In this document: piece by piece, positions 1 to 64,000 of the stretch
How positions within the stretch are numbered: the first letter of the stretch is position 1
How the letters are laid out: the number at the start of each line of letters is the position of its first letter
DNA from: Roseateles depolymerans
GTDB taxonomy: Bacteria; Pseudomonadota; Gammaproteobacteria; Burkholderiales; Burkholderiaceae_C
Length of the DNA: 64,000 bases
Assembly: GCF_003387155.1 (NCBI RefSeq)
Contig: NZ_QUMT01000001.1
Coordinates: forward strand, 620,001-684,000
Reading direction: 5' to 3'
Program-made: the position numbers and the translations under genes
The notes under the pieces: model-generated
Seen by the model: only the letters and a program-made list of their open reading frames with translations
Databases searched by the model: none
Told to the model about the DNA's origin: nothing

Positions 1-1
1 C

Positions 2-277
2 ACGGTGCGGCTGCGGGCGGATGTGGCGCCCAAGCAGATCACGGCGTGGATGAGCATTGCCGTGGAGGGCAACCGCACGCGGGAGGTGGTGGGCATCCTG
101 CTGGGGGAGCCGGGGGTGGTGGGTCTGTTCGACACCAACGGCCGCTGGGACCTGCTGGCGGAGCTGCGGGCTGACACGCTCAATGAGCTGGCGGACATCC
201 TGGAGCGGGTGCGGCTCATCAAGGGCATTGGCGCGACCGAGACCAGCATCCATTTGCAGACCTACAAGCTGCCGTGA
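2..277 (+). CDS. Lrp/AsnC-family regulator, C-terminal part (5' end outside window)
   Basis: The frame is open to the left window edge, so only about the last 91 residues are present. They match the effector-binding RAM domain of Lrp/AsnC regulators: an alpha/beta stretch with the pattern 'GVVGLFDTNGRWDLLAELRA', then 'LIKGIGATETSIHLQTYKLP' at the C-terminus, which resembles the end of AsnC-type proteins (V/I-x-G-V-x-x-T-x-T). The family binds amino acids through this domain and DNA through an N-terminal helix-turn-helix, which would lie upstream and is not visible. A GTG at position 5 is probably an internal valine. A stand-alone RAM protein cannot be excluded. Confidence 0.75.
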   Translation, partial: TVRLRADVAPKQITAWMSIAVEGNRTREVVGILLGEPGVVGLFDTNGRWDLLAELRADTLNELADILERVRLIKGIGATETSIHLQTYKLP

Positions 278-292
278 GCGGGGAGCGTCCGC

Positions 293-1219
293 TCAGGGCT
301 GGGGCGCGGAGGCAGCCTCGTCGTCGGGGACAAACTGCCCATCCCGCAGCACCAGACGCTGTCGCACGATGCGCGGTTCCGGCCGAGGGCAGGGGCCTTC
401 GTTGAAGCGCAGCACCACTTCCACCCGGGGGCCGGTGCCGGGGCTCAGCACGCTCAGTCCGGTCGCCTGGGGCGCCGCGCCGGAGCCGCAGGCCAGGGGG
501 CCGGCCTTGTCCTTGAAGCCTTCATTCAAGGCCACGCGCAGCTCGCGAGGTCCCGCGTCACGGGTCGGGGACACGCCCGGATCCACCACCAGTCGCTCGC
601 TGCGGGTTTCCAGTCCGGCGGACACATCCAGGCGGCGGCTGCGCAGCGCCCACTGATCGTCGGTGAGCTGCACCATCTGCAGGTCCTCGGCGCCAGCGCC
701 GGGTGCGCCCTCCATCAGCAGTCGGCCGCGGGCCCGCAGTTGCCAGCGCCCCCGCTCATCGGCGGCGAAGAGCGCGGCGCCCAGCGCCGGCACGCAGGCC
801 TGGCACTGGAACTGTTCACGCGGGCCGGGGGTGAGCTGGTAGACCACCATCAGCTGGTCGGTGCTCTGTTCCTTGTAGCGTTGACGCCAGACTTCGGTCA
901 CGGTGGCGCGCACGGTCACGCGGGAGCCTCCGCCGAAGAAGTCATTCACACGTCGGTCCTGCCAGACGGGGCCGCCGTAGACCATCTTGCGTGCGGTGGC
1001 CATGTCGGGGGGCGGATCCACGGGCACCGGGATCTGGGCGCGGGCCGACAGCGGCGTCCACAGCAGCACCCATAGCAGTGCCCACAGTAGCGCGAGCAGC
1101 GTCAGCTGGGCCTGCGTGGTGGGGGGCCATGGCCTGTGCTGCGAGTCCTGGGTTCTCGCCGGAATGGGCGAGTGGTGCAGCGGGGCGGGCATGGATCGGG
1201 CGTTGGGCGGTGGGCTCAC
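293..1219 (-). CDS. Secreted hypothetical protein
   Basis: An unrecognised protein of about 308 residues, convergent with the AsnC-type gene. A hydrophobic segment with the run '[14 protein letters not shown]' followed by 'SARAQ' reads as a signal peptide with cleavage near Ala-Gln, so a periplasmic or exported protein is likely. The mature part has no motif I know; it has one Cys pair (F-Q-C-Q-A-C-V) that could form a disulphide or bind metal, and a proline/alanine-rich end. The listed start is a GTG with no clear Shine-Dalgarno; the ATG at 1192 or a later start are equally possible, because about 35 residues precede the hydrophobic segment. Codon bias in this frame supports a real gene. Confidence 0.55.
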
Positions 1220-1233
1220 GGGAGGGCAGTATC

Positions 1234-1305
1234 GGGTATGACAATGGGCAGGGCATCGGGTAGGACATCGGGCATGACATCGGGTATGACATTGGGCATG
1301 ACCTG
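1234..1305. repeat. Six tandem copies of a degenerate 12-bp unit
   Basis: Six consecutive 12-mers of the form GGGYATGACATY: GGGTATGACAAT, GGGCAGGGCATC, GGGTAGGACATC, GGGCATGACATC, GGGTATGACATT and GGGCATGACCTG. They lie between the divergent secreted-protein gene and pncB, in the probable 5' regions of both. The unit is a multiple of three, so it would stay open if translated, but no real gene is called here. Confidence 0.85.
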
Positions 1306-1393
1306 TGATGCCTGCGGGGGGACGGCATCGCGGGTACAGTGGCAGCCACCTTCAAGACCCGTGGGGCCGTCATGCGGCCCTGGAGACGACCGC

Positions 1394-2590
1394 ATGACGG
1401 CCCCAGTGATCCGCAGCCTGCTCGAGACCGACCTCTACAAGTTCACCATGTGGCAGGCCATGCTGCATCGGCATTCGGAGGCACAGGCCGAATACCGGTT
1501 TGCATGCCGCAACACGCCGCAGTACCCGCTGGCGGATCTGGTGGGGGATTTGTCCCGGGAGCTGGACCATCTGTGCTCGCTGAGCTTTGCGGCGGACGAA
1601 CTGGCGTATCTGCGCACGCTGCGTTTCATGAAGTCGGACTTCATCGACTTCCTGCGCATCTTCCGCTTCCAGCGCGACTTCGTTTCCATTCAGCCGGACG
1701 GTGACCGGTTGGAGATCGTGGTGCGGGGCCCGCAGGTCCATGTGATGGGCTTCGAGATTTTCCTGCTGGCGATGGTCAACGAGCTGTACTTCCGCCGTTT
1801 CGACCCGGTGCCGGCGCTGGCCGAGGGCCGCCGCCGCCTGCACGACAAGATTGAACTGCTGCGCGCCTTCGAGCGTGACGAGCCTCCGCGCCGCCACCCG
1901 TTCCAATTCTTCGACTTTGGCCTGCGCCGCCGCTTCTCGGGCGACTGGCACCGCGAAGTGCTCACGACGCTCAAGACTGAGCTGCCCACGCTGTTCCGCG
2001 GCACCTCCAACGTGCTGCTGGCCAAGGAACTGGGACTGGTGCCCATCGGCACGATGGCCCACGAATACCTGCAGAGTTACCAGGCCACCGGCGTGCGCCT
2101 GCGGGACCACCAGAAGGCCGCGCTGGAGGACTGGGTGCAGGAATACCGGGGGGACCTGGGCATTGCGCTGACCGACGTCATCGGCATGGATGCTTTCCTG
2201 GCCGACTTCGACCTGTACTTCGCCAAGCTCTTCGACGGCCTTCGACACGACTCGGGCGATCCGGTCGTCTGGGGCGAAAAGGCCCTGGCCCACTACGAGA
2301 AGCTGCGCATCGACGCGCACACCAAGCGCCTGGTGTTCTCCGATGCCCTGGACATGCCCAAGGCGCTCTCGCTCTACCGCCACTTCGCTGACCGCGTCCA
2401 GCTGGGCTTTGGCATTGGCACCAAGCTGAGCAACGACATGGGCCTGCAGACCTTGAACATCGTGGTCAAGCTGACCCATGTCAACGGCCAGCCGGTGGCC
2501 AAGCTCTCGGACAGCCCGGGCAAGACCATGTGCGAGGACCAGACCTTCCTGGCCTACCTGCGACAGGTGTTCAACGTCACGCCCGTCTAA
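1394..2590 (+). CDS. pncB: Nicotinate phosphoribosyltransferase
   Basis: 398 residues, the usual PncB length. It catalyses nicotinate + PRPP + ATP to nicotinate mononucleotide in the Preiss-Handler NAD salvage pathway, in the cytoplasm. The N-terminus '[17 protein letters not shown]' is the family signature. '[12 protein letters not shown]' carries the conserved His that is phosphorylated in this family, and '[11 protein letters not shown]' and '[11 protein letters not shown]' form the phosphoribosyl and pyrophosphate binding site. The ATG at 1394 is chosen because it starts just before the conserved N-terminus; the frame stays open upstream through the 12-bp repeats but that part has no family similarity. 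It appears to be a single-gene unit. Confidence 0.95.
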
Positions 2591-2686
2591 GCCGACGCCG
2601 CGCGGCCCCCTGCACAAACGGACGCGCCCGGCGGCCATCGGCTCACCGGACTGTCCCTCAGCGTTTCCTTCAGACGACTCGCAAGA

Positions 2687-2710
2687 GCACCCTGGGGTTA
2701 GTCAGGGTGC
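2687..2710. terminator. Hairpin between convergent pncB and acylase
   Basis: GCACCCTG and CAGGGTGC pair around an 8-nt loop, in the gap between the convergent pncB and acylase genes and overlapping the acylase stop codon. There is no T-run on either side, so it is at best a weak bidirectional terminator. Confidence 0.35.
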
Positions 2711-5248
2711 CACTGCCGTCATCCGATGCTGCGCGGGCCCGGCCAGCAGGGGCGTGTGGCGGGTATGAACCCAGTCGTCATGCCCGGCTCCGTAGTAGGG
2801 CGACAGCGGATGCCCGCTCTGACCGCCGGGCATCGACAACCAGCCGTTCTCCTCCCGGCCTGGCGACACGACCAGGCGCTGCGACTGTCCGAAGGCGGGA
2901 CCGGCCACGTGTGGCATGTTGGTATCGCCGCTTTGCGGGGCAGACGGCATGTCCAGCCAACGCGACAGCGGCGGAATGGCCTTGGCCAGCACATGCTGGA
3001 TGCGGCTCGAGTTCTGGCGCCCCCAGGTGGCTTGCGCCATCGGCCCGTCCGCGGACATCTCCTTGGCGGCGGCATCCAGCTGTGCCAGCAGCAGCGCGTC
3101 CCAGCTCGCATAGTCGACGGGCAGCAGATGGGCGGGCTGCTGCTCCAGGGCCTGGACGGCTGAATATTCGAACTGATTGCGCCACCGAATGCGTTGCTTC
3201 TCGTCGTCCTGCCGCTCGCCCAGGAAGGGCCTCGTCCACGACAGCCACAGTACGTTGAGCGTATTGAGGCGTGCCGTTCGCACCAGCCGGTAGGCCACCT
3301 GATCCGCATCTGCCCGCCCATTCCACTGGGCCAGCAGCTGTGCCAGGGCCGCGCGGTCCGGATGGTTCTTCAGCAGCGTCTGGAACCGGTTCGACCAGGT
3401 CCGCATGAAGCGGGCCTCATCGTCCAGATGGATCTCACCGATGCTGTTTTCGTCGTGCCGGGGCCGCTCCGACAGCCGATCCCGAATCTGCTGGGCGCGG
3501 GCCCCGAGATCAAAGCCGCCGTCCCCGAGCCGCTCGGCAAGTTCACCACCGAGTTGACGGCTGTTGGCGGTCCAGAGCTGACCCTGTGCGGGCGACAGGA
3601 CCTGCGGATATTCCTCGGGCTTGAGCCAGGTGTGACGCATCTGCGCGACCTCTGCCAGCCGGCCTTGCGTGGCCTCGATGCCCCGCTGCGACCAAAGTCG
3701 CCCGGCGATGGTCCAGCCGATCTGACCTTCCCGATCGGCCGCCATCAGATTTTGATGGGGCATGCCGGCACGCTGCGCCACGGACAGCGCATCGCTGACA
3801 TGGCGAGCCTTCAGCATGTCGTCCAGCACCAGGGAATAGGCCTCGCCTTCATGGGCGACCCAATGCAGCGCGAAGCGGCGCTTGTCCTCGGTGACCACCA
3901 CGGGCGCGCCCTCGAGCTCTTCCACCACAAATGACTGCGCGGCCCCTTTATGGACCTGAAGCACTTCGTCATGCCGAGTGAGCTTTGCGTCGGCGGGCAC
4001 CTCCACCCAATCAAACCACTGTCCATAGGCATTGGTGAAGCCCCAGGCCACATGCCCGTTGCTCCCGACGATCAAAGCGGGGAGACCGGGCAGTGTCACG
4101 CCAGCGGCACGAACCGCACCATCCCCTTTCCCGAACTGAAACTGTGCCCGAAACCAGATGCTGGGCACCCCGAGTCCGAGATGCATGTCATCGGCCAGGA
4201 TGGCCCCCCCATGAACCGTGCGACTACCTGCCACGGCCCAGTTATTACTCCCCACCACTTGCGGCTCATCAAGCGCAGCCACCTCAGAAGTGCGCGCATC
4301 ACACCCACAGCAGTCCTGGCTATTTGGAAAGGGGTGACCCGGGGCCTGTTTGCGGAAGTTAAGAAGGGAATGGCCGGCGAAGCCGGACAGGAATGACATG
4401 GAGCAAACAGGCCCCGGGTCACCCCTTTCCGCGCTGGCCACCAAAGGGGGCGCATCCCCCCGCACCACCTGTCCCCCGGTCGCCAGATCAGTGGCAGGAG
4501 ACTTCTTCCTCCCCACCCTCAGATCCAGATCAGACGCACTTGGCAAGACGGGCGCCGCCACTTGGCTTCCATCCAGCGGAGCATCCCACCGCCCCCCGCG
4601 CGGATAGAGCCATTGGTACATCACATCTCCGGCTTTCTCCCGCACCAGCACCCGCTCCAACCCCGCTTCGAAGCTATTGGACTGCAGCATGAAGTACATC
4701 TCGGAGATGACCAGCAGCGAATCCACGGGCGTCCAGTCTTGCGGCGTGGCTCGGAGCAACAGGTATTGCCACCCCCGCACGGGCAGGGCGTGGAGCCCGG
4801 CGTTGACCCCGTCGGTGTAGGCTTGAAGGAGGGCTTGCTCGTGCGGAGGCAGGGACTGAAAGCGCTCCGTCAACCGCGCCCGCAGCCGATGGACCCGCCG
4901 CTGACGATCCCGCTCCAGCGCCTTCTCTCCGAACAGCGCGGACAGTTCCCCAGCGGCGGACCGCCGCGTGAGGTCCATCTCGAAGAAGCGTTCCTGCGCA
5001 TGCACCCATCCCAGCCCGCGGGCCAGGTCCAGCCGATTGTCCCCGGCCAGGGTCACTGTCCCCCGCTCATCCCGAGAGATCTCCAGCGACTGCCGTACCC
5101 CTGGCAGCTCAAGCGTGCCATCCAACTGCGGCAAGCTGCCCCGGATCAGCAGCCACACCGCCACCCCGGCCAGCAACACCAGCGCCAGCACCCCGGCCAA
5201 ACTACGCAGCGCCCAACGTCCCCACGGGCGCTTAGACGGTTCATTCAT
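2702..5248 (-). CDS. Penicillin acylase family protein (N-terminal nucleophile amidohydrolase)
   Basis: 848 residues from the ATG at 5248 (preceded by AGGAAAA about 9 nt upstream). A membrane-anchor or uncleaved signal segment lies near residues 15-36. 'GLGWVHAQERFFEMDLTRR' is the acylase alpha-subunit signature. 'GSNNWAV' holds the catalytic Ser334, which in this family becomes the N-terminus of the beta subunit after autoproteolysis; 'LPALIVGSNGHVAWGFTN' follows. Substrate cannot be told from sequence: beta-lactams, acyl-homoserine lactones and other N-acyl amides are all known for the family. Residues of about 274-308 are encoded by a hairpin repeat element inserted in frame, ending about 26 residues before Ser334, which is where the excised spacer peptide of these precursors lies. 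The product may therefore remain functional. Confidence 0.88.
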   Translation of the reverse strand: MNEPSKRPWGRWALRSLAGVLALVLLAGVAVWLLIRGSLPQLDGTLELPGVRQSLEISRDERGTVTLAGDNRLDLARGLGWVHAQERFFEMDLTRRSAAGELSALFGEKALERDRQRRVHRLRARLTERFQSLPPHEQALLQAYTDGVNAGLHALPVRGWQYLLLRATPQDWTPVDSLLVISEMYFMLQSNSFEAGLERVLVREKAGDVMYQWLYPRGGRWDAPLDGSQVAAPVLPSASDLDLRVGRKKSPATDLATGGQVVRGDAPPLVASAERGDPGPVCSMSFLSGFAGHSLLNFRKQAPGHPFPNSQDCCGCDARTSEVAALDEPQVVGSNNWAVAGSRTVHGGAILADDMHLGLGVPSIWFRAQFQFGKGDGAVRAAGVTLPGLPALIVGSNGHVAWGFTNAYGQWFDWVEVPADAKLTRHDEVLQVHKGAAQSFVVEELEGAPVVVTEDKRRFALHWVAHEGEAYSLVLDDMLKARHVSDALSVAQRAGMPHQNLMAADREGQIGWTIAGRLWSQRGIEATQGRLAEVAQMRHTWLKPEEYPQVLSPAQGQLWTANSRQLGGELAERLGDGGFDLGARAQQIRDRLSERPRHDENSIGEIHLDDEARFMRTWSNRFQTLLKNHPDRAALAQLLAQWNGRADADQVAYRLVRTARLNTLNVLWLSWTRPFLGERQDDEKQRIRWRNQFEYSAVQALEQQPAHLLPVDYASWDALLLAQLDAAAKEMSADGPMAQATWGRQNSSRIQHVLAKAIPPLSRWLDMPSAPQSGDTNMPHVAGPAFGQSQRLVVSPGREENGWLSMPGGQSGHPLSPYYGAGHDDWVHTRHTPLLAGPAQHRMTAVAP
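4326..4430 (-). repeat. Hairpin element copy A, inside the acylase gene
   Basis: Arms 4326-4353 and 4403-4430 are perfect 28/28 inverted repeats, enclosing a 49-nt core (4354-4402) that read on the minus strand starts TCCATGTCATTCCTGTCC and ends CTTAACTTCC. Inside the core CCGGC-TTC-GCCGG forms an apical stem. Total length is 105 nt, exactly 35 codons, with no stop in the acylase frame. The core matches the other five copies at 43-46 kb and 47.5 kb, while the arms are different. No flanking direct repeat was seen. Confidence 0.93.
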
Positions 5249-5349
5249 GGACTTGTTTTCCTGAATCGAATGGATGCCGCATTGTTGCTCGACCTCAGCG
5301 TCCGGCTGCCTCACAGCGCCTTCACACCGCTCCCATAGAATCGCCCGCC

Positions 5350-6318
5350 ATGTCCTGTGCCCCTGTCTCTCCCGGTCCGCGCCCGTGGCTCCAGCGCGCG
5401 GTGGCTGCGCTCTGCGTGCTGGTCCTCTCCGCCTGCGCCGTCCTGCCGACGACGACGACGCCGCCCCCCACCGTCCCCCCGGTCGTGCAGACCCCGGTCG
5501 AAACCGAACTGCCCGCCCCCATCACGCCCAAACCCGCGCCCAAGCCCCCCCGCGTCGGGCTGGCGCTTGGCGGCGGTGCCGCCCGCGGGTTCGCGCATGT
5601 GGGGGTCATCCAGGTGCTGGAAGAGCAGGGCATCAAGGTCGACCTCGTGGCCGGCACCTCGGCCGGCAGCCTCGTCGGCGCGCTTTACGCCTCCGGCCGC
5701 AATGGCCGCGAGCTGGCCACCCTGGCCGAGACCATGGACGAAGGTGCCATCACCGACTGGACCTTCCCCATGCGCGGCCTGATCCGGGGTGAAGCGCTCG
5801 CCCGATTCATCCGCGACAAGACCGGCAACCGCTCCATCGAGCAACTGCCCGTCCCGCTGGGCATCGTCGCCACCGACCTGGGCGACGGCACGCCCATCAT
5901 GTTCCGCCAGGGCGATGTGGGCACGGCCGTGCGCGCGTCCAGCGCCGTGCCGGCGGTCTTCCAGCCGGTCAAGATCGGCACCCGTGAGTATGTCGACGGC
6001 GGCCTCGTCGCCCCGGTGCCCGTGCGCTACGCCCGGCAGATGGGCGCGGACGTTGTGATTGCGGTGGACATCAGCGAGCCGCCCGACCCCAAGGTGCCAG
6101 GGGATGCGATGCGCATGCTGCTGCAGACCTTCTCCATCATGGGCCGGTCGATCAGCCAGTATGAGCTCAAGGAGGCGGACGTGGTGCTGCGTCCGCGTCT
6201 GGATGGTTTCAGTGGCTCGGACTTCACCGTTCGGCGCCGTGCCATCCAGGTGGGCCGCGAGGCCGCCACCGCGATGTTGCCGCAGATCCGCCGGACGATT
6301 GCGGCCAAGACGCGCTGA
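5350..6318 (+). CDS. Patatin-like phospholipase lipoprotein (RssA/NTE type)
   Basis: 322 residues. The N-terminus is a lipoprotein signal: a hydrophobic stretch ending L-S-A-C gives the lipidation Cys near residue 29, followed by a Thr/Pro-rich tether to about residue 65. The patatin domain follows: 'GLALGGGAARGFAHVGV' supplies the oxyanion glycine loop, 'GTSAGS' the nucleophile Ser104, and 'YVDGG' the catalytic Asp216 of the Ser-Asp dyad. It is expected to act as an acyl hydrolase on lipids, probably anchored in the outer membrane. It is divergent from the acylase with about 100 nt between them. The family assignment is firm; the substrate is unknown. Confidence 0.9.
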   Translation: MSCAPVSPGPRPWLQRAVAALCVLVLSACAVLPTTTTPPPTVPPVVQTPVETELPAPITPKPAPKPPRVGLALGGGAARGFAHVGVIQVLEEQGIKVDLVAGTSAGSLVGALYASGRNGRELATLAETMDEGAITDWTFPMRGLIRGEALARFIRDKTGNRSIEQLPVPLGIVATDLGDGTPIMFRQGDVGTAVRASSAVPAVFQPVKIGTREYVDGGLVAPVPVRYARQMGADVVIAVDISEPPDPKVPGDAMRMLLQTFSIMGRSISQYELKEADVVLRPRLDGFSGSDFTVRRRAIQVGREAATAMLPQIRRTIAAKTR

Positions 6319-6361
6319 AGCGGCGAAGGCCGCTGGCTCAATGACGGCGGCGTAAAGCCGC

Positions 6362-6925
6362 TCAGAGCCGCTCGCCCCGCTCCGACGCCTCGATCAGCCG
6401 CTGCAGCCGCGCGGCCTGCGTCTCGGCCTTCTTCGCGCTCAGCACATGCCAGATGCTGCTGCGCTGATAACTCGGCGCCTGCGCCCGGAAGAAGGCCCAT
6501 GCCGCCGGATGATGGCGGAACGTCACCTCCTGCGTGGGCGTCAGTTCGATCTCTTCCTGCTCATGCGCATAGACCTTGGTGCGCGCATCGGTGCGCCGCT
6601 CGAAGGCCGCCAGGCCGGCCGGTTTCACCCGGCCCTCCGCCATCAGCGCTTCTATCTTCGCCACATTCACCGCGCTCCAGATCGAGCCGGCCTTGCGGGG
6701 CGTGAAGCGGATCTTGTAGGACTTGTCGTCGATCCGGGTCCGCACGCCATCAATCCAGCCATGGCACAAGGCTTCGTCCACCGATTCCGGCCAGTCCATG
6801 CTGGGCAGGCCGGTGCCGCGCTTGTAGAAACCCACCACCACATCGGTGGCGGTCGACGCATGCAGGTCCAGCCATTGACGGAAGTCCTCTGCAGTCGGAA
6901 AAAATACGGGGGTGCGGGTCGCCAT
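6362..6925 (-). CDS. YdeI/OmpD-associated family protein
   Basis: 187 residues from the ATG at 6925, chosen because homologues start close to 'FFPTAEDFRQWLDLHAS'. 'YKRGTGLPSMDWPESVDEAL' and 'CHGWIDGVRTRIDDKSYKIR' are the family's conserved N-terminal region, followed by 'FTPRKAGSIWSAVNVAKIEAL' in outline and a helical C-terminus. Members are small cytoplasmic proteins of unclear biochemical role, reported in the context of bacteriocin or stress resistance. The frame is open upstream to 7048, but that part is not conserved. It is convergent with the patatin gene, with a 43-nt gap. Confidence 0.82.
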   Translation of the reverse strand: MATRTPVFFPTAEDFRQWLDLHASTATDVVVGFYKRGTGLPSMDWPESVDEALCHGWIDGVRTRIDDKSYKIRFTPRKAGSIWSAVNVAKIEALMAEGRVKPAGLAAFERRTDARTKVYAHEQEEIELTPTQEVTFRHHPAAWAFFRAQAPSYQRSSIWHVLSAKKAETQAARLQRLIEASERGERL

Positions 6926-7104
6926 GGGCCGCAAGTATGCGCTGCTTCGGAACCGTCGGGCCTGGATCACCGATTGCCCCGCTGAAGTGGCGCATGCGTG
7001 ACTCAGGCATGCCGCTTGCCTGCAATGTCGTACACGTACGAACACCAACGACCGGACGCCGACACCCGCACAACTGAGGGTTCAAGAGGATTCAAACCTC
7101 ACGG

Positions 7105-7116
7105 TAAACCGGTTTA
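7105..7116. promoter_or_regulatory. Perfect 12-bp palindrome upstream of the TetR gene (candidate operator)
   Basis: TAAACCGGTTTA is a perfect palindrome about 40-70 nt upstream of the possible TetR-family starts and in the divergent gap with the ydeI-like gene. TetR proteins commonly autoregulate from such palindromes; that it is the operator is inference. Confidence 0.35.
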
Positions 7117-7146
7117 ACGTACAGCGACACCAACGTTGTCATCCTG

Positions 7147-7884
7147 TTGGCAGGACATTGGTACGAGTCAAGGGAGAAGATTCTGGACACGAAACAACAC
7201 GAAGAGCGCACGACCACGCGTCTGCGCCGCGGCCCGGCCGAGATGGCGGCCCTCAAGCGCGAAATGATGGAGCGTGCGCGCAAGATCTATCGCGAAGAAG
7301 GCGTGGAGGCCTTAAGCATGCGCCGTCTGGCGCATGAGCTGGGCATTTCCACCATGGCCATCTACAGCTACTTCGCCAACAAGCAGGCCCTGCTGGACGG
7401 CTTGTGGATCGAGATTTTCGAGGCCCTCACGGCGGAGCTGCTCGATGCCTCCAGCGACCAGCGCGGTCCGCGCAAGGTGCTGGAAGCCCACGTCAGGCGG
7501 TCGATGGATTTCTGGGAGCGGCATCCGGAGCAGTTCCGGATGATCTATCTGTCCCAGAGCAGCGCCTCCCTGTCGGAGATTGGCGAGGCGCAGAAGCCGG
7601 TCTACAACCGGTTGCTGGGGCTGGTGCGTGAGCGGGTGGCTGCGTGCGCGCCGGACGGCGTGGAAGCGGATGAAACCCTTATTCGCCGCCAATGCGACTT
7701 GCTGACCACCAAGCTGATGGGCTACCTGGTGCTCACCATTGGATTGCAGCGCTATCCGCTGCACGATCGTGAGGCGTTGCGCGAGCAGATCGTGCAGGAG
7801 GTGGTGCGGGATGCGGTGGAGGGGCTGAGCGCAGGCGCCGCGTCATCCAGCCGGACCGAGGCCCAACTGAGCCCGACGAACTGA
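7147..7884 (+). CDS. TetR/AcrR family transcriptional regulator
   Basis: Up to 245 residues. The helix-turn-helix is clear: 'ARKIYREEGVEALSMRRLAH' then 'ELGISTMAIYSYFANKQALL', the TetR N-terminal signature with the YxYFxNKxxLL end of the recognition region. The rest is an all-helical ligand and dimer domain. The start is uncertain: the TTG at 7147 has no Shine-Dalgarno, while an excellent AAGGGAG (7170-7176) stands 6 nt before an in-frame CTG at 7183; the first in-frame ATG is at 7243, close to the first helix. Targets are not evident. The phasin gene downstream is on the opposite strand, so it is not co-transcribed. Confidence 0.9.
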   Translation: MAGHWYESREKILDTKQHEERTTTRLRRGPAEMAALKREMMERARKIYREEGVEALSMRRLAHELGISTMAIYSYFANKQALLDGLWIEIFEALTAELLDASSDQRGPRKVLEAHVRRSMDFWERHPEQFRMIYLSQSSASLSEIGEAQKPVYNRLLGLVRERVAACAPDGVEADETLIRRQCDLLTTKLMGYLVLTIGLQRYPLHDREALREQIVQEVVRDAVEGLSAGAASSSRTEAQLSPTN

Positions 7885-7892
7885 CCCGGGCC

Positions 7893-7954
7893 CAAAAGAA
7901 AAGCCCAGCGGCGACGCTGGGCAGAGAAAAAAAAGCCCAGCGGCGACGCTGGGC
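7893..7954 (-). terminator. Two tandem, nearly identical intrinsic terminators for the phasin gene
   Basis: Read on the minus strand, a hairpin GCCCAGC-GTCGCC-type at 7935-7954 is followed by eight T (7927-7934). A second identical 20-nt hairpin at 7903-7922 is followed by TTTTCTTTTG (7893-7902). Both stems are CCCAGCG/CGCTGGG. They also stand just past the TetR stop and could act weakly for it, but the T-runs serve the minus strand. Confidence 0.85.
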
Positions 7955-8014
7955 TTGAAGGGCACTTGGGAAGCCTAGCTTCCTTGGGTACCGAGGAGAC
8001 AAAGGGTACGGACC

Positions 8015-8572
8015 TCAGGCGGTGGCGCGCTTCGGAGCGCGGGCCGCGACCTGACCGGTCTTCAACGCCGTGTTGGTCACGGTGTTGACGTTGTTCTCGA
8101 CGATCTCGCTGGCTTGCTTGACGGCTTTCTGAACGCTTTCATAAGCGTTGTTGGCGGCCGCCACAGCAGACTTCACCAATGCAACAGCATTTTCCGTGCC
8201 AGCCGGCGCGTTCTTGGTCACGTTCTCGACGGCGCTGCCGAATTTGTCTTGCGCATCGGCCACCTGGGCTTCGGCCAGCTTGCTGAATTCAGCGCTGGTG
8301 GAGGTGGCGATGTCGTACACATGGCGGCTGTAGGCCACGGCCTTTTCGGCGGTCGGCTGCAGCAGCGAGGCGTGCAGGGCCATCAGTTCTTGCGCGTCCT
8401 TCACGGACAGGGCGGCTTGAGTGGTTTCAGCCGCTTCGCTCAGGGCCGTCTTGGCGGTCTGGATGTTCAGTTCCGCCAGCTTTTCCCAGCTTTCAAAGAC
8501 CTTGCCGGTGAGCCCGAACACAGCGTTGAGGTTGCTACGGTGGGCGGCCAGCAGTTGTTCAGCGGTCAGCAT
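8015..8572 (-). CDS. Phasin family protein (polyhydroxyalkanoate granule-associated)
   Basis: 185 residues from the ATG at 8572, preceded by AGGAG 7 nt upstream. It is an amphipathic, alanine-rich helical protein: 'LLAAHRSNLNAVFGLTGKVF' matches the phasin N-terminal signature and is followed by 'ASLLQPTAEKAVAYSRHVYD', with an Ala/Lys/Arg-rich C-terminus. Phasins coat PHA granules and control their size and number. No PHA synthase is nearby. A good sigma-70 promoter lies upstream and tandem terminators downstream, suggesting a strongly expressed single-gene unit. Confidence 0.92.
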   Translation of the reverse strand: MLTAEQLLAAHRSNLNAVFGLTGKVFESWEKLAELNIQTAKTALSEAAETTQAALSVKDAQELMALHASLLQPTAEKAVAYSRHVYDIATSTSAEFSKLAEAQVADAQDKFGSAVENVTKNAPAGTENAVALVKSAVAAANNAYESVQKAVKQASEIVENNVNTVTNTALKTGQVAARAPKRATA

Positions 8573-8697
8573 GCGAAATCTCCTAATGATGCGAGGGAAT
8601 GCAGGGTTTGGGTGCACGATCAGCCACGTGAAATACGGCTGGCTGAAGGCCGGTTGCGAGCCCCATTCACTGCATGGTGCGCTGCAACATGGAATGA

Positions 8698-8725
8698 AGT
8701 ATAGGGGCCTCAAAACAGATTGCAA
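8698..8725 (-). promoter_or_regulatory. Sigma-70 promoter of the phasin gene
   Basis: On the minus strand TTGCAA (8725-8720) and TATACT (8703-8698) are separated by 16 nt, predicting a start near 8690 and a leader of about 118 nt. TGCA-rich half-sites flank it: TTGTTGCACTGCACAA at 8733-8748 just upstream of the -35, and CTGCATGGTGCGCTGCAAC at about 8670-8688 downstream. PhaR repressors bind TGCA-rich sites near phasin genes in other PHA producers, so these are candidate PhaR operators (inference). Confidence 0.6.
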
Positions 8726-8748
8726 GCTCTTTTTGTTGCACTGCACAA

Positions 8749-8919
8749 GACTGTTTGATGGCTTCTGGAATGGGCTCGTAAGGTCCACGGGCCGGGCCTT
8801 TGCGTACCCATGGGGAATGAAGATCCAGCGTCCCCAGTCGAATAGCCGGTCCACCCTTGCTGCGCAGCAGCATTCCCCTGCGGATGCGGCCGGATGCGCT
8901 CGGCGCTATGGTGCTGCTC
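8749..8919. other. Divergent intergenic region upstream of the deacetylase gene
   Basis: This part of the gap between phasin and the deacetylase-like gene holds no convincing gene. It would have to carry the promoter of the plus-strand gene, but no clear -10/-35 pair was found. Confidence 0.4.
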
Positions 8920-9870
8920 ATGCTCGCTTTTCACTATGACCATCTCACCCTGGCGCTGCCGCAAGGGCACCGGTTTCCGCAAAGCAAATACCAGATGCTG
9001 CGGGAGCGGCTGGAACGGGATCCGGGTGAGCTGCGGCTCCAGGTGGCCACGCCCGCCACGCGGGAGGAACTGCTGCTGGTCCATACCCCCGACTATGTGG
9101 ATGCGGTGCTGCATGGCACCTTGAGTGCAGCCGCCCAGCGCGAGATCGGATTTCCCTGGGGGGAGAGCCTGCCGAGGCGCTCCCTCTTTTCGGTGGGGGC
9201 CACGGTCCACGCCGCACGTGCCGCACTGAAAGAGGGCGTGGCTGCCAGCCTCGCGGGCGGGACGCACCATGCCTATGCGGACAAGGGCAGCGGCTTTTGT
9301 GTGTTCAACGATGTGGCCGTGGCCGCGCGGCTCCTGCAGGGTGAGCACCACCGTGCGCATCCCGCCCAACCTGGACTGCAGGTGCTGGTCATTGATCTGG
9401 ATGTGCATCAGGGCAATGGCACGGCCAGCATCTTCTCGGACGATCCCAGTGTGTTCACGCTGTCGCTGCACGGGGAGAAGAACTTCCCCTTCCGCAAGGA
9501 GGCCAGCGATCTGGATGTCGGCTTGCCCGACCATTGCGGGGACACGGTTTACCTGGAAGCGCTGGAAGATGCGCTGCAGCAGGTCTGGATGAGAACGGCG
9601 GCCCATCCGCCGGGCCTGGCCTTCTACCTGGCGGGGGCCGACCCTCATGAGGGGGACCGGCTGGGGCGGCTCAAGCTGAGCGCGCAGGGGCTGCATCAGC
9701 GCGATGACATGGTGCTGGAGGCACTGTACCGGCGCGGGATTCCGGTGGCGCTGAGCATGGCCGGGGGGTACGGAGAGGATCTATCGGTGACGGTGGATGT
9801 TCAGCAGCAGACGCTGCGGACGGCGGCGCAGTACTGGAAACGGTGGGGCCAAGCAAGGGCGCAGGCCTAA
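8920..9870 (+). CDS. Histone deacetylase family protein (acetylpolyamine/acetoin-type amidohydrolase)
   Basis: 316 residues from the ATG at 8920, chosen because the family starts close to 'FHYDHLTLALPQGHRFP'; ATG at 8908 is an alternative. The zinc-hydrolase motifs are present: 'LAGGTHHAYADKGSGFC' with the catalytic His pair, 'VLVIDLDVHQGNGT' with metal-binding Asp and His, 'FYLAGADPHEGDRLGRL' with the second metal Asp, and 'SMAGGYG' near the end. Bacterial members deacetylate polyamines or small N-acetyl compounds; the substrate here is not evident. The C-terminus runs into a 12-bp repeat that duplicates the stop codon. Confidence 0.92.
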   Translation: MLAFHYDHLTLALPQGHRFPQSKYQMLRERLERDPGELRLQVATPATREELLLVHTPDYVDAVLHGTLSAAAQREIGFPWGESLPRRSLFSVGATVHAARAALKEGVAASLAGGTHHAYADKGSGFCVFNDVAVAARLLQGEHHRAHPAQPGLQVLVIDLDVHQGNGTASIFSDDPSVFTLSLHGEKNFPFRKEASDLDVGLPDHCGDTVYLEALEDALQQVWMRTAAHPPGLAFYLAGADPHEGDRLGRLKLSAQGLHQRDDMVLEALYRRGIPVALSMAGGYGEDLSVTVDVQQQTLRTAAQYWKRWGQARAQA

Positions 9871-9894
9871 GCGCAGGCCTAGGCGCAAGCACGG
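9859..9894 (+). repeat. 12-bp repeat duplicating the stop codon of the deacetylase gene
   Basis: GCGCAGGCCTAA (containing the TAA stop) is followed directly by GCGCAGGCCTAG and a decayed GCGCAAGCACGG. The second unit gives an in-frame TAG 12 nt after the stop. Confidence 0.8.
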
Positions 9895-10077
9895 CCGCCA
9901 CCACAGCAGTCGCCACAGCGGCAACCCCTGTCGACGGGCCCTTCGGATCGCGCCGAGGGGACGTTAAAAGGAGCTACCTCCAGATGGGGTCAACCGAATG
10001 GGCATTGGCGGGCACTCAAGCGCAGTCACTGCTGGAGATGCCCGTTGATACCTGCTCTGCCCCCCGATCCGTGCCCA

Positions 10078-10935
10078 ATGCACCTCGCCCAGGCGGCCCT
10101 GCTGCAGCCGCCCGCCCTCATTCAAGCCGCGCCCGGTCAGATGGGTGCTGCGGCCGCCATCACCCCGCTCGCCAACGTCGATGCGTTGTCAGACGGATCT
10201 CGAGTCAGGCTGCCCGCGCATCCAATGGTCCAGGTATCGACCCTCCGTCTGGCGCCAGGCGAGCGAGTCGTTGCCCCGGAGCGGCTGCTTTTGCGGCAGG
10301 CGCTGGTGCAGCAGGGGCAACTGATGATCGAGCCCCGCGGCGGGGGGCGTCCACAACGGTTGGAGGCCGGCCAGTGGGCGCTGGATGACGGACGCCAGAC
10401 ATGGTCTGCGGCGGATGGGGTCGGGGCCCAGGTGTTGGTGGTGCAGCACCTGAGACGGCCGGACCGGAGCGCGCTCGCCCCCGGCGCCCAGGCGAGCGTT
10501 GCACCGGGTGGCCCCCCGGTCAGAGATTCTCGCGCCAGTGCTCCTGGAGGGCCTCCCGTTCTCGCCGCGTCCGCGCAGACACCCCCCAGGCCCGCCGAAG
10601 GTCTATTCACCAGCGACTATGTCGGTGAGCCCATCACCATGCCCGACGGTCCCTTGCGGCTGCTGGTCAATCGCTATGTGATTCGCGAGGGGGCCAACCT
10701 GCCGTGGCACCTTCATCCCGAACAGCGTTACGCCTATGTCGAAAGCGGGTCGATCAGGGTGGAAGACGAGCGCGGCAACAGCCAGGTCTACGCGCCGGGC
10801 CAAACGCTGGTCGAGCAGCGGCAGGTCGTCCACCGCGGCATCAACCTGGGGCAGGGCGAGGTGTCGCTGCTGGTGTTTGACTATGTTCCCAGAGGTGTCC
10901 ACACCAATACCGTCGTGCGGACTTCAGCGCCCTGA
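10078..10935 (+). CDS. Bicupin-like protein of unknown function
   Basis: About 285 residues from the ATG at 10078; the ATG at 10141 and a TTG at 10045 are alternatives and none has a good Shine-Dalgarno. There are two beta-rich halves joined by a Pro/Gly/Ala linker of about 50 residues. The C-terminal half is a recognisable cupin: 'GANLPWHLHPEQRYAYVESG' holds HxH and a following acidic/aromatic pattern, and 'PGQTLVEQRQVVHRGIN' supplies the later His. The N-terminal half (about residues 40-130) looks like a degenerate cupin without the histidines. Cupins range from enzymes to ligand sensors, so no function is assigned. Confidence 0.65.
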   Translation: MHLAQAALLQPPALIQAAPGQMGAAAAITPLANVDALSDGSRVRLPAHPMVQVSTLRLAPGERVVAPERLLLRQALVQQGQLMIEPRGGGRPQRLEAGQWALDDGRQTWSAADGVGAQVLVVQHLRRPDRSALAPGAQASVAPGGPPVRDSRASAPGGPPVLAASAQTPPRPAEGLFTSDYVGEPITMPDGPLRLLVNRYVIREGANLPWHLHPEQRYAYVESGSIRVEDERGNSQVYAPGQTLVEQRQVVHRGINLGQGEVSLLVFDYVPRGVHTNTVVRTSAP

Positions 10936-11041
10936 GCGAAGCAGGCTGGACGCCGCAGCCATGTAGCGCCCCATCGCAGCCGCTGCGGAGGTTCCCTAGG
11001 CGACAGCGCGCCAGGGCCTGGCAGTGGAAGAATCAGCGCCC

Positions 11042-11488
11042 ATGAGCACCGACCGCCCCAGCCCTGAGCCCCGCAGCGCCTACGCCTGCTTCGTGCCGGT
11101 CCCCACCCGATGGATGGACAACGACCTCTACGGCCATCTCAACAACGTCGTCTACTACAGCCTGTTCGATACGGCGGTGAACCGCTACCTGATCGACCAG
11201 GGCGCGCTGGACATCCACCACGGAGCGGTCATCGGTCTCGTGGTGGAAACCCACTGCAACTTCTTTGCGTCGCTGGCCTTCCCGCAGCAGGTGGAAGCCG
11301 GCTTGCGCGTGGCGCGGCGGGGCCGGTCCAGCGTCCGGTATGACATCGCCCTGTTCGCCGAGGGCGAGGCGATGAGCGCGGCGGCCGGTCACTTCGTGCA
11401 TGTGTATGTGGACCGCGGCACCCGCCGCCCGGTGGCGGAATTGCCACCCGCCTATCAACTGGCCCTCCGGCCCCTGGAGCGTTCATGA
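11042..11488 (+). CDS. Acyl-CoA thioesterase, hotdog fold (4HBT family)
   Basis: 148 residues, normal for a single hotdog domain. '[20 protein letters not shown]' is the family signature, with the Asp that serves as catalytic residue in 4-hydroxybenzoyl-CoA thioesterases and the His-Asn-Asn turn. It hydrolyses acyl-CoA thioesters in the cytoplasm; the acyl group cannot be told. The ATG at 11042 is chosen from the conserved start. The stop overlaps the start of the nitroreductase gene by ATGA, so the two are probably one translationally coupled operon. Confidence 0.88.
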
Positions 11489-12219
11489 GTCTGCCGTCGC
11501 CTTCTTCCCCTTCCCCATTCACCCCTCCCACGCCCGAGCAGACCGCGGCCGTGGAAGCCGCCATCCAGACTCGCCATTCCATGCGGGCCTTCCTGCCCAC
11601 CCCCGTCCCCCGCGAGACGCTGGAGCGCATCCTGCAGGTGGCCGCCCGCGCGCCGTCCGGCACCAACACCCAGCCCTGGCAGGTGCATGTGCTGACCGGC
11701 GCGTCGCGTGAACGCCTGGTGCAGCGCCTGCAGGCGGCCTACAACAACCCCGAGGAACTGGCGCAGCACGCCGAGGAATACGCCTACTACCCCAGCGAGT
11801 GGGTCTCCCCCTACATCGACCGCCGCCGCAAGGTGGGCTGGGACCTGTACGGCCTGCTGGGCATCACCAAGGGCGACAAGGCGCGGATGCATGCCCAGCA
11901 TGGCCGCAACTACCGCTTCTTCGACGCCCCGGTCGGCCTGATGTTCACCATCGACCGCGTCATGCAGCAGGGCAGCTGGCTGGACTACGGCATGTTCCTG
12001 CAGAACGTCATGGTGGCGGCGCGGGCGCATGGCCTGCATACCTGCCCCCAGGCCGCGTTCACCCAGTTCCACCGACTGATTGCCGAGGAACTCAACCTCG
12101 GGCCGGAACAGATGCTGGTCTGCGGCATGGCCCTGGGGTATGCCGACCCGCAGGCGGTGGAGAACACGCTGGTCACCGAGCGGGAGCCGGTCAGCGGGTT
12201 TGTGCGCTTCCTCGATTGA
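11485..12219 (+). CDS. Nitroreductase family FMN-dependent oxidoreductase
   Basis: 244 residues. '[20 protein letters not shown]' and '[20 protein letters not shown]' are the N-terminal nitroreductase signature and FMN phosphate-binding region. '[20 protein letters not shown]' is the helix lining the flavin site, and '[12 protein letters not shown]' the later conserved strand-turn. These homodimeric flavoproteins reduce nitroaromatics, quinones or other electrophiles with NAD(P)H. The start overlaps the thioesterase gene (ATGA). It has an unusual Ser/Pro-rich first 15 residues. Confidence 0.9.
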
Positions 12220-12297
12220 GCGGCCCTGGCCCCGCGCCACGGCACAGGGCTTTGGTTGAGAATGGACCGAACGCCCTGCGACCCGTGGAGATCCGAG

Positions 12298-13281
12298 ATG
12301 AGCAAACCCAAGGTGCTGGTGGCCGTCAACACGTTCAGCGACATCGTTGACCGGCTGCGTCCCCATTTCGATGTCGAGACCAACGAGACGGACCAGCCGC
12401 TGCCCTATGACGAGCTGATCCGCCGCCTCCAGGGCAAGGCCGGTGTCTATGTGAGCGGCAGCAACCGCATCGACGACGCGCTCCTGCAGGCCTGCCCCGA
12501 CCTTCGGGCGGTCTGCACCATGGCCGTGGGCTACAACAACATCGACGTGCCCGCCTGCACCGCCCGTGGCGTGCTGGTGAGCAATGCGCCGGACGTGCTG
12601 ACGGAGACCACCGCCGACTTCGGCTTCGCGCTGATGATGGCCACGGCCCGCCGCATCACCGAAAGCGAGCATTTCCTGCGCAGCGGCGCCTGGAAGCACT
12701 GGTCGGTGACGATGTTCGCCGGCGCGGATGTGCATGGCGCCACCCTGGGCGTGCTGGGCATGGGCCGCATCGGTGCGGCGATTGCACGCCGGGGGCACCT
12801 GGGCTTCGGCATGCCGGTGCTCTATCACAACCGCAGCCCGCTGCCGGCGGATCAGGAAGCGCCGCTGGGGGCGACCTGGGTGGAGAAAGACGAGCTGATG
12901 CGCCGGGCTGACCACCTGGTCATCGTCGTGCCCTACAGCCCGTCGTCCCACCATCTGGTGGCGGAACGAGACCTGGCGCTGATGAAACCGACGGCCACGC
13001 TGACCAACATCGCCCGTGGCGGCGTGGTGGACGATGCCGCCCTGGCCCGGGCCCTGAAGGCCGGCACGCTGGCGGCCGCGGGCCTGGACGTGTTCGAGGG
13101 CGAGCCGTCGGTGCATCCCGAACTGCTGACCTGCAGCAACGTGGTGCTGACGCCCCACATCGCCAGCGCCACCGTGGCCACGCGACGGGCGATGAGCAAT
13201 CTGGCGGTGGACAACCTGATTGCCGCGCTGACCGGCGGCACGCCACCCACCGCACTCAACCCGGAAGTGCTCAAGCGCTGA
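12298..13281 (+). CDS. D-isomer-specific 2-hydroxyacid dehydrogenase (GhrB/glyoxylate reductase type)
   Basis: 327 residues from the ATG at 12298, which has GGAG about 9 nt upstream. The NAD(P)-binding motif 'LGVLGMGRIGAAIARRG' (GxGxxG) lies in the middle, followed by the substrate and catalytic residues in 'NIARGGVVDDAALARALKAG' (Arg) and 'LDVFEGEPSVHPELL' (Glu), with the His acid in 'TPHIASAT'. It reduces glyoxylate, hydroxypyruvate or 2-ketogluconate to the D-hydroxy acid. The set of motifs fits the GhrB-like group, but the exact substrate is not resolved. It stands alone between the nitroreductase gene and rmuC. Confidence 0.9.
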   Translation: MSKPKVLVAVNTFSDIVDRLRPHFDVETNETDQPLPYDELIRRLQGKAGVYVSGSNRIDDALLQACPDLRAVCTMAVGYNNIDVPACTARGVLVSNAPDVLTETTADFGFALMMATARRITESEHFLRSGAWKHWSVTMFAGADVHGATLGVLGMGRIGAAIARRGHLGFGMPVLYHNRSPLPADQEAPLGATWVEKDELMRRADHLVIVVPYSPSSHHLVAERDLALMKPTATLTNIARGGVVDDAALARALKAGTLAAAGLDVFEGEPSVHPELLTCSNVVLTPHIASATVATRRAMSNLAVDNLIAALTGGTPPTALNPEVLKR

Positions 13282-13308
13282 GCTTGCGGAGGCTGAGACA
13301 ATCCGCAC

Positions 13309-14724
13309 ATGACGTTTGTTGATGCCTTGATGCTGGGCCTGGTGGCCCTGTCCCTGATCACCCTGACCCTGCTGGTGCTGCTGCTGCGCCGCACCGCCGC
13401 CCCCGCGCAGGAGGCCGAGCCGGTGGCGCCGCTGATCCAGCAGTCCAGCGAGCGCCTGGACCGTTCCCTGCGCGACGAGCTCAACCGCGTGAACAGCGCG
13501 CTGCGCCAGGACACGCTGGCCACCCTGTCGCAGTTCCAGCAGTCGCTGCTGGCCCAGGGCGGCGACGTGGCCCGCACGCAGAATGAGCAGATCGACAGCT
13601 TCCGCGTCCAGCTTGGTCATCTGCAGCAGTCGCTGGCGCAGCAGGCGGCCACCGCCCGTGAAGCCCAGGACGCCGCCGCCGCCCGCCTGGGCAGCCTGCT
13701 GACCGAACAGCTGCAGGCCCTGGCGCAGCGCAACGAAGCCGGCCTGGCCGAAACCCGCCGCACGGTGGAGGCCCGGCTGCAGAGCATCCAGCAGGACAAC
13801 GAAAAGAAGCTGGAGCAGATGCGGGCGACGGTGGATGAAAAACTGCACGCCACCCTGGAACAACGCCTGGGCGAGAGCTTCAAGCAGGTGGCCGAGCGCC
13901 TGGAGCAGGTCTACCGCGGCCTGGGCGAGATGCAGACCCTGGCGCGGGACGTGGGCTCGCTCAACCGCGTGCTGACCAATGTCAAGACGCGCGGCATCTT
14001 CGGCGAAGTGCAACTGGCGGGCCTGCTGGAGCAGGTCTTCACCCCGGAGCAGTACGCTTCCAACGTCGAGACGGTGCCGGGCACCGGGGCGCGGGTGGAG
14101 TTTGCACTCAAGCTGCCGGGCCAGCGGGACGACGGCCAGCCGCTGTGGCTGCCGATCGACGCCAAGTTTCCGCGTGAAGACTACGAGCGCCTGCTCGACG
14201 CCCAGGAGCGGGCCGATGCGCCGGCCGCCGACCAGGCCGGACGCGCCATCGAGACCCGGTTGCGCCTGGAAGCCAAGACCATCCGCGAAAAATACCTGGG
14301 CCCGCCGCACACCACCGACTTCGCCTTGCTGTTCCTGCCCACCGAAGGCCTGTATGCCGAGGCCCTTCGTCGCCCCGGCCTGACCGAATCCCTGCAGCGG
14401 GAATACAAGGTGATGCTGGTCGGCCCCACCACGCTGCTGGCGACGCTCTCCAGCCTGCAGATGGGCTTCCGCACCCTGGCCCTGGAAAAACGCTCGGCCG
14501 AAGTCTGGGAAGTGCTGTCCGCGGTGAAGACGGAATTCGGCAAGTTCGGCGAAGTGCTGGCCAAGACCAAGAAGAAGCTGGAAGAAGCCAGCAACACGAT
14601 TGACGCCGCCGAGGTCCGCACCCGCGCCATGACGCGCCGCCTCAAGACGGTGGAAGCCTTGCCGGACGATCAGATGTCCCGCGTGCTGCAACTGGGCCAG
14701 GTGGACGAGGACCCGGCGGGATGA
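13309..14724 (+). CDS. rmuC: DNA recombination protein RmuC
   Basis: 471 residues. An N-terminal membrane segment (about residues 6-25, 'MLGLVALSLITLTLLVLLL') is followed by a long coiled coil rich in Gln, Arg and Ala to about residue 210. The RmuC nuclease-like domain then includes 'LTNVKTRGIFGEVQLAGLLE', 'LPIDAKFPREDYERLL' and 'YLGPPHTTDFALLFLPTEGL'. RmuC is linked to limiting recombination at short inverted repeats, which is worth noting in a window that carries many long inverted repeats. The stop overlaps the MFS gene start by ATGA. Confidence 0.95.
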   Translation: MTFVDALMLGLVALSLITLTLLVLLLRRTAAPAQEAEPVAPLIQQSSERLDRSLRDELNRVNSALRQDTLATLSQFQQSLLAQGGDVARTQNEQIDSFRVQLGHLQQSLAQQAATAREAQDAAAARLGSLLTEQLQALAQRNEAGLAETRRTVEARLQSIQQDNEKKLEQMRATVDEKLHATLEQRLGESFKQVAERLEQVYRGLGEMQTLARDVGSLNRVLTNVKTRGIFGEVQLAGLLEQVFTPEQYASNVETVPGTGARVEFALKLPGQRDDGQPLWLPIDAKFPREDYERLLDAQERADAPAADQAGRAIETRLRLEAKTIREKYLGPPHTTDFALLFLPTEGLYAEALRRPGLTESLQREYKVMLVGPTTLLATLSSLQMGFRTLALEKRSAEVWEVLSAVKTEFGKFGEVLAKTKKKLEEASNTIDAAEVRTRAMTRRLKTVEALPDDQMSRVLQLGQVDEDPAG

Positions 14725-15923
14725 CCGATCCCACCGCGCCGGATGGTCCCACCGCCTCGGGCGTCAGCCGGGCCTTTCCCGCGGTGATCGCCACGCTGAT
14801 GGCGGTACATGCCTGCATGGCGGTGACGCGGGTCACCGCCAGCCTCTGGGTGCTGGATGGCGGCTACGGTGAATGGATCGTCGGCGTGCTGCAGAGCCTC
14901 TTCGCGGTGGCACCGGTGGGCCTGTCCCTGTGGGCCGGCCGGCTGGCGGACCGCCACGGATTCCACCGGCCGGTGGGCGTGGGCGTGCTCATGGGCTTCA
15001 TTGGCGCCTTGCTGGCCTTGCTGGGCCAACGCTTGCATGCCCTCCCGCTGATCGCGCTGAGCTGCCTGCTGTGTGGCGGCGCGGTGGCGGTGGCAGCCGT
15101 GGCCATCCAGCGCGAGGCTGGCCTGATGGCGGCGGACCCGTCCCAGCTCAAACGCGTGTTCAGCTGGGTGGCGCTGGGGCCGGCGGTGTCGAATGCGGTC
15201 GCGCCCGTGGTGGCCGGCCTGCTGATGGACCACGCCGGATACGGCTGGTCGTTCGCGCTGGCGGTGCTGCTGCCGCTGCTGGCCTGGCATCTGGCCCTGC
15301 GGGTACCGCGCCACACGCCGGCCCCGGCGCGCACGGCCTCGGGCAAGCCGCGGCCGGCCTGGGACCTGTTGCGCGACCCCGCCTTGCGGCATCTGCTGAT
15401 CATCAATGTGGCCATGTCGGCCTGCTGGGACGCCCACAGTTTTGTGGTGCCGGTCATCGGCCATGCCAAGGGCCTGTCCGCGTCGGGCATCGGCCTGGTG
15501 CTGGGCAGCTTCGCCGCCGCCGCCACGCTGGTGCGGCTGGCCATCGTCCGCTGGGCCCATCATCTCGACGAGATGAAGGCGCTGCGCTCGGCCATCACCA
15601 TGGCCATGGGCATCCTGGTGATCTATGCCTGGCTGCCCGGGACCGCCGGCCTGATGGTGGGTTCGGCCATTCTCGGGACGGCGCTGGGCTCGGTGCAGCC
15701 CATGGTGCTGGCCAAGCTGCATCAGGTGACGCCCCCGGACCGGCACGGGCAGGCCCTGGGTCTGCGGGGGCTGGCGAGCAACGGTGCCACCGTGGCCATG
15801 CCCATGGGCTTTGGCATGCTCGCCACTGCGAGCGTGCCGTTTGCGCCGCTGTGGCTGATGGCGTCCATTCTCATCGGCGCGCAGTGGAGTGCGCGCAAGG
15901 TGATGCGGTTGCCGCTGCGTTGA
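14721..15923 (+). CDS. MFS transporter
   Basis: 400 residues with about 12 hydrophobic segments. 'SLWAGRLADRHGFHRPVGVG' is the cytoplasmic loop 2-3 signature of the major facilitator superfamily (G-x-L-A-D-R-x-G). The two halves are joined by a loop near 'RTASGKPRPAWDLLRDPALR', and the second half contains the equivalent 'GLRGLASNGATVAMP' region. Substrate is unknown; the pattern is that of a drug or metabolite efflux carrier. It is translationally coupled to rmuC. Confidence 0.9.
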   Translation: MTDPTAPDGPTASGVSRAFPAVIATLMAVHACMAVTRVTASLWVLDGGYGEWIVGVLQSLFAVAPVGLSLWAGRLADRHGFHRPVGVGVLMGFIGALLALLGQRLHALPLIALSCLLCGGAVAVAAVAIQREAGLMAADPSQLKRVFSWVALGPAVSNAVAPVVAGLLMDHAGYGWSFALAVLLPLLAWHLALRVPRHTPAPARTASGKPRPAWDLLRDPALRHLLIINVAMSACWDAHSFVVPVIGHAKGLSASGIGLVLGSFAAAATLVRLAIVRWAHHLDEMKALRSAITMAMGILVIYAWLPGTAGLMVGSAILGTALGSVQPMVLAKLHQVTPPDRHGQALGLRGLASNGATVAMPMGFGMLATASVPFAPLWLMASILIGAQWSARKVMRLPLR

Positions 15924-15953
15924 TTCGCTTTGCGCCATTGCTCATGCCATTCA

Positions 15954-15997
15954 TTCATTTGCGCAAATGAAGGGCTGTGCATTCATTGCCACAGCCC
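15954..15997. other. 18-nt perfect palindrome followed by a hairpin, after the MFS gene
   Basis: TTCATTTGCGCAAATGAA (15954-15971) is a perfect palindrome. Directly after it GGGCTGTG (15972-15979) and CACAGCCC (15990-15997) form a hairpin with a 10-nt loop. Together they could terminate the rmuC-MFS transcript, although no T-run follows. Confidence 0.5.
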
Positions 15998-16321
15998 GGT
16001 GTGACACGAGTGCGCATTCGCCGCTGATGCGCCGCCCTTTTGCAGACCCTGGCATGCCGACTGAATAGTCAGCCTATTGGGCCCACGCCCCCGTGTTCAT
16101 CGGCCCTGTAGCGCGCTGCGCGCCTCACGGCCCAGGGCGGCATGGCTGCGCATCACATTTGTGAACAATTGATTTCTAAGGGATTTCCTTTCCTGTCAGG
16201 TCTTGCAGGGGGACGCACCGGCCCGGGTGAGTCATTCCTACACTCCGTTCCACGTTGAGACCGCTTTCACTCGATGAACAGTGGGATCGGACGGGCCACA
16301 GTAACCTTGGAGATCCACAGC
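15998..16321. other. Intergenic region upstream of the subtilase gene
   Basis: No convincing gene is visible. It includes an AT-richer stretch at about 16160-16195 that probably carries the subtilase promoter, but no -10/-35 pair stands out. The last 50 nt contain a usable ribosome site (TTGGAG) before 16322. Confidence 0.4.
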
Positions 16322-18166
16322 ATGATGCGTTTGACAAAGCTCACCCGTGCGCTTGCCCTCGGACTCTTTGCCGTCGGATCGTCGGCATTCGCCGGTGTGC
16401 CCACTGTTGACATCCAGGCGGCACGCCAGCCGCTGCCCGAGCAGACCGATCGTCTGATCGTCAAATACAAGGACGGCAGCGTGGCCGTCCAGCAGCGACT
16501 GGGCGTGGCCGTGCAGGCCCACCCGGTGGCCAGCGACGCCCTCGGTGCCCGCACCCAGACGCTGCAGCAACTGGCCGCGCCGTGGGGCGCCCGGGTGAGC
16601 CTGCTGCGCCAGACCGGCACCGGCGCCCACGTCTTCAAACTGGACCGCGCGCTGAGTCTGTCGCAACTGCGTGACCTGGCCACCCAGATCAAGGCCAGCG
16701 ACGCCAACGTCGATTACGTCGAGCCCGATCGCAAGATGTATGCGATGGCCACGCCCACCGACCCCAGCTATGCCAACCAGTGGGACCTGTTCGAGACCAC
16801 CGGCGGCATCCGCGCGCCGGCAGCCTGGGACCAGTCCACCGGCGCCGGCGTGGTGGTGGCGGTGATTGACACCGGCTACCGCCCGCATGCGGACCTGAGC
16901 GGCCAGTTCGCCGTCAACAGCGGCACCTCCACCGTCGCCGGCTACGACTTTATTGCCGACACCGCCGTGGCCGTGGACGGCAATGGCCGCGACAGCGACG
17001 CGCTGGACCCGGGCGACTACTACGCCACGAATGAATGCGGCTCCGGCGTGCCGGGCTCCAACTCCAGCTGGCACGGCACCCACGTGGCCGGCACCATTGC
17101 CGCCAAGTCCAGCAACGGCATCGGCATCACCGGCATTGCCTACAACGCCAAGATCCTGCCGGTGCGGGCGCTGGGCAAATGCGGCGGCTACACCTCCGAC
17201 ATTGCCGACGGCATCACCTGGTCCTCGGGCGGCACCGTCTCCGGCATTCCCGCCAACGCCAATCCGGCCAAGGTGCTGAATCTGTCGCTGGGCGGCAGCG
17301 GTGCCTGCGACACCACCACCCAGACGGCGATCAACGGCGCCCGCTCCCGCGGTGCCAGCGTCATCGTCGCGGCGGGCAACTCGGCGGCCAATGCGGCCAA
17401 CTTCAGCCCGGCCAGCTGCGCCGGCGTGGTGACCGTGGCGGCCACCAACCGCAGCGGCGGACGGGCCTCGTACTCCAACTACGGCTCCATCGTCGCCCTG
17501 GCGGCGCCGGGCGGCGATTCGGGCTCGGGCAACGGCATCTATTCCACGCTCAACGCCGGCACCACCACGCCGGGCGCGGACAGCTATGCCTACTACTCCG
17601 GCACCTCGATGGCCACGCCGCACGTGGCCGCCGTGGCCGCGCTGATGTATGCGGTCAAGCCCACTGCCACGCCGGACGAGATCACCGCGGCCCTCAAGAG
17701 CAGCGCCCGGGCCTTCCCGGCCACCTGCAGCCAGTGCGGCACCGGCATCCTGGACGCCAATGCGGCCATCACCGCCATCCTCAGCGGCGGTGGCGGGGGC
17801 GGCGGCGGCACGACCATCCCGGAGACCACCGCGTCCAACAACACCCGGGCCACCGCGCAGCTCATCGCAGCGCCGGGCGGCACCATCAGCGGCGGACTGT
17901 CCAGCACCACCGACACCGACTACTACGCCGTGTCCCTGGGCGCCGGCAAGACGCTGACGGCGTCCCTGCCCAATGCCGCGGGGGTCGATTACGACCTCTA
18001 CCTCTACAACAGCTCCGGTTCGACCCTGAAATCCAGCACTCTGAGTGCCGGTCAGACCGACAGCTTCACCTACACCAACACCACCTCGGCCGCGGTCACC
18101 GTCTATGTGCGGGTGACCTACTACAGCGGCGGCGCCGGCAGCTATTCGCTGACGCTTGGGTGGTGA
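16322..18166 (+). CDS. Secreted subtilisin-like serine protease (S8) with C-terminal PPC domain
   Basis: 614 residues from the ATG at 16322. A signal peptide ends near 'GSSAFAG' (about residue 24). A propeptide follows to about residue 145. The S8 catalytic domain has all three residues: Asp183 in 'VVAVIDTGYRPHADL', His251 in 'SWHGTHVAGTIA' and Ser429 in 'YYSGTSMATPHVAA'. A glycine-rich linker of eight Gly then leads to a bacterial pre-peptidase C-terminal (PPC) domain, 'TDTDYYAVSLGAGKTL' to the end. It is an extracellular protease of the kind common in predatory or polymer-degrading betaproteobacteria. A strong terminator follows. Confidence 0.95.
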   Translation: MMRLTKLTRALALGLFAVGSSAFAGVPTVDIQAARQPLPEQTDRLIVKYKDGSVAVQQRLGVAVQAHPVASDALGARTQTLQQLAAPWGARVSLLRQTGTGAHVFKLDRALSLSQLRDLATQIKASDANVDYVEPDRKMYAMATPTDPSYANQWDLFETTGGIRAPAAWDQSTGAGVVVAVIDTGYRPHADLSGQFAVNSGTSTVAGYDFIADTAVAVDGNGRDSDALDPGDYYATNECGSGVPGSNSSWHGTHVAGTIAAKSSNGIGITGIAYNAKILPVRALGKCGGYTSDIADGITWSSGGTVSGIPANANPAKVLNLSLGGSGACDTTTQTAINGARSRGASVIVAAGNSAANAANFSPASCAGVVTVAATNRSGGRASYSNYGSIVALAAPGGDSGSGNGIYSTLNAGTTTPGADSYAYYSGTSMATPHVAAVAALMYAVKPTATPDEITAALKSSARAFPATCSQCGTGILDANAAITAILSGGGGGGGGTTIPETTASNNTRATAQLIAAPGGTISGGLSSTTDTDYYAVSLGAGKTLTASLPNAAGVDYDLYLYNSSGSTLKSSTLSAGQTDSFTYTNTTSAAVTVYVRVTYYSGGAGSYSLTLGW

Positions 18167-18236
18167 TGGCCCTTCTTGCCAATCACCTCGCTTGGTAAGC
18201 CGGGTGCCCTGGGCCCGAACGGGGCACCTGTTGATT

Positions 18237-18266
18237 CCCGCCGGCGCGAGTCGGCGGGTTTTTTTT
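18237..18266 (+). terminator. Intrinsic terminator after the subtilase gene
   Basis: CCCGCCG (18237-18243) pairs with CGGCGGG (18252-18258) around an 8-nt loop and is followed by eight T (18259-18266). This is a textbook intrinsic terminator on the plus strand, 70 nt after the subtilase stop. Confidence 0.92.
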
Positions 18267-18306
18267 GCCTGCCGGTACACTTGGGTTCTTACTGGATTCC
18301 ACAAGC

Positions 18307-18723
18307 ATGGCCGGCCTCGATTCTTCCTCTCCGCTCCCGACCGACATCGTCGTCCACCAGCAGTCCAAGGTGCTGGAGCTGGCGTTTTCCGATGGCGCCC
18401 GGTTCCGCATTCCCTTCGAGCTGATGCGGGTGTGCAGCCCGTCCGCCGAAGTCCAGGGCCACGGCCCCGGCCAGGAAGTGCTGCAGACCGGCAAGCGGGA
18501 CGTGCAGATCGTGGCCGTGCAGCAGGTGGGCCACTATGCGCTGCAGCCGCTGTTCTCCGACGGCCATGAAAGCGGCCTCTTCACCTGGGCCTATCTCTAC
18601 CAGCTGGGCCGCGACCAGGACCAGCTGATGCGGGACTACGAGGCGCGCCTGGCCGCCGCCGGCCTGGATCGCGACGCCCCCATGCCCGAGAAGGGCAGTG
18701 GCCACGGCTGCAGCAGCCACTGA
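18307..18723 (+). CDS. DUF971 family protein
   Basis: 138 residues from the ATG at 18307. It matches the DUF971 domain (also found at the N-terminus of gamma-butyrobetaine hydroxylases): '[20 protein letters not shown]', '[20 protein letters not shown]' and '[20 protein letters not shown]'. A short His/Cys-ending tail (G-H-G-C-S-S-H) closes the protein. In Burkholderiales this gene typically precedes ubiE, as here, where the stop is followed at once by the ubiE region. Biochemical role unknown. Confidence 0.88.
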
Positions 18724-18752
18724 TGAACAAGAACATTCCCGCAGGATCCGCC

Positions 18753-19484
18753 ATGAGCTCCACCCACTTCGGCTTCGAGACCGTTGACGAAACCCAGAAG
18801 GCCAACCGCGTGCGCGGCGTCTTCGACTCCGTCGCCTCGCGCTACGACATCATGAACGACCTGATGTCCATGGGCCTGCACCGTGCCTGGAAGGCCTACA
18901 CCGTGGCGGTGGCCAACCTCAAGGCCGGCGACAAGGTGCTGGACATCGCCGGCGGCACCGGCGACCTGGCCCGCGCCTTCGCCCGCAAAGTGGGCGAGCG
19001 CGGCATGGTGGTGCATACCGACATCAACGAAGCCATGCTGCGCACCGGTCGCGAGCGCCTGCTGGACGAAGGCCTGGTGCTGCCCACCAACCTGTGTGAT
19101 GCCGAAGCGCTGCCCTACAAGGACAACAGCTTCGACCTGGTCTCGGTCGCCTTCGGCCTGCGCAACATGACCCACAAGGACCTGGCCCTGGCCGAGATGT
19201 GCCGGGTGCTGCGTCCCGGTGGCCGCCTGCTGGTGCTGGAGTTCTCCCGCATCGCCGAGCCGCTGCGCAAGCCCTACGACTGGTACTCCTTCAAGGTGCT
19301 GCCGCGCCTGGGCCAGATGATCGCCGGGGATGCCGACAGCTACCGCTATCTGGCCGAATCCATCCGCATGCATCCGGCGCAGGCCGAGCTCAAGGCGATG
19401 ATGAAGACCGCCGGTTTCGGTCACGTCGATGTGCACAACCTGACCGGCGGCGTGGTCGCCTTGCATGTCGGTATCAAATGCTGA
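18753..19484 (+). CDS. ubiE: Ubiquinone/menaquinone biosynthesis C-methyltransferase
   Basis: 243 residues from the ATG at 18753, the usual length in this group; an in-frame ATG at 18723 overlapping the DUF971 stop would add 10 residues. UbiE is the SAM-dependent C-methyltransferase of ubiquinone synthesis. '[20 protein letters not shown]' is the first UbiE signature, '[17 protein letters not shown]' is SAM motif I, and '[19 protein letters not shown]' with '[15 protein letters not shown]' the second signature. It is followed by a terminator rather than by the ubiJ-ubiB genes, which are 40 kb away. Confidence 0.97.
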
Positions 19485-19493
19485 TGACCTGTC

Positions 19494-19520
19494 GCAGTCG
19501 TCAACAAACGTGACGACTGC
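19494..19520 (+). terminator. Hairpin terminator after ubiE
   Basis: GCAGTCGTCA (19494-19503) and TGACGACTGC (19511-19520) form a perfect 10-bp stem around a 7-nt loop, 10 nt after the ubiE stop. There is no T-run. Two more GC-rich hairpins follow to about 19565. Confidence 0.6.
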
Positions 19521-19840
19521 ATCTGGCGCGGGAGCGCCAGCCAGCGCCGATCCGCGATCGGCGCCATCCCCCTGAAGACGGCCCCGGACCCGCGTTCGGG
19601 CGCTCTTCGACCGTTCTCTTCCCTCTGTCCCCCCTCGATCAAGGGGGCGTTTCCACACCGCTTGGCGAGGGCAGGAGTCATTCTTGCTATGCACCCACTC
19701 AGTCTCGGGAGTGAGGGGGTCCGGTCCGCATGGAATCAGGGTTTACCGTCATGGCGCACGGCTACACTCGCCGCTCACGTGAGAGCGTGGGTCGCCCCGT
19801 GAGGGTCGCCGGGACTTGCATAACAACGAGAGTCGAAGCC
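19521..19840. other. Intergenic region between ubiE and the EPS operon
   Basis: No convincing gene. The first part holds GC-rich hairpins (for instance GCGCCGATC-CGC-GATCGGCGC at about 19545-19565). The last 150 nt presumably contain the promoter of the epsD-epsE-epsF-epsG operon, but no clear -10/-35 pair can be defended. Confidence 0.4.
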
Positions 19841-20818
19841 ATGAACTTGAAGAGAAAGCGGTTCAACTGCAACGGATTTCGCTTGGCGGGCCTGACGGCC
19901 GCAGCCATGGTGGCGATCGCGCTCGCCGCCTGCGGAGGGGGCAGTGGAGCCAAGGCGTCGCAGACCGCTGCGAAGGTGAACAAGGAAGAGATCACCGTTC
20001 ACCAGATCAACTACGTCCTGCAGCGTCAGCCCAACCTCAAGAAGGAGCAGGTGGAGCCGGCCTCGCGCCAGATTCTGGAGCGTCTGATCGACCAGGAACT
20101 GCTGGTGCAAAAGGCGCAGGACCTGAAGCTCGACCGCGACCCGCGGGTGGTGCAGCAGATCGAGACCGCCAAGCGCGAGATCATTGCCCGCGCCTATGCG
20201 GAACGCCTCGGCGAGAAGGCCACCAAGCCTTCCAATGAGGAGATCAGCAAGTACTTCAACGACAACCCGGCACTCTTTACCGAACGCCGCATCTACAACG
20301 TCCAGGAACTGAACATCGAGGCCCGTCCGGAACAGCTGGACGAGATTCGTGCTCGCCTGAACGATGCGAAGACGCTGACGGATTTCGTGGAGTACCTCAA
20401 GAGCAACGACATCAAGTTCGTCGGCACGCAGTCGGTGCGTGCGGCCGAGCAGGTCGCGGCCGGCAGCCTGAAGGTGCTGTCGCAGATGAAGGACGGCCAG
20501 CATGCGGCGGCCCCGTCGCCCAACGGCCTGATGGTGATTTATCTGGCTGGGTCGCGTCTGCAACCGGTGACGCTGGAGCAGGCCCGTCCTGCCATTGAAG
20601 GCTTCCTGCTGGGCCAACGCCGCATGCAGCTGATTACGCAGGATGTGAAGACCCTGCGTGACAACGCCAAGATTGAATACGTCGGCAAGTTCGCCGAGGC
20701 AGCCGCCTCCTCGCCGACCCCCACGCCGGCCCTGACGCCGGACCCCGTCACCGAGCCGGCCTCCAGCGCCACGGGCTTGGACAACAGCACTATTTCGAAG
20801 GGCTTGGGCATCAAATGA
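19841..20818 (+). CDS. epsD: EpsD-family peptidyl-prolyl cis-trans isomerase lipoprotein
   Basis: 325 residues from the ATG at 19841. A lipoprotein signal ends with L-A-A-C (lipidated Cys near residue 30). The mature part resembles SurA/PpiC proteins: an N-terminal helical region ('VNKEEITVHQINYVLQRQPN', 'ILERLIDQELLVQKAQDLKL') followed by a short rotamase-like domain and an extended Pro/Thr-rich tail. In methanolan-type loci EpsD is the first gene of the export module and is thought to help outer-membrane assembly of the EPS machinery. Its stop overlaps epsE (ATGATGA), so it heads the epsD-E-F-G operon. Confidence 0.88.
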   Translation: MNLKRKRFNCNGFRLAGLTAAAMVAIALAACGGGSGAKASQTAAKVNKEEITVHQINYVLQRQPNLKKEQVEPASRQILERLIDQELLVQKAQDLKLDRDPRVVQQIETAKREIIARAYAERLGEKATKPSNEEISKYFNDNPALFTERRIYNVQELNIEARPEQLDEIRARLNDAKTLTDFVEYLKSNDIKFVGTQSVRAAEQVAAGSLKVLSQMKDGQHAAAPSPNGLMVIYLAGSRLQPVTLEQARPAIEGFLLGQRRMQLITQDVKTLRDNAKIEYVGKFAEAAASSPTPTPALTPDPVTEPASSATGLDNSTISKGLGIK

Positions 20819-21699
20819 TGAAGATTCAGACGCGGAACCTCCTGAAGCCGCTGGCCACCGGCGCCCTGGCGCTGATGATGTCGGTGAGCGCCCTGGCGCA
20901 GACCGGCGCCCCGCGCACCACGGCCCCCACGGGTTCGCAGCCCGCTCCGGTGGGCCTCGCCTCCGGCGCGACCGCCGAATACCGCCTGGGCTCCGGCGAT
21001 GCCATCCGCATTACCGTGTTCCAGAATGCGGACCTGACGCTGGAGACCCGGGTCTCTGAAGCCGGCACCATTTCCTACCCGCTGCTGGGCCCGGTGCGGG
21101 TGGGCGGCCTGTCGGTGAGCGAAGCCGAAAACCGCATTGCCGAAGGCCTGCGCAAGGGCAACTTCGTCAAGCAGCCGCAGGTGAGCATCCTGGTGATGAA
21201 GGTCACCGGCAACCAGGCCAGCGTGCTGGGCGCGGTCAACCAGCCCGGCCGTTATCCGCTGGAGCTGGCCGACACCCGCCTGACCGACCTGCTGGCCAAT
21301 GCCCGCGGCGTGGCCCCGTCCGGCGGCGACCTGCTGGTCGTGTCCGGTCAACGCGGCGGCAAACCTTTCCGCATGGAAGTGGACCTGCCCACGCTGTTCG
21401 GACCGAACGGCCGCGAGCAGGACCTCATCATCCAGAACGGCGACGTGCTGTGGGTGGACCGCTTCCCCATGGTCTACATCTATGGTGAAGTGCAAAAGCC
21501 CGGCCAGATCCGCCTGGAGCGCGGCATGACGCTGCTGCAGGGCCTGGCCGCGGGTGGCGGCCTGACGCTGCGCGGCACCGACCGCGGCATCCGCGTGCAC
21601 CGCAAGGGCGCGGACGGCAAGGTGCAGGAGCTCAAGCCGGCCATGGATGAATCGCTCAAGGATGGCGACGTCATCTACGTGCGCGAAAGCCTGTTCTGA
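20815..21699 (+). CDS. epsE: Polysaccharide export protein EpsE (Wza-like, outer membrane)
   Basis: 294 residues; ATG at 20815 or 20818. A cleavable signal peptide ends at about 'SALAQ' (residue 28), with no lipobox Cys, unlike classical Wza. The Poly_export domain is 'YRLGSGDAIRITVFQNADLT', and SLBB beta-grasp domains follow ('SVLGAVNQPGRYPLE', 'YIYGEVQKPGQIRLERGMTL'). It forms the periplasmic and outer-membrane channel for EPS export, working with EpsF and EpsG. The coupling to epsD and the order E-F-G match exosortase-B EPS loci. Confidence 0.93.
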   Translation: MMKIQTRNLLKPLATGALALMMSVSALAQTGAPRTTAPTGSQPAPVGLASGATAEYRLGSGDAIRITVFQNADLTLETRVSEAGTISYPLLGPVRVGGLSVSEAENRIAEGLRKGNFVKQPQVSILVMKVTGNQASVLGAVNQPGRYPLELADTRLTDLLANARGVAPSGGDLLVVSGQRGGKPFRMEVDLPTLFGPNGREQDLIIQNGDVLWVDRFPMVYIYGEVQKPGQIRLERGMTLLQGLAAGGGLTLRGTDRGIRVHRKGADGKVQELKPAMDESLKDGDVIYVRESLF

Positions 21700-21773
21700 T
21701 TTCGAGAAGACCGGCTGGCCTCTGCAGCCGGTGCAAGCAGCCGGGCCGACAGGGCCCGGCGAAGGAGTGAGTC

Positions 21774-23186
21774 GTGACGCCCAGCAAGTTGATTTCCATC
21801 ATCTTGGCTCGTTGGTCGCTGGTGCTGCTGGTGGTGGTGTTGACCACCCTGACCGCACTCGGCGTCAGCCTGTCGATGAAGCCGAAGTATGTGGCCGCCG
21901 CGTCGGTACTCATCGATGCCAAGCCCGATCCCATATCCGCCCTGATCTACCCCGGCCTGGCTTCACCCTCCTACATGAACACGCAGGTCGACGTGATCGC
22001 CAGCGATCGTGTGGCCCTGCGGGTGGTCAAGGACCTGAAGCTGACGGACAACCCCGACGTCCGCCAGCAGTGGATGGCGGCCACCGGTGGCCAGGGCAGC
22101 ATGGAGCAGTGGCTCGCCTCCGGCCTGCGCGGCAACATGGAGGTCAAGCCGTCCAAGGAAAGCAATGTGCTGATGGTGACCTACAAGTCGCCGGAACCCG
22201 AGGCCGCCGCGGCCTTTGCCAATGCCTTCGTGCGGGCCTATGTGGGCACCACGCTGGAGCTGCGGGTCGATCCGGCCCGCCAGTACGCCGGTTACTTCGA
22301 GCAGCAGTCCAAGGCCGCGCTCGAGAAGCTGGAAGCCGCCAAGTCCAAGCTGTCCGCTTATGAGCGGGAGCACGGCATCCTGGCCACCGATGAGCGCATG
22401 GACATCGAGAGCTCGCGCCTGTCCGAGCTGTCCTCGCAACTGGTGGCCGTGCAGTCGGTGACCGCCGAATCCAACAGCCGCCAGGGCGCCGCCGCTCGCG
22501 GCAGCGACACGCTGCCCGATGTGCTGGCCAATCCGGTGGTGTCCTCGCTCAAGGGCGAGCTGAGCCGTTCGGAAGCCCGGCTGCAGGAACTGAGCACCCG
22601 CTACGGCGACGCCCATCCGCAGGTGATCGAGGCCAAGGCCTCGGTGGCCGACCTGCGCGCCAAGATGGCCGCGGAAATCCGCCGCGTCACCGGCGCGGTG
22701 GGCGTAACCAACACCATCAACCGCCAGCGCGAATCCGAGATCCGCGCGGCCCTGGAGGCGCAGCGCGCCAAGGTGATGAAGCTCAAGGAAGCGCGTGACG
22801 AGGCCGCCGGCCTGATCCGCGAGGTCGACAGCGCCCAGCGCGGCTACGACAGCATCGCCACCCGCCTGACGCAGACCAACCTGGAAAGCCAGAGCACCCA
22901 GAGCAACATCTCCATCCTGACCGAAGCCACCACGCCGCTGCGTCCGGCTTCGCCGCGGGTGGGCCTGAACACCGCGCTGGCCTTCGTGGCGGGCCTGGTG
23001 CTGGCCATCGGCATGGCGCTGCTGCTCGAGATGCGCGACCGCAAGATCCGTGATGCCGACGACGTCATGGCGCTCCTGCAGATTCCGATGCTGGGGGTGC
23101 TGCCCGCCCCCAACAAGCGTCCCAACAAGGCTCTGCCGGCGGCTGAACGCCGCCTGCTGGGCCACGCCACGCGAGGAGCGGCTTGA
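21774..23186 (+). CDS. epsF: Chain length determinant protein EpsF (Wzz family)
   Basis: 470 residues from a GTG at 21774 with AAGGAG about 8 nt upstream. Two membrane segments bracket the protein: residues 12-35 ('WSLVLLVVVLTTLTALGV') and about 402-422 ('LNTALAFVAGLVLAIGMALL'). The Wzz domain is at the N-terminus and a long coiled coil lies in the periplasmic part. It regulates chain length and links the kinase EpsG to the export channel. The stop overlaps the epsG ATG by one base (TGATG). Confidence 0.94.
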   Translation: MTPSKLISIILARWSLVLLVVVLTTLTALGVSLSMKPKYVAAASVLIDAKPDPISALIYPGLASPSYMNTQVDVIASDRVALRVVKDLKLTDNPDVRQQWMAATGGQGSMEQWLASGLRGNMEVKPSKESNVLMVTYKSPEPEAAAAFANAFVRAYVGTTLELRVDPARQYAGYFEQQSKAALEKLEAAKSKLSAYEREHGILATDERMDIESSRLSELSSQLVAVQSVTAESNSRQGAAARGSDTLPDVLANPVVSSLKGELSRSEARLQELSTRYGDAHPQVIEAKASVADLRAKMAAEIRRVTGAVGVTNTINRQRESEIRAALEAQRAKVMKLKEARDEAAGLIREVDSAQRGYDSIATRLTQTNLESQSTQSNISILTEATTPLRPASPRVGLNTALAFVAGLVLAIGMALLLEMRDRKIRDADDVMALLQIPMLGVLPAPNKRPNKALPAAERRLLGHATRGAA

Positions 23187-24100
23187 TGTCCGATCTGAAG
23201 GAACCCCTCCACTACGCCTCCAGCAAACCCGTGGACGCCCAGACTTCCAAACCTACCGCCGGTCTGCATGACCGGTCCATCGGCGCCATCATCGCCGAGA
23301 CCCGCAACCTCAGCGCCGACCAGGTCGAGCGCGTGCTGCAGTACCAGCGCGAGCGCGGCATCCGCTTCGGCGAAGCGGCCGTGGCCCTGGGCTATGCGAA
23401 TGCGGAAGACGTGCTGGAAGCGCTGTCCAAGCAGTTCCACTACCCGTATGCGGCCAGCGAGCGCAAGAGCCGCAGCCCGGAACTGATTGCGCTGAACCAA
23501 CCGTTCTCGTCGCAGGCGGAAGTCTTCCGCGGCATCCGCAGCCAGATCATGATGCGGCTGTACCGTGAGGGCGAACCGCGCCGGGCGCTGGCCGTCATCA
23601 GCCCCGACACCATGGATGGCAAGAGCTACTTCACCGCCAACCTGGCCGTCACGCTGGCGCAACTGGGGGGCCGTACGCTGCTGGTGGATGCGGACCTGCG
23701 CCGCCCGCGTCAGCACGAGATCTTCGACGTCAACAACCAGGCCGGTCTGTCGTCCATCCTGTCGGGCCGCAGCGAGCCGCGGGTGATCCAGCAGGTGGAA
23801 GGCATGAACAGCCTGTTCGTGCTGCCGGTCGGCGCGGTGCCGCCCAACCCGGTGGAACTGCTGGAGCGGCCCGCCTTCGGCATGCTGATGCGGGAGCTGG
23901 CCGGCAAGTTCGACCACGTCGTGGTGGACACCTCCGCCGCCCTGTACGGCGCGGATGCCTCCATCGTGGCCTCCCGTTGCGGCGCCGCCCTGGTGCTCGC
24001 CCGCCAGGACCGCTCGCGCGTGCTGGCCTTGCAGGAATTGACCGACAGCCTGGACGGCATCAATACGACGCTGCTGGGCACGGTCATGAACCAATACTGA
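23186..24100 (+). CDS. epsG: Chain-length determinant tyrosine kinase EpsG (BY-kinase type)
   Basis: 304 residues from the ATG at 23186. An N-terminal part (about residues 30-90) resembles the small GspE/EpsG N-terminal domain. The BY-kinase domain then has Walker A 'DTMDGKSYFTANLAV' (Lys about 146), Walker A' 'TLLVDADLRRPRQHEIFD' and Walker B-like 'FDHVVVDTSA'. The Walker A is slightly unusual, with Met-Asp before Gly-Lys-Ser rather than Gly-Glu/Asp. No Tyr cluster is obvious at the C-terminus, which ends 'MNQY'. It is the ATPase partner of EpsF in controlling polymer export and length. Confidence 0.92.
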   Translation: MSDLKEPLHYASSKPVDAQTSKPTAGLHDRSIGAIIAETRNLSADQVERVLQYQRERGIRFGEAAVALGYANAEDVLEALSKQFHYPYAASERKSRSPELIALNQPFSSQAEVFRGIRSQIMMRLYREGEPRRALAVISPDTMDGKSYFTANLAVTLAQLGGRTLLVDADLRRPRQHEIFDVNNQAGLSSILSGRSEPRVIQQVEGMNSLFVLPVGAVPPNPVELLERPAFGMLMRELAGKFDHVVVDTSAALYGADASIVASRCGAALVLARQDRSRVLALQELTDSLDGINTTLLGTVMNQY

Positions 24101-24183
24101 TCAAGGGCCGCAGAGCCGCATCGCTTGCCGAGGGTCGCCGCTGCATGCGGTGGCCCGGTCTTGTCGCCTTCGCAGGGAATCCA

Positions 24184-25125
24184 GTGAAAGTCATGTCGCG
24201 CAATGTCCTCCCCGGCGACCCGGGCCGGGTGGCACCCCGGTTCGGGCCGTTCTGGGCTGCCAACCGTCTGGTGCTGGTGATGCTGGCCCTGGGCCTGGCG
24301 GTCATGTACGTGCCCACCCTCATCGACTTCATGCACGGGCCGTGGCGCGGAGACCGCAACAGCCATGGTCCGATCGTGCTGGCGCTGTCGGCCTGGTACT
24401 TTTATTTCCAGACCCGCCGGCTCGCCGGGCAGGGCGAGCGCTTCGAGGCGCGTCCGGCGCCAGTGCTGGGCTGGATCGTGCTGCTGCTGGGGACTGCGGC
24501 CTATGTGCTGGGCCGCTCGCAGTCGATTGCGCTGCTGGAGCTGGGCTCGCTGCTGCCGGTGCTGCTGGGCATTGCGCTGCTGCTGCTGGGGCCGGGCATC
24601 GCTCGTCGCTACTGGTTCGCCTTCTTCCTGCTGCTGTTTGCCGTGCCGCTGCCGGCGTCCATCGTGGACGTGATCACCCAGCCGATGAAGCTGGCCGCTT
24701 CCTGGGGCGCCGAGCAGCTGATGTACCACCTGGGTTATCCGGTGGCGCGCTCCGGCGTGATCCTGCAGATCGGCTCCTACCAGCTGATGGTGGCCGATGC
24801 CTGCGCCGGCCTGAATTCGCTGTTCACGCTGGAAGCGCTTGGCCTGCTCTACATGAATGTGGTGCGCCATGAATCGGTGTTCCGCAATTTCACGCTGGCG
24901 CTGCTGATCGTGCCGATCTCCTACTGCTCCAACGTGATCCGCATCCTGATCCTGGCCCTGCTCACCTACCATCTCGGCGACGACGTGGGGCAGGGCTTCA
25001 TGCACGAGTTCTCCGGCATGGCGCTGTTCCTGACCGCGCTGATGCTGATCGTGCTGACCGACAGCCTGCTGCGCGCCCTGTCGCTGCGGGTGGAACGCCG
25101 TCATGGCAACAAGGAGGCCGCATGA
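24184..25125 (+). CDS. xrtB: Exosortase B
   Basis: About 313 residues. The GTG at 24184 is preferred, with AGGGAA 6-7 nt upstream; ATG 24193 is the alternative. A polytopic inner-membrane protein with about eight segments. The exosortase catalytic triad is present: Cys207 in 'VADACAGLNSLFTLEAL', Arg253 in 'SNVIRILILAL' and His274 in 'GFMHEFSGMALF'. Exosortases are membrane transpeptidases that process PEP-CTERM sorting signals; the B type is tied to EPS loci with EpsI. No PEP-CTERM substrate is encoded in the window. The stop overlaps epsI (ATGA). Confidence 0.95.
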   Translation: MKVMSRNVLPGDPGRVAPRFGPFWAANRLVLVMLALGLAVMYVPTLIDFMHGPWRGDRNSHGPIVLALSAWYFYFQTRRLAGQGERFEARPAPVLGWIVLLLGTAAYVLGRSQSIALLELGSLLPVLLGIALLLLGPGIARRYWFAFFLLLFAVPLPASIVDVITQPMKLAASWGAEQLMYHLGYPVARSGVILQIGSYQLMVADACAGLNSLFTLEALGLLYMNVVRHESVFRNFTLALLIVPISYCSNVIRILILALLTYHLGDDVGQGFMHEFSGMALFLTALMLIVLTDSLLRALSLRVERRHGNKEAA

Positions 25126-25871
25126 GCGCCATTCCTCCCGACGCTGCCGCACGCCCGGTGCCGGCGGCGGCCCGCATCCCGCGGTTCTCGATCTACACCG
25201 CCATCATGGGCCTGCTGGTGATGATGGCCGCTGCGGCCTGCGCCTGGCTGGCCACGCCGCGGCTGCAGGCCATGAGCAATGCCCCCAGCCTGGATGCGGT
25301 CGTGCCCAAGACCTTTGGCGACTGGCGCGTGGTGGCCGACTCCACCACGCAGGTGGACGTGGCCCAGGGCGTGGAGACGGTGCAGGAACAGCCCTACGAC
25401 CAGACGGTCATGCGCACCTACGCCAACAGCCGCGGCGACATGATCATGCTGGCCCTGGCCTGGGGCGAACGCCAGCGGCAGGATGTGAAAGTACACCGGC
25501 CGGAAGTCTGCTATCCGGCACAGGGCTTTGCCGTGCGTCAGATCGGCAGCGGCCACGCCATCAGCACCGAGGCGCGCGCCACGCCGATCCCCACCACCCA
25601 GATCCTCACCGAAGCCCGCGGCGGCGGCTTTGAGGCAGTTCGTTACTGGATCCGCATCGGCAACATGTATGGTGGCGATGGCCTGCAGGCCCGCTGGTAC
25701 ATCCTGCAGGAGGGCTTCAAGGGCCGCATTCCGGACGGCGTGCTGGTGCGTGTGTCGCAGCGCCTGGCCAAGGCCGATGACGCGCCGGCCTCGCAGGCGC
25801 TGATGGAGTCCTTCCTGCAGGACATGGTCGCGGCCGTGCCGGCGACCAGCCGCGGCCTGCTGGTGCGCTGA
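25122..25871 (+). CDS. epsI: Exosortase-associated protein EpsI
   Basis: 249 residues. One N-terminal membrane segment ('IYTAIMGLLVMMAAAACAWL', residues 25-45) is followed by a periplasmic EpsI domain. 'VKVHRPEVCYPAQGF' contains the conserved H-R-P-E-x-C-Y-x-x-x-G motif, and 'YWIRIGNMYGGDGLQARWYI' is the conserved centre of the family. EpsI-type proteins occur next to or fused with exosortases and are thought to be an accessory or substrate-handling part. It is translationally coupled to xrtB. Confidence 0.93.
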   Translation: MSAIPPDAAARPVPAAARIPRFSIYTAIMGLLVMMAAAACAWLATPRLQAMSNAPSLDAVVPKTFGDWRVVADSTTQVDVAQGVETVQEQPYDQTVMRTYANSRGDMIMLALAWGERQRQDVKVHRPEVCYPAQGFAVRQIGSGHAISTEARATPIPTTQILTEARGGGFEAVRYWIRIGNMYGGDGLQARWYILQEGFKGRIPDGVLVRVSQRLAKADDAPASQALMESFLQDMVAAVPATSRGLLVR

Positions 25872-25919
25872 GCACGCAGGGCGGACGGACAGACGGGCAG
25901 CGACAGGAAGCGACTTGCA

Positions 25920-27659
25920 GTGAAGGACTTATCTTTGCGTTGGTGGGGGACAGGACTGCGGCTGTGGCGGAGCGTGGCCTACGGCATGGACGGTGCCGGC
26001 TTCCTCGGGCTGATCGGCCTGGCGGTCGGTGCGGTGGTGATCGGCTGGGCCAGCGTGTTGATCGGCGGCGTGGCCGAGGACAAGCCGGTGATGCTGGCCG
26101 TCATGCCGCTGGTGATGCTGACCGCCTTCCTCTTCATCTACAGCCGCGAAGCCTTCCTGATCGTGGTGCTGCTGATCCGGGCGGGCGCCAATCCCATCTT
26201 CGAGCAGGCCCGCATGGCCGCGGTCGGTGGCCTGGGCGGCTTGCTCAATGCCCTGGTCATTCTGCTGGCGGCGCTGATCATCTCCCGCGATCCCAAGCGA
26301 TTGCCCAAGCAGGCCTGGTGGGTCTGGGGGCCGCTGCTGCTGATGCAGGCCCTGGGCCTGGTGTATTCGCCGGAGAAAATGGCGGCCATCCGTCTGTTCC
26401 TCGGGTATTTGTCGGTGGTGGCTCTGTTCCTGGTGGCCTTCTTCCTGGTGCAGGACGAGGATGACTTCAACAAGATGCTGAAGATCGTCACCTGGTCGTC
26501 GGTGCCGGTGGCGCTGGTCTCGCTGGCCTACATCGCCATGGGCCGCACCGCCGGCGGCGGTGATGCGCTGGAAGAGTCCGGCCTGCGGTACGGCGGTCCG
26601 TTCCCCCACGCCAACATCCTGGCCTTCTACCTGGTGCTGTCGCTGGGTGTGCTGTTCTATCGATGGAAGAGCCAGCAGATCGGCAAGACCTTTTTCACCA
26701 CCGCCGTGGTGGTGGGCTACATGCTGCTGCTGCTGGGCCTGCTCTACACCACCAAGACACGCAGCGCGTGGATCTCGGTGCTGCTGATCTTCTCGGTCTA
26801 CGGCCTGGTGCGGGAGCGGCGTTATCTCGTCTACCTGGTCCTCATCGGCGCGGCCGGCTTCATGGCCTTGCCGGAATTGCGGGAGCGGGTGATGGGCCTG
26901 ACCGAAGGCAATGAGGTGGTGCAGTACGCCAAGCTCAATTCCTTTGCCTGGCGCAAGCTGCTGTGGACCGATGCGCTCACCTGGATGTCGCCCACCCGCT
27001 ATCTGGCCGGGTATGGCGCCGAGTCCTTCTTCGCCCTGTCGCAGGAATTTTTCTCGATGGCCGGCGTGATGAAGTGGGGCGCTCACAGCGCCGTGGTGCA
27101 GACCTTCTTCGAGCTGGGCGCACTGGGCCTGGCCGCCTATCTGTGGCTCTACTTCAGCACCGCCCGCATGATCCGGCGGCTGTTCGGCGTCAAGCCGCTG
27201 CTGGCGCTGATCGGCATGTGCCTGCTGGTGGCGAACTTCCTGGTGTCCAGCTCGGACAACATGTTCGCCTACCTGATCTACAACTGGTACTTCTGGTTCT
27301 GCATGGGCTGCCTGTGCGCGCTGGCCATGCGGCTGGTGCCGGACGGCCTGCGGGAAGGCCGCTACCGCCGGACCTGGGGCATCCGTCCCAGTGCCCAGGC
27401 GCGTGCGCGTGGGGAAGCGGGCGCGGCCGCCGAGCGGTCGGTGAGCGCCACGGCCTGGCTGAACACCGTGCCCATGGGGCTGACGCGGCAGGTGCCGGCG
27501 CAGGCCGGTGCGCTCCAGGGCACCAGCGGGAACCGCGGTGCCTCGGGCCGCAGTGGCCCGGGCCGGGGCCATACGGGCCGTGACGCGACCAACGGCCGCG
27601 GCTCTGACGGCCGCCCCGACCGCCGACCCGGTGTGGGCCCGGAGGGCCGTCCCCGGTGA
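25920..27659 (+). CDS. O-antigen ligase/polymerase family membrane protein (Wzy-like EPS polymerase)
   Basis: 579 residues from a GTG at 25920 with AGGAAG upstream. About 11-12 hydrophobic segments cover residues 20-480. The Wzy_C/WaaL-type region is near residues 210-400, including 'YGGPFPHANILAFYLVLSLG' and a large periplasmic loop before 'SAVVQTFFELGALGLAAYLW'. It probably polymerises or ligates the EPS repeat unit. The last 100 residues are a hydrophilic Gly/Arg/Ala/Pro-rich tail ('SGRSGPGRGHTGRDATNGRG') of unknown role. The stop overlaps the next start (GTGA). Confidence 0.86.
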   Translation: MKDLSLRWWGTGLRLWRSVAYGMDGAGFLGLIGLAVGAVVIGWASVLIGGVAEDKPVMLAVMPLVMLTAFLFIYSREAFLIVVLLIRAGANPIFEQARMAAVGGLGGLLNALVILLAALIISRDPKRLPKQAWWVWGPLLLMQALGLVYSPEKMAAIRLFLGYLSVVALFLVAFFLVQDEDDFNKMLKIVTWSSVPVALVSLAYIAMGRTAGGGDALEESGLRYGGPFPHANILAFYLVLSLGVLFYRWKSQQIGKTFFTTAVVVGYMLLLLGLLYTTKTRSAWISVLLIFSVYGLVRERRYLVYLVLIGAAGFMALPELRERVMGLTEGNEVVQYAKLNSFAWRKLLWTDALTWMSPTRYLAGYGAESFFALSQEFFSMAGVMKWGAHSAVVQTFFELGALGLAAYLWLYFSTARMIRRLFGVKPLLALIGMCLLVANFLVSSSDNMFAYLIYNWYFWFCMGCLCALAMRLVPDGLREGRYRRTWGIRPSAQARARGEAGAAAERSVSATAWLNTVPMGLTRQVPAQAGALQGTSGNRGASGRSGPGRGHTGRDATNGRGSDGRPDRRPGVGPEGRPR

Positions 27660-28711
27660 GCGCGAACCTGACTCCGGCGGCTGAACCGCCGCGCCCGATC
27701 TCCGAACCGAGCCCCACCGCCGAGCATTACCCGGTGCTGGATGGCGTGCGGGCCATCAGCATCCTGGCGGTGCTGTGGACCCACCTGATGCCCTTCACCC
27801 TGGGGGGCATTCCGCTCAATGAATCGCTGGGCATGTTCGGCATGGCCCTGTTCTTCATCCTCTCCGGCTACCTGATCACCGGGCAGTTGCTCAAGCGGCC
27901 CCCGGTGTCGAGCTTTCTGGCCCGCCGGCTGCTGCGGGTGGTGCCGGCGGCCTGGATTGCGCTGTCGGTGGTGTGGTGGTTCCGACCGGTGGACCTGGAG
28001 ACGGCGCTGAGCTATCTCTTCTTCTACGCCAACCTGCCGCCCCAGCGGCTGGTGCCCCCGATCGACCACTTCTGGAGTCTTTGTGTCGAGGTGCAGTTCT
28101 ACATGCTGGCCGCGCTGATGCTGTGGCTGCGCGTGCGGGCCATCTGGTGGCTGTTCCCGGCGCTGCTGATGACCTTCACCGGCATGCGCATCTCGCACGA
28201 CATCACCGCCTCCAGCGTGACCTGGTTCCGCGCCGACGACCTGCTGGCCGGGGCCTGCCTGGCCCTGGTGATGCATTCGCGTTTCTGGCCGGCGGTGCGC
28301 CAGGTCTTGTCTCGCCCGAGCATGGTGCCCGCTTTCCTGCTGTTACTGATGGCGGGCAGTTTCCTCAGCCATGAGGTGTATAACCCGTTGACCTACCTGC
28401 GGCCTTATGCGGCTGCAGCCTTCGTCGGTGCGCTGATGGCGCAGCCCAGGCATCGACTCTCGATCTGGCTGGGAGGACCGGTATTTGCCTATATCGCTTC
28501 CATTTCCTATGCACTCTATGTGTGGCACTTGCCCCTGGCGGCCACCTGGCTGGGCAGCGGTGATCTCTGGGTCAAATATCTGAAGCGACCGTTGCTGTTG
28601 TTGGTGGTCTTCGGTATTGCGCACGTTTCCACTTTCCAGGTGGAGCGGCGTTTCAACGAGCTGGCCAAGCGTGTCGGGGCAGGGCGCGGCCGGCGGTTGA
28701 AGGAGGTCTGA
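27656..28711 (+). CDS. Acyltransferase 3 family (OafA/YrhL-like) membrane O-acyltransferase
   Basis: 351 residues from a GTG at 27656. 'YPVLDGVRAISILAVLWTHL' is the acyltransferase-3 N-terminal signature with the catalytic-site His, 'FFILSGYLITGQLL' and 'PIDHFWSLCVEVQFY' the next two conserved blocks. Around ten membrane segments. These proteins transfer acetyl or other acyl groups to sugars during envelope polysaccharide synthesis, so it probably O-acetylates the EPS. It is coupled to the polymerase gene and leaves only two bases before the next gene. Confidence 0.9.
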   Translation: MSANLTPAAEPPRPISEPSPTAEHYPVLDGVRAISILAVLWTHLMPFTLGGIPLNESLGMFGMALFFILSGYLITGQLLKRPPVSSFLARRLLRVVPAAWIALSVVWWFRPVDLETALSYLFFYANLPPQRLVPPIDHFWSLCVEVQFYMLAALMLWLRVRAIWWLFPALLMTFTGMRISHDITASSVTWFRADDLLAGACLALVMHSRFWPAVRQVLSRPSMVPAFLLLLMAGSFLSHEVYNPLTYLRPYAAAAFVGALMAQPRHRLSIWLGGPVFAYIASISYALYVWHLPLAATWLGSGDLWVKYLKRPLLLLVVFGIAHVSTFQVERRFNELAKRVGAGRGRRLKEV

Positions 28712-28713
28712 AA

Positions 28714-30363
28714 ATGACGTCACCCTCGCTGTCATCGCTGTTCTCTTCGCCCCGCACTCCGTTGCAAGGGCCGCCCCAACCCGTTGATCGCGCTGATCGC
28801 GCTGATCCCGCTCACCGCGCTCGCCGCGATAGGGGGCGGCTCGCCGGGTCCGCGCGTGCGTGGCTGGGAGACGATCCGCCCGATCGGTCCCAAGCGGCCC
28901 ATCGTCCGGCACGCGCACTCGCGGCCGGTGCGCTGGCGGTGATGCTGTGCGGCACCGACCTGATGCTGGCGCCCGAGGCGTCGGCGCAGACCGCGCCGGC
29001 CCGGGTGTTCGGCACCTACGACACGCCGTTCGCGGCGTTCTCGCCCTGGTACATGCAGCCGGTGGCGCCGGTGCTGAGCGACTTCACCATCCCCACGTCC
29101 AACTATTACCCCACGGTCGCCGAGGGCACCTGGTCCACCGGCGTGTTCAAGGCGCTGGCGTCGGACCCGTCGGTCACCGTCTATCCGCCGGTGGGCAATA
29201 CCAGCGGCATCTGGGATCCGGATGCGGAGAGCTACCGGTCCACCGTGGTGATCCCGCGCTGGCCGGCCAATGTCGTGCCGGCGTCGGGCTCGGACGGGCA
29301 TGCCGACATCATCGACGAGGCCATGGGCATCGTGCATTCGTTCTTCCAGCTGCGGCTGGACAACGGCACCTGGCGCGCCGGCCAGTACGCCTGGGCGCCG
29401 CTGGCGGGCCGCGGCTTCGGGGAGGGCGGCCACTACTACCAGGGCGCCCGCGCCGTGGGCGTGCCGGCCATTGGCGGCGTGATCCGCAAGGCGGAGGTGG
29501 ACGACGGGCTGGGCTGGTACCGGCATGCGCTGGCGATCTCGCTCACCTACAACGCGCTGAGCGCGGCCACCACCTACATCTATCCGGCCACTTCCGCCGA
29601 CAGCAATGCCGCCACGACCAACACCGGCAGCATCCCTCAAGGCGCGCTGCTCATGCTGCCACCGACCTTCGACACCAGCAGCCTGACCAATCTCAAGCTG
29701 CGCAAGGTGGCGGAAACGCTCAAGCGCTACGGCGGCTATGTGGTGGACCGCAACTACGGCACCCCGTTTGTCATCTACGCCGAAAACGGCAGCAACTTCA
29801 ACCTGATGCCCAATGGCTGGGACAACACCACAGCCAATGAGCTGCAGGCGGTGCGGTCGGCGCTGCGGCAGGTGGTGAGCGTGTCGGGCTGGATCGACGG
29901 CAACGGCGCGCCCATCGTGCCCGAGCAGCGGCTGAACATCCTGTCGATGCGGGGACAGTGGTCGCTGCAGCGCAGCTCGCCGCTGGGGACCTACGACACC
30001 TGGAAGCAGGCGGTTGTCTTCCCCTACAACGCGGTGGATGTGGTGCAGGTGAACTACAGCACCCGCACCATCAGCAATGTGGCCTGGGCCAAGCCGGTGG
30101 CCGGCACGCCCTACAAGCTCACCGCCCGCTGCAGCGGCGGCGGTCGGCTGCGGCTGGCCCTGTATGACAACAGCGGCACCAAGCTGTATGACAGCGGTGA
30201 GCTGGCCAACGGCGCCGTGGCCACCTTCAACTGGCCGGCCAACTATGCGCGCGTGGCGGTGTATGCCTACAGCGGCAATGCCGGCACCGTCTCCACCGTC
30301 GGCGGCACGCTCGTCTCGGACGCGCCGCTCAATGCCTTGTCCGGAAAGATCTTGATGAAATGA
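28714..30363 (+). CDS. Secreted EPS-locus protein of unknown function, paralogue 1
   Basis: 549 residues from the ATG at 28714, which has a perfect GGAGGT 6 nt upstream. A long Arg/Asp-rich N-region (about 65 residues, built partly on a GCGCTGATC repeat) precedes a signal-like core 'LAAGALAVMLCG' ending '...EASAQ'. The mature protein of about 455 residues is paralogous to the one at 31106. Shared blocks: 'GIWDPDAES', 'VPASGSDGHAD', 'HSFFQL', 'YYQGARAVGVPAIGG', 'YRHALAISLTYNALS', 'ETLKRYGGYVVDRNYGTPF', 'LNILSMRGQWSL' and a beta-rich C-terminus. I know no name for the family. Candidate roles are polysaccharide binding or cleavage; no catalytic site is provable. Confidence 0.8.
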   Translation: MTSPSLSSLFSSPRTPLQGPPQPVDRADRADPAHRARRDRGRLAGSARAWLGDDPPDRSQAAHRPARALAAGALAVMLCGTDLMLAPEASAQTAPARVFGTYDTPFAAFSPWYMQPVAPVLSDFTIPTSNYYPTVAEGTWSTGVFKALASDPSVTVYPPVGNTSGIWDPDAESYRSTVVIPRWPANVVPASGSDGHADIIDEAMGIVHSFFQLRLDNGTWRAGQYAWAPLAGRGFGEGGHYYQGARAVGVPAIGGVIRKAEVDDGLGWYRHALAISLTYNALSAATTYIYPATSADSNAATTNTGSIPQGALLMLPPTFDTSSLTNLKLRKVAETLKRYGGYVVDRNYGTPFVIYAENGSNFNLMPNGWDNTTANELQAVRSALRQVVSVSGWIDGNGAPIVPEQRLNILSMRGQWSLQRSSPLGTYDTWKQAVVFPYNAVDVVQVNYSTRTISNVAWAKPVAGTPYKLTARCSGGGRLRLALYDNSGTKLYDSGELANGAVATFNWPANYARVAVYAYSGNAGTVSTVGGTLVSDAPLNALSGKILMK

Positions 30364-31007
30364 GCCAGGCGGATGCGGATCGGGACTGGCAAGCCGACCT
30401 GGCGCGTTGCGGCGACGCACGCGCCTGGCGGCGCGAGCAATCCCTCTGGGCCCTGTGGGTCTACCGGTTTGGCCGGCGCGTGGACGCCATGCCGCCTGGC
30501 ATGGGCCGGCGCTGGCGCACCAAGGCCTACTGGCTGATGTTCCGGGTGGTGGAAACCGTGACCGGCATCAGCCTGCCCAAGGATTGCCGGATTGGTCCCG
30601 GTTTGCGCATCTGGCACTTCGGCGGCATCTTCGTGAATCCCGGCACCGTGATCGGCGCCCAATGCACCTTGCGACAAGGTGTGACGCTGGGTAACCGCGT
30701 GCCGGACGGCCCCTGCCCGGTGCTGGAAGACGGCGTGGAGCTGGGGGCCTATGCGCAGGTGATCGGCGGTGTGCGGCTGGGCGCCGGCTGCCGCATCGGC
30801 GCCATGGCGGTGGTGTTACAGGACGTGCCCCCGGGGGCGACCGCCGTTGGGAACCCGGCACGAATCCTGCCCTTGCCGACGACCAGTGCACCGGCGGCGT
30901 CCACCGGCACCGATGCGGTGCCTCCAGCTGCCGCTGTGTCCCCCATGTCCCGGACACCGGGGGCGGATGAACCTATAAAAACATCGCCGACATCGATCGG
31001 CGGTTGA
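30360..31007 (+). CDS. Serine-acetyltransferase-like hexapeptide O-acetyltransferase
   Basis: 215 residues, coupled to the previous gene by ATGA. A helical N-terminal region is followed by a left-handed beta-helix of hexapeptide repeats: 'FVNPGTVIGAQCTLRQGVTL', 'LEDGVELGAYAQVIGGVRLG', 'CRIGAMAVVLQDVPPGATAV', then 'GNPARIL', the standard end of the family. 'IWHFGGIFVNP' holds the catalytic-type His. In EPS clusters such proteins acetylate sugars rather than serine. The last 45 residues are low-complexity and atypical. It sits between the two secreted paralogues, suggesting a shared pathway. Confidence 0.86.
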   Translation: MSQADADRDWQADLARCGDARAWRREQSLWALWVYRFGRRVDAMPPGMGRRWRTKAYWLMFRVVETVTGISLPKDCRIGPGLRIWHFGGIFVNPGTVIGAQCTLRQGVTLGNRVPDGPCPVLEDGVELGAYAQVIGGVRLGAGCRIGAMAVVLQDVPPGATAVGNPARILPLPTTSAPAASTGTDAVPPAAAVSPMSRTPGADEPIKTSPTSIGG

Positions 31008-31105
31008 ATCGAGACAGGGGTGGCCACCCGCATGGCTTGTGGTGACTCGCGGCCTGACTGGTCGTGGGTCGGCGTGATCGAGGGAAGTACGGAAGGGTAG
31101 CCAAC

Positions 31106-32623
31106 ATGACGATGCAATGGGATCGACGCCACTGGTGCGGCGCCAGCCTGGGGCTGGCCGCTGCCGCCCTGGCGCCGGGCCTGGCCGGGGCCCAGCAGCG
31201 GCAGGACCCGCAGGAGAAGTCGGCCGAGAAGGGGGCCGAGAAAGGGTCCGAGAAGGGCCAGGACAAGCGCCGTGGTGGCGCTGAGCGCGGTGAAGGCCGC
31301 GGCTCCACCCGTTTCGGCACCGCCGAGCGCCCGTTCTCCGCCCAGTCGCCCTGGAACTGCCGCCCGATCGATCCCGTGCTGGACAGCTGGAGCATTCCCA
31401 AGGACGCGTATTTCCCGGCCATCGAAAGCGGCAAGTATTCGGTCGGCGTCTTCCTCTGCAGCCCGGACGACCAACCCCAGCGCGTGCTGGGCCCGGTGAA
31501 CCAGAAGGGCGTCTGGGATCCGGATGCCGAAGCAATGGTCCCGGAAGTGTTGATCCCGCGCTGGCCCGCCAGCGTGCTGCCGGCCAGCGGCTCGGACGGC
31601 CATGCCGATCTGGTGGACCCGCAGGCCGGCATCATCCATTCCTTCTTCCAGCTCAAGAAGGTGGGCGACGACTGGCGCGCCCAGCAATATGCCTGGACCC
31701 GCCTGGACGGCCGCGGCTGGGGAGACCCGGCGCATTACTTCCAGGGCGCCCGCGCCGCCGGCGTGCCCACCATGGGCGGGCTGATCCGCAGCCATGAAAT
31801 CGAGGACGGCGAGCCGCTCTACCGCCATGCGCTGGCGATGTCGCTGACCTTCTCCGGCCTGAGCCCTTCACCCGGCTACATCTTCCCCGCCACCTCGGCC
31901 GACCGGGGCTTCGAGCAGAACAAGGGCCAGATTCCCGAAGGCGCGCTGCTGATGCTGCCGCCGGACTTCGAGATCCGCTCGCTGGGCGACCTGAGCATGC
32001 GCAAGATCGGCGAGACGCTCAAGCGCTACGGCGGCTACGTGGTGGACCGCAACCACGGCACGCCCTTCTGCATCTATGCCGAAATCGGCGCCCGCTTCCC
32101 CATCGTGCTGAAGAACGGCTGGAACAGCCAGGTCGGCAACGACCTGGAGCGGCTGCGCGGCGCCCTGCGCCAAGTCAAGTCGGCCAAGGGCTGGCTGGAC
32201 GGCAACGACCGGCCGGTGGACCTGGACGCGCCGATGAACGTGCTGTCCATGCGCGGCGACTGGCGTGCCGTCAAAGGCACGGCCCGCGCGCGCTACGACA
32301 CCTGGCGCCAGGCGGTGGTCTTCGAGGACGCCCGCGAGGCGGTGCTGGCCGTGGAAGGCAACCGGCAGCTCAGCGGCGTGACCTGGGCGCGTCCCCAGGC
32401 GGGCCAGGCCTGCCGCCTCACCGCACGCTGCACCGGCGACGCCCGCCTGCGGGTGGAGCTGAAGGATCGCGGCGGCCGCACGCTGGCCGACAGCGGCGAG
32501 CTGGACAACGGCAAGAGCGCCAAGTTTGACTGGCCGGACGGCGTGGCCTCGGTGCGCACGTCGGTCAAGGCCTCGGGCAGCGGCAGTGCCAGCGCCGACC
32601 TGCGCGTGGTGGCCGGCGCATGA
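31106..32623 (+). CDS. Secreted EPS-locus protein of unknown function, paralogue 2
   Basis: 505 residues from the ATG at 31106 with GGAAGGG upstream. The N-terminus 'WDRRHWCGASLGLAAAALAP' has an Arg pair and resembles a Tat or Sec signal, then comes a charged linker of repeated Glu-Lys-x ('EKSAEKGAEKGSEKGQ'). The rest is colinear with paralogue 1 at 28714: 'GVWDPDAEA', 'LPASGSDGHADLVD', 'HSFFQL', 'HYFQGARAAGVPTMGG', 'YRHALAMSLTFSGLS', 'PEGALLMLPPDFE', 'ETLKRYGGYVVDRNHGTPF' and 'MNVLSMRGDW'. The duplication is old. I recall loosely similar secreted proteins in actinobacteria but cannot name a family or activity. Confidence 0.8.
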   Translation: MTMQWDRRHWCGASLGLAAAALAPGLAGAQQRQDPQEKSAEKGAEKGSEKGQDKRRGGAERGEGRGSTRFGTAERPFSAQSPWNCRPIDPVLDSWSIPKDAYFPAIESGKYSVGVFLCSPDDQPQRVLGPVNQKGVWDPDAEAMVPEVLIPRWPASVLPASGSDGHADLVDPQAGIIHSFFQLKKVGDDWRAQQYAWTRLDGRGWGDPAHYFQGARAAGVPTMGGLIRSHEIEDGEPLYRHALAMSLTFSGLSPSPGYIFPATSADRGFEQNKGQIPEGALLMLPPDFEIRSLGDLSMRKIGETLKRYGGYVVDRNHGTPFCIYAEIGARFPIVLKNGWNSQVGNDLERLRGALRQVKSAKGWLDGNDRPVDLDAPMNVLSMRGDWRAVKGTARARYDTWRQAVVFEDAREAVLAVEGNRQLSGVTWARPQAGQACRLTARCTGDARLRVELKDRGGRTLADSGELDNGKSAKFDWPDGVASVRTSVKASGSGSASADLRVVAGA

Positions 32624-32829
32624 GCGCGCCCGCGTCGCCGCAAGCGCCGATGTCCCCGTTGTCCGGGCCGACGGGCATGACCAAGGTCATTGAGGCGCCG
32701 GCAGCGGCGCCTGCATCATCGCGCCCCGGCGCGGCCGTCGCCGGGGGGCCGGTGGGTGGCAGCCCCTCGTCGGCCCCTCCATCCCACCGTCAGTCCCACC
32801 CTCAGCCCCCCGTTGTCCCGAGGAATTCC

Positions 32830-34035
32830 GTGAAGGTCGCGTATCTCGTCAACCACTATCCCAAGGTGAGCCACACCTTCATCCGTCGCGAGATCCTGGC
32901 GCTGGAGAAGCATGGCGTGCCGGTGCAGCGGCTGGCGATTCGCGGCTGGGACGACCCGGCGCCGGATGCGCAGGACCAGGCCGAGAAGGCCCGCACCCAA
33001 TACCTGCTGCAAGGCGGCGGCGTGGCACTGGCCAAGGCCTTCGTGTCCGAAGCCGTGCGCGCCCCGGGACGCTTTCTCCAGGCCCTGCGCCTGGCCCTGC
33101 GCATTGGCCTGCGGGCCGACCGGCCCTGGCCGCTGCACCTCGTCTACCTGGCCGAAGCCTGCGTGGCCCTGCGGATGCTGCGAGAGGCCGGCGCCACCCA
33201 TGTACATGCGCACTTCGGCACCAATTCGGCGGAAGTGGCCATGCTGGTCGAGGCCCTGGGCGGCCCCGGCTACAGCTTCACCGTGCATGGCCCCGAGGAA
33301 TTCGACAAGCCCGAGTTCCTGCACCTGGGCGAGAAGATCCGCCGCGCACGCTTCGTGGTGGCCATCACCTCCTTCTGCCGCAGCCAGCTGTACCGCTGGG
33401 TGGACCGTCAGCACTGGAACAAGGTGCGGGTGGTGCATTGCGGGCTGGAGCCGGCCTTCCATCAGGTTCATGCCGCCCCGCCGACCGGCCGGCGGCTGGT
33501 CTGTGTCGGGCGCCTGTCCGAGCAGAAGGGCCATCTGCTGCTGATCGAGGCGGCTGCCCTGGTGGCGGCGCAGGAACCGGACTTCGAGCTGGTGCTGGCC
33601 GGCGACGGCGAGCTGCGCGGCGCCATCGAAGAGCGCATCCGCGCCCACCGCCTGGAGCGCCACGTGCGCATCACCGGCTGGATCAGCAGCGACCAGGTCC
33701 GCCAGGAGCTGATCGACGCCCGTGCGCTGGTCTTGGCCAGCTTCGCCGAAGGCCTGCCGGTGGTGGTGATGGAAGCCATGGCCCTGGGCCGCCCGGTGGT
33801 GAGCACCGGCATTGCGGGGATACCCGAGCTGGTGCTGCCGGACGAGAATGGCTGGCTGGTGCCGGCCGGTGACGCCCCGGCGCTGGCCACCGCCATGCTG
33901 GCCTGCCTGCGGACCGAGGACAGTGCCCTGGCCGCCATGGGCCAGTCGGCGCGCCAACGGGTGCTGATGCGCCACGATGTGGATGTCGAGGCCGAGCGGC
34001 TGGCCGATCTCTTCCAGGAGTATGTCCATGCTTGA
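32830..34035 (+). CDS. Glycosyltransferase family 4 (GT-B), EPS biosynthesis
   Basis: About 401 residues. The GTG at 32830 has GAGGAA 5-6 nt upstream and starts exactly at the conserved 'VKVAYLVNHYPKVSHTFIRR'. An in-frame ATG at 32620 overlapping the previous stop would add 70 Pro/Ala/Ser-rich residues with good codon bias, so the longer form is possible. The GT-B fold shows 'HVHAHFGTNSAEVAML', 'FTVHGPEEFDKPEFL', the donor-site 'VCVGRLSEQKGHLLLIEAAA' and the EX7E-type 'ASFAEGLPVVVMEAMALGRP'. It resembles the WcaL/exosortase-associated GT4 group and transfers a sugar from a nucleotide donor to the lipid-linked repeat. Confidence 0.9.
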   Translation: MKVAYLVNHYPKVSHTFIRREILALEKHGVPVQRLAIRGWDDPAPDAQDQAEKARTQYLLQGGGVALAKAFVSEAVRAPGRFLQALRLALRIGLRADRPWPLHLVYLAEACVALRMLREAGATHVHAHFGTNSAEVAMLVEALGGPGYSFTVHGPEEFDKPEFLHLGEKIRRARFVVAITSFCRSQLYRWVDRQHWNKVRVVHCGLEPAFHQVHAAPPTGRRLVCVGRLSEQKGHLLLIEAAALVAAQEPDFELVLAGDGELRGAIEERIRAHRLERHVRITGWISSDQVRQELIDARALVLASFAEGLPVVVMEAMALGRPVVSTGIAGIPELVLPDENGWLVPAGDAPALATAMLACLRTEDSALAAMGQSARQRVLMRHDVDVEAERLADLFQEYVHA

Positions 34036-35236
34036 ACTGCTGCAGGGCCTGCCCTGGCTGCTGGTGCTGATGCTGAGCCTGCTGCTGGCCGTCCCGGCCT
34101 TGCTGCTGCTGGCGCAGGTGGTGCTGGCCTTGCTGCCGGACCGGACCGAGCGAGAGCACCCTCGGCCCGAACGCATCGCCGTGGTCATGCCGGCCCACAA
34201 CGAGGGCCGGGGCCTGCGGCCGACCCTGATGCAGGCCATGGCCCAGTTGGGGCCGCAGGACCGCATCCTGGTCGTGGCCGACAACTGCACCGACGACACC
34301 GCCGCCCAGGCGCGTGAATTCGATGTGACCGTGGTGGAGCGCACCCATGCGACCGACCGCGGCAAAGGCTTCGCGCTGGACTTCGGCGTGCGGCACCTGG
34401 AAGCGCTGGCGATCCAGGAAGGGCATGCGCCCGATGTGGTGGTGATCCTGGACGCCGACTGCGAGCTGGGCCCGCGCCTGCTGCCGCGGATCGCCTCGGT
34501 GGCCCATGCCACCGGCCGGCCGGTGCAGGCCACCTACCTGATGGAAGCGGCCAATGACGGACTGAAGGCGCGCATCGCCGAATTCGCCATGCGGGTGAAG
34601 AACCTGGTGCGGCCGCGTGGCATGCACCAGCTGGGACTGCCCTGCGGCCTGTACGGCACCGGCATGGCCTTCCCATGGGCGGTGGCGGTGCAGGCGCCGC
34701 TGGCCAGCGGCCATCTGGCCGAAGACATGCAGCTGGGCGTGCGCCTGGCCCAGCTCGGCGCGCCCCCGCTGCTGTGCGAGGACGCGCTGGTGACCAGCGT
34801 GTTTGCCAAGAGCCAGGAAGGCGCCGCCAGCCAGCGCACCCGCTGGGAACACGGCCACCTGGCCATGCTGGTGGGCGAGGGCCCCCGTCTGCTGTGGCGC
34901 TCCATGCGGCCGGGCCGCGGGGCCCAGCTGCTGCAGGTGCTGGACATGCTGGTGCCGCCGCTGACGCTGCTGGCGCTGATGCAGGTGGGCTGGCTGATGG
35001 TCACCCTGCTGCTGGCCGTGCTGCTGGGCTGGTGGGCGCCGATGGGGGTGGCGCTGCTGAGCGTGCTGATGCTGGTGGGGGCCATCGTCATTGCGCAGCA
35101 GCGCTGGGCCGACGACATCCTGAGCCTGTCCGAACTCGCCGGCGCGCCGCTGCTGCTGCTGTCCAAGGTCCCGCTCTACCTGCGCTTTGTCTTCAAGCGC
35201 CAGGTCGAGTGGGTGCGAACCAAACGAGATCTGTGA
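34028..35236 (+). CDS. Membrane glycosyltransferase family 2
   Basis: 402 residues from the ATG at 34028, preceded by AGGAG with 7-nt spacing; it overlaps the previous gene by 8 nt. An N-terminal membrane segment is followed by a GT-A domain: 'IAVVMPAHNEGRGLRPTLMQ', 'VVADNCTDDTAAQAREFDV', the D-x-D 'ILDADCELGPRLLP', and the processive-type 'QRTRWEHGHLAM' (Q-x-x-R-W). Two to three C-terminal membrane segments end the protein. The Q-x-x-R-W motif with membrane spans is typical of inverting polymerising or lipid-linked glycosyltransferases. Confidence 0.9.
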   Translation: MLELLQGLPWLLVLMLSLLLAVPALLLLAQVVLALLPDRTEREHPRPERIAVVMPAHNEGRGLRPTLMQAMAQLGPQDRILVVADNCTDDTAAQAREFDVTVVERTHATDRGKGFALDFGVRHLEALAIQEGHAPDVVVILDADCELGPRLLPRIASVAHATGRPVQATYLMEAANDGLKARIAEFAMRVKNLVRPRGMHQLGLPCGLYGTGMAFPWAVAVQAPLASGHLAEDMQLGVRLAQLGAPPLLCEDALVTSVFAKSQEGAASQRTRWEHGHLAMLVGEGPRLLWRSMRPGRGAQLLQVLDMLVPPLTLLALMQVGWLMVTLLLAVLLGWWAPMGVALLSVLMLVGAIVIAQQRWADDILSLSELAGAPLLLLSKVPLYLRFVFKRQVEWVRTKRDL

Positions 35237-35261
35237 CGGCGCCCCCGGCCCGTTCTGCCTG

Positions 35262-36092
35262 ATGAGTGCCCGTCTTCCCATGACCCCTTCCGCCTCCGTG
35301 ACGCCCGCCGCGACGTCGGCCTCCGCGGCCGTGCTGCCCACCATTGCGGTGGACGGCCTGCCGTTCGTGGCCAGCACCGTCCCGCAGCTGACCGACCACA
35401 TCGTGGCCGAAGCCCTCGCCGGGCGCGGCGGCTGGGTGGTGACGCCCAATGTCGACATCCTGCGCCGCTGGCGCCAGGAGCCCGAATTCCGCGCCCTGGT
35501 GGCCGATGCCAATGTGTTCACGGCGGACGGACGTCCGATCGTCTGGGCCAGCCAGTTGCAGGGCACGCCGCTGCCGGCGCGCCTGACCGGCTCCGACCTG
35601 TTCGTGCAACTGGTCACCCGCGCGCATGCGGCCGGCTTGCGCATGGCCTTCATCGGCGGCAACGAAGGCGCGGCGGAAGCGGCGGCGAAGACTCTGCTGC
35701 CGCAGGGGCACGAAGCGACGGTGCGCTGCCTCTGCCCGCCTTTTGGCTTCGAGCAAAAGCCCGAGGAGATGGCCCGCCTGGAGCGGCTGCTGATCGACTG
35801 GCAGCCGCAGATCGTCTTCATTGGCCTGGGCTCGCCCAAGCAGGAAAAACTCATTGCCCGCCTGCGTCCGCTGGCCCCGAGCGCCTGGTACCTGGGCGTG
35901 GGCGTCAGCTTCAGTTTCGTGGCCGGCGATGTGAAACGCGCCCCGGGCTGGATGCAGCGCTCCGGGCTGGAATGGCTGCACCGGCTGGTGCAGGAGCCGG
36001 GCCGTCTGGCCCATCGATATCTGGTGGACGGCGTGCCGTTTGCGCTGGGCCTGCTGTGGCGGGCTTCGCGGGCCAGGAAGCGTCTGTCGTGA
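35262..36092 (+). CDS. WecG/TagA/CpsF-family glycosyltransferase (GT26)
   Basis: 276 residues from the ATG at 35262. The GT26 signature is present: 'VVTPNVDILRRW', 'FTADGRPIVWASQLQG' with the catalytic-type Asp, 'RLTGSDLFVQLVTRA', 'FIGGNEGAAEAAAKTL' and 'VFIGLGSPKQEKLIA'. Characterised members transfer ManNAc or its uronic acid to an undecaprenyl-linked acceptor; wecB and a UDP-HexNAc dehydrogenase in the same locus (47.7 and 52.5 kb) would supply exactly such donors. The Thr/Ala/Ser-rich first 25 residues are variable. Confidence 0.92.
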   Translation: MSARLPMTPSASVTPAATSASAAVLPTIAVDGLPFVASTVPQLTDHIVAEALAGRGGWVVTPNVDILRRWRQEPEFRALVADANVFTADGRPIVWASQLQGTPLPARLTGSDLFVQLVTRAHAAGLRMAFIGGNEGAAEAAAKTLLPQGHEATVRCLCPPFGFEQKPEEMARLERLLIDWQPQIVFIGLGSPKQEKLIARLRPLAPSAWYLGVGVSFSFVAGDVKRAPGWMQRSGLEWLHRLVQEPGRLAHRYLVDGVPFALGLLWRASRARKRLS

Positions 36093-36128
36093 ACAGGGGC
36101 GTGGTGATGAACGTAGCGAGGGGCATGC

Positions 36129-37208
36129 ATGGCCTTGTTTGATGTGCTGATGCCGGTGAAGAACGGCGAAGCCTTTTTGAGCCAGGCGCTGACCAGCGTG
36201 CAGGCGCAGACCGAGCGCGACTGGCGACTGCTGGTGCTGGACCATGGCTCCACCGACCGCACGGCCGAGATCGTGGCCCGTGCGGCGGCGCAGGACCCGC
36301 GCATCGAGCTGCATCCGTTCCCGCAAGCCCAGGGCCTGGCGGGGCTGCTCAATGAAGGGCTGGGCCTGATCGAGGCGCCCTACCTGATGCGCATGGATGC
36401 CGATGACGAATGCCTGCCCGAGCGCATGGCCCTGACCCATGCCGCCTTCGAGCGGGACCCGGACGTGGTGCTGGTGGGCGGGCAGTCGGTGATGATCGAT
36501 GCGCAGGGCCAGGAGATCGGCGCGATGACGCATCCGACGGACAAGGACGAACTGGCGCGCTGCGCGCTGTTCCGCAACGTCTTTGCCCATCCCACCATCA
36601 GCCTGCGCAGCCAGGCGGTGCGTGACCGCGGCATCCGCTACGGCCAGTCGATGTTCCGCGCCACCGATCCGCAGGCCGACATCGAAGTGCCCAACCTGGC
36701 AGAGGACTATCTGCTGTTCAGCGAGCTGGCGCTGCAGCGCCAGGGCATCAACCTGCCGCAGAACGTGCTGCGCTACCGCTTCCACAGCGGCAGCGTCAGC
36801 CGTCAGAAGTACTGGGACCAACTGCAGATGTCGGGTCGGATCTCGCGCCACCTGGGCGGGTTGCTGGCGCGCTGGTCGGGGCAGGCTGCGTTCGATCCGG
36901 TGCCGTTCTGCTCGCATGGCCAGGCGCTGATCGATGTGAAGGGCCGCCGTGAGTATGCGGACGACTATGCCCGCATGGTGCATGCGCTGGCCCGTTCCGG
37001 ATCGGCCTGGTCCGGCGAGGCGGCCGAACGTGAGCTGCGCTGGCGCCGCACCTTCGTGGACCGCCATCCGCTGGGGCTGGCGTCGCGGGCCCTGCGCTTC
37101 GGCCTGGGCGGGCGGGCCGACCCCTGGGAGATGCGCACTGCGATGAATGCGCTCAAGCAGCAGATCCGCGGCCGGGCGCGTCTGCAGATGGAGCCGGTGG
37201 CGGGCTGA
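36129..37208 (+). CDS. Glycosyltransferase family 2
   Basis: 359 residues, cytoplasmic. 'ALFDVLMPVKNGEAFLSQAL' is the GT-A start, 'LDHGSTDRTAEIVARAA' the nucleotide-binding turn and 'LMRMDADDECLPERMALTH' the D-x-D site. The C-terminal part has 'AHPTISLRSQAVRDRGIRYG', 'AEDYLLFSELALQ' (E-D-Y acid, the probable base) and a basic C-terminus. It transfers a sugar during EPS repeat assembly; donor unknown. Confidence 0.9.
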   Translation: MALFDVLMPVKNGEAFLSQALTSVQAQTERDWRLLVLDHGSTDRTAEIVARAAAQDPRIELHPFPQAQGLAGLLNEGLGLIEAPYLMRMDADDECLPERMALTHAAFERDPDVVLVGGQSVMIDAQGQEIGAMTHPTDKDELARCALFRNVFAHPTISLRSQAVRDRGIRYGQSMFRATDPQADIEVPNLAEDYLLFSELALQRQGINLPQNVLRYRFHSGSVSRQKYWDQLQMSGRISRHLGGLLARWSGQAAFDPVPFCSHGQALIDVKGRREYADDYARMVHALARSGSAWSGEAAERELRWRRTFVDRHPLGLASRALRFGLGGRADPWEMRTAMNALKQQIRGRARLQMEPVAG

Positions 37209-37510
37209 GCGGGACCGTGAACAGACAGGCCGCATCGGCTGCATGGGGCGACACAGGCCGATGGGCCGATGTCGGGCGGCCAGGGCCCTGGCGGAGACCA
37301 GTGCGGAGTTGGATGCGGCTGCTGATACGGCGCCGAATGCGGCTGCGGCTCCGAATGCAGATCCGGAAGCGGGATGCGAATACGGCGACGCCTGCCGGCC
37401 TGAACGAGGTTGGTCAGCCGGCCAGGGTTGGATCCCCGCTGCGAGAGCGCCCCAAAGGCGTGAGCGCGGCGGGCCCGACCTGATGATGAATTGAGTTGAG
37501 GGAAATCCGA
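37209..37510. other. Intergenic region between two glycosyltransferase genes
   Basis: Reading frames of about 80-115 residues cross it, but none has recognisable similarity or a ribosome site, and their compositions (Arg-rich or Ala/Asp-rich) look like shadows of GC-rich sequence. It could be a decayed gene. GAGGGAA at 37500-37506 is the likely ribosome site for the next gene. Confidence 0.45.
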
Positions 37511-38689
37511 TTGAGACGAGTTCTTGTCGTTCGAGATGAATTGCTGCCCCTGTCCGAGACCTTTGTCCGGCAGCAGGCCTTGCATCTGCGGGACTGGCGC
37601 GCCACGCTGGTGGGACAGCGGCTGTGCCTGAACGGCCTGTCGCTGGACGGGCTGGACCCGCAGCTGCTGGACCTGTCGCCCACCGGCACCGTGGATGCGA
37701 TCCGCTGGCGGCTGTACCGGCGTCTGGGCTGGCCCTTGCCCGCCGCCTTGCGTCCGCTGACCTGGCCGGATGCGGAGGGCGTGCGTCCGTCGCTGGTGCA
37801 TGTGCATTTCGCCACCGATGCGGTGCTGGCCTGGCCCTGGCTCAAGGGCCTGAACCTGCCGACCGTCGTCACCCTGCATGGCTACGACATCCACACCCGG
37901 CCCGACTGGTGGGAAAGCGGGCAGGGCGGCGACTACATGAAGGACTACCCGCGCCGCCTGCGGGAGATGGCGGCCGACCCGCGCGTCTCGTTCATTGCGG
38001 TGTCGGAAGCGGTGCGGGCGCAGGCGATGTCGGCCTACGGCATCTCCGGCGACAAGCTGCACACCCTCTTCATCGGCGTGGACACGCGGGACTTCGCCCC
38101 CAGCGGCGCTCCGGCCGGCGAGCGTGAGCCGCACATCCTGTTTGTCGGCCGACAGGTCGAGAAGAAGGGCCTGGAGTTCCTGATCCGCGCCATGGCTCGG
38201 GTGCATCAGCGCTTCCCGCAGGCACGGGTGAAGGTGGTGGGCGACGGTCCGCTGCGCGAGCGCATGGAAGCCCTGACGGCCGAGCTGAACGCGCCGGTGG
38301 ACTTCCTCGGCGCCCAGCCCAGCCAGCGGGTGCGCGAGCTGCTGGGCACGGCCCGCATCTTCTGCCTGCCCAGCGTGGTGAGCCAGTCCGGCGATGCGGA
38401 GGGCCTGCCGATTTCCATCCTGGAGGCGCAGGCCTGCGGGGTGCCGGTGGTGACCTCGGCCATGGGCGGACGCGATGAAGGCATCGAGCCGGAGCGCACC
38501 GGCCTGGCCTTCCCGGAAGGGGATGTGGACGCCTTGGCCTCGCAGATCGAGCGGCTGCTGGCCGACCCGGCCCTTTGCACCGCCATGGGCCGCGCGGCCC
38601 GCGAGCTGGCGGTGCGCAAATTCGATCTCCAGATCTGCCAGCGTGCCCTTGAGGCGTTCTACACCGCCCAGGCCGGAGGTGTGCGTTGA
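37511..38689 (+). CDS. Glycosyltransferase family 4 (GT-B)
   Basis: 392 residues from a TTG at 37511, with GAGGGAA about 5-7 nt upstream; the TTG at 37496 has no ribosome site. 'RRVLVVRDELLPLSETFVRQ' is the N-terminal start, 'VHVHFATDAVLAWPWL' and 'VVTLHGYDIHT' the acceptor side, 'ILFVGRQVEKKGLEFLIRAM' the donor domain start and 'EGLPISILEAQACGVPVVTS' the EX7E region. It belongs with WcaL/colanic-acid type GT4 enzymes of lipid-linked repeat assembly. The stop overlaps the flippase start. Confidence 0.9.
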   Translation: MRRVLVVRDELLPLSETFVRQQALHLRDWRATLVGQRLCLNGLSLDGLDPQLLDLSPTGTVDAIRWRLYRRLGWPLPAALRPLTWPDAEGVRPSLVHVHFATDAVLAWPWLKGLNLPTVVTLHGYDIHTRPDWWESGQGGDYMKDYPRRLREMAADPRVSFIAVSEAVRAQAMSAYGISGDKLHTLFIGVDTRDFAPSGAPAGEREPHILFVGRQVEKKGLEFLIRAMARVHQRFPQARVKVVGDGPLRERMEALTAELNAPVDFLGAQPSQRVRELLGTARIFCLPSVVSQSGDAEGLPISILEAQACGVPVVTSAMGGRDEGIEPERTGLAFPEGDVDALASQIERLLADPALCTAMGRAARELAVRKFDLQICQRALEAFYTAQAGGVR

Positions 38690-40119
38690 GCGGGATGATG
38701 CACAGCGTCCGCTGGCTCAGCGTGGCGCAGGCCAGCAAGGTGCTGGGGCAACTGGTCAGCGTGGTGGTGCTGTCGCGGCTGCTGCCGCCGTCCGCGTATG
38801 GCGTGATGGCGCTGGCGGGGGTGGTGCTCACCTTCGCCAGCCTGCTGCGCGACATGGGCACCGGGGCCGCCATCATCCAGCGCAAGAGCCTCACCCCCAC
38901 CCTGGCGGACACGGTGTTCTGGCTGAACGTGGGCCTGGGCGTCGGCCTGGGCCTGGTGCTGGCGGCGGCGGCCTATCCCATCTCGGTGTTCTTCCGCGAG
39001 CCGGAGCTGTTCCCGGTGATGCTGCTGATGTCGCTGGGTTTTCCGCTCGGCGCCACCACGGCGGTGCATCAGGCCTGGATGGAGCGGCACGCCCGCTTTC
39101 GTGAGCTGGCCATCCTGGATGTGTTCACCCAGGTAGGTGGGCTTTGCCTGTCGGTGGCGTGTGCGCTGGCGGGCTGGGGGGTCTACAGCTTCGTGGTGCC
39201 CACGCTGTTCACCATCGGCGTGAACAGCACCTGGTTGTGGTTCAAGTCCGGCTTCAAGCCGGGCCGCACCTGGAGCCGCGAGGAGTTCCGCTCCCTCTGG
39301 GGCTTCAGCGGCAGCCTGACCGCCTTCAACTTCATCAACTACTTCGCCCGCAATGCCGACAGCATGATCATCGGCCGGGTGCTGGGCGCCGGCCCGCTGG
39401 GCCAGTACGGCATGGCCTACAAGCTGATGCTGTTCCCGGTGCAGCACATGAGCTGGGTGGTGGGCCGCGCGCTGCTGCCGCGACTGTCGGGCATCCAGGA
39501 CGACCTGGCCGCCGTGCGCGACGTCTACTTCAAGGTGCTGGGCGGCATCTCGCTGCTGAGCATGCCCATCATGGTGGGGCTGTGGTCGCTGCGGGTGCCT
39601 TTCGTGGATGTGGTGCTGGGGCCGAAGTGGGCCATCGTGGCACCGCTGCTGGGCTGGCTGGCGCCGGTGGGCATCATGCAGTCGCTGATGAGCACCATCG
39701 GCTCCACCCTGACCTCGCAGGGGCGCACCGCGGCGCTGTTTTATCTGGGCATCTTCAACACGGCCACGGTGCTGGTCGGCTTCTTCGCCGGTGCGCAGTT
39801 CGGCGTGGTCGGTGTAGCAGCAGGTTACTTCGTCGCCAATCTGTTGAACTTCCTGGTGACGATCGTGTGCATGGGCCGCTGGCTGCAGGCGACCCCGGGA
39901 CCGCTGTGGCGCCAGATGAAAGCACCGGTCGTGTCATCCCTGGCCATGGGCCTGGCGCTGTGGGGCGCGGACCTCGCGCTCGCTCACACCGCGTTACCCG
40001 CCAAGGTGCAGCTCGGCATGTTGATTGCCCTTGGCGCCGCGGTATATCTCAGTGTGCTGGGTCTGGTCTTCGGTCAGTCGCCGAAGGTCCTGCTCAACAC
40101 CTTGAAAGGGAAGGCGTAG
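38686..40119 (+). CDS. Wzx-type polysaccharide flippase (WzxC-like, MOP superfamily)
   Basis: 477 residues if it starts at the TTG at 38686 (GGAGGT 5 nt upstream); ATG at 38695 or 38698 is possible. About 12-14 hydrophobic segments. 'KVLGQLVSVVVLSRLLPPSA' and 'YGVMALAGVVLTFASLLRDM' are the MOP N-terminal pattern, and 'FINYFARNADSMIIGRVLGA' the middle conserved region. It translocates the undecaprenyl-linked repeat across the inner membrane for the Wzy-type polymerase at 25.9 kb. Overlaps the preceding glycosyltransferase gene. Confidence 0.92.
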   Translation: MSGMMHSVRWLSVAQASKVLGQLVSVVVLSRLLPPSAYGVMALAGVVLTFASLLRDMGTGAAIIQRKSLTPTLADTVFWLNVGLGVGLGLVLAAAAYPISVFFREPELFPVMLLMSLGFPLGATTAVHQAWMERHARFRELAILDVFTQVGGLCLSVACALAGWGVYSFVVPTLFTIGVNSTWLWFKSGFKPGRTWSREEFRSLWGFSGSLTAFNFINYFARNADSMIIGRVLGAGPLGQYGMAYKLMLFPVQHMSWVVGRALLPRLSGIQDDLAAVRDVYFKVLGGISLLSMPIMVGLWSLRVPFVDVVLGPKWAIVAPLLGWLAPVGIMQSLMSTIGSTLTSQGRTAALFYLGIFNTATVLVGFFAGAQFGVVGVAAGYFVANLLNFLVTIVCMGRWLQATPGPLWRQMKAPVVSSLAMGLALWGADLALAHTALPAKVQLGMLIALGAAVYLSVLGLVFGQSPKVLLNTLKGKA

Positions 40120-40126
40120 CAGCGGC

Positions 40127-41212
40127 ATGGGTGGAAGAACGGCATCGGCATCGGCAGAGACAGGGTCCGCGGCATCGGCGGCATCGGCCGTGGCGATGGC
40201 CGCGCCTGCGCCGGCCGTCGGCGTGCCCGCCGCTTCTGCCACGACCTCCGGCGGGGCGGCCCGGCGGCTGCCCGGCATTGATGCGCTGCGCATCTTTGGT
40301 GCGGTGCTGGTGGTGGGCCTGCATGTCGGTCGTTTCCCGGAATGGCCGGTGCCTGCCATGGAGCTCACCATGGCCGCCGGCCGCTGGGTGGTGCCCTTCT
40401 TCTTCGTGGTGATGGGCTTCTTCCTCGGGCAGCGGCCGAACTGGGCCGCGTCCGCGCTGGGCTCGGCCGGGCGGCTGCTGCAGATCACGCTGGTGTGCGC
40501 GCTGCTGTATGCGCTGCTGCATGCCGTGCAACTGGGGCCCAAGGCAGCGCTGGAGCGCATCCTGTCGCAGGATGCGATCGTGCGCGGCGTCTGGGGCCAT
40601 CTGTGGTTCATGCATGCGGCGCTGGCGGGGGTGCTGCTGGCGGCGGCACGGCCGGACTGGTGCATGGCGCGGGGGGCCTGGTGGGGCATTGCCGCGGTGA
40701 TCCTGCTGGCCAGCGTGATCGACTCGCTGTGCGCCATGGGCCGGGTGAGCTGGCCCACCATGTTTGCCAGCCGCTTCCTGGGTGGGGCGGCGATGGTGTG
40801 GCTTGGCATCAAGCTTGCGAGCGTGCCGGTCCGCACGCTCGCGCGGTGGTGGCCGGTGCTGCTGGTCGGCGGCGCGCTGCTGCTGGTGGCGCAGGGCATG
40901 GCGGTTCGCTGGAAGGGAGGCCAGGCCATCGAGCTGCAGCTGCATGTGGGCGCGGTGCTGATGGGCGTGGGCGCGATGGCGCTGGGCCTGTGGCTGCCGG
41001 CCACGCCGATGATGGAGCGGCTGGCCGATTGGGGCCGGCGTTATGCGCTGGGGCTGTATCTGCTGCATCCGATGATGATCGAGATGCTCCGGTCGGTGGG
41101 TTTGCGCCGCAGCGATGGGCTGTGGCTGTGTGCCGCCGGGTTGACGCTGCTGCTGCTGTGGGCGGCGGAGCATTGGTTTCCGCGCGGCAAGGCGGTGCTG
41201 GACGGGCGCTGA
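40127..41212 (+). CDS. Acyltransferase 3 family membrane protein, second copy
   Basis: 361 residues with about ten membrane segments. A low-complexity Ala/Ser N-terminus of 45 residues is followed by 'LPGIDALRIFGAVLVVGLHV', the acyltransferase-3 start with the conserved His, then 'FFFVVMGFFLGQRPNW' and 'GVWGHLWFMHAALAG'. It is more distant from OafA than the copy at 27.7 kb and resembles the YiaH/WecH-type branch. It is probably an O-acetyltransferase for the EPS repeat. The start lies 7 nt after the flippase stop. Confidence 0.86.
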   Translation: MGGRTASASAETGSAASAASAVAMAAPAPAVGVPAASATTSGGAARRLPGIDALRIFGAVLVVGLHVGRFPEWPVPAMELTMAAGRWVVPFFFVVMGFFLGQRPNWAASALGSAGRLLQITLVCALLYALLHAVQLGPKAALERILSQDAIVRGVWGHLWFMHAALAGVLLAAARPDWCMARGAWWGIAAVILLASVIDSLCAMGRVSWPTMFASRFLGGAAMVWLGIKLASVPVRTLARWWPVLLVGGALLLVAQGMAVRWKGGQAIELQLHVGAVLMGVGAMALGLWLPATPMMERLADWGRRYALGLYLLHPMMIEMLRSVGLRRSDGLWLCAAGLTLLLLWAAEHWFPRGKAVLDGR

Positions 41213-41247
41213 TGGCGCCGGCCCGACTGCTGGTTTTGAGATGAAAG

Positions 41248-42123
41248 ATGGACATGAGTGAATCGCCCTTGGTCTCGGTCTACATGCCGACGCAGAACCG
41301 GCTGGCATCGATGCGTGCCGCGGTGGAGTCGGTGCTGGGACAGACCTATCGGAATGTGGAACTGGTGGTGGTGGACGACGGCTCCACCGATGAGACGCCG
41401 CGCTGGCTGGCGGAGCGCGCCCTGCAGGATCCGCGGCTGAAGGTGCTGCGGCATGAGAAGGGGCGCGGGGCCTGTGCGGCGCGTAATGAGGCGATCCGGG
41501 CCAGCACCGGGGTGTTCCTGACCGGGCTGGATGATGACGATGAGTTCAAGCCGCATCACATCGAGGCGTTGCTGGCCTACTGGCATCTGCTGACGTCGAT
41601 GGGGGATCAGCCCTCGGTGCTGTATGTGCAGTATGAGTTCCGCAGTGGGGACAAGCGCTGGTACAGCGCGAAGGTCGGTCGCTGCACGGCGGAGATGATG
41701 CTGCAGGCCAATCATGTGGGCAATCAGCTGTTCGGGCCGCGTGACCGGTTTGTGTCGGCCGGGCTGTTCGACGAAGAGATGCCGGCTTGGCAGGATCTGG
41801 AATTCTTCTATCGCATCCTGAAGCTGCATGGGCCGGGACGTTTGTTGGACCTGCCCAGTTATGTGTTTGACGTGGCGCCGCGGCCGGATCGGATCTCGTC
41901 AAAATCCAAGCAGAAGGTGCTGAGGGCCTGCCAGCTGATGTATGCCAAGCATGGGCAGGGGCAGGGGCGGACGATGCAGTTGATGCTGCTGCAGGTGTTT
42001 TCGGAGTACTACGGCTTCCGGCCGGATGCGGCGGATATGCGGCAGTTCATGAAGCAGGGGTGGTGGGCCGAGGGCTGGTATCAAATGATGCGCCGCTGGC
42101 TGCGTCCGCCGGCGCAGGCATGA
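41248..42123 (+). CDS. Glycosyltransferase family 2
   Basis: 291 residues. 'PLVSVYMPTQNRLASMRAAV', 'VVVDDGSTDETPRWLAERA' and 'FLTGLDDDDEFKPHHIEALL' are GT-A hallmarks with the D-x-D in 'LDDDDEF'. 'FDEEMPAWQDLEFFYRIL' carries the later acidic motif (probable base). No membrane segments. The donor sugar is unknown. Confidence 0.9.
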   Translation: MDMSESPLVSVYMPTQNRLASMRAAVESVLGQTYRNVELVVVDDGSTDETPRWLAERALQDPRLKVLRHEKGRGACAARNEAIRASTGVFLTGLDDDDEFKPHHIEALLAYWHLLTSMGDQPSVLYVQYEFRSGDKRWYSAKVGRCTAEMMLQANHVGNQLFGPRDRFVSAGLFDEEMPAWQDLEFFYRILKLHGPGRLLDLPSYVFDVAPRPDRISSKSKQKVLRACQLMYAKHGQGQGRTMQLMLLQVFSEYYGFRPDAADMRQFMKQGWWAEGWYQMMRRWLRPPAQA

Positions 42124-42160
42124 GCGTGGGGGCGGCGATGGCATCCTGGAGAGGTCGTTC

Positions 42161-42967
42161 GTGAGTGCCACCGAGTTGCGCAGCTATGCGGCAGTGATTC
42201 GCACGCATGCGTGCACGCCGTTGCTGGAGCAGGTGGTCGCCTCACTGAAGGCGCAGAGCTGGGCGCCGGCGCGGATCGTGTTCGTGGACTCTTCGCGGGA
42301 TGCGGGAGTGCGGGAGCGTTTGCTGCGGATGGGGGAGGTGGTGGCCTATCCCGAGGAGGTCTTCAACTACTCCGTGGCGATCAATGTGGGGATGGGCGCG
42401 GTGGCGGAGCCGTATGCGCTGCTGATCAGTGCCCATGTGCGGCTGGACGATCCCCAGGTGGTGCAGCGGGCCCTGTCAGCCGCGCAGGCGCAAGGCATCG
42501 AGGTGGTCTACTGGCGGAATGCTCCTTCCGGGCAGGTCGCGATGGACATCATCGGGGCGGAACAATTCGATGGCTACAACGGGTTGTCCAACGCCTGTTC
42601 GTTGTTGCCAACCAGGCTGGTGAAGGAACGACCGTTTCGGGTGGACGTGTTTTCAGCGGAAGACGCGGAGTGGGCAGCCTGGTATTTCCGGAGCCGGCAC
42701 GGGCGGGTGATGCGGGTGGACGATCCTTCGGTCAAATACGAAAACCCCCATGTGAATGTGCGCAAAACCATCAACGAAGAGGTGGCGATTGCGTATTTCG
42801 CCTATCCAAGGAACCGGTGGCCCGACAAGATCGCCTCACGCTGGGGACGAGCCGCGCTCGCGCTCGTTCGAGGGCGGAAGGATCGGGCTCGGATGCATTG
42901 GGAAATTGGGACGCAGCTCCTGTTGATGTGGTTCAGGGCGCCCAGTGGCACGTCGAAATACTTCTGA
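42161..42967 (+). CDS. Glycosyltransferase family 2-like protein
   Basis: 268 residues from a GTG at 42161, with GAGAGGT upstream. 'AAVIRTHACTPLLEQVVASL' and 'IVFVDSSRDAGVRERLLRMG' match the GT-A start, 'EEVFNYSVAINVGMGAV' is typical of rhamnosyl- or related transferases, and 'LLISAHVRLDD' stands where the D-x-D would be (a single Asp pair with His-Val), a weaker site. 'FSAEDAEWAAWYF' is the later acidic motif. No clear membrane span. It is the last gene of the glycosyltransferase block and is followed by a hairpin element. Confidence 0.8.
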   Translation: MSATELRSYAAVIRTHACTPLLEQVVASLKAQSWAPARIVFVDSSRDAGVRERLLRMGEVVAYPEEVFNYSVAINVGMGAVAEPYALLISAHVRLDDPQVVQRALSAAQAQGIEVVYWRNAPSGQVAMDIIGAEQFDGYNGLSNACSLLPTRLVKERPFRVDVFSAEDAEWAAWYFRSRHGRVMRVDDPSVKYENPHVNVRKTINEEVAIAYFAYPRNRWPDKIASRWGRAALALVRGRKDRARMHWEIGTQLLLMWFRAPSGTSKYF

Positions 42968-43034
42968 GGTGGCTGTGACAGGGCGTCTTGTTCGGAGGCA
43001 GGGCGGCGGTGGGACGCATTCTTTGCCCGCGCTC

Positions 43035-43137
43035 GCCGCCGAAGGCCCGGGGGGCATTGGCTCCATGTCCCTCCTGTCCCGCTGCGCGGGCCATTCCTTC
43101 CTTGACTTCCGCCAATGCCCCCCGGGCCTTCGGCGGC
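43035..43137 (+). repeat. Hairpin element copy B
   Basis: Arms 43035-43061 and 43111-43137 are perfect 27/27 inverted repeats around a 49-nt core (43062-43110) that starts TCCATGTCCCTCCTGTCC and ends CTTGACTTCC; the apical stem is CCCGC-TGC-GCGGG. It lies 67 nt after the preceding glycosyltransferase stop, in sense. The remaining intergenic sequence (42968-43034 and 43138-43335) holds no gene; a small GTGGGG-CCA-CCCCAC hairpin lies at 43240-43254. Confidence 0.93.
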
Positions 43138-43335
43138 TCAGAACGTGCACTGCGAGGATTTGGAAACGAGCGGTGCGGTGTGCGCCAGGCCTGCGGGACC
43201 TGCGTCGTGGGGCGAGGGGGCTGCAACTTCAGTCGTTGGGTGGGGCCACCCCACTGAGGGGGGAGGGGTCATGATGGTGCAGCAGCATTGCGCGGAAAAT
43301 AGGCGTCGTCCTCAGAGCAGCGATCGGGAGATCTC

Positions 43336-44343
43336 GTGAAAGTACTCGTCACCGGCGCAGCCGGCTTCATCGGCATGCATGTCAGCCAGATCCTGCTCGC
43401 GCGTGGGGATCAGGTGGTCGGCCTGGACAACCTCAACGACTATTACGATCCCACCCTGAAGCACGCGCGATTGGCGCGGCTGGCGCCGCATCTGGCGTTT
43501 TCGTTCATCGAGATGGACGTGGCGGACCGGGCCGGGATGGCGCAGGTGTTTGCCGAGCATGGCTTTGACCGGGTGGTGCATCTGGCCGCACAGGCCGGGG
43601 TGCGGTATTCGCTGGTGAATCCGCATGCGTATATCGACTCGAATATTTCAGGGTTCACGAATGTGCTGGAAGGTTGCCGGCATCACAGCGTGGAGCATCT
43701 GGTGTATGCGTCCAGCTCGAGCGTGTATGGCGGCAATACCTTGATGCCGTTCAGCGAGCATCACAGCGTGGACCATCCCGTCAGCCTGTACGCCGCCACG
43801 AAGAAGGCCAATGAGCTGATGGCCCATACCTACAGCCATCTGTTCAATCTGCCGACGACCGGGCTGCGCTTTTTCACGGTGTATGGGCCCTGGGGGCGGC
43901 CGGACATGGCGCTGTTCCTGTTCACGAAAGCCATCCTGGCGGGTGAGCCGATCAAGGTGTTCAACCACGGGCAGATGATTCGAGATTTCACCTACATCGA
44001 TGACATCGCTGAAGGCGTGGTGCGGGTGCTGGATCGCGTGGCCACGCCCGATGCGGACTACGACCCGGTGAAGGCGGATCCGGCACGGTCGAGCGCGCCG
44101 TATCGAGTGTTCAACATCGGCAACCATCAGCCGATGCCGCTGATGGGCTTCATCCAGGCGATCGAGCAGGCGCTCGGACGTGAGGCGCAGAAGGAGTTTT
44201 TGCCGCTGCAGGACGGCGATGTGCCGGCCACGCATGCGGATGTGGAAGAACTGGCCGCCTGGACCGGGTTCCGGCCGGCCATGCCGGTGACAGAGGGCGT
44301 GAAGCGCTTTGTTGCCTGGTATCGCGACTATTACAAGATCTGA
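43336..44343 (+). CDS. NAD-dependent epimerase, UDP-glucuronate 4-epimerase type
   Basis: 335 residues from a GTG at 43336. An extended SDR fold: '[20 protein letters not shown]' (G-x-x-G-x-x-G), '[18 protein letters not shown]', '[20 protein letters not shown]', '[11 protein letters not shown]' (catalytic Ser/Thr region) and '[19 protein letters not shown]' (Y-x-x-x-K). The 'LNDYYDP.LK' and 'AQAGVRYS' stretches are typical of UDP-GlcA 4-epimerases (CapI/LspL), which make UDP-GalA. It is followed by ugd, which makes its substrate UDP-GlcA, so the two fit one pathway. Confidence 0.9.
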
Positions 44344-44483
44344 GACAAGGCGCTGACGTTTGTCAGCGATGCTGGCACCCGGCTTGCTCACCGGGCGCCG
44401 GTACAGGAATGTGTCCCGGCCGCGGTGTGGCTGGGAATTTGTGAATCTGGGCAGTATTTGGAATGACCCTTGGGAGTTATCGC

Positions 44484-45824
44484 ATGAAAGTTACGACGAT
44501 TGGCACCGGCTATGTGGGCCTGGTCACGGGCGCATGTCTGGCCGAGATGGGCAACCATGTGGTGTGCCTCGACGTGAATCCCGACAAGATCCGCGTGCTC
44601 AACGAAGGTGGCATTCCCATTCATGAGCCGGGCTTGGACGCCGTGGTGGCGCGCAATGTGGCCGCCGGTCGCCTGCAGTTCACGACGGATGTGGATGTGG
44701 CGGTGAATCACGGCACGATCCTGTTCATCGCGGTGGGCACGCCCCCCGGTGAAGATGGCTCGGCCGACCTGCAATATGTGCTGGCCGCGGCCCGTTCCAT
44801 CGGTCAGCGCATGACCGACTACAAGGTGGTGGTGGACAAGAGCACGGTGCCGGTGGGCACGGCCGAGAAGGTGGACGCCGCCATCCGCGAAGAGCTGACC
44901 AAGCGCGGCGTGCCCGCCAATTTCGCGGTGGTGTCCAATCCCGAGTTCCTGAAGGAAGGCGCTGCGGTCGAAGACTTCATGAAGCCGGACCGGATCATCG
45001 TGGGCTCGGACGACGAGCAGGCGACGCTGATGATGCGCGCGCTGTACGCGCCGTTCACCCGCAGCCACGACCGCCTGATGGTGATGGACGTGAAGAGCGC
45101 GGAGTTCACCAAGTACGCCGCCAATGCGATGCTGGCGACCCGCATCAGTTTCATGAACGAGCTGGCGCTGCTGGCGGAGAAGGTGGGCGCGGACATCGAG
45201 CTGGTGCGTCGCGGCATCGGCTCGGACCCGCGGATTGGCTATCAGTTCCTGTATGCCGGTGCCGGCTATGGCGGTTCGTGCTTCCCGAAGGACGTGAAGG
45301 CGCTGGTGCGTACTGGCCGTGAATACGGTCAGGAGCTGCAGGTGCTGAACGCGGTGGAAGAGGCGAACGACCGGCAGAAGCAGGTGCTGGTGGAGAAGGT
45401 GGTGGCGCGCTTCGGCGAAGACCTGGCCGGCAAGCGGTTTGCGCTGTGGGGCCTGGCCTTCAAGCCCAACACCGATGACATGCGCGAGGCGCCGGCCCTG
45501 ACCATCATCGAAGGCCTGACCGAGCGCGGCGCAGCGATCGCGGCCTACGATCCGGTGGCCATGAGCGAAGCGTCCCGCATCCTCTCGACCAACCCCGGCG
45601 TGAGCTTCTGCGAACGCGCCGAGCATGCGCTGGCGGAAGCCGACGCCCTCATCATCGTGACGGAGTGGAAGGAATTCCGCACGCCGGACTTCGATCGGTT
45701 CAAGACGGATTTGAAGCAGCCGGTGGTGTTTGATGGCCGCAATCTGTATGAGCCGGCGATGATGAAGTCGATGGGGATCGAGCATCACCCCATCGGGCGG
45801 AGTGGGAAGATCGCGGCGCGTTAA
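44484..45824 (+). CDS. ugd: UDP-glucose 6-dehydrogenase
   Basis: 446 residues from the ATG at 44484 with GGGAG upstream. It oxidises UDP-glucose to UDP-glucuronate with two NAD+. '[20 protein letters not shown]' is the Rossmann motif; '[20 protein letters not shown]' and '[18 protein letters not shown]' are central blocks; '[14 protein letters not shown]' carries the catalytic Cys266; '[17 protein letters not shown]' the C-terminal NDP-binding part. It supplies UDP-GlcA for the epimerase upstream. The stop lies in a 14-bp duplication. Confidence 0.96.
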
Positions 45825-45842
45825 TTCCGGCGCGTTAATCGC
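45815..45842 (+). repeat. 14-bp duplication over the ugd stop codon
   Basis: GGCGCGTTAATTCC (45815-45828), which contains the TAA stop, is followed directly by GGCGCGTTAATCGC. The second TAA is out of frame because the unit is 14 nt. Confidence 0.75.
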
Positions 45843-45885
45843 GGCGGGCGCGGTCTGTTGGGTGAAGGGGCCGGTTTACTGCGCT

Positions 45886-45990
45886 GGAAGGCGCAGGGCC
45901 GGGCACCTTTTGCTCCATGTCATTCCTGTCCGGCTGCGCCGGCCATTCCCTTCTTTACTTCCGCAAAAGGCACCCGACCCTGCGCCTTCC
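45886..45990 (+). repeat. Hairpin element copy C (first of a tandem array)
   Basis: Arms 45886-45913 and 45963-45990 pair at 25 of 28 positions around a 49-nt core (45914-45962) with apical stem CCGGC-TGC-GCCGG, ending CTTTACTTCC. It begins 61 nt after the ugd stop. The 631-nt gap between ugd and kdsA holds the three-copy array, a short GC-rich tail (46283-46425) without a gene, and the kdsA leader hairpin. Confidence 0.93.
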
Positions 45991-46031
45991 CGGACTGAGG
46001 ACTGCGGTGGCTGATGTGGGTGGGCCGCGCT

Positions 46032-46136
46032 GGAATGTGCAGGGCCGGGCACCTTTTGCTCCATGTCATTCCTGTCCGGCTGCGCCGGCCATTCCCTTCT
46101 TAACTTCCGCAAAAGGCACCCGACCCTGCACCTTCC
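46032..46136 (+). repeat. Hairpin element copy D (second of array)
   Basis: It starts exactly 146 nt after copy C. Arms 46032-46059 and 46109-46136 are complementary with a few mismatches; the core (46060-46108) is almost identical to C, ending CTTAACTTCC. The 41-nt spacer between copies ('GACTGAGGACTGCGG...') is also repeated. Confidence 0.93.
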
Positions 46137-46177
46137 CGGACTGAGGACTGCGGTGGCTGATGTGGGTGGGCTGCGCT

Positions 46178-46282
46178 GGAAGGTGCAGGGCCGGGCACCT
46201 TTTGCTCCATGTCCCTCCTGTCCCGCTGCGCGGGCCATTCCTTCCTTGACTTCCGCAAAAGGCACCCGGCCCTGCACCTTCC
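46178..46282 (+). repeat. Hairpin element copy E (third of array, different core type)
   Basis: It starts exactly 146 nt after copy D. Arms 46178-46205 and 46255-46282 are nearly identical to those of C and D (2 mismatches within its own stem). Its 49-nt core (46206-46254) is instead of copy B's type, with CCCTCCTGTCCCGC and CTTGACTTCC. So arms and core have separate histories. Confidence 0.93.
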
Positions 46283-46386
46283 CGAACCGAGGACTGCTGC
46301 GGGTGACGTGGTGCGCCTTCTCAGACCGAGGACTGCGGCGGTTGCTTGGGCAGTGCGGTGGAGGGGGCACGTTGCTGGTGTTGTGA

Positions 46387-47295
<909 letters not shown>

Positions 47296-47410
47296 GACCC
47301 CAACCCGCTCCGAATCTCCGCCCGCCCGCATCGCGACGGATGGCTTGACAGTGGGGCTGCCGCGACGACTCGTATTCGGTTCAGAGTCGCAGGCTCGACG
47401 CAGAAGTAAG

Positions 47411-47461
47411 AACCTCTGGTGTTATTGCTCACTGAGACTGGGCAACGGCACCAGGGGTTTT
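47411..47461 (+). terminator. Probable terminator after kdsA
   Basis: An 18-bp stem (47411-47428 with 47442-47459; 14 Watson-Crick pairs, 3 G-U, 1 mismatch as RNA) around a 13-nt loop is followed by TTTTG. It lies about 115 nt after the kdsA stop. The stem closes with TTGC/GCAA like the hairpin elements nearby, but the loop is unrelated. The surrounding gap (47296-47660) has no gene. Confidence 0.5.
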
Positions 47462-47539
47462 GTCTTGATGGGAGCTACCGAGCCCGCACAGATTTCGGAG
47501 CCGCCTCATTCCTGAAGCCCTTGGGCGTGCACGGTGTCG

Positions 47540-47636
47540 GAAGCCGCCAACCGGGCCCCCTTTTGCGGAAGTATTAGGAGGAGGACCCGGAGGGTCCGGG
47601 GGACATGGAGCAAAAGGGGGCCCGGTTGGTGGCTTC
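47540..47636 (-). repeat. Hairpin element copy F (third core type)
   Basis: Arms 47540-47566 and 47610-47636 pair at 26 of 27 positions. The core (47567-47609) is 43 nt; on the minus strand it starts TCCATGTCCCCC and ends CTAATACTTCC, keeping the two ends of the family, while its middle is a new apical stem GGACCC-TCC-GGGTCC. It lies 25 nt past the wecB stop, sense to wecB, and between convergent kdsA and wecB. Confidence 0.92.
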
Positions 47637-47660
47637 AAGCGAAGTCAAAGAAACGCCCCC

Positions 47661-48788
47661 TCAGATCTGCGCCGCAAGAACCGAAACGATCCGCTTCGCC
47701 GCCGCCCCATCCCAAAGCGGTGGCCGCATCCCGCTCCCTGGCCGTTCACCGCGATCCAATGCCTCCAGGGTTGAATGTGCAGCGGCAAGAACCTTCGCTG
47801 CATCGACCCCCACCAGCCGATTGCTCCCCATCTCCACCGTGATCGGCCGCTCCGTGTTCTCGCGAATGGTGAGACACGGCACCCCCAGCGCCGTGGTTTC
47901 TTCCTGGAGTCCGCCGCTGTCGGTCAGCACCAGCGCCGCCTCACTCCACAGTGCCAGAAACGGACGATAGGGCAGGGGAGGCAGCAGCATCAGCGAGGGA
48001 GGAAGCCGCAACCCGAGCGCCTGAATCCGCCCCAGCGTCCGCGGATGCACCGGGAACAGCAACGGCAACCGCTCCGACAGCGTCGCCATGGCGTTCAGCA
48101 GTGCCGCCAATTGCACGGGATCGTCCACATTCGATGGCCGATGCAGCGTCACCACCCCATACCGTCCCGCAGCCTGCAGCGCCGACACCTGCTCCGCGCG
48201 CCCCTCCCATCCCTGCCGATCCACACCCGCCAGCAGCGCATGCTGATACAGCAGGTTGTCGACCATCACATGCCCGACCTCATGGATCTGCGCCTCGGCG
48301 TGCCCCTCCCGCCGCAGATGCGCCGTGGCACTCGGCTCGGTCGTGAACAGCCAGTCCGACATCGCATCCGTCGCGCGCCGGTTGATCTCCTCCGGCATCC
48401 GCATGTCACCGCTGCGCAGCCCCGCCTCCACATGCGCCACCCGCACGCCCAGCTTGCGGGCCACCAGCGCACATGCCAGCGTGGAGTCCACGTCCCCCAC
48501 CACCACACAGGCCGCAGGCCGGTCCGCCTGCACCACCGGCTCGTAAGCCTGGAGAATGCGGGCCGTCAGCTGCGCATGACTCCCGCCATGACAGCCCAGC
48601 GACACATCCGGCGGCGGCAAACCCAGCTCTTCAAAGAACACGCCACTCATCGCGTGATCCTGATGCTGACCGGTATGCACCAGCCGCCAGGCCAGCCGAC
48701 CATCGTCCCGCAACGCCCGCACCAGCGGCGCGAGCTTCATGAAATTCGGCCGCGCGCCGGCAATCAGATGAAGCAGCGGCGCAGCCAT
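47661..48788 (-). CDS. wecB: UDP-N-acetylglucosamine 2-epimerase (non-hydrolysing)
   Basis: 375 residues from the ATG at 48788; the frame is open upstream but that part is an Arg-rich shadow of rfbC. It interconverts UDP-GlcNAc and UDP-ManNAc. 'IAGARPNFMKLAPLVRAL', 'LVHTGQHQDHAMSG', 'VVGDVDSTLACALVARK', 'VAHVEAGLRSGDMRMPEEIN', 'LTDSGGLQEETTALGVPCLT' and 'RENTERPITVEMGSNRLVG' are all family landmarks, including the active-site Asp, Glu and His. It supplies a ManNAc donor, consistent with the GT26 enzyme at 35.3 kb. It is last in the rfbB-D-A-C-wecB unit, 13 nt after rfbC. Confidence 0.94.
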   Translation of the reverse strand: MAAPLLHLIAGARPNFMKLAPLVRALRDDGRLAWRLVHTGQHQDHAMSGVFFEELGLPPPDVSLGCHGGSHAQLTARILQAYEPVVQADRPAACVVVGDVDSTLACALVARKLGVRVAHVEAGLRSGDMRMPEEINRRATDAMSDWLFTTEPSATAHLRREGHAEAQIHEVGHVMVDNLLYQHALLAGVDRQGWEGRAEQVSALQAAGRYGVVTLHRPSNVDDPVQLAALLNAMATLSERLPLLFPVHPRTLGRIQALGLRLPPSLMLLPPLPYRPFLALWSEAALVLTDSGGLQEETTALGVPCLTIRENTERPITVEMGSNRLVGVDAAKVLAAAHSTLEALDRGERPGSGMRPPLWDGAAAKRIVSVLAAQI

Positions 48789-48801
48789 CGGCAGGTCTGC
48801 C

Positions 48802-49353
48802 TCAGTCGAAGAATTTTGCGTCCGCCAGCAGCGGCGCCTTCGCGTCCTTCTCCGCCAGCTTCGGCTCCACCCCGGTGTCCGGCCATTCAATGCCGATCGC
48901 CGGGTCATCCCACCGCACCGAGCCTTCCGCCTGCGGCGCATACAGATCGGTCGTCTTGTAGAGGAAGTCCGCCGTGTCGCTCAGCACCAGAAAGCCGTGC
49001 GCAAAACCCGGGGGAATCCACAGCTGGCGATGGTTGTCCCCGCTCAGCTCCACCCCCACCCACTTCCCAAAGCGCGGGCTGGACCGACGCATGTCCACCG
49101 CCACATCAAACACCGCACCCGCGGTGCAGCGCACCAGCTTGCCCTGCGCATGCGGCGCCAGCTGGAAATGCAGCCCCCGCAGCACGCCGCGGCTGGAGCG
49201 CGAATGGTTGTCCTGCACAAAACGCACGTCGGCACCGACAGCCGCATTGAACTTCGGCTCCGTCCAGCTTTCCATGAAGAACCCGCGTGCGTCTCCAAAC
49301 ACCTTGGGTTCAAGAATCATCACCTCCGGCAGCGCGGTCGGAATCACATTCAT
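48802..49353 (-). CDS. rfbC: dTDP-4-dehydrorhamnose 3,5-epimerase
   Basis: 183 residues from the ATG at 49353, which shares one base with the rfbA stop (TGATG); a TTG one codon upstream is an alternative. It is the third step of dTDP-L-rhamnose synthesis. RmlC landmarks: 'EPKVFGDARGFFMESW', 'FVQDNHSRSSRGVLRGLHFQ' with the catalytic His, 'VRCTAGAVFDVAVDMRRSSP' with the paired Asp, 'WIPPGFAHGFLVLSDTADFL' and 'YKTTDLYAPQAEGSVRWDDP'. The order B-D-A-C in one minus-strand operon is standard. Confidence 0.96.
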   Translation of the reverse strand: MNVIPTALPEVMILEPKVFGDARGFFMESWTEPKFNAAVGADVRFVQDNHSRSSRGVLRGLHFQLAPHAQGKLVRCTAGAVFDVAVDMRRSSPRFGKWVGVELSGDNHRQLWIPPGFAHGFLVLSDTADFLYKTTDLYAPQAEGSVRWDDPAIGIEWPDTGVEPKLAEKDAKAPLLADAKFFD

Positions 49354-50267
49354 CAAAACACCTTCTCGTTGAGCAATTGCTTCAGGTATTGGCCATACCC
49401 GTTCTTCAGCATTGGTTGCGCCAAACGCTCAACTTGTTCCGCAGTGATCCATCCCCGGCGGTACGCAATTTCTTCCGGACAGGCCACCTTCAACCCCTGG
49501 CGCTTTTCCAGGGTCGCAATGAACTGGCCCGCTTCCAGCAGGCTGTCATGCGTGCCGGTGTCCAGCCATGCATAACCGCGGCCCATGATCTCCACCTTCA
49601 GCTGCTGCATCTGCAGATACCGCGCATTGACGTCGGTGATCTCCAGCTCGCCGCGGGGGCTCGGCTTGATGTCCGCCGCAATGTCGCACACCTGGTGGTC
49701 GTAGAAATACAGGCCCGTCACCGCATAGTTGCTCTTGGGCTTGAGCGGCTTCTCTTCGATGCTCAAGGCCCGCTTGCCATCATCGAAGGCCACCACGCCG
49801 TAACGCTCCGGATCATGCACATGGTAGGCAAAGACCGTTGCGCCTTCCGTGCGCTCGTCCGCCGCGCGCAGCAGGCCCAGCAGGTCGTGACCGTAGAAGA
49901 TGTTGTCGCCCAGCACCAGGGCACTGGGGGCGCCGTTGATGAAGTCGCGGCCCAGGATGAAGGCCTGGGCCAGGCCGTCCGGCGACGGCTGCACGCAATA
50001 CTCCAGCCGGATGCCCCAGCGCGACCCGTCGCCCAGCAGCGCCTCGAAGCGCGGCAGGTCCTGCGGTGTGCTGATCAGCAGGATGTCCCTGATGCCCGCC
50101 AGCATCAGGGTGCTCAGCGGGTAGTACACCATCGGCTTGTCGTAGACCGGCAGCAACTGCTTGCTCAGCGCCAGCGTCGCCGGGTGCAGGCGCGTGCCGG
50201 AGCCCCCCGCCAAAATGATGCCCTTGCGGGAAGTGGTCTCGGAGGAAGTCTGGGGAGTGGTCGACAT
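49353..50267 (-). CDS. rfbA: Glucose-1-phosphate thymidylyltransferase
   Basis: 304 residues from the ATG at 50267. It makes dTDP-glucose from dTTP and glucose-1-phosphate, the first step of the rhamnose pathway. '[20 protein letters not shown]' is the nucleotidyl-binding signature with the catalytic Arg, '[20 protein letters not shown]' the adjoining block, '[14 protein letters not shown]' the metal Asp, and '[20 protein letters not shown]' the sugar site. Start chosen because upstream sequence overlaps rfbD and is not conserved. One-base overlap with rfbC. Confidence 0.96.
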
Positions 50268-50275
50268 GCGGGGCC

Positions 50276-51157
50276 TCACAGGATCTCGTCCAGCATCCGG
50301 TCCACGCCCGTCTGCCACTGGGGCAGCACCAGGCCAAACCGGGATTGCAGGCGGCGGTTGTCCAGACGTGAATTGAGCGGGCGTGGCGCCGGCACCGGAT
50401 AGGCCGAGGTGGGAATGGCCTCCACCTGGTCCGGCTGCACCTTCAGGGCCACCCCCTTGGCAGCGGCACGGCGCAGCACATGCTGCGCATACTGGTGCCA
50501 GTTGGTCTCGCCACTGGCCACGGCGTGATAGGTGCCGCACAGCGAGCGGTCGGCCAGGGCGCCGCGGATCATGTGCGCACTGATGTCTGCCAGCAGGTCG
50601 GCCCCGGTGGGCGCGCCCACCTGGTCGGCCACCACCTTCAACTGCTCGCGTTCAGCGGCCAGGCGCAGCATGGTCTTGGCAAAGTTGCCCCCGCGCGCGG
50701 CATAGACCCAGCTGGTGCGCAGCACCAGTGCGTCCACGCCCTGCTCGGCGATCAACTGCTCGCCTTCGAGCTTGGTGCGGCCGTAGACGCTCAGCGGGCC
50801 GGTGGCTGCCGATTCATCGCGGGGCTGATCCCCACTGCCGTCAAACACATAGTCGGTGCTGTAGTGCACCAGCAGCGCCCCGGTCGCACGCGCTTGCGCG
50901 GCCAGCAGGCCCACCGCGGCGGCATTGATCTGACGGGCCGCCGCCGCATCAGACTCGGCCTTGTCCACGGCGGTATAGGCCGCTGCATTCACGATCACGT
51001 CCGGCGCCACGCGCTGGACCGTGGCGGCCAGCCGGTCGTTGTCGGAGAGGTCGCCCCCTTCGTGGCGGTCCAGCGCCACGAGGGTGCCCAGCGGCGCCAG
51101 GGCGCGTTGCAGCTCCCAGCCCAGTTGTCCGGTCTTGCCCAGCAAAAGCAGTTTCAT
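50276..51157 (-). CDS. rfbD: dTDP-4-dehydrorhamnose reductase
   Basis: 293 residues. It reduces dTDP-4-keto-L-rhamnose to dTDP-L-rhamnose with NAD(P)H. '[20 protein letters not shown]' is the RmlD Rossmann motif, '[20 protein letters not shown]' the conserved middle, '[20 protein letters not shown]' the catalytic Thr region and '[12 protein letters not shown]' the Y-x-x-x-K. It is 8 nt before rfbA and 9 nt after rfbB in the transcript order. Confidence 0.96.
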
Positions 51158-51166
51158 GGCCGCGCC

Positions 51167-52237
51167 TCAGTTCGTCTGGCCTGCGCCGTATTGCTTCGAC
51201 ACCCAGTCGCGGTAGGCCCCCGACTGCACACGAGCCACCCAGTCCTCGTTCGACAGATACCACTGCACCGTCTTGCGGATGCCGGTCTCGAAGGTCTCGG
51301 CCGGACGCCAGCCCAGCTCTCGCTCGATCTTGCGGGCGTCGATCGCGTAGCGCCGGTCGTGGCCCGGACGGTCCTTCACATAGGTGATCAACCGGCTGTA
51401 GGGCCCCGCCGCATCCGGACGCAGTTCATCCAGCAGCGCGCAGACCGTGCGCACGATGTCGATGTTGGCCTTCTCGTTCCAGCCGCCGATGTTGTAGGTC
51501 TCGCCGACGCGCCCCCCCGCCAGCACCGCGCGAATGCCGGAGCAATGGTCGGTCACATACAGCCAGTCGCGGATCTGCTGACCATCGCCATACACCGGCA
51601 GCGGCTTGCCGGCCAGCGCATTGACGATCATCAGCGGGATCAGCTTCTCCGGGAAGTGATAGGGTCCGTAGTTATTGCTGCAATTTGTGGTCACCACCGG
51701 CAACCCATACGTGTGATGCCAGGCCCGCACCAGATGGTCACTCGCCGCCTTGGACGCGGAGTAGGGGCTGTTGGGTTCGTAGGGATTGGTTTCGGAGAAC
51801 GGCGGGTCTTGCGGCTGGAGCGAGCCATAGACCTCGTCGGTGGAGACGTGATGGAAGCGGAAGCCGTCGCGGGTTTCGCCTTCGAGCGTGCCCCAATAGG
51901 CGCGAGCCGCTTCCAGCAGGGTGAAGGTGCCTTCCACATTCGTGCGCATGAAGGCGCCCGGGCCGTGGATGGACCGGTCCACATGGCTTTCCGCCGCGAA
52001 GTGGACGATGGCACGGGGACGATGGGTGGCCAGCAACTGGTCCACGAGTGCGCGGTCGCAGATGTCGCCCTGCACGAAGACGTGGCGGGCATCGTCCTTC
52101 AGGCTGGCCAGATTCTCCAGATTGCCGGCATAGGTCAGCGCATCCAGGTTGACCACAGGCTCGTCCGACGAGCGAAGCCAGTCCAGCACGAAGTTGCTGC
52201 CGATGAAACCGGCACCGCCGGTGACGAGGATCGTCAT
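51167..52237 (-). CDS. rfbB: dTDP-glucose 4,6-dehydratase
   Basis: 356 residues from the ATG at 52237. It forms dTDP-4-keto-6-deoxyglucose. '[18 protein letters not shown]', '[20 protein letters not shown]', '[13 protein letters not shown]' (Thr-Asp-Glu catalytic set), '[20 protein letters not shown]' (Y-x-x-x-K) and '[20 protein letters not shown]' are all RmlB hallmarks. It is first in the rhamnose operon; the promoter should be within 52238-52509. Confidence 0.97.
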
Positions 52238-52509
52238 GAGTCGAATATCCCTTATAGCTCGCAAAAATGGATCTGCCGTCAACGCCTCGTCGCGACCCGG
52301 CTCTGGCGGAGGCAATCAGCGGCTGAGTCAGCAGCGCGCCGCACTCCGGTTCATCCACCGTTGTTCGTGCAAACCGCTCTCAGGCCGGTCAGGCCCTCTG
52401 CCTCTGCCTCTGCGCCTCCGCCCCTGCGCAGCCAGCCTCGCGCTTCAGCAGCGGGCGAGCGTTGGCGTCGGCCTTGCTCGCCTCACCGGCATGAGCGGCA
52501 TGAGCGGCC

Positions 52510-53790
<1,281 letters not shown>

Positions 53791-53882
53791 GGCCTTCTCC
53801 TCTTCAAGCGTGCGCTTCTTGTCCTGTCACGGACGTCTTTGTAGCCGGCTTTGTATCCGGTTTTGAGCGCGCCGCCGATCCC

Positions 53883-55262
53883 TCAGTTGCGGCCGTAGGT
53901 GTCCTGGTAGCGGACGATGTCGTCTTCGCCCAGATAAGACCCGGACTGCACCTCGATGATTTCCAGCGGCACCTTGCCCGGATTGGACAGGCGATGCACC
54001 TGGCCCAGCGGGATGTAGGTGGACTGGTTTTCGGTCAGCAGGATGGTCTTGTCGCCGTTGACGACCTCGGCCGTGCCGGACACCACGATCCAGTGCTCCG
54101 CCCGGTGGTGATGCATCTGCAGGCTGAGCGAGGCGCCCGGCTTGACCATGATGCGCTTGACCTGGAAGCGCTCACCCATGTCGATGCTGTCGTACCAGCC
54201 CCAGGGGCGGTGCACCTTGCGGTGCAGGTTGTGCTCGCCCCGCTGGCTGGCGGTGAGGGAATTGACGATCTTCTTGACGTCCTGGCTCTTGCTGCGGTCG
54301 GCCACCAGCACCGCGTCCGGCGTTTCCACCACCACAATGTTGTCCAGGCCAACGGCCGACACCAGGCGGCTGGTGGCATGCACCAGCGTGTTGCGGCTGT
54401 CGGCAATGATGGCGTCGCCGCGGCTGGCATTGCCGTCATCGTCCTTGGGCGCCACCTGCCAGACCGCTTCCCAGGCGCCCAGGTCGTTCCAGCCGGCGTC
54501 CAGCGGCACCATGCGCAGCGGGAATTCGCTGCCGGGGCAGTGCTCCATCACCGCATAGTCGATGGATTCGCTGGGGACCTGCGCAAACGCGTCCTTGGCC
54601 GGGCGCACAAAGGCCCCGTCGGCACTGCGGCCGTCGAAGGATGCGCGGGTGGCGGCTTCGATGTCGGGACGGAAGCGCTGCAGGGCCTTGATCCAGGTCG
54701 AGGCGCGCAGCACAAACATGCCGCTGTTCCAGAAGTAGCTGCCTTCGTCCAGATAACGCTGGGCCGTGTCGGCATCCGGCTTTTCGACGAAGGCCTCGAC
54801 CCGCAGGCCGTTGCCGTCCGCCTGGCCGCGGATATAGCCATAACCCGTTTCGGGACGATCCGGCGTGATGCCCAGGATGACGATGGCGCCGTCCTGCGCC
54901 TGGCGGATGGCCGTCTGCACGGCGGTGGTGAAGGCATCGGCCTGCGTGACGGTCTGGTCCGCCGGGGCGACCACCAGCACCGGATCGGTCCCGCCCTGCA
55001 GCACGGCGCTGGGGCTCATGTGCTGCTCGCGCAGTTGGTCCAGCACCATGAAGCGGTGTTCTTCATTGCCCACCACCAGCGGGGCGCTGACGGCGATGTC
55101 CTCGGCGCCCAGCGTCGCCAGGCGGTCCGCCGCCTGCTGGAACAGGCTGGTGTTGCCGCTCAGGATCAGGAACTGCTTCGGGTAGCCCGCGCGGGACAGC
55201 GGCCACAGCCGCGTTCCACTGCCACCGGCCATGATCACCGGTAGGACGTCGATCTTGCTCAA
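53883..55262 (-). CDS. manC: Mannose-1-phosphate guanylyltransferase / mannose-6-phosphate isomerase
   Basis: 459 residues from a TTG at 55262 that overlaps the galE stop. A type II bifunctional enzyme (AlgA/CpsB/XanB). The N-terminal GDP-mannose pyrophosphorylase domain has '[20 protein letters not shown]' and 'RVEAFVEKPDADTAQRYL'. The C-terminal phosphomannose isomerase cupin has 'RPWGWYDSIDMGERFQVKRI', 'LQMHHHRAEHWIVVSGTAEV' with metal-binding His, and 'YIPLGQVHRLSNPGKVPLEI'. It makes GDP-mannose for the EPS. Confidence 0.95.
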   Translation of the reverse strand: MSKIDVLPVIMAGGSGTRLWPLSRAGYPKQFLILSGNTSLFQQAADRLATLGAEDIAVSAPLVVGNEEHRFMVLDQLREQHMSPSAVLQGGTDPVLVVAPADQTVTQADAFTTAVQTAIRQAQDGAIVILGITPDRPETGYGYIRGQADGNGLRVEAFVEKPDADTAQRYLDEGSYFWNSGMFVLRASTWIKALQRFRPDIEAATRASFDGRSADGAFVRPAKDAFAQVPSESIDYAVMEHCPGSEFPLRMVPLDAGWNDLGAWEAVWQVAPKDDDGNASRGDAIIADSRNTLVHATSRLVSAVGLDNIVVVETPDAVLVADRSKSQDVKKIVNSLTASQRGEHNLHRKVHRPWGWYDSIDMGERFQVKRIMVKPGASLSLQMHHHRAEHWIVVSGTAEVVNGDKTILLTENQSTYIPLGQVHRLSNPGKVPLEIIEVQSGSYLGEDDIVRYQDTYGRN

Positions 55263-56287
55263 ACTTCTGCTCCCTCAAAGCCATTGGGATTGCCGGACTG
55301 CCAACGCCAGCTGTCCTCGCACATCCGCGCCAGGTCGTATTTTGCCGTCCATCCGAGGCGTTCCCGGGCGAGTGTGGGGTCGGCATAGCAGGCCGCGACA
55401 TCGCCGGGACGGCGCGGAGCGATTTCATAAGGGATCTCGCGGCCGCTGGCCTTGGCGAAAGCGTTGACCAGCTCCAGCACGCTGTAGCCGCGGCCGGTGC
55501 CGAGGTTGACCCAGATGGATTCCTTCCCGTCCAGCAGGAAGCGCAGCGCCGCGACATGGCCTTCGGCCAGGTCCACCACGTGGATGTAGTCGCGCACGCC
55601 GGTGCCGTCCGGGGTGTCGTAGTCGTTGCCAAAGACGCTCAGCTTGGCGCGGCGACCCACCGCCACCTGGGTGACGTAGGGCATGAGGTTGTTGGGAATG
55701 CCGCGCGGGTCTTCGCCGATGCGGCCGCTTTCGTGGGCACCGACCGGATTGAAATAACGCAGGCAGGCGGTCTGCCAGGCGGGATCGGACGCGCCCAGGT
55801 CGCGCAGGATGCCCTCGCCAATCAGTTTCGTGGCGCCATAGGGATTGACCGCCATCAGCTCGGCATCCTCGCGCAGCGGCAGCGAGCGCGGCTGGCCGTA
55901 GACGGTGGCGCTGGACGAAAACACGATGCGCTTGCAGCCGTGGCGCTGCATCACCTCGCACACCGTCAACAGGCCGTCGAGGTTGTTGCGGTAGTAGCTC
56001 AGCGGCTTGGCGGTGGATTCGCCCACCGCCTTGAAGGCCGCAAAGTGCACCACAGCGGCGGGCTGGTACTCGCTGAACACGCGGTCCAGCGCCGCCGCAT
56101 CACACACATCCAGCTTCTCGAACAGCGGCGTCTGGCCGCTCAGCTCGGCCAGCCGGTCCAGGACCTTGGGTGAGCTGTTGCTGAAGTTGTCCACGCCGAT
56201 CACGCGATAACCCGCGGCCAGCAGCGCCAGCCAGGTGTGGGAAGCGATGTAGCCGGTCGCGCCGGTCAACAAGATGGTGGTGCTCAT
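55259..56287 (-). CDS. galE: UDP-glucose 4-epimerase
   Basis: 342 residues. It interconverts UDP-Glc and UDP-Gal. 'ILLTGATGYIASHTWLALLA' is the NAD site; the third Gly of the usual G-x-x-G-x-x-G is Ala here (GYIASH for GYIGSH). 'VVHFAAFKAVGESTAKPLSY', 'FSSSATVYGQPRSLPL' (catalytic Ser/Thr), 'NPYGATKLIGEGIL' (Y-x-x-x-K), 'RYFNPVGAHESGRIGEDP' and 'VRDYIHVVDLAEGHVAAL' are all GalE landmarks. It heads the galE-manC pair and overlaps manC by 4 nt. Confidence 0.96.
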   Translation of the reverse strand: MSTTILLTGATGYIASHTWLALLAAGYRVIGVDNFSNSSPKVLDRLAELSGQTPLFEKLDVCDAAALDRVFSEYQPAAVVHFAAFKAVGESTAKPLSYYRNNLDGLLTVCEVMQRHGCKRIVFSSSATVYGQPRSLPLREDAELMAVNPYGATKLIGEGILRDLGASDPAWQTACLRYFNPVGAHESGRIGEDPRGIPNNLMPYVTQVAVGRRAKLSVFGNDYDTPDGTGVRDYIHVVDLAEGHVAALRFLLDGKESIWVNLGTGRGYSVLELVNAFAKASGREIPYEIAPRRPGDVAACYADPTLARERLGWTAKYDLARMCEDSWRWQSGNPNGFEGAEV

Positions 56288-56305
56288 TCTGGGTCCCTGG
56301 TGGTC

Positions 56306-57532
56306 TTACTGGATCACGCCCTGCACATAGCAGCCGGCCGTGTAGGCATCGTAGGTGTAGAGCAGGCTGTAGGAGCTGCGGCTCTGGCGGTTGTAGCTGC
56401 AACCCACGGTCACCGCGCGGGTGGCCTGCCAGCTGATGCCGGCGTTGTAGAAACGGCTGCTGTCGCTGTTGCCGGTGTTGAAATTGCGGTCGTCACGGCT
56501 GACCCGCGAATAGCCGCCGCCTGCGGTCAGGCTCAGCTTGCCGGTCAGGCGGTAGCTGCCCTGCACCTGGGCGGAGGTGGTGATGCGGTTGTAGTCCGAC
56601 ACCACGTTGGCCACGCCCAGGTAGTAGGTTTCCACGCCGGTGTCGCGGGAGATCTGGGTGCTGAGGTTCCAGCGACCGCCCGGCCGCCAGTCCCAGATCA
56701 GCGAGCCGGTGACGCCATTGAAGTTGTCGGCATTGCTGCGGCTGATGCGGGCATTGAGGTTGGACGACCCGGTCAGCGTCCAGCCGGCCGTCAGGTCCAG
56801 GTCCCGGCGGGAGTACTTGAAGTCGGTGTCGGTCGTGTGGCCCTTGGTGTAGCGACCGGCCACGCCGAAGCGCCACTGGCTGCTGGGGCTGTAGGTCAGG
56901 CCCAGCGAGGTGGCGCCCTGCCGGTATTCCTGGCTGACATAGCTGGCCAGGGAATAGTCACGCGTCCGGTAGACATAACCGCCTTCCAGCGCCAGCGGCG
57001 TGGTGGAGGGCAGGCCCAGGCGGACGGTGCCCTCGGCACTCTGGTCGGTCTGGATGTTGCGGTCGGTGGTGGGCGCGATCTGCGAGGTGGCGTTGTAGTC
57101 GGCCAGGTAGCGCTTGCGCAGATAGGTCAGGTTGCCGGAGAGATCACCCACGGTGGACCAGTCCATGCCGGTGCGGATGTCAAAACCCCGGTTGTTGAGC
57201 TGGTCGTTGTGGTTGTAGCGGTTGTCCATCCACTTGGTGTTGGCATAGAGCCGCTGGCGTCCCAGCCGCACGTCGGCGCCGCCCAGCAGGGTCAGGGTGG
57301 TGAACTGGTCGCTGTTCTCGGCGCTGTTCTCGCGAAAGACGTTGTTCGCATACTGCTGCGACAGCGCCGCCCCCAGATACCAGGGGGCGCCACTGCTCTG
57401 GGCCGAGGCGCCAGCGCTGGCACCCAGCAGGCCGGCCGCCAGCAGCCAGGGCAGCGCCGCCGGGCGTGCGCAGGGAGACGTCTGGCGTGACAGGCGCGGC
57501 AGGCGGGGCAGGCGATGAAGGGGGGTCATCAC
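56306..57532 (-). CDS. epsL: EpsL-like outer-membrane beta-barrel protein of the XrtB EPS locus
   Basis: 408 residues from a GTG at 57532 with AGGAG about 8 nt upstream; ATG 57529 is the alternative. A signal peptide ends near 'GASAQ' (about residue 43). The mature protein is built of alternating amphipathic strands rich in Tyr, Asn, Thr and Ser with aromatic ends, as in outer-membrane barrels: 'YLGAALSQQYANNVFRENSA', 'LSLTAGGGYSRVSRDDRNFN', 'YTYDAYTAGCYVQGVIQ' at the C-terminus. Such proteins in exosortase-B loci are called EpsL and are proposed as outer-membrane porins for EPS secretion; that role is inferred. Confidence 0.82.
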   Translation of the reverse strand: MMTPLHRLPRLPRLSRQTSPCARPAALPWLLAAGLLGASAGASAQSSGAPWYLGAALSQQYANNVFRENSAENSDQFTTLTLLGGADVRLGRQRLYANTKWMDNRYNHNDQLNNRGFDIRTGMDWSTVGDLSGNLTYLRKRYLADYNATSQIAPTTDRNIQTDQSAEGTVRLGLPSTTPLALEGGYVYRTRDYSLASYVSQEYRQGATSLGLTYSPSSQWRFGVAGRYTKGHTTDTDFKYSRRDLDLTAGWTLTGSSNLNARISRSNADNFNGVTGSLIWDWRPGGRWNLSTQISRDTGVETYYLGVANVVSDYNRITTSAQVQGSYRLTGKLSLTAGGGYSRVSRDDRNFNTGNSDSSRFYNAGISWQATRAVTVGCSYNRQSRSSYSLLYTYDAYTAGCYVQGVIQ

Positions 57533-57560
57533 GAGTGGGCTCCTGATTCTTCTTGGGGGG

Positions 57561-58955
57561 TCAGTAGGCGTGGCGGTCGAAGACCATGAGCCGCACGGTG
57601 CGTACGATGATCTGCAGGTCCAGCCCGAGGGACCAGTTGCGCAGATATTCCAGGTCATATTCCACCCGGGCCTTCATCTTGTCGATGGTGTCGGTCTCGC
57701 CGCGCAGGCCGTTGACCTGGGCCCAGCCGGTGATGCCCGGCTTGACCTTGTGGCGCACCATGTAGGCCTTGATGATCTGGCGGTATTCCTCGTTGTGGGC
57801 CACCGCATGGGGCCGGGGGCCGACGATGCTCATGCGGCCCTGCAGCACGTTGATGAACTGCGGCAGCTCATCCAGCGACGTGCGGCGGATGAAGGCGCCA
57901 AAGGGGGTGATGCGCGGGTCGCCCTTGGTGGCCTGCTTGACCACCGCGCCGTTGTCCATGGAGCGCATCGACCGGAACTTGTAGACGATGATCTCGTCCC
58001 CATCCAGCCCGTTGCGGCGCTGCTTGAAGATGATCGGCCCGGGCGAGCTCAGCTTCACGCCGATGGCCAGCGCCACCAGGATGGGCGAGATCAGCAGCAG
58101 GATCAGGCTGGCCAGGATGATGTCGCTGATGCGCTTGACCACCTCATTCACGCCCGTGAATGGTGTTTCCAGAATGCCCACGACCGGCACGCCGTTCATG
58201 TCCTGCAGGCGGCCCTGGATGATGCTGATGCCAAAGACATCCGGCACGAAGAAGATGGACGCGGTGGTGCCCTGCACCTGCTCCAGCAACTGCACGATGC
58301 GCGGCTGCGAGCCCAGCGGCAGGGTGATGTAGACCTCCCGCACGCCGTGCGCGCGGACGAAGTCACTGAGCTCCGGCAGGGTGCCCAGGATGCGGCCGCT
58401 GGTGTCGCCGTGCAGGCGGTCGTCCTGCCGGTCGTCGAAGAAGCCCAGCAGTTCCACCCCCTTCATCGGACCGGCTTCCAGCGCCCGGGCCACCTTGGCG
58501 CCCAGCGGGCCGGCGCCCACGATGATGGCCGAGCGGCGGATCCAGGGCTGGCGCGACCGCCAGCGCAGCACCTGCCGGCCAATCTCCACTGCGACGATCT
58601 GGCTCAGCGGGGTGAGGATGGCCCACCACATCAGCACATCGCGCTCGAAGTAGTGCAGGCTGCTGGTGGCATAGGCAAACATGCCAAGAATCAGCAGCAG
58701 CATCAGCCATGAACCGATGATGTCGGTCACGGCACTGGCCGGATGCTCCCCGAAATGATTGCGTCCCGGGAAGGTCAGCGCGAACACCAGCATGCACAGC
58801 GTGTAGGTGGAGCGCATGACCGGTTCCCCGAACCAGGCCAGCACCGCGAGATAGACCAGGACGATCAGGCTGGGCTCGAGAAACGCCGCGATGAAGGACT
58901 GGACCGATTGCGGCGCACTGTAGAACGTTCTCTTGTAGTTCCGATCCTCAAACAT
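57561..58955 (-). CDS. Undecaprenyl-phosphate glycosylphosphotransferase (WcaJ/EpsB type), EPS initiation
   Basis: 464 residues from the ATG at 58955; an ATG at 58985 is possible. Four to five N-terminal membrane segments (for instance 'SLIVLVYLAVLAWF' and 'SWLMLLLILGMFAYATSSL'), a CoA-binding-like domain ('SAIIVGAGPLGAKVARALEA') and a C-terminal bacterial sugar transferase domain. The last has the re-entrant helix 'ISDIILASLILLLISPILVA', 'GPIIFKQRRNGLDGDEIIVY', 'FRSM', 'RTSLDELPQFINVLQGRMSI' and 'VGPRPHAVAHNEEY'. It moves hexose-1-phosphate, probably glucose, to undecaprenyl phosphate and so starts each EPS repeat. It heads the minus-strand block, coupled with epsL 28 nt downstream. Confidence 0.94.
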   Translation of the reverse strand: MFEDRNYKRTFYSAPQSVQSFIAAFLEPSLIVLVYLAVLAWFGEPVMRSTYTLCMLVFALTFPGRNHFGEHPASAVTDIIGSWLMLLLILGMFAYATSSLHYFERDVLMWWAILTPLSQIVAVEIGRQVLRWRSRQPWIRRSAIIVGAGPLGAKVARALEAGPMKGVELLGFFDDRQDDRLHGDTSGRILGTLPELSDFVRAHGVREVYITLPLGSQPRIVQLLEQVQGTTASIFFVPDVFGISIIQGRLQDMNGVPVVGILETPFTGVNEVVKRISDIILASLILLLISPILVALAIGVKLSSPGPIIFKQRRNGLDGDEIIVYKFRSMRSMDNGAVVKQATKGDPRITPFGAFIRRTSLDELPQFINVLQGRMSIVGPRPHAVAHNEEYRQIIKAYMVRHKVKPGITGWAQVNGLRGETDTIDKMKARVEYDLEYLRNWSLGLDLQIIVRTVRLMVFDRHAY

Positions 58956-59244
58956 CACCCTGTGGTCCTTGGTTGCTTCCCTCATGCCACGGACTGGCCT
59001 TCCGGCCATGCTCCGCAGCCCGGCCGATGGCCGGCTCTGCTGAGCCGCGCTGCCCATCCGGCTTGTGGTTGGCCGGTTCTGGCGGCGCTTTCCGCACCTG
59101 TCCCGTTCCGGCCATGCCTGGGGCATGACTGGCCGGGTTACCCCCTTGTCCCGGCCGGAGCCGGAAATTCTCTCTCAAATCCTTCACCCCACTCGTAACC
59201 AGCGACCCCCTACCTTCGGGCTGGGTCTGCCTACAATCCGCCCC

Positions 59245-59778
59245 ATGCTTCAAGAATGGTCCAAGCTCCTGGCCCCTGCTGTGCAGGATCGCATCACGCT
59301 GTTGCTCAACCATGTCATGTCGCGCGAGCCGGTCGTGACGACACGGTTGGCGCCGCAGGCTGGCAAGACGGTGCGGCTGCATCTGGCGGGGTGGCCCCGC
59401 CTGTTGCCTGCCGCGCCCGACCTGCGTCTGCGCATCACGCCCGCCGGTCTTCTGGAACGGTTGAATGACGGGGAAACCCAAGAGCAAGAACCGGACCTGG
59501 AAATACAACTGGAAGCATCCAATCCGGCGGCAGCCGCCTTTGGCGTGCTCTCCGGCGAGCGTCCGGAGGTGCGGGTGCTGGGGGACGCGCAACTGGCAGG
59601 CGACATCAACTGGTTGATCGACAACCTGCGATGGGATATTGAGGACGACCTGGCGGCCATCACCGGCCCGGCCGTGGCGCATCAACTGGGACGCGTCGGC
59701 CGTGCCGCCGCCCAGGGCATGGCGCTGCTGGCCCGTCAGGCCGGCCGCTTCATGCCGGACGGACAGGGACGGGCCTGA
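59245..59778 (+). CDS. ubiJ: Ubiquinone biosynthesis accessory factor UbiJ (SCP2 domain)
   Basis: 177 residues from the ATG at 59245. An SCP2-like lipid-binding fold at the N-terminus ('[20 protein letters not shown]', '[20 protein letters not shown]', '[20 protein letters not shown]') and a helical C-terminus '[20 protein letters not shown]' as in UbiJ. It binds ubiquinone intermediates as part of the Ubi complex. It is followed 13 nt later by ubiB. In the usual betaproteobacterial order DUF971-ubiE (and a Tim44-domain gene) stand directly upstream; here the EPS region separates them. Confidence 0.9.
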
Positions 59779-59791
59779 CCGGCGGGTGTTC

Positions 59792-61348
59792 ATGAGATAT
59801 CTCTCCCGCCTGCTGGTCATTGTCTGGACCCTGTACCGCTTCGGCCTGGATGAGCTGGCGCTCTCCACGCTCAAGCAGCGTCGTTTCCGTTTCCTGCGCC
59901 GCCTGATCTCGGTGGGCCGCGCCTGGGACGAGCCCCGCGGCGTGCGCCTGCGCATGGCGCTGGAGCGCCTGGGCCCGATCTTCGTCAAATTCGGTCAGCT
60001 GCTGTCCACCCGCCGGGACCTGGTGCCGGCGGACATGGTGGCCGAGCTGTCCCGCCTGCAGGACAACGTGCCGCCGTTCCCGGCCGAGCAGTCCCGCGCC
60101 TTGATCGAGCGGGCCTTCGGCCGCCGCATCGAGGACATCTTCGCCAGCTTCGACGCCGAACCCGTCGCCAGTGCGTCCATCGCCCAGGTGCACTTCGCGG
60201 TGCTGCCGGACGGTCGCGAGGTGGCGGTCAAGGTGTTGCGGCCCGGCATGCTGGACGTCATCGAGGACGATCTGGCCCTGATGCGCACCCTGGCGGGCTG
60301 GATTGAACGCTTCTCGGCGGACGGCCGGCGGCTCAAGCCCCGCGAGGTGGTGGCCGAGTTCAACACCTACCTGCACGACGAGCTGGACCTGGTGCGTGAA
60401 GCCGCCAATGCCGCCCAGTTGCGTCGCAACATGCAGGACCTGCAACTGGTGCTGGTGCCCGAGATGATCTGGGAGCTGTGCGCCAGCGAGGTCATCGTGA
60501 TGGAGCGGATGCGGGGCGTGCCCATCTCCCAGCTGGACCGCCTGCGCGAAGCGGGGGTGGATATTCCGAAGCTGGCCCGCGACGGCGTCACGATTTTCTT
60601 CACCCAGGTCTTCCGCGACGGCTTCTTTCATGCCGACATGCACCCGGGCAACATCCAGGTGAGCCTGGAGCCGCAGACCTTTGGGCGCTATGTGGCGCTG
60701 GATTTCGGCATCATCGGCACGCTGACCGAGGTCGACAAGGACTACCTGGCGCAGAACTTCATCGCTTTTTTCCGCCGCGACTACAAACGTGTGGCGGAAC
60801 TGCACATCGAATCGGGCTGGGTCCCCCCGCAAACGCGGGTGGATGAACTGGAAGGGGCGGTGCGCACCGTCTGCGAACCGCACTTCGACAAGCCGCTGAA
60901 GGACATTTCGCTGGGCCAGGTGCTGATGCGCCTGTTTCAGATTTCACGACGATTTAACGTCGAGATTCAACCGCAGCTGGTTTTGCTGCAAAAAACGCTG
61001 CTCAATATTGAAGGTCTGGGCCGGCAGCTGGATCCGGAGCTGGACCTCTGGGCCACGGCCAAGCCCTTCCTGGAACGCTGGATGGACGAGCAGGTGGGGT
61101 GGCGCTCCTTCCTGCACCATCTGAAGAAGGAGGCGCCGCGTTTCGCCCAGATGCTGCCCGAGTTCCCCCGCTTGATGCACGAGGCGCTCAAGCAGCAGGG
61201 CGACAGCCGCCGTGATGAGCTGACCCGCCAGTTGCTGGCGGAACAGCGCCGCACCAATCACCTGCTGCAGGGCCTGGTGTGGGGCGTGGCCGGCTTCATG
61301 GTGGCACTGGTGGTCAGCCAGGTGGTGCTGCGCTGGATGCCGATCTAA
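59792..61348 (+). CDS. ubiB: Ubiquinone biosynthesis regulatory protein kinase UbiB
   Basis: 518 residues from the ATG at 59792. An atypical kinase of the ABC1/ADCK family needed for ubiquinone synthesis. '[20 protein letters not shown]' is the K-x-G-Q motif, '[20 protein letters not shown]' the A-rich loop replacing the P-loop, '[10 protein letters not shown]' the catalytic-type Lys, '[15 protein letters not shown]' the catalytic-loop Asp and '[10 protein letters not shown]' the D-F-G. A C-terminal hydrophobic segment ('[20 protein letters not shown]') anchors it in the inner membrane. The stop codon lies in a 12-bp repeat. Confidence 0.96.
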
Positions 61349-61401
61349 ACGACGATCTAAGCGCCGATCTAAGCGCCGCTTTAGACCCCGCTTTAAACGC
61401 G
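61342..61401 (+). repeat. Five 12-bp repeats carrying five in-frame stop codons after ubiB
   Basis: Units: GATCTAAACGAC, GATCTAAGCGCC, GATCTAAGCGCC, GCTTTAGACCCC and GCTTTAAACGCG. The first contains the ubiB TAA, and the next four give TAA, TAA, TAG and TAA at exact 12-nt intervals in the same frame. Confidence 0.85.
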
Positions 61402-61412
61402 ATCAGCCCGGC

Positions 61413-62135
61413 TCAGCCCGGCGTCGCAAAGTCGGCGAAGCCTTGCTGCAGCTTCGAGCGCAGCAGGGTGCGCACCCGGTTGACCCGCGAGCGGACCGTG
61501 CCGATGGGAATCGACTGGATCTCCGCCACATCCCGGTAGGACTCCTCCTCCAGGCAGGCCAGGTGGAAGGTGCCGCGCAGGTCGGGCGAGAGCCCGGCCA
61601 GCGTGTCGTCCACCACCTTCGCCAGTTGACGGTAGGACACGCACTGGCTCACATCCATCACGGCTTCGCCATTGCGCTGGGCCAGTTCCCCATCGACCAT
61701 GTGCGGCGTGGCGTCCAGGCTTTCCAGCTGGCTGCTGCGCTTGGCGCTGCGGGCCACATGGTTGCGGGCGACGTTGGCGGCAATGCCGAAGAACCAGGTC
61801 TCCACCGACGACTTGGCCATGAACCGGTCGCTGCAGCGGGTGGCCTCCAGCAGCGCGTCCTGGATGATGTCGTCCAGCTCGCCGGGAGAGCGCTCATACC
61901 GGCGCAGGAAGCGCTTGAGCTTGCTGGAGTCGTTGCGGGATTCACGGGCGATGCGGACGATGTGCGTCAAGACCTGCTGCTGACGATTCCGCGCTTCATG
62001 TTCTTGTTCGGTCATATCGTTGAGGGCTGGTGAAGCGCCCGGACCTGGCTCACGACCGGTGACGGCGGACAGGTCTTCATGGGCGGAAATGTTCCCCGCG
62101 GCAGACGCCGGGGACAGACAGGGGACGCGGCTCAT
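61413..62135 (-). CDS. RNA polymerase sigma-70 family factor (ECF type), coupled to sctS
   Basis: 240 residues from the ATG at 62135, which has GGAGG 6 nt upstream and overlaps the sctS stop (ATGA). The ATG at 62015 gives a shorter, 200-residue form that starts just before the conserved part but has no ribosome site. Sigma region 2 is 'ELDDIIQDALLEATRCSDRF' and 'VETWFFGIAANVARNHVARS', and region 4 'YRDVAEIQSIPIGTVRSRVN' followed by 'RVRTLLRSKL'. No anti-sigma is adjacent. The location suggests a role in controlling the type III secretion genes, like HrpL, but the promoter targets are not visible. Confidence 0.88.
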   Translation of the reverse strand: MSRVPCLSPASAAGNISAHEDLSAVTGREPGPGASPALNDMTEQEHEARNRQQQVLTHIVRIARESRNDSSKLKRFLRRYERSPGELDDIIQDALLEATRCSDRFMAKSSVETWFFGIAANVARNHVARSAKRSSQLESLDATPHMVDGELAQRNGEAVMDVSQCVSYRQLAKVVDDTLAGLSPDLRGTFHLACLEEESYRDVAEIQSIPIGTVRSRVNRVRTLLRSKLQQGFADFATPG

Positions 62136-62401
62136 GGTCGGCCTCCGAAGGTGGCCAGGGCCGCAAGGGCTTGCTCGCCGAGTGAAAGGATCTGGAGCGC
62201 CACCCAGCGCCCGGTGGCGGCCAGCGTGACCCCCACGGCGAGCAACTTGACGGCGAAGGGAATGCTCTGGTCCTGCATGGACAGCACGGCTTGCAGCAGG
62301 GACACCACCACGCCGGTGATGACCGCCACGATCAGGCTGGGCATGGACAGCCAGATCACGGCCAGCAGGCCCTTCTGGAAAAAGGCGATGGTCTCGACCA
62401 T
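62132..62401 (-). CDS. sctS: Type III secretion export apparatus protein SctS (HrcS/FliQ family)
   Basis: 89 residues from the ATG at 62401 with AAGGAG 7 nt upstream, the normal SctS size. Two hydrophobic hairpin segments: 'LLAVIWLSMPSLIVAVITGV' and 'IPFAVKLLAVGVTLAATGRW', with 'QAVLSMQDQSIPFAVK' between, the FliQ signature region. SctS, SctR and SctT form the export gate in the inner membrane. The stop overlaps the sigma factor start. sctT, which often follows, is not here. Confidence 0.93.
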   Translation of the reverse strand: MVETIAFFQKGLLAVIWLSMPSLIVAVITGVVVSLLQAVLSMQDQSIPFAVKLLAVGVTLAATGRWVALQILSLGEQALAALATFGGRP

Positions 62402-62412
62402 GGCGCGCTCCT

Positions 62413-63135
62413 TCAGGCGTAAGAGGCCACGAGGCCTTCGAACAGGCGGGTCCATCCGTCCAGCACCACAAAGAGCAGCAGCTTCAGCGGCAGGGACACG
62501 ACCATCGGCGAGACCATCTGCATGCCCAGGGCGAGCAGCAGGTTGGACAGCAGCAGGTCGATGACCACAAACGGGACATAAAGAACGAAACCGGCCTTGA
62601 GCGCCATCTCCATCTCGGAGACGACGAAGCAGGGGATGAGCACCACGTAGTCGCGCTCATGGGGGGTGCCCAGCGCACTGCGCTTCCACTGGCGCTGGGC
62701 CAGTTCCACGAAGCGCTGACGACGCTCGGGCAGGGTGTTGGCCAACATGAACTCGCGCAGCGGCTCGGCGGCATAGGCGATGTGGCCCAGGCCGCCGCGG
62801 CTGGGCGGCGCACCTGCATCGCCAGTTGCATTGCTGCCGGCGGGCGTCGTGCTGCTGGAGGGCCGCCCCGACCGGTCCTGCGAAGGCGAGGTCAGCTGCA
62901 GCCGGCCCGCCATCTCGTTGAAGATGGGCGCCATCACGAACAGCGTCGCGGCCAGCGCCACCGCATTGACGGCGATGCCGGGCGGCACCTGCTGCACGCC
63001 CAGGGCGTTGCGCACGATCATCAGCACCATCGAGATCTTCAGGAACGCGGTGGTGCAGACCATCAGCAGCGGCAGCAGGGCGATGCCGGCCAGCAGCAGC
63101 ACCAGCGAGACCGGGTCGTAGGCGGCGATATTCAT
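62413..63135 (-). CDS. sctR: Type III secretion export apparatus protein SctR (HrcR/FliP family)
   Basis: 240 residues. 'LVLLLAGIALLPLLMVCTTA', 'KISMVLMIVRNALGVQQVPP', 'PCFVVSEMEMALKAGFVLYV' and 'VIDLLLSNLLLALGMQMVSP' are the FliP-family signatures and membrane segments. Between segments there is a Ser/Gly/Pro-rich insert (about residues 80-120, 'SGRPSSSTTPAGSNATGDAG') that makes the protein about 20 residues longer than usual. It starts inside the 3' end of sctQ (4-nt overlap). Confidence 0.94.
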   Translation of the reverse strand: MNIAAYDPVSLVLLLAGIALLPLLMVCTTAFLKISMVLMIVRNALGVQQVPPGIAVNAVALAATLFVMAPIFNEMAGRLQLTSPSQDRSGRPSSSTTPAGSNATGDAGAPPSRGGLGHIAYAAEPLREFMLANTLPERRQRFVELAQRQWKRSALGTPHERDYVVLIPCFVVSEMEMALKAGFVLYVPFVVIDLLLSNLLLALGMQMVSPMVVSLPLKLLLFVVLDGWTRLFEGLVASYA

Positions 63136-64000
63136 GGCCGGCTACCCCAGTCGGTGATCTCGACCGCCAGACGGCCGTCCAGCTCGATCAATTCACCGCT
63201 GCCCAGTTCCGTGCCGTGCGCAACGATGCGCACATGCGGCGGCGTGGCCAATTCGAGGGGAAGAATTCGACCGCTGTTGAGCGCGGTGAGTTCAGCGACT
63301 GTCATCGACAGTCGGCCGACGATGAAATCGAGATCGACTTTCAATGCATCCATGATGGTGGGGACCTTTTCAATTGCCTTGACATGGGAAGGATTGGAAA
63401 GGGCAGGGGCGTCGACGACCCATCCTTGGAATACATAGGAGTCATCGGCGAGCTGACAAACATTGACTAGTGCCGATCCCAAAAGCATGTGGGCAGGGGG
63501 CTTGAGTGCCGGTCCGTCCAGCGGGATCAGCAGCGCGTCGCCCACCCCGATGGCAGCGAGTCGTGCGGCGGAAATGGGGCGTCGGCCCAGGTGCAGTCCC
63601 CCCGAGAAACTCAGGCGTCGAACGGCTTCGGGAAGTGCAGTGGCCGCGTGCAGATCAAGTGCATGTCTCTGCCAACCCGCATGCGCGGTCCATTCACAGA
63701 GCGTGTGGGCCTGCGCGTGCAGGAGAAAGGTGTGGCATTCGTCATTGATGCCGGTCAAGGTCAATAGACAAGGCAGGAAAGGTGAATCACCGGCATCGGT
63801 CGCGGCGTGTGCTTGATCTGTCTCAAGGAGGTGAAATGGACCGCCCAGGCATTCCATCAAGGCGGGGGGAATCCGAGCCAGGGAGAGGCGGTGCAATTCA
63901 TGCACCACCGTCGTGGGGGTGTCTGGCGGGTACTGCACGCCGGTGAGCAGCGTCAGCAGGCTGGCGTCCATCAGCTGCAGCGGGCCATGGCGACCCTGCA
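63132..64000 (-). CDS. sctQ: Type III secretion C-ring protein SctQ (HrcQ), 5' end beyond window
   Basis: At least 280 residues; the frame is open to the right window edge, and the ATG at 63971 is probably internal. The C-terminal SpoA/SctQ domain is recognisable: 'VPTIMDALKVDLDFIVGRLS', 'MTVAELTALNSGRILPLELA', 'PHVRIVAHGTELGSGELIEL', 'DGRLAVEITDWG'. The N-terminal part is divergent, as is normal for this protein. It forms the cytoplasmic sorting platform. The order sctQ-R-S on minus is typical of Hrp-type clusters; the rest of the system must lie to the right. Confidence 0.87.
   Translation of the reverse strand, partial: QGRHGPLQLMDASLLTLLTGVQYPPDTPTTVVHELHRLSLARIPPALMECLGGPFHLLETDQAHAATDAGDSPFLPCLLTLTGINDECHTFLLHAQAHTLCEWTAHAGWQRHALDLHAATALPEAVRRLSFSGGLHLGRRPISAARLAAIGVGDALLIPLDGPALKPPAHMLLGSALVNVCQLADDSYVFQGWVVDAPALSNPSHVKAIEKVPTIMDALKVDLDFIVGRLSMTVAELTALNSGRILPLELATPPHVRIVAHGTELGSGELIELDGRLAVEITDWGSRP

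Follow-up and report, generated by a model that had tools for sequence, protein, structure and literature searches.

A dispersed bacterial hairpin family with freely varying arms and signs of selection on one folded strand

How can a repeated element retain the pairing of its two arms when the arms themselves change from locus to locus, and which strand, if either, is the one that folds? The question is raised by a 64-kb stretch of the genome of Roseateles depolymerans, here called the window, in which an earlier note had described six copies of a hairpin element carrying a conserved inner segment of 49 nt, or of 43 nt in a single case. All six copies, and both core lengths, were recovered by direct reading, with a covariance model and by pair count (Table 1). 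The strand given for a copy is that reading GGAAGT...GACATGGA, and base pairs were counted over the first 28 arm positions.

Table 1. Coordinates of the hairpin copies and associated features in the window
Feature	Position	Strand	Description
Hairpin copy 1	4327..4429	+	27-nt arms, 49-nt core; 28/28 Watson-Crick, 0 G-U; antisense in penicillin-amidase ORF
Conserved core, copy 1	4354..4402	+	GGAAGT ... inner hairpin, GAA loop ... GACATGGA
Hairpin copy 2	43035..43137	-	Intergenic; 27/28 Watson-Crick, 0 G-U
Hairpin copy 3	45887..45989	-	Tandem array member 1 (146-bp period); 25 Watson-Crick + 3 G.U of 28
Hairpin copy 4	46033..46135	-	Tandem array member 2; 24 Watson-Crick + 3 G.U of 28
Hairpin copy 5	46179..46281	-	Tandem array member 3; 26 Watson-Crick + 2 G.U of 28
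Hairpin copy 6	47540..47636	+	43-nt core type; 26 Watson-Crick + 1 G.U of 28
GGTCTTGATGGGG motif, one-mismatch copy	47461..47472	+	Motif precedes several hairpin copies in this clade
Penicillin amidase ORF	2702..5314	-	870 aa, PF01804; copy 1 contained in frame

The arms are complementary within every copy, with 24–28 of 28 positions in Watson-Crick pairs, and they do differ between the four separate loci, as had been claimed, the 27-nt 5' arms agreeing at 14–17 positions only; within the tandem array (45887–46281) they are nearly identical (25–26 of 27 positions). The outer stem stops sharply after 27–28 bp and the inner hairpin is also variable yet paired. Folding energies lie at z scores of about -7 to -12 relative to dinucleotide shuffles, with 0 of 200 shuffles as low, for the copies tested on both strands (three as RNA and four as DNA). 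Direct reading of the six copies revealed no T run directly 3' of the stems on either strand, and they thus lack this feature of intrinsic terminators.

The covariance model proposed in the earlier note was built and run, and it yielded 52 matches in the genome of origin, where the copies outside the window also differ in their arms rather than sharing one fixed sequence. The element measures about 103 nt. Its outer stem, of about 27 bp, is nearly free in sequence; inside this come a purine-rich internal loop (GGAAGT…GACATGGA) and then an inner hairpin, variable but paired. In A2, whose copies were selected by the core, the invariant columns are that core and the C-G pair closing it. Eighty loci (L141–L220) were read and 21 more (L221–L241) entered later scripts.

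Arm pairing is conserved while arm sequence changes. Among 56 non-redundant copies two-sided change occurs at 26 of the 27 outer pairs, and 95.3% of the 1512 cells are paired, a value inflated by element finders that demanded arm pairing, compared with 52.0% after shuffling and 42–50% in slid structures. Cells changed on both sides number 630, against 175.9 for shuffled arms. A check independent of pairing came from matches to the core pattern alone at the loci used: 110 have 20–28 of 28 arm pairs, nine have 3–12 and none falls between. The copies are related by descent, and neither these counts nor those given below for wobble pairs and loops are independent; covariation nevertheless lies far above both the shuffled and the slid controls, and this supports the earlier reading that either the structure is selected, as RNA or hairpin DNA, or one arm is rebuilt by copying the other. 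Covariation extends to the internal loop where, in 97 cores, the variable positions of GGxGGA and GGyGGACATGGA occur as A/G in 61, G/A in 17, A/A in 14, C/G in four, A/T in one and G/G in none.

Selection on one strand of the hairpin family is what is new here, and it emerges from the wobble pairs, whose bias is confined to the GGAAGT strand. On that strand, 182 G.U and 17 A.C pairs are present at positions 1–24 of 160 copies, located with a finder that scored Watson-Crick pairs only and gave no favour to G.U. The 56 non-redundant copies carry 50 G.U and six A.C pairs, with 33 elements leaning to G.U, two to A.C and 21 tied, although the finder used for these and for the gene-context counts scored G.U as paired, a slight favour to it; both sets comprise copies above an arm-pairing threshold. 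Moreover, in 24 orthologue comparisons, one-sided changes away from Watson-Crick pairing produced G.U in 34 cases and A.C in one, alongside 57 two-sided Watson-Crick changes, 32 of transversion type. The comparisons left out L021/L127, where an insertion puts the arms out of register (28/54 identical), as well as L013/L130, L011/L111 and the crossed L102/L124 combinations, and L125, L126 and L118 were each used in two of them.

The strand-specific wobble indicates selection on one folded strand and disfavours arm-copying as the only cause of the covariation. Template switching within a palindrome (quasi-palindrome correction), which would copy one arm onto the other in an element devoid of function, is in keeping with the excess of the two-sided changes over the 35 one-sided changes from Watson-Crick to G-U or A-C, and copying may contribute because the transversion-type changes have no route through G-U. 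However, the process makes no distinction between strands and would not be expected to yield a 34:1 preference for G-U over A-C at fixed loci, and it leaves unexplained the non-palindromic loop, with its conservation and purine covariation, and the GNA loops described below; as a complete account we find it very unlikely. We consider it highly improbable, too, that the elements are cruciform or double-stranded DNA landmarks for a nucleoid protein or topoisomerase. Their mostly intergenic location, long palindromic arms and occurrence in both orientations would suit such a role, but a cruciform uses both strands, G-T on one being A-C on the other, and plain cruciform stability should not generate the asymmetry, which disfavours this explanation unless a protein reads one cruciform arm only.

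A more serious alternative, if still a rather unlikely one, is a structured RNA, in which the GGAAGT strand would be transcribed at many loci, the internal loop would bind protein or RNA, and the elements would have spread by an unrelated route. It would accommodate the strand-specific tolerance of G-U, the non-canonical covariation in the internal loop, the conservation of the element at orthologous loci and the occurrence, at some loci of the clade, of exact copies of the motif GGTCTTGATGGGG 149–284 nt upstream on the same strand. Furthermore, RNA also accepts G.U and G.A, and GNA loops are possible in RNA too. Against it, there is no preferred gene orientation, with 56 copies antisense to both neighbours and 51 sense to both, as assigned with a home-made gene finder, and an equal wobble bias in the two groups. 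The G.U:A.C ratios by gene context are 40:1 ('++'), 29:2 ('--'), 18:2 ('+-') and 10:0 ('-+') for single copies and 25:2 ('++'), 49:2 ('--'), 27:1 ('-+') and 10:4 ('+-') for paired copies. Since the bias is present in every gene orientation a role in 3'-UTRs is insufficient, and 3'-UTR RNA was rejected as a general function. Inverted pairs of elements would, in addition, require that both strands are transcribed. Finally, searches of Rfam 15 gave no match at gathering score in the 64-kb window, and with one copy as query at E<=10 the seven matches (six of miRNA type, plus ar35) all fell far short of their gathering scores.

The inner loops lean toward DNA as the folded polymer. C(GNA)G or C(GNNA)G is present in 85 of 150 inner loops and neither in 65, the G026 type among the latter. 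Triloops follow C(GNA)G in 65 of 80 cases, whereas GNA occurs in 17 of 302 background hairpins, and GCGNAGC is found in 44 of 150 cores with N taking all four bases. RNA tetraloops favour GNRA, a rule from which the cGNNAg tetraloops depart, 12 of 20 being of GNYA type. In the excerpt of PMC4686876, GNA and GNNA loops are described as ultra-stable in DNA and the d(GNA)/d(GNNA) mini-hairpins as a chemical motif of DNA aptamers; the loops that obey the same rule here recur in a natural genomic repeat. On these grounds folded single-stranded DNA is tentatively favoured over RNA.

Elements of the family were found in Roseateles/Mitsuaria, Rubrivivax, Aquabacterium, Ramlibacter, Rhodocyclaceae and Pseudoxanthomonas. 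Their distribution is patchy, with copy numbers ranging from 0 to 52 inside one genus (43–52 matches in G000, G008 and G011, none in G006); Roseateles terrae is one species whose type strain has copies. At many loci the element is retained between species; for example, copy 2 has an orthologue in G001 that carries two G-U changes (L004/L132). Roseateles copies are mostly single, while many copies outside this genus form inverted pairs. We counted 36 distinct -+ pairs less than 130 nt apart, at least 18 of them from one species, with a gap of 42–49 nt in 31; no +- neighbours occurred within 400 nt. The outer flanks of the pairs show no consistent target duplication, and no common terminal repeat was seen across genera, the flanks sharing only short words at varying places. 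One species carries ATGAAAC/GTTTCAT farther out. The comparison of occupied and empty sites advised in the earlier note was partly successful: copy 1, the sole confirmed case within a gene, is absent from the penicillin-acylase gene of seven relatives, but the exact junctions are hidden by a divergent linker in that gene. A phage or plasmid origin was rejected, given that a scan of viral contigs produced four pattern matches, all with only 9–12 of 28 arm pairs, and a plasmid search with the tandem array of the window as sole query produced none.

No named family with this layout was known to the earlier note, and none was found in Rfam with the window and one copy as queries or, at the level of titles and abstract openings, in the literature; the terms looked for did not occur in PMC3733652. 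REPINs offer a partial parallel, since their spacer between conserved ends shows compensatory changes according to part of PMC3116915. REPs are 20–40 bp in the excerpt of PMC3733652, and REP/REPIN elements as outlined in parts of PMC3116915 and PMC8266576 are likewise short and intergenic, with inverted doublets, tandem clusters and strand-specific folded ssDNA. An ordinary REP/REPIN family moved by a RAYT (Y1 transposase) would explain the inverted doublets, intergenic dispersal and tandem cluster seen here, and at one orthologous locus of G000 and G008 a Y1_Tnp gene adjoins a hairpin copy. However, in the partial descriptions REP/REPIN elements have a conserved 5' GTAG foot and stem sequence and are accompanied by a RAYT, and here the stem of about 27 bp is nearly free, arms and flanks vary and the conserved sequence lies centrally in the internal loop. 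Nor does Y1_Tnp co-occur with the element in seven genomes: there is no match in G026 despite its many copies, G006 has two with no R1 match, the element is absent from the stretch around nine of the 11 Y1_Tnp loci, and the gene adjoining the copy is flanked by its own GGGGACAG-type sequences. RAYT mobilisation was rejected and we see very little chance that the family is of this kind.

Integron attC sites provide another parallel, being, in the excerpt of PMC2727003, of 57–142 nt with poor sequence conservation, complementary arms, features left unpaired and a terminal structure that varies, and recognised by structure on one strand; the wobble counts of 50:6 and 34:1 likewise point here to one folded, structure-selected strand. 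According to the same excerpt the boundaries of attC sites are marked by conserved R' and R'' boxes, whereas those of the hairpin element vary between copies and lack such boxes (GTT/AAC). Among seven genomes, IntI exceeds the cut-off only in G006, which has no R1 match, G026 and G071, and in the element-bearing G000, G008, G011 and G015 it appears below cut-off only, as in all 14 control genomes. An attC identity was consequently rejected.

No candidate partner gene emerged when the 608 proteins predicted within 1.5 kb of the elements were compared all against all. The largest clusters are joined partly via frames overlapping the element, and the 10 neighbour proteins that were annotated are members of common families (ABC transporters, UvrA, response regulators, a tricarboxylate-transport receptor, an AcrB-type pump and flagellin). 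MITEs and IS200/IS605 ends disperse non-autonomously and form hairpins, and the present family resembles them in these respects and in having a copy in a gene; it differs in that no fixed terminal inverted repeat was seen across genera, no transposase was recognised and the arms differ within a genome. Rickettsia palindromic elements are tolerated in protein-coding genes, and are likened here by description to the one confirmed in-gene case. Single-stranded DNA transposases are mentioned in the excerpt of PMC8266576.

The explanation that we consider best, and to which we assign roughly even chances, is a dispersed, mobile hairpin family of folded single-stranded DNA, recognised in trans and kept under selection. 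One strand (GGAAGT...GACATGGA) would fold into a long hairpin, with an outer helix of about 27 bp whose sequence is nearly immaterial, a conserved purine-rich internal loop with probable non-Watson-Crick contacts of G.A type, and an inner hairpin whose cap is often a tight loop of GNA or GNNA type. This strand may be exposed as single-stranded DNA during replication, repair or transfer, and a trans-acting protein or recombinase specific for structure would recognise the internal loop and the length of the helix, not the sequence of the arms. Recognition by shape could then allow the elements to spread as non-autonomous mobile units, and settled copies would remain selected or active; the two-sided changes may come partly from template switching in the palindrome, their survival then depending on selection for the fold of that strand. 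Mobility is suggested by the spacing of inverted pairs, the range of copy number inside one genus, and the presence of copy 1 in a gene that lacks it in relatives. Several points count against this folded-DNA explanation: no recombinase or binding protein for the hairpin elements was found in the above searches, selection on settled copies exceeds the needs of a simple selfish element, the wobble bias is weakest among the '+-' paired copies, G.U and G.A are tolerated in RNA as well, and 65 of the 150 inner loops are of neither DNA-type form.

To our knowledge, strand-specific covariation of this strength at fixed loci is a feature of few bacterial interspersed repeats. A bolder reading, which we hold to be less likely than not, is that the copies are shape-coded chromosomal sites, at which a single-strand DNA fold and not a sequence is conserved, a putative protein reads the internal loop between free-sequence helices, and the sites move yet stay selected. 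They would then add to attC/IntI and REP/RAYT another system in which folded ssDNA is recognised, and the natural collection of variants could expose the rules by which DNA shape is read. If the folded strand is RNA, it would represent a family of structured RNAs that spans several genera of betaproteobacteria and Xanthomonadaceae and for which no Rfam match was found; under either reading the covariance model makes the hairpin family searchable. There is also a replication-strand bias, too weak to build on, the GGAAGT strand being the leading-strand template in 18 of 25 R1 matches (p 0.043; 11 in G012, 12 in G015 and two in G007), as counted by hand with the terminus taken as opposite dnaA.

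The six hairpin copies that the earlier note had placed in the window were recovered there by direct reading, by pair counts and by R1, the covariance model of the element, which matched all six at full length. They are written here on the strand reading 5'-arm, GGAAGT … GACATGGA, 3'-arm. As that note had also maintained, the arms differ between the four loci yet each is complementary to its own partner, with 14–17 positions common among the 27-nt 5' arms and 24–28 of 28 paired within a copy. Inside the arms, two purine-rich strands enclose a second hairpin. In the tested copies each strand folded far better than shuffles, and the GGAAGT strand was the more stable in four of four copies folded with DNA parameters and in three of three folded as RNA. 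Copies 3–5 constitute a tandem array with a period of 146 bp and flanking fragments resembling ACCGAGGACTGC, and a similar fragment also occurs alone. All eight exact own-genome copies of GGTCTTGATGGGG lie 149–284 nt 5' of an element core on the same strand, and exact or near matches are located upstream of some element copies in two relatives (G001 and G008); a 12-mer with one mismatch to it has no element copy nearby.

Positions in the window of the hairpin copies and associated features
Feature	Position	Strand
Penicillin-amidase ORF	2702-5314	
Copy 1	4327-4429	+
Copy 2	43035-43137	-
Copies 3-5, tandem array	45887-46281	-
Solitary ACCGAGGACTGC-like fragment	46323	
One-mismatch copy of the GGTCTTGATGGGG motif	47461-47472	
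Copy 6	47540-47636	+
One-mismatch 12-mer of GGTCTTGATGGGG	62072	

Covariation was evaluated on A2, an alignment of 56 non-redundant copies whose arms share no more than 72% identity. In the outer stem 95.3% of 1512 cells were paired, against 52.0% after shuffling, a percentage that, like core conservation, is somewhat inflated, since the search required a fixed core and set a threshold for pairing. The arm pairing is not a product of this threshold, because pattern-only matches at the loci used split into 110 with 20–28 arm pairs and 9 with 3–12, with none between. The compensatory stem changes claimed previously are borne out by a covariation score of 1.060 versus 0.217 for shuffles, and sliding the partner by 1–3 columns left 42–50% pairing. 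Changes on both sides affected 630 cells, compared with 175.9 in shuffles, counts that overstate independence given the shared ancestry of the copies, and they occurred at 26 of 27 pairs, a measure also reached by shuffles; the 27th pair, a C-G adjoining the core, is invariant in A2. The inner hairpin covaries as well, with 97.3% of cells paired among 11 distinct 53-nt cores (79.8% shuffled) and 18 two-sided cells against 5.1 (largest shuffle 11). Loop purines also covary: for x of GGxGGA and y of GGyGGACATGGA, 97 cores carried A/G (61), G/A (17), A/A (14), C/G (4), A/T (1) and G/G (0), with a Fisher p of 2e-10 for the purine cells. The same swap separates orthologues L102/L124 and L136/L093, and a similar one occurs at a neighbouring position in L004/L132. 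Some MAG copies (L155, L196, L213, L180 and L215) carry a GGA/GGA purine mismatch block where the outer stem meets the core, as if their internal loop were longer.

Mismatches are strongly asymmetric between the strands. Over stem positions 1–24 of 160 related copies, read on the GGAAGT strand, there were 182 G·U, 17 A·C and 97 other mismatches, and the 56 non-redundant copies yielded 50, 6 and 34, respectively (G·U versus A·C, p ~1e-9), with G·U outnumbering A·C in 33 copies, A·C outnumbering G·U in 2 and equal numbers in 21 (p ~4e-8). Counting 25 positions of 195 copies once per local context gave G·T 153, A·G 54, A·C 32 and G·G 30, followed by C·C and C·T (4 each) and A·A and T·T (2 each). 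Strand-blind processes should not generate such an asymmetry; selection acts on one strand, that carrying GGAAGT. A role confined to the preceding gene's 3' UTR is insufficient, because the bias is present in every gene context, as assigned by a simple home-made gene finder: G·U:A·C ratios were 40:1 ('++'), 29:2 ('--'), 18:2 ('+-') and 10:0 ('-+') for single copies and 25:2, 49:2, 10:4 and 27:1, respectively, for paired copies.

Many loci are orthologous across Roseateles species, with flanking genes aligning on both sides and the hairpin kept in each. In 24 partly non-independent orthologue comparisons, one-sided changes comprised 34 Watson-Crick/G·U, 1 Watson-Crick/A·C, 7 Watson-Crick/other mismatch and 6 in which neither state was Watson-Crick. 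Two-sided changes comprised 57 that exchanged one Watson-Crick pair for another, among them 32 of transversion type, and 7 of other kinds. Core type differs between orthologues with similar arms in L101/L113, L105/L117, L131/L128 and L103/L129, which hints at conversion between copies. Copy 1 lies in frame within a penicillin-amidase ORF and precedes the motif SNNWAVAG, presumably where the beta chain begins. Gain or loss of copy 1 took place within the genus, since G008 also has it, with one stop in that frame, and in seven relatives (G001, G002, G003, G004, G005, G007 and G009) the protein match is in two pieces with the break at this stretch; matches in G006 are weak and distant.

The distribution of the element looks patchy. 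In the 5.66 Mb of the own genome R1 yielded 52 matches, including four weak ones drawn out to 165–169 nt, and a simple core pattern gave 37 against 2 for a reversed-pattern control. Within the genus there were at least 45 matches in G008, 43 in G011, 21 in G001 and 15 each in G002 and G013, and 12 or fewer in other genomes among the matches listed, including 3 in G005; the R1 search of G006 gave no match. Weaker matches occurred outside the genus in G016, G020 and G047. A core scan of named genomes found at least 101 stretches, and the 80 loci read with flanks held 86 pattern matches. Of these, 79 had 20–28 of 28 arm pairs and came from records of Roseateles, Mitsuaria, Rubrivivax, Aquabacterium, Ideonella, Ramlibacter, Ca. 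Nitricoxidireducens, Burkholderiales or Burkholderiaceae, beta proteobacterium, Rhodocyclaceae and Pseudoxanthomonas, whereas seven, which serve as a chance control, had 3–8 and came from unrelated taxa (e.g., Boudabousia, Bacteroidaceae, Mesorhizobium) or, once, Stenotrophomonas. Among 274 genomes drawn from the class, R1 matched at E<=1e-6 in three, the own genome included, in a draw that will miss weak families because its stricter search showed only 14 own-genome copies.

In many cases outside Roseateles, two elements stand as an inverted pair whose GGAAGT strands face outwards. There are 36 distinct pairs less than 130 nt apart, at least 18 from Ca. Nitricoxidireducens, and the gap is 42–49 nt in 31. 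Neighbours within 400 nt over all loci analysed were '-+' in 39 cases, '--' in 14 (to which the window array contributes through overlapping loci), '++' in 2 and '+-' in none. These pairs and the absence of gene orientation suit DNA better than RNA. The inner loops also lean towards DNA, although their counts are not independent given the shared ancestry of the cores: C(GNA)G makes up 65 of 80 triloops, whereas GNA occurs in 17 of 302 background perfect stems, and GCGNAGC occurs in 44 of 150 cores (N = A 17, G 13, C 12, T 2). RNA favours GNRA tetraloops, and the 20 cGNNAg tetraloops divide into 12 GNYA and 8 GNRA; in 65 of 150 cores the inner loop is neither C(GNA)G nor cGNNAg. According to PMC4686876, DNA mini-hairpins are extraordinarily stable when G-C pairs close a GNA or GNNA loop, and in the GAA loop G and A form a sheared pair. 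The loop-based argument is weakened by PMC5815330, which likens the loop-closing interactions of d(GNA) to those in GNRA loops. We give folded ssDNA about an even chance of being the form in which the element acts, and consider RNA rather unlikely.

Close parallels exist in the literature: a REPIN consists of two REPs in inverted orientation, conserved at the ends and joined by a spacer that varies in a compensating way (PMC3116915), TnpAREP binds ssDNA of a single strand in its folded form, with GTAG needed to varying degrees (PMC8266576), and attC sites are sequence-poor bottom-strand hairpins read by structure, with conserved boundary boxes (PMC2727003). The element family operates similarly to REPINs and attC sites, yet it lacks defining properties of both. 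Pairs of Ca. Nitricoxidireducens bremensis (L145, L148, L162, L169, L184 and others) often have ATGAAAC and GTTTCAT farther out, borders that may belong to a larger mobile unit or reflect a favoured target. At about 2205–2330 of locus L252, a long tandem run of CTCAGGG/CTCACGG-type heptamers adjoins the element and a gene of genome G000 encoding Y1_Tnp, a RAYT-type transposase domain.
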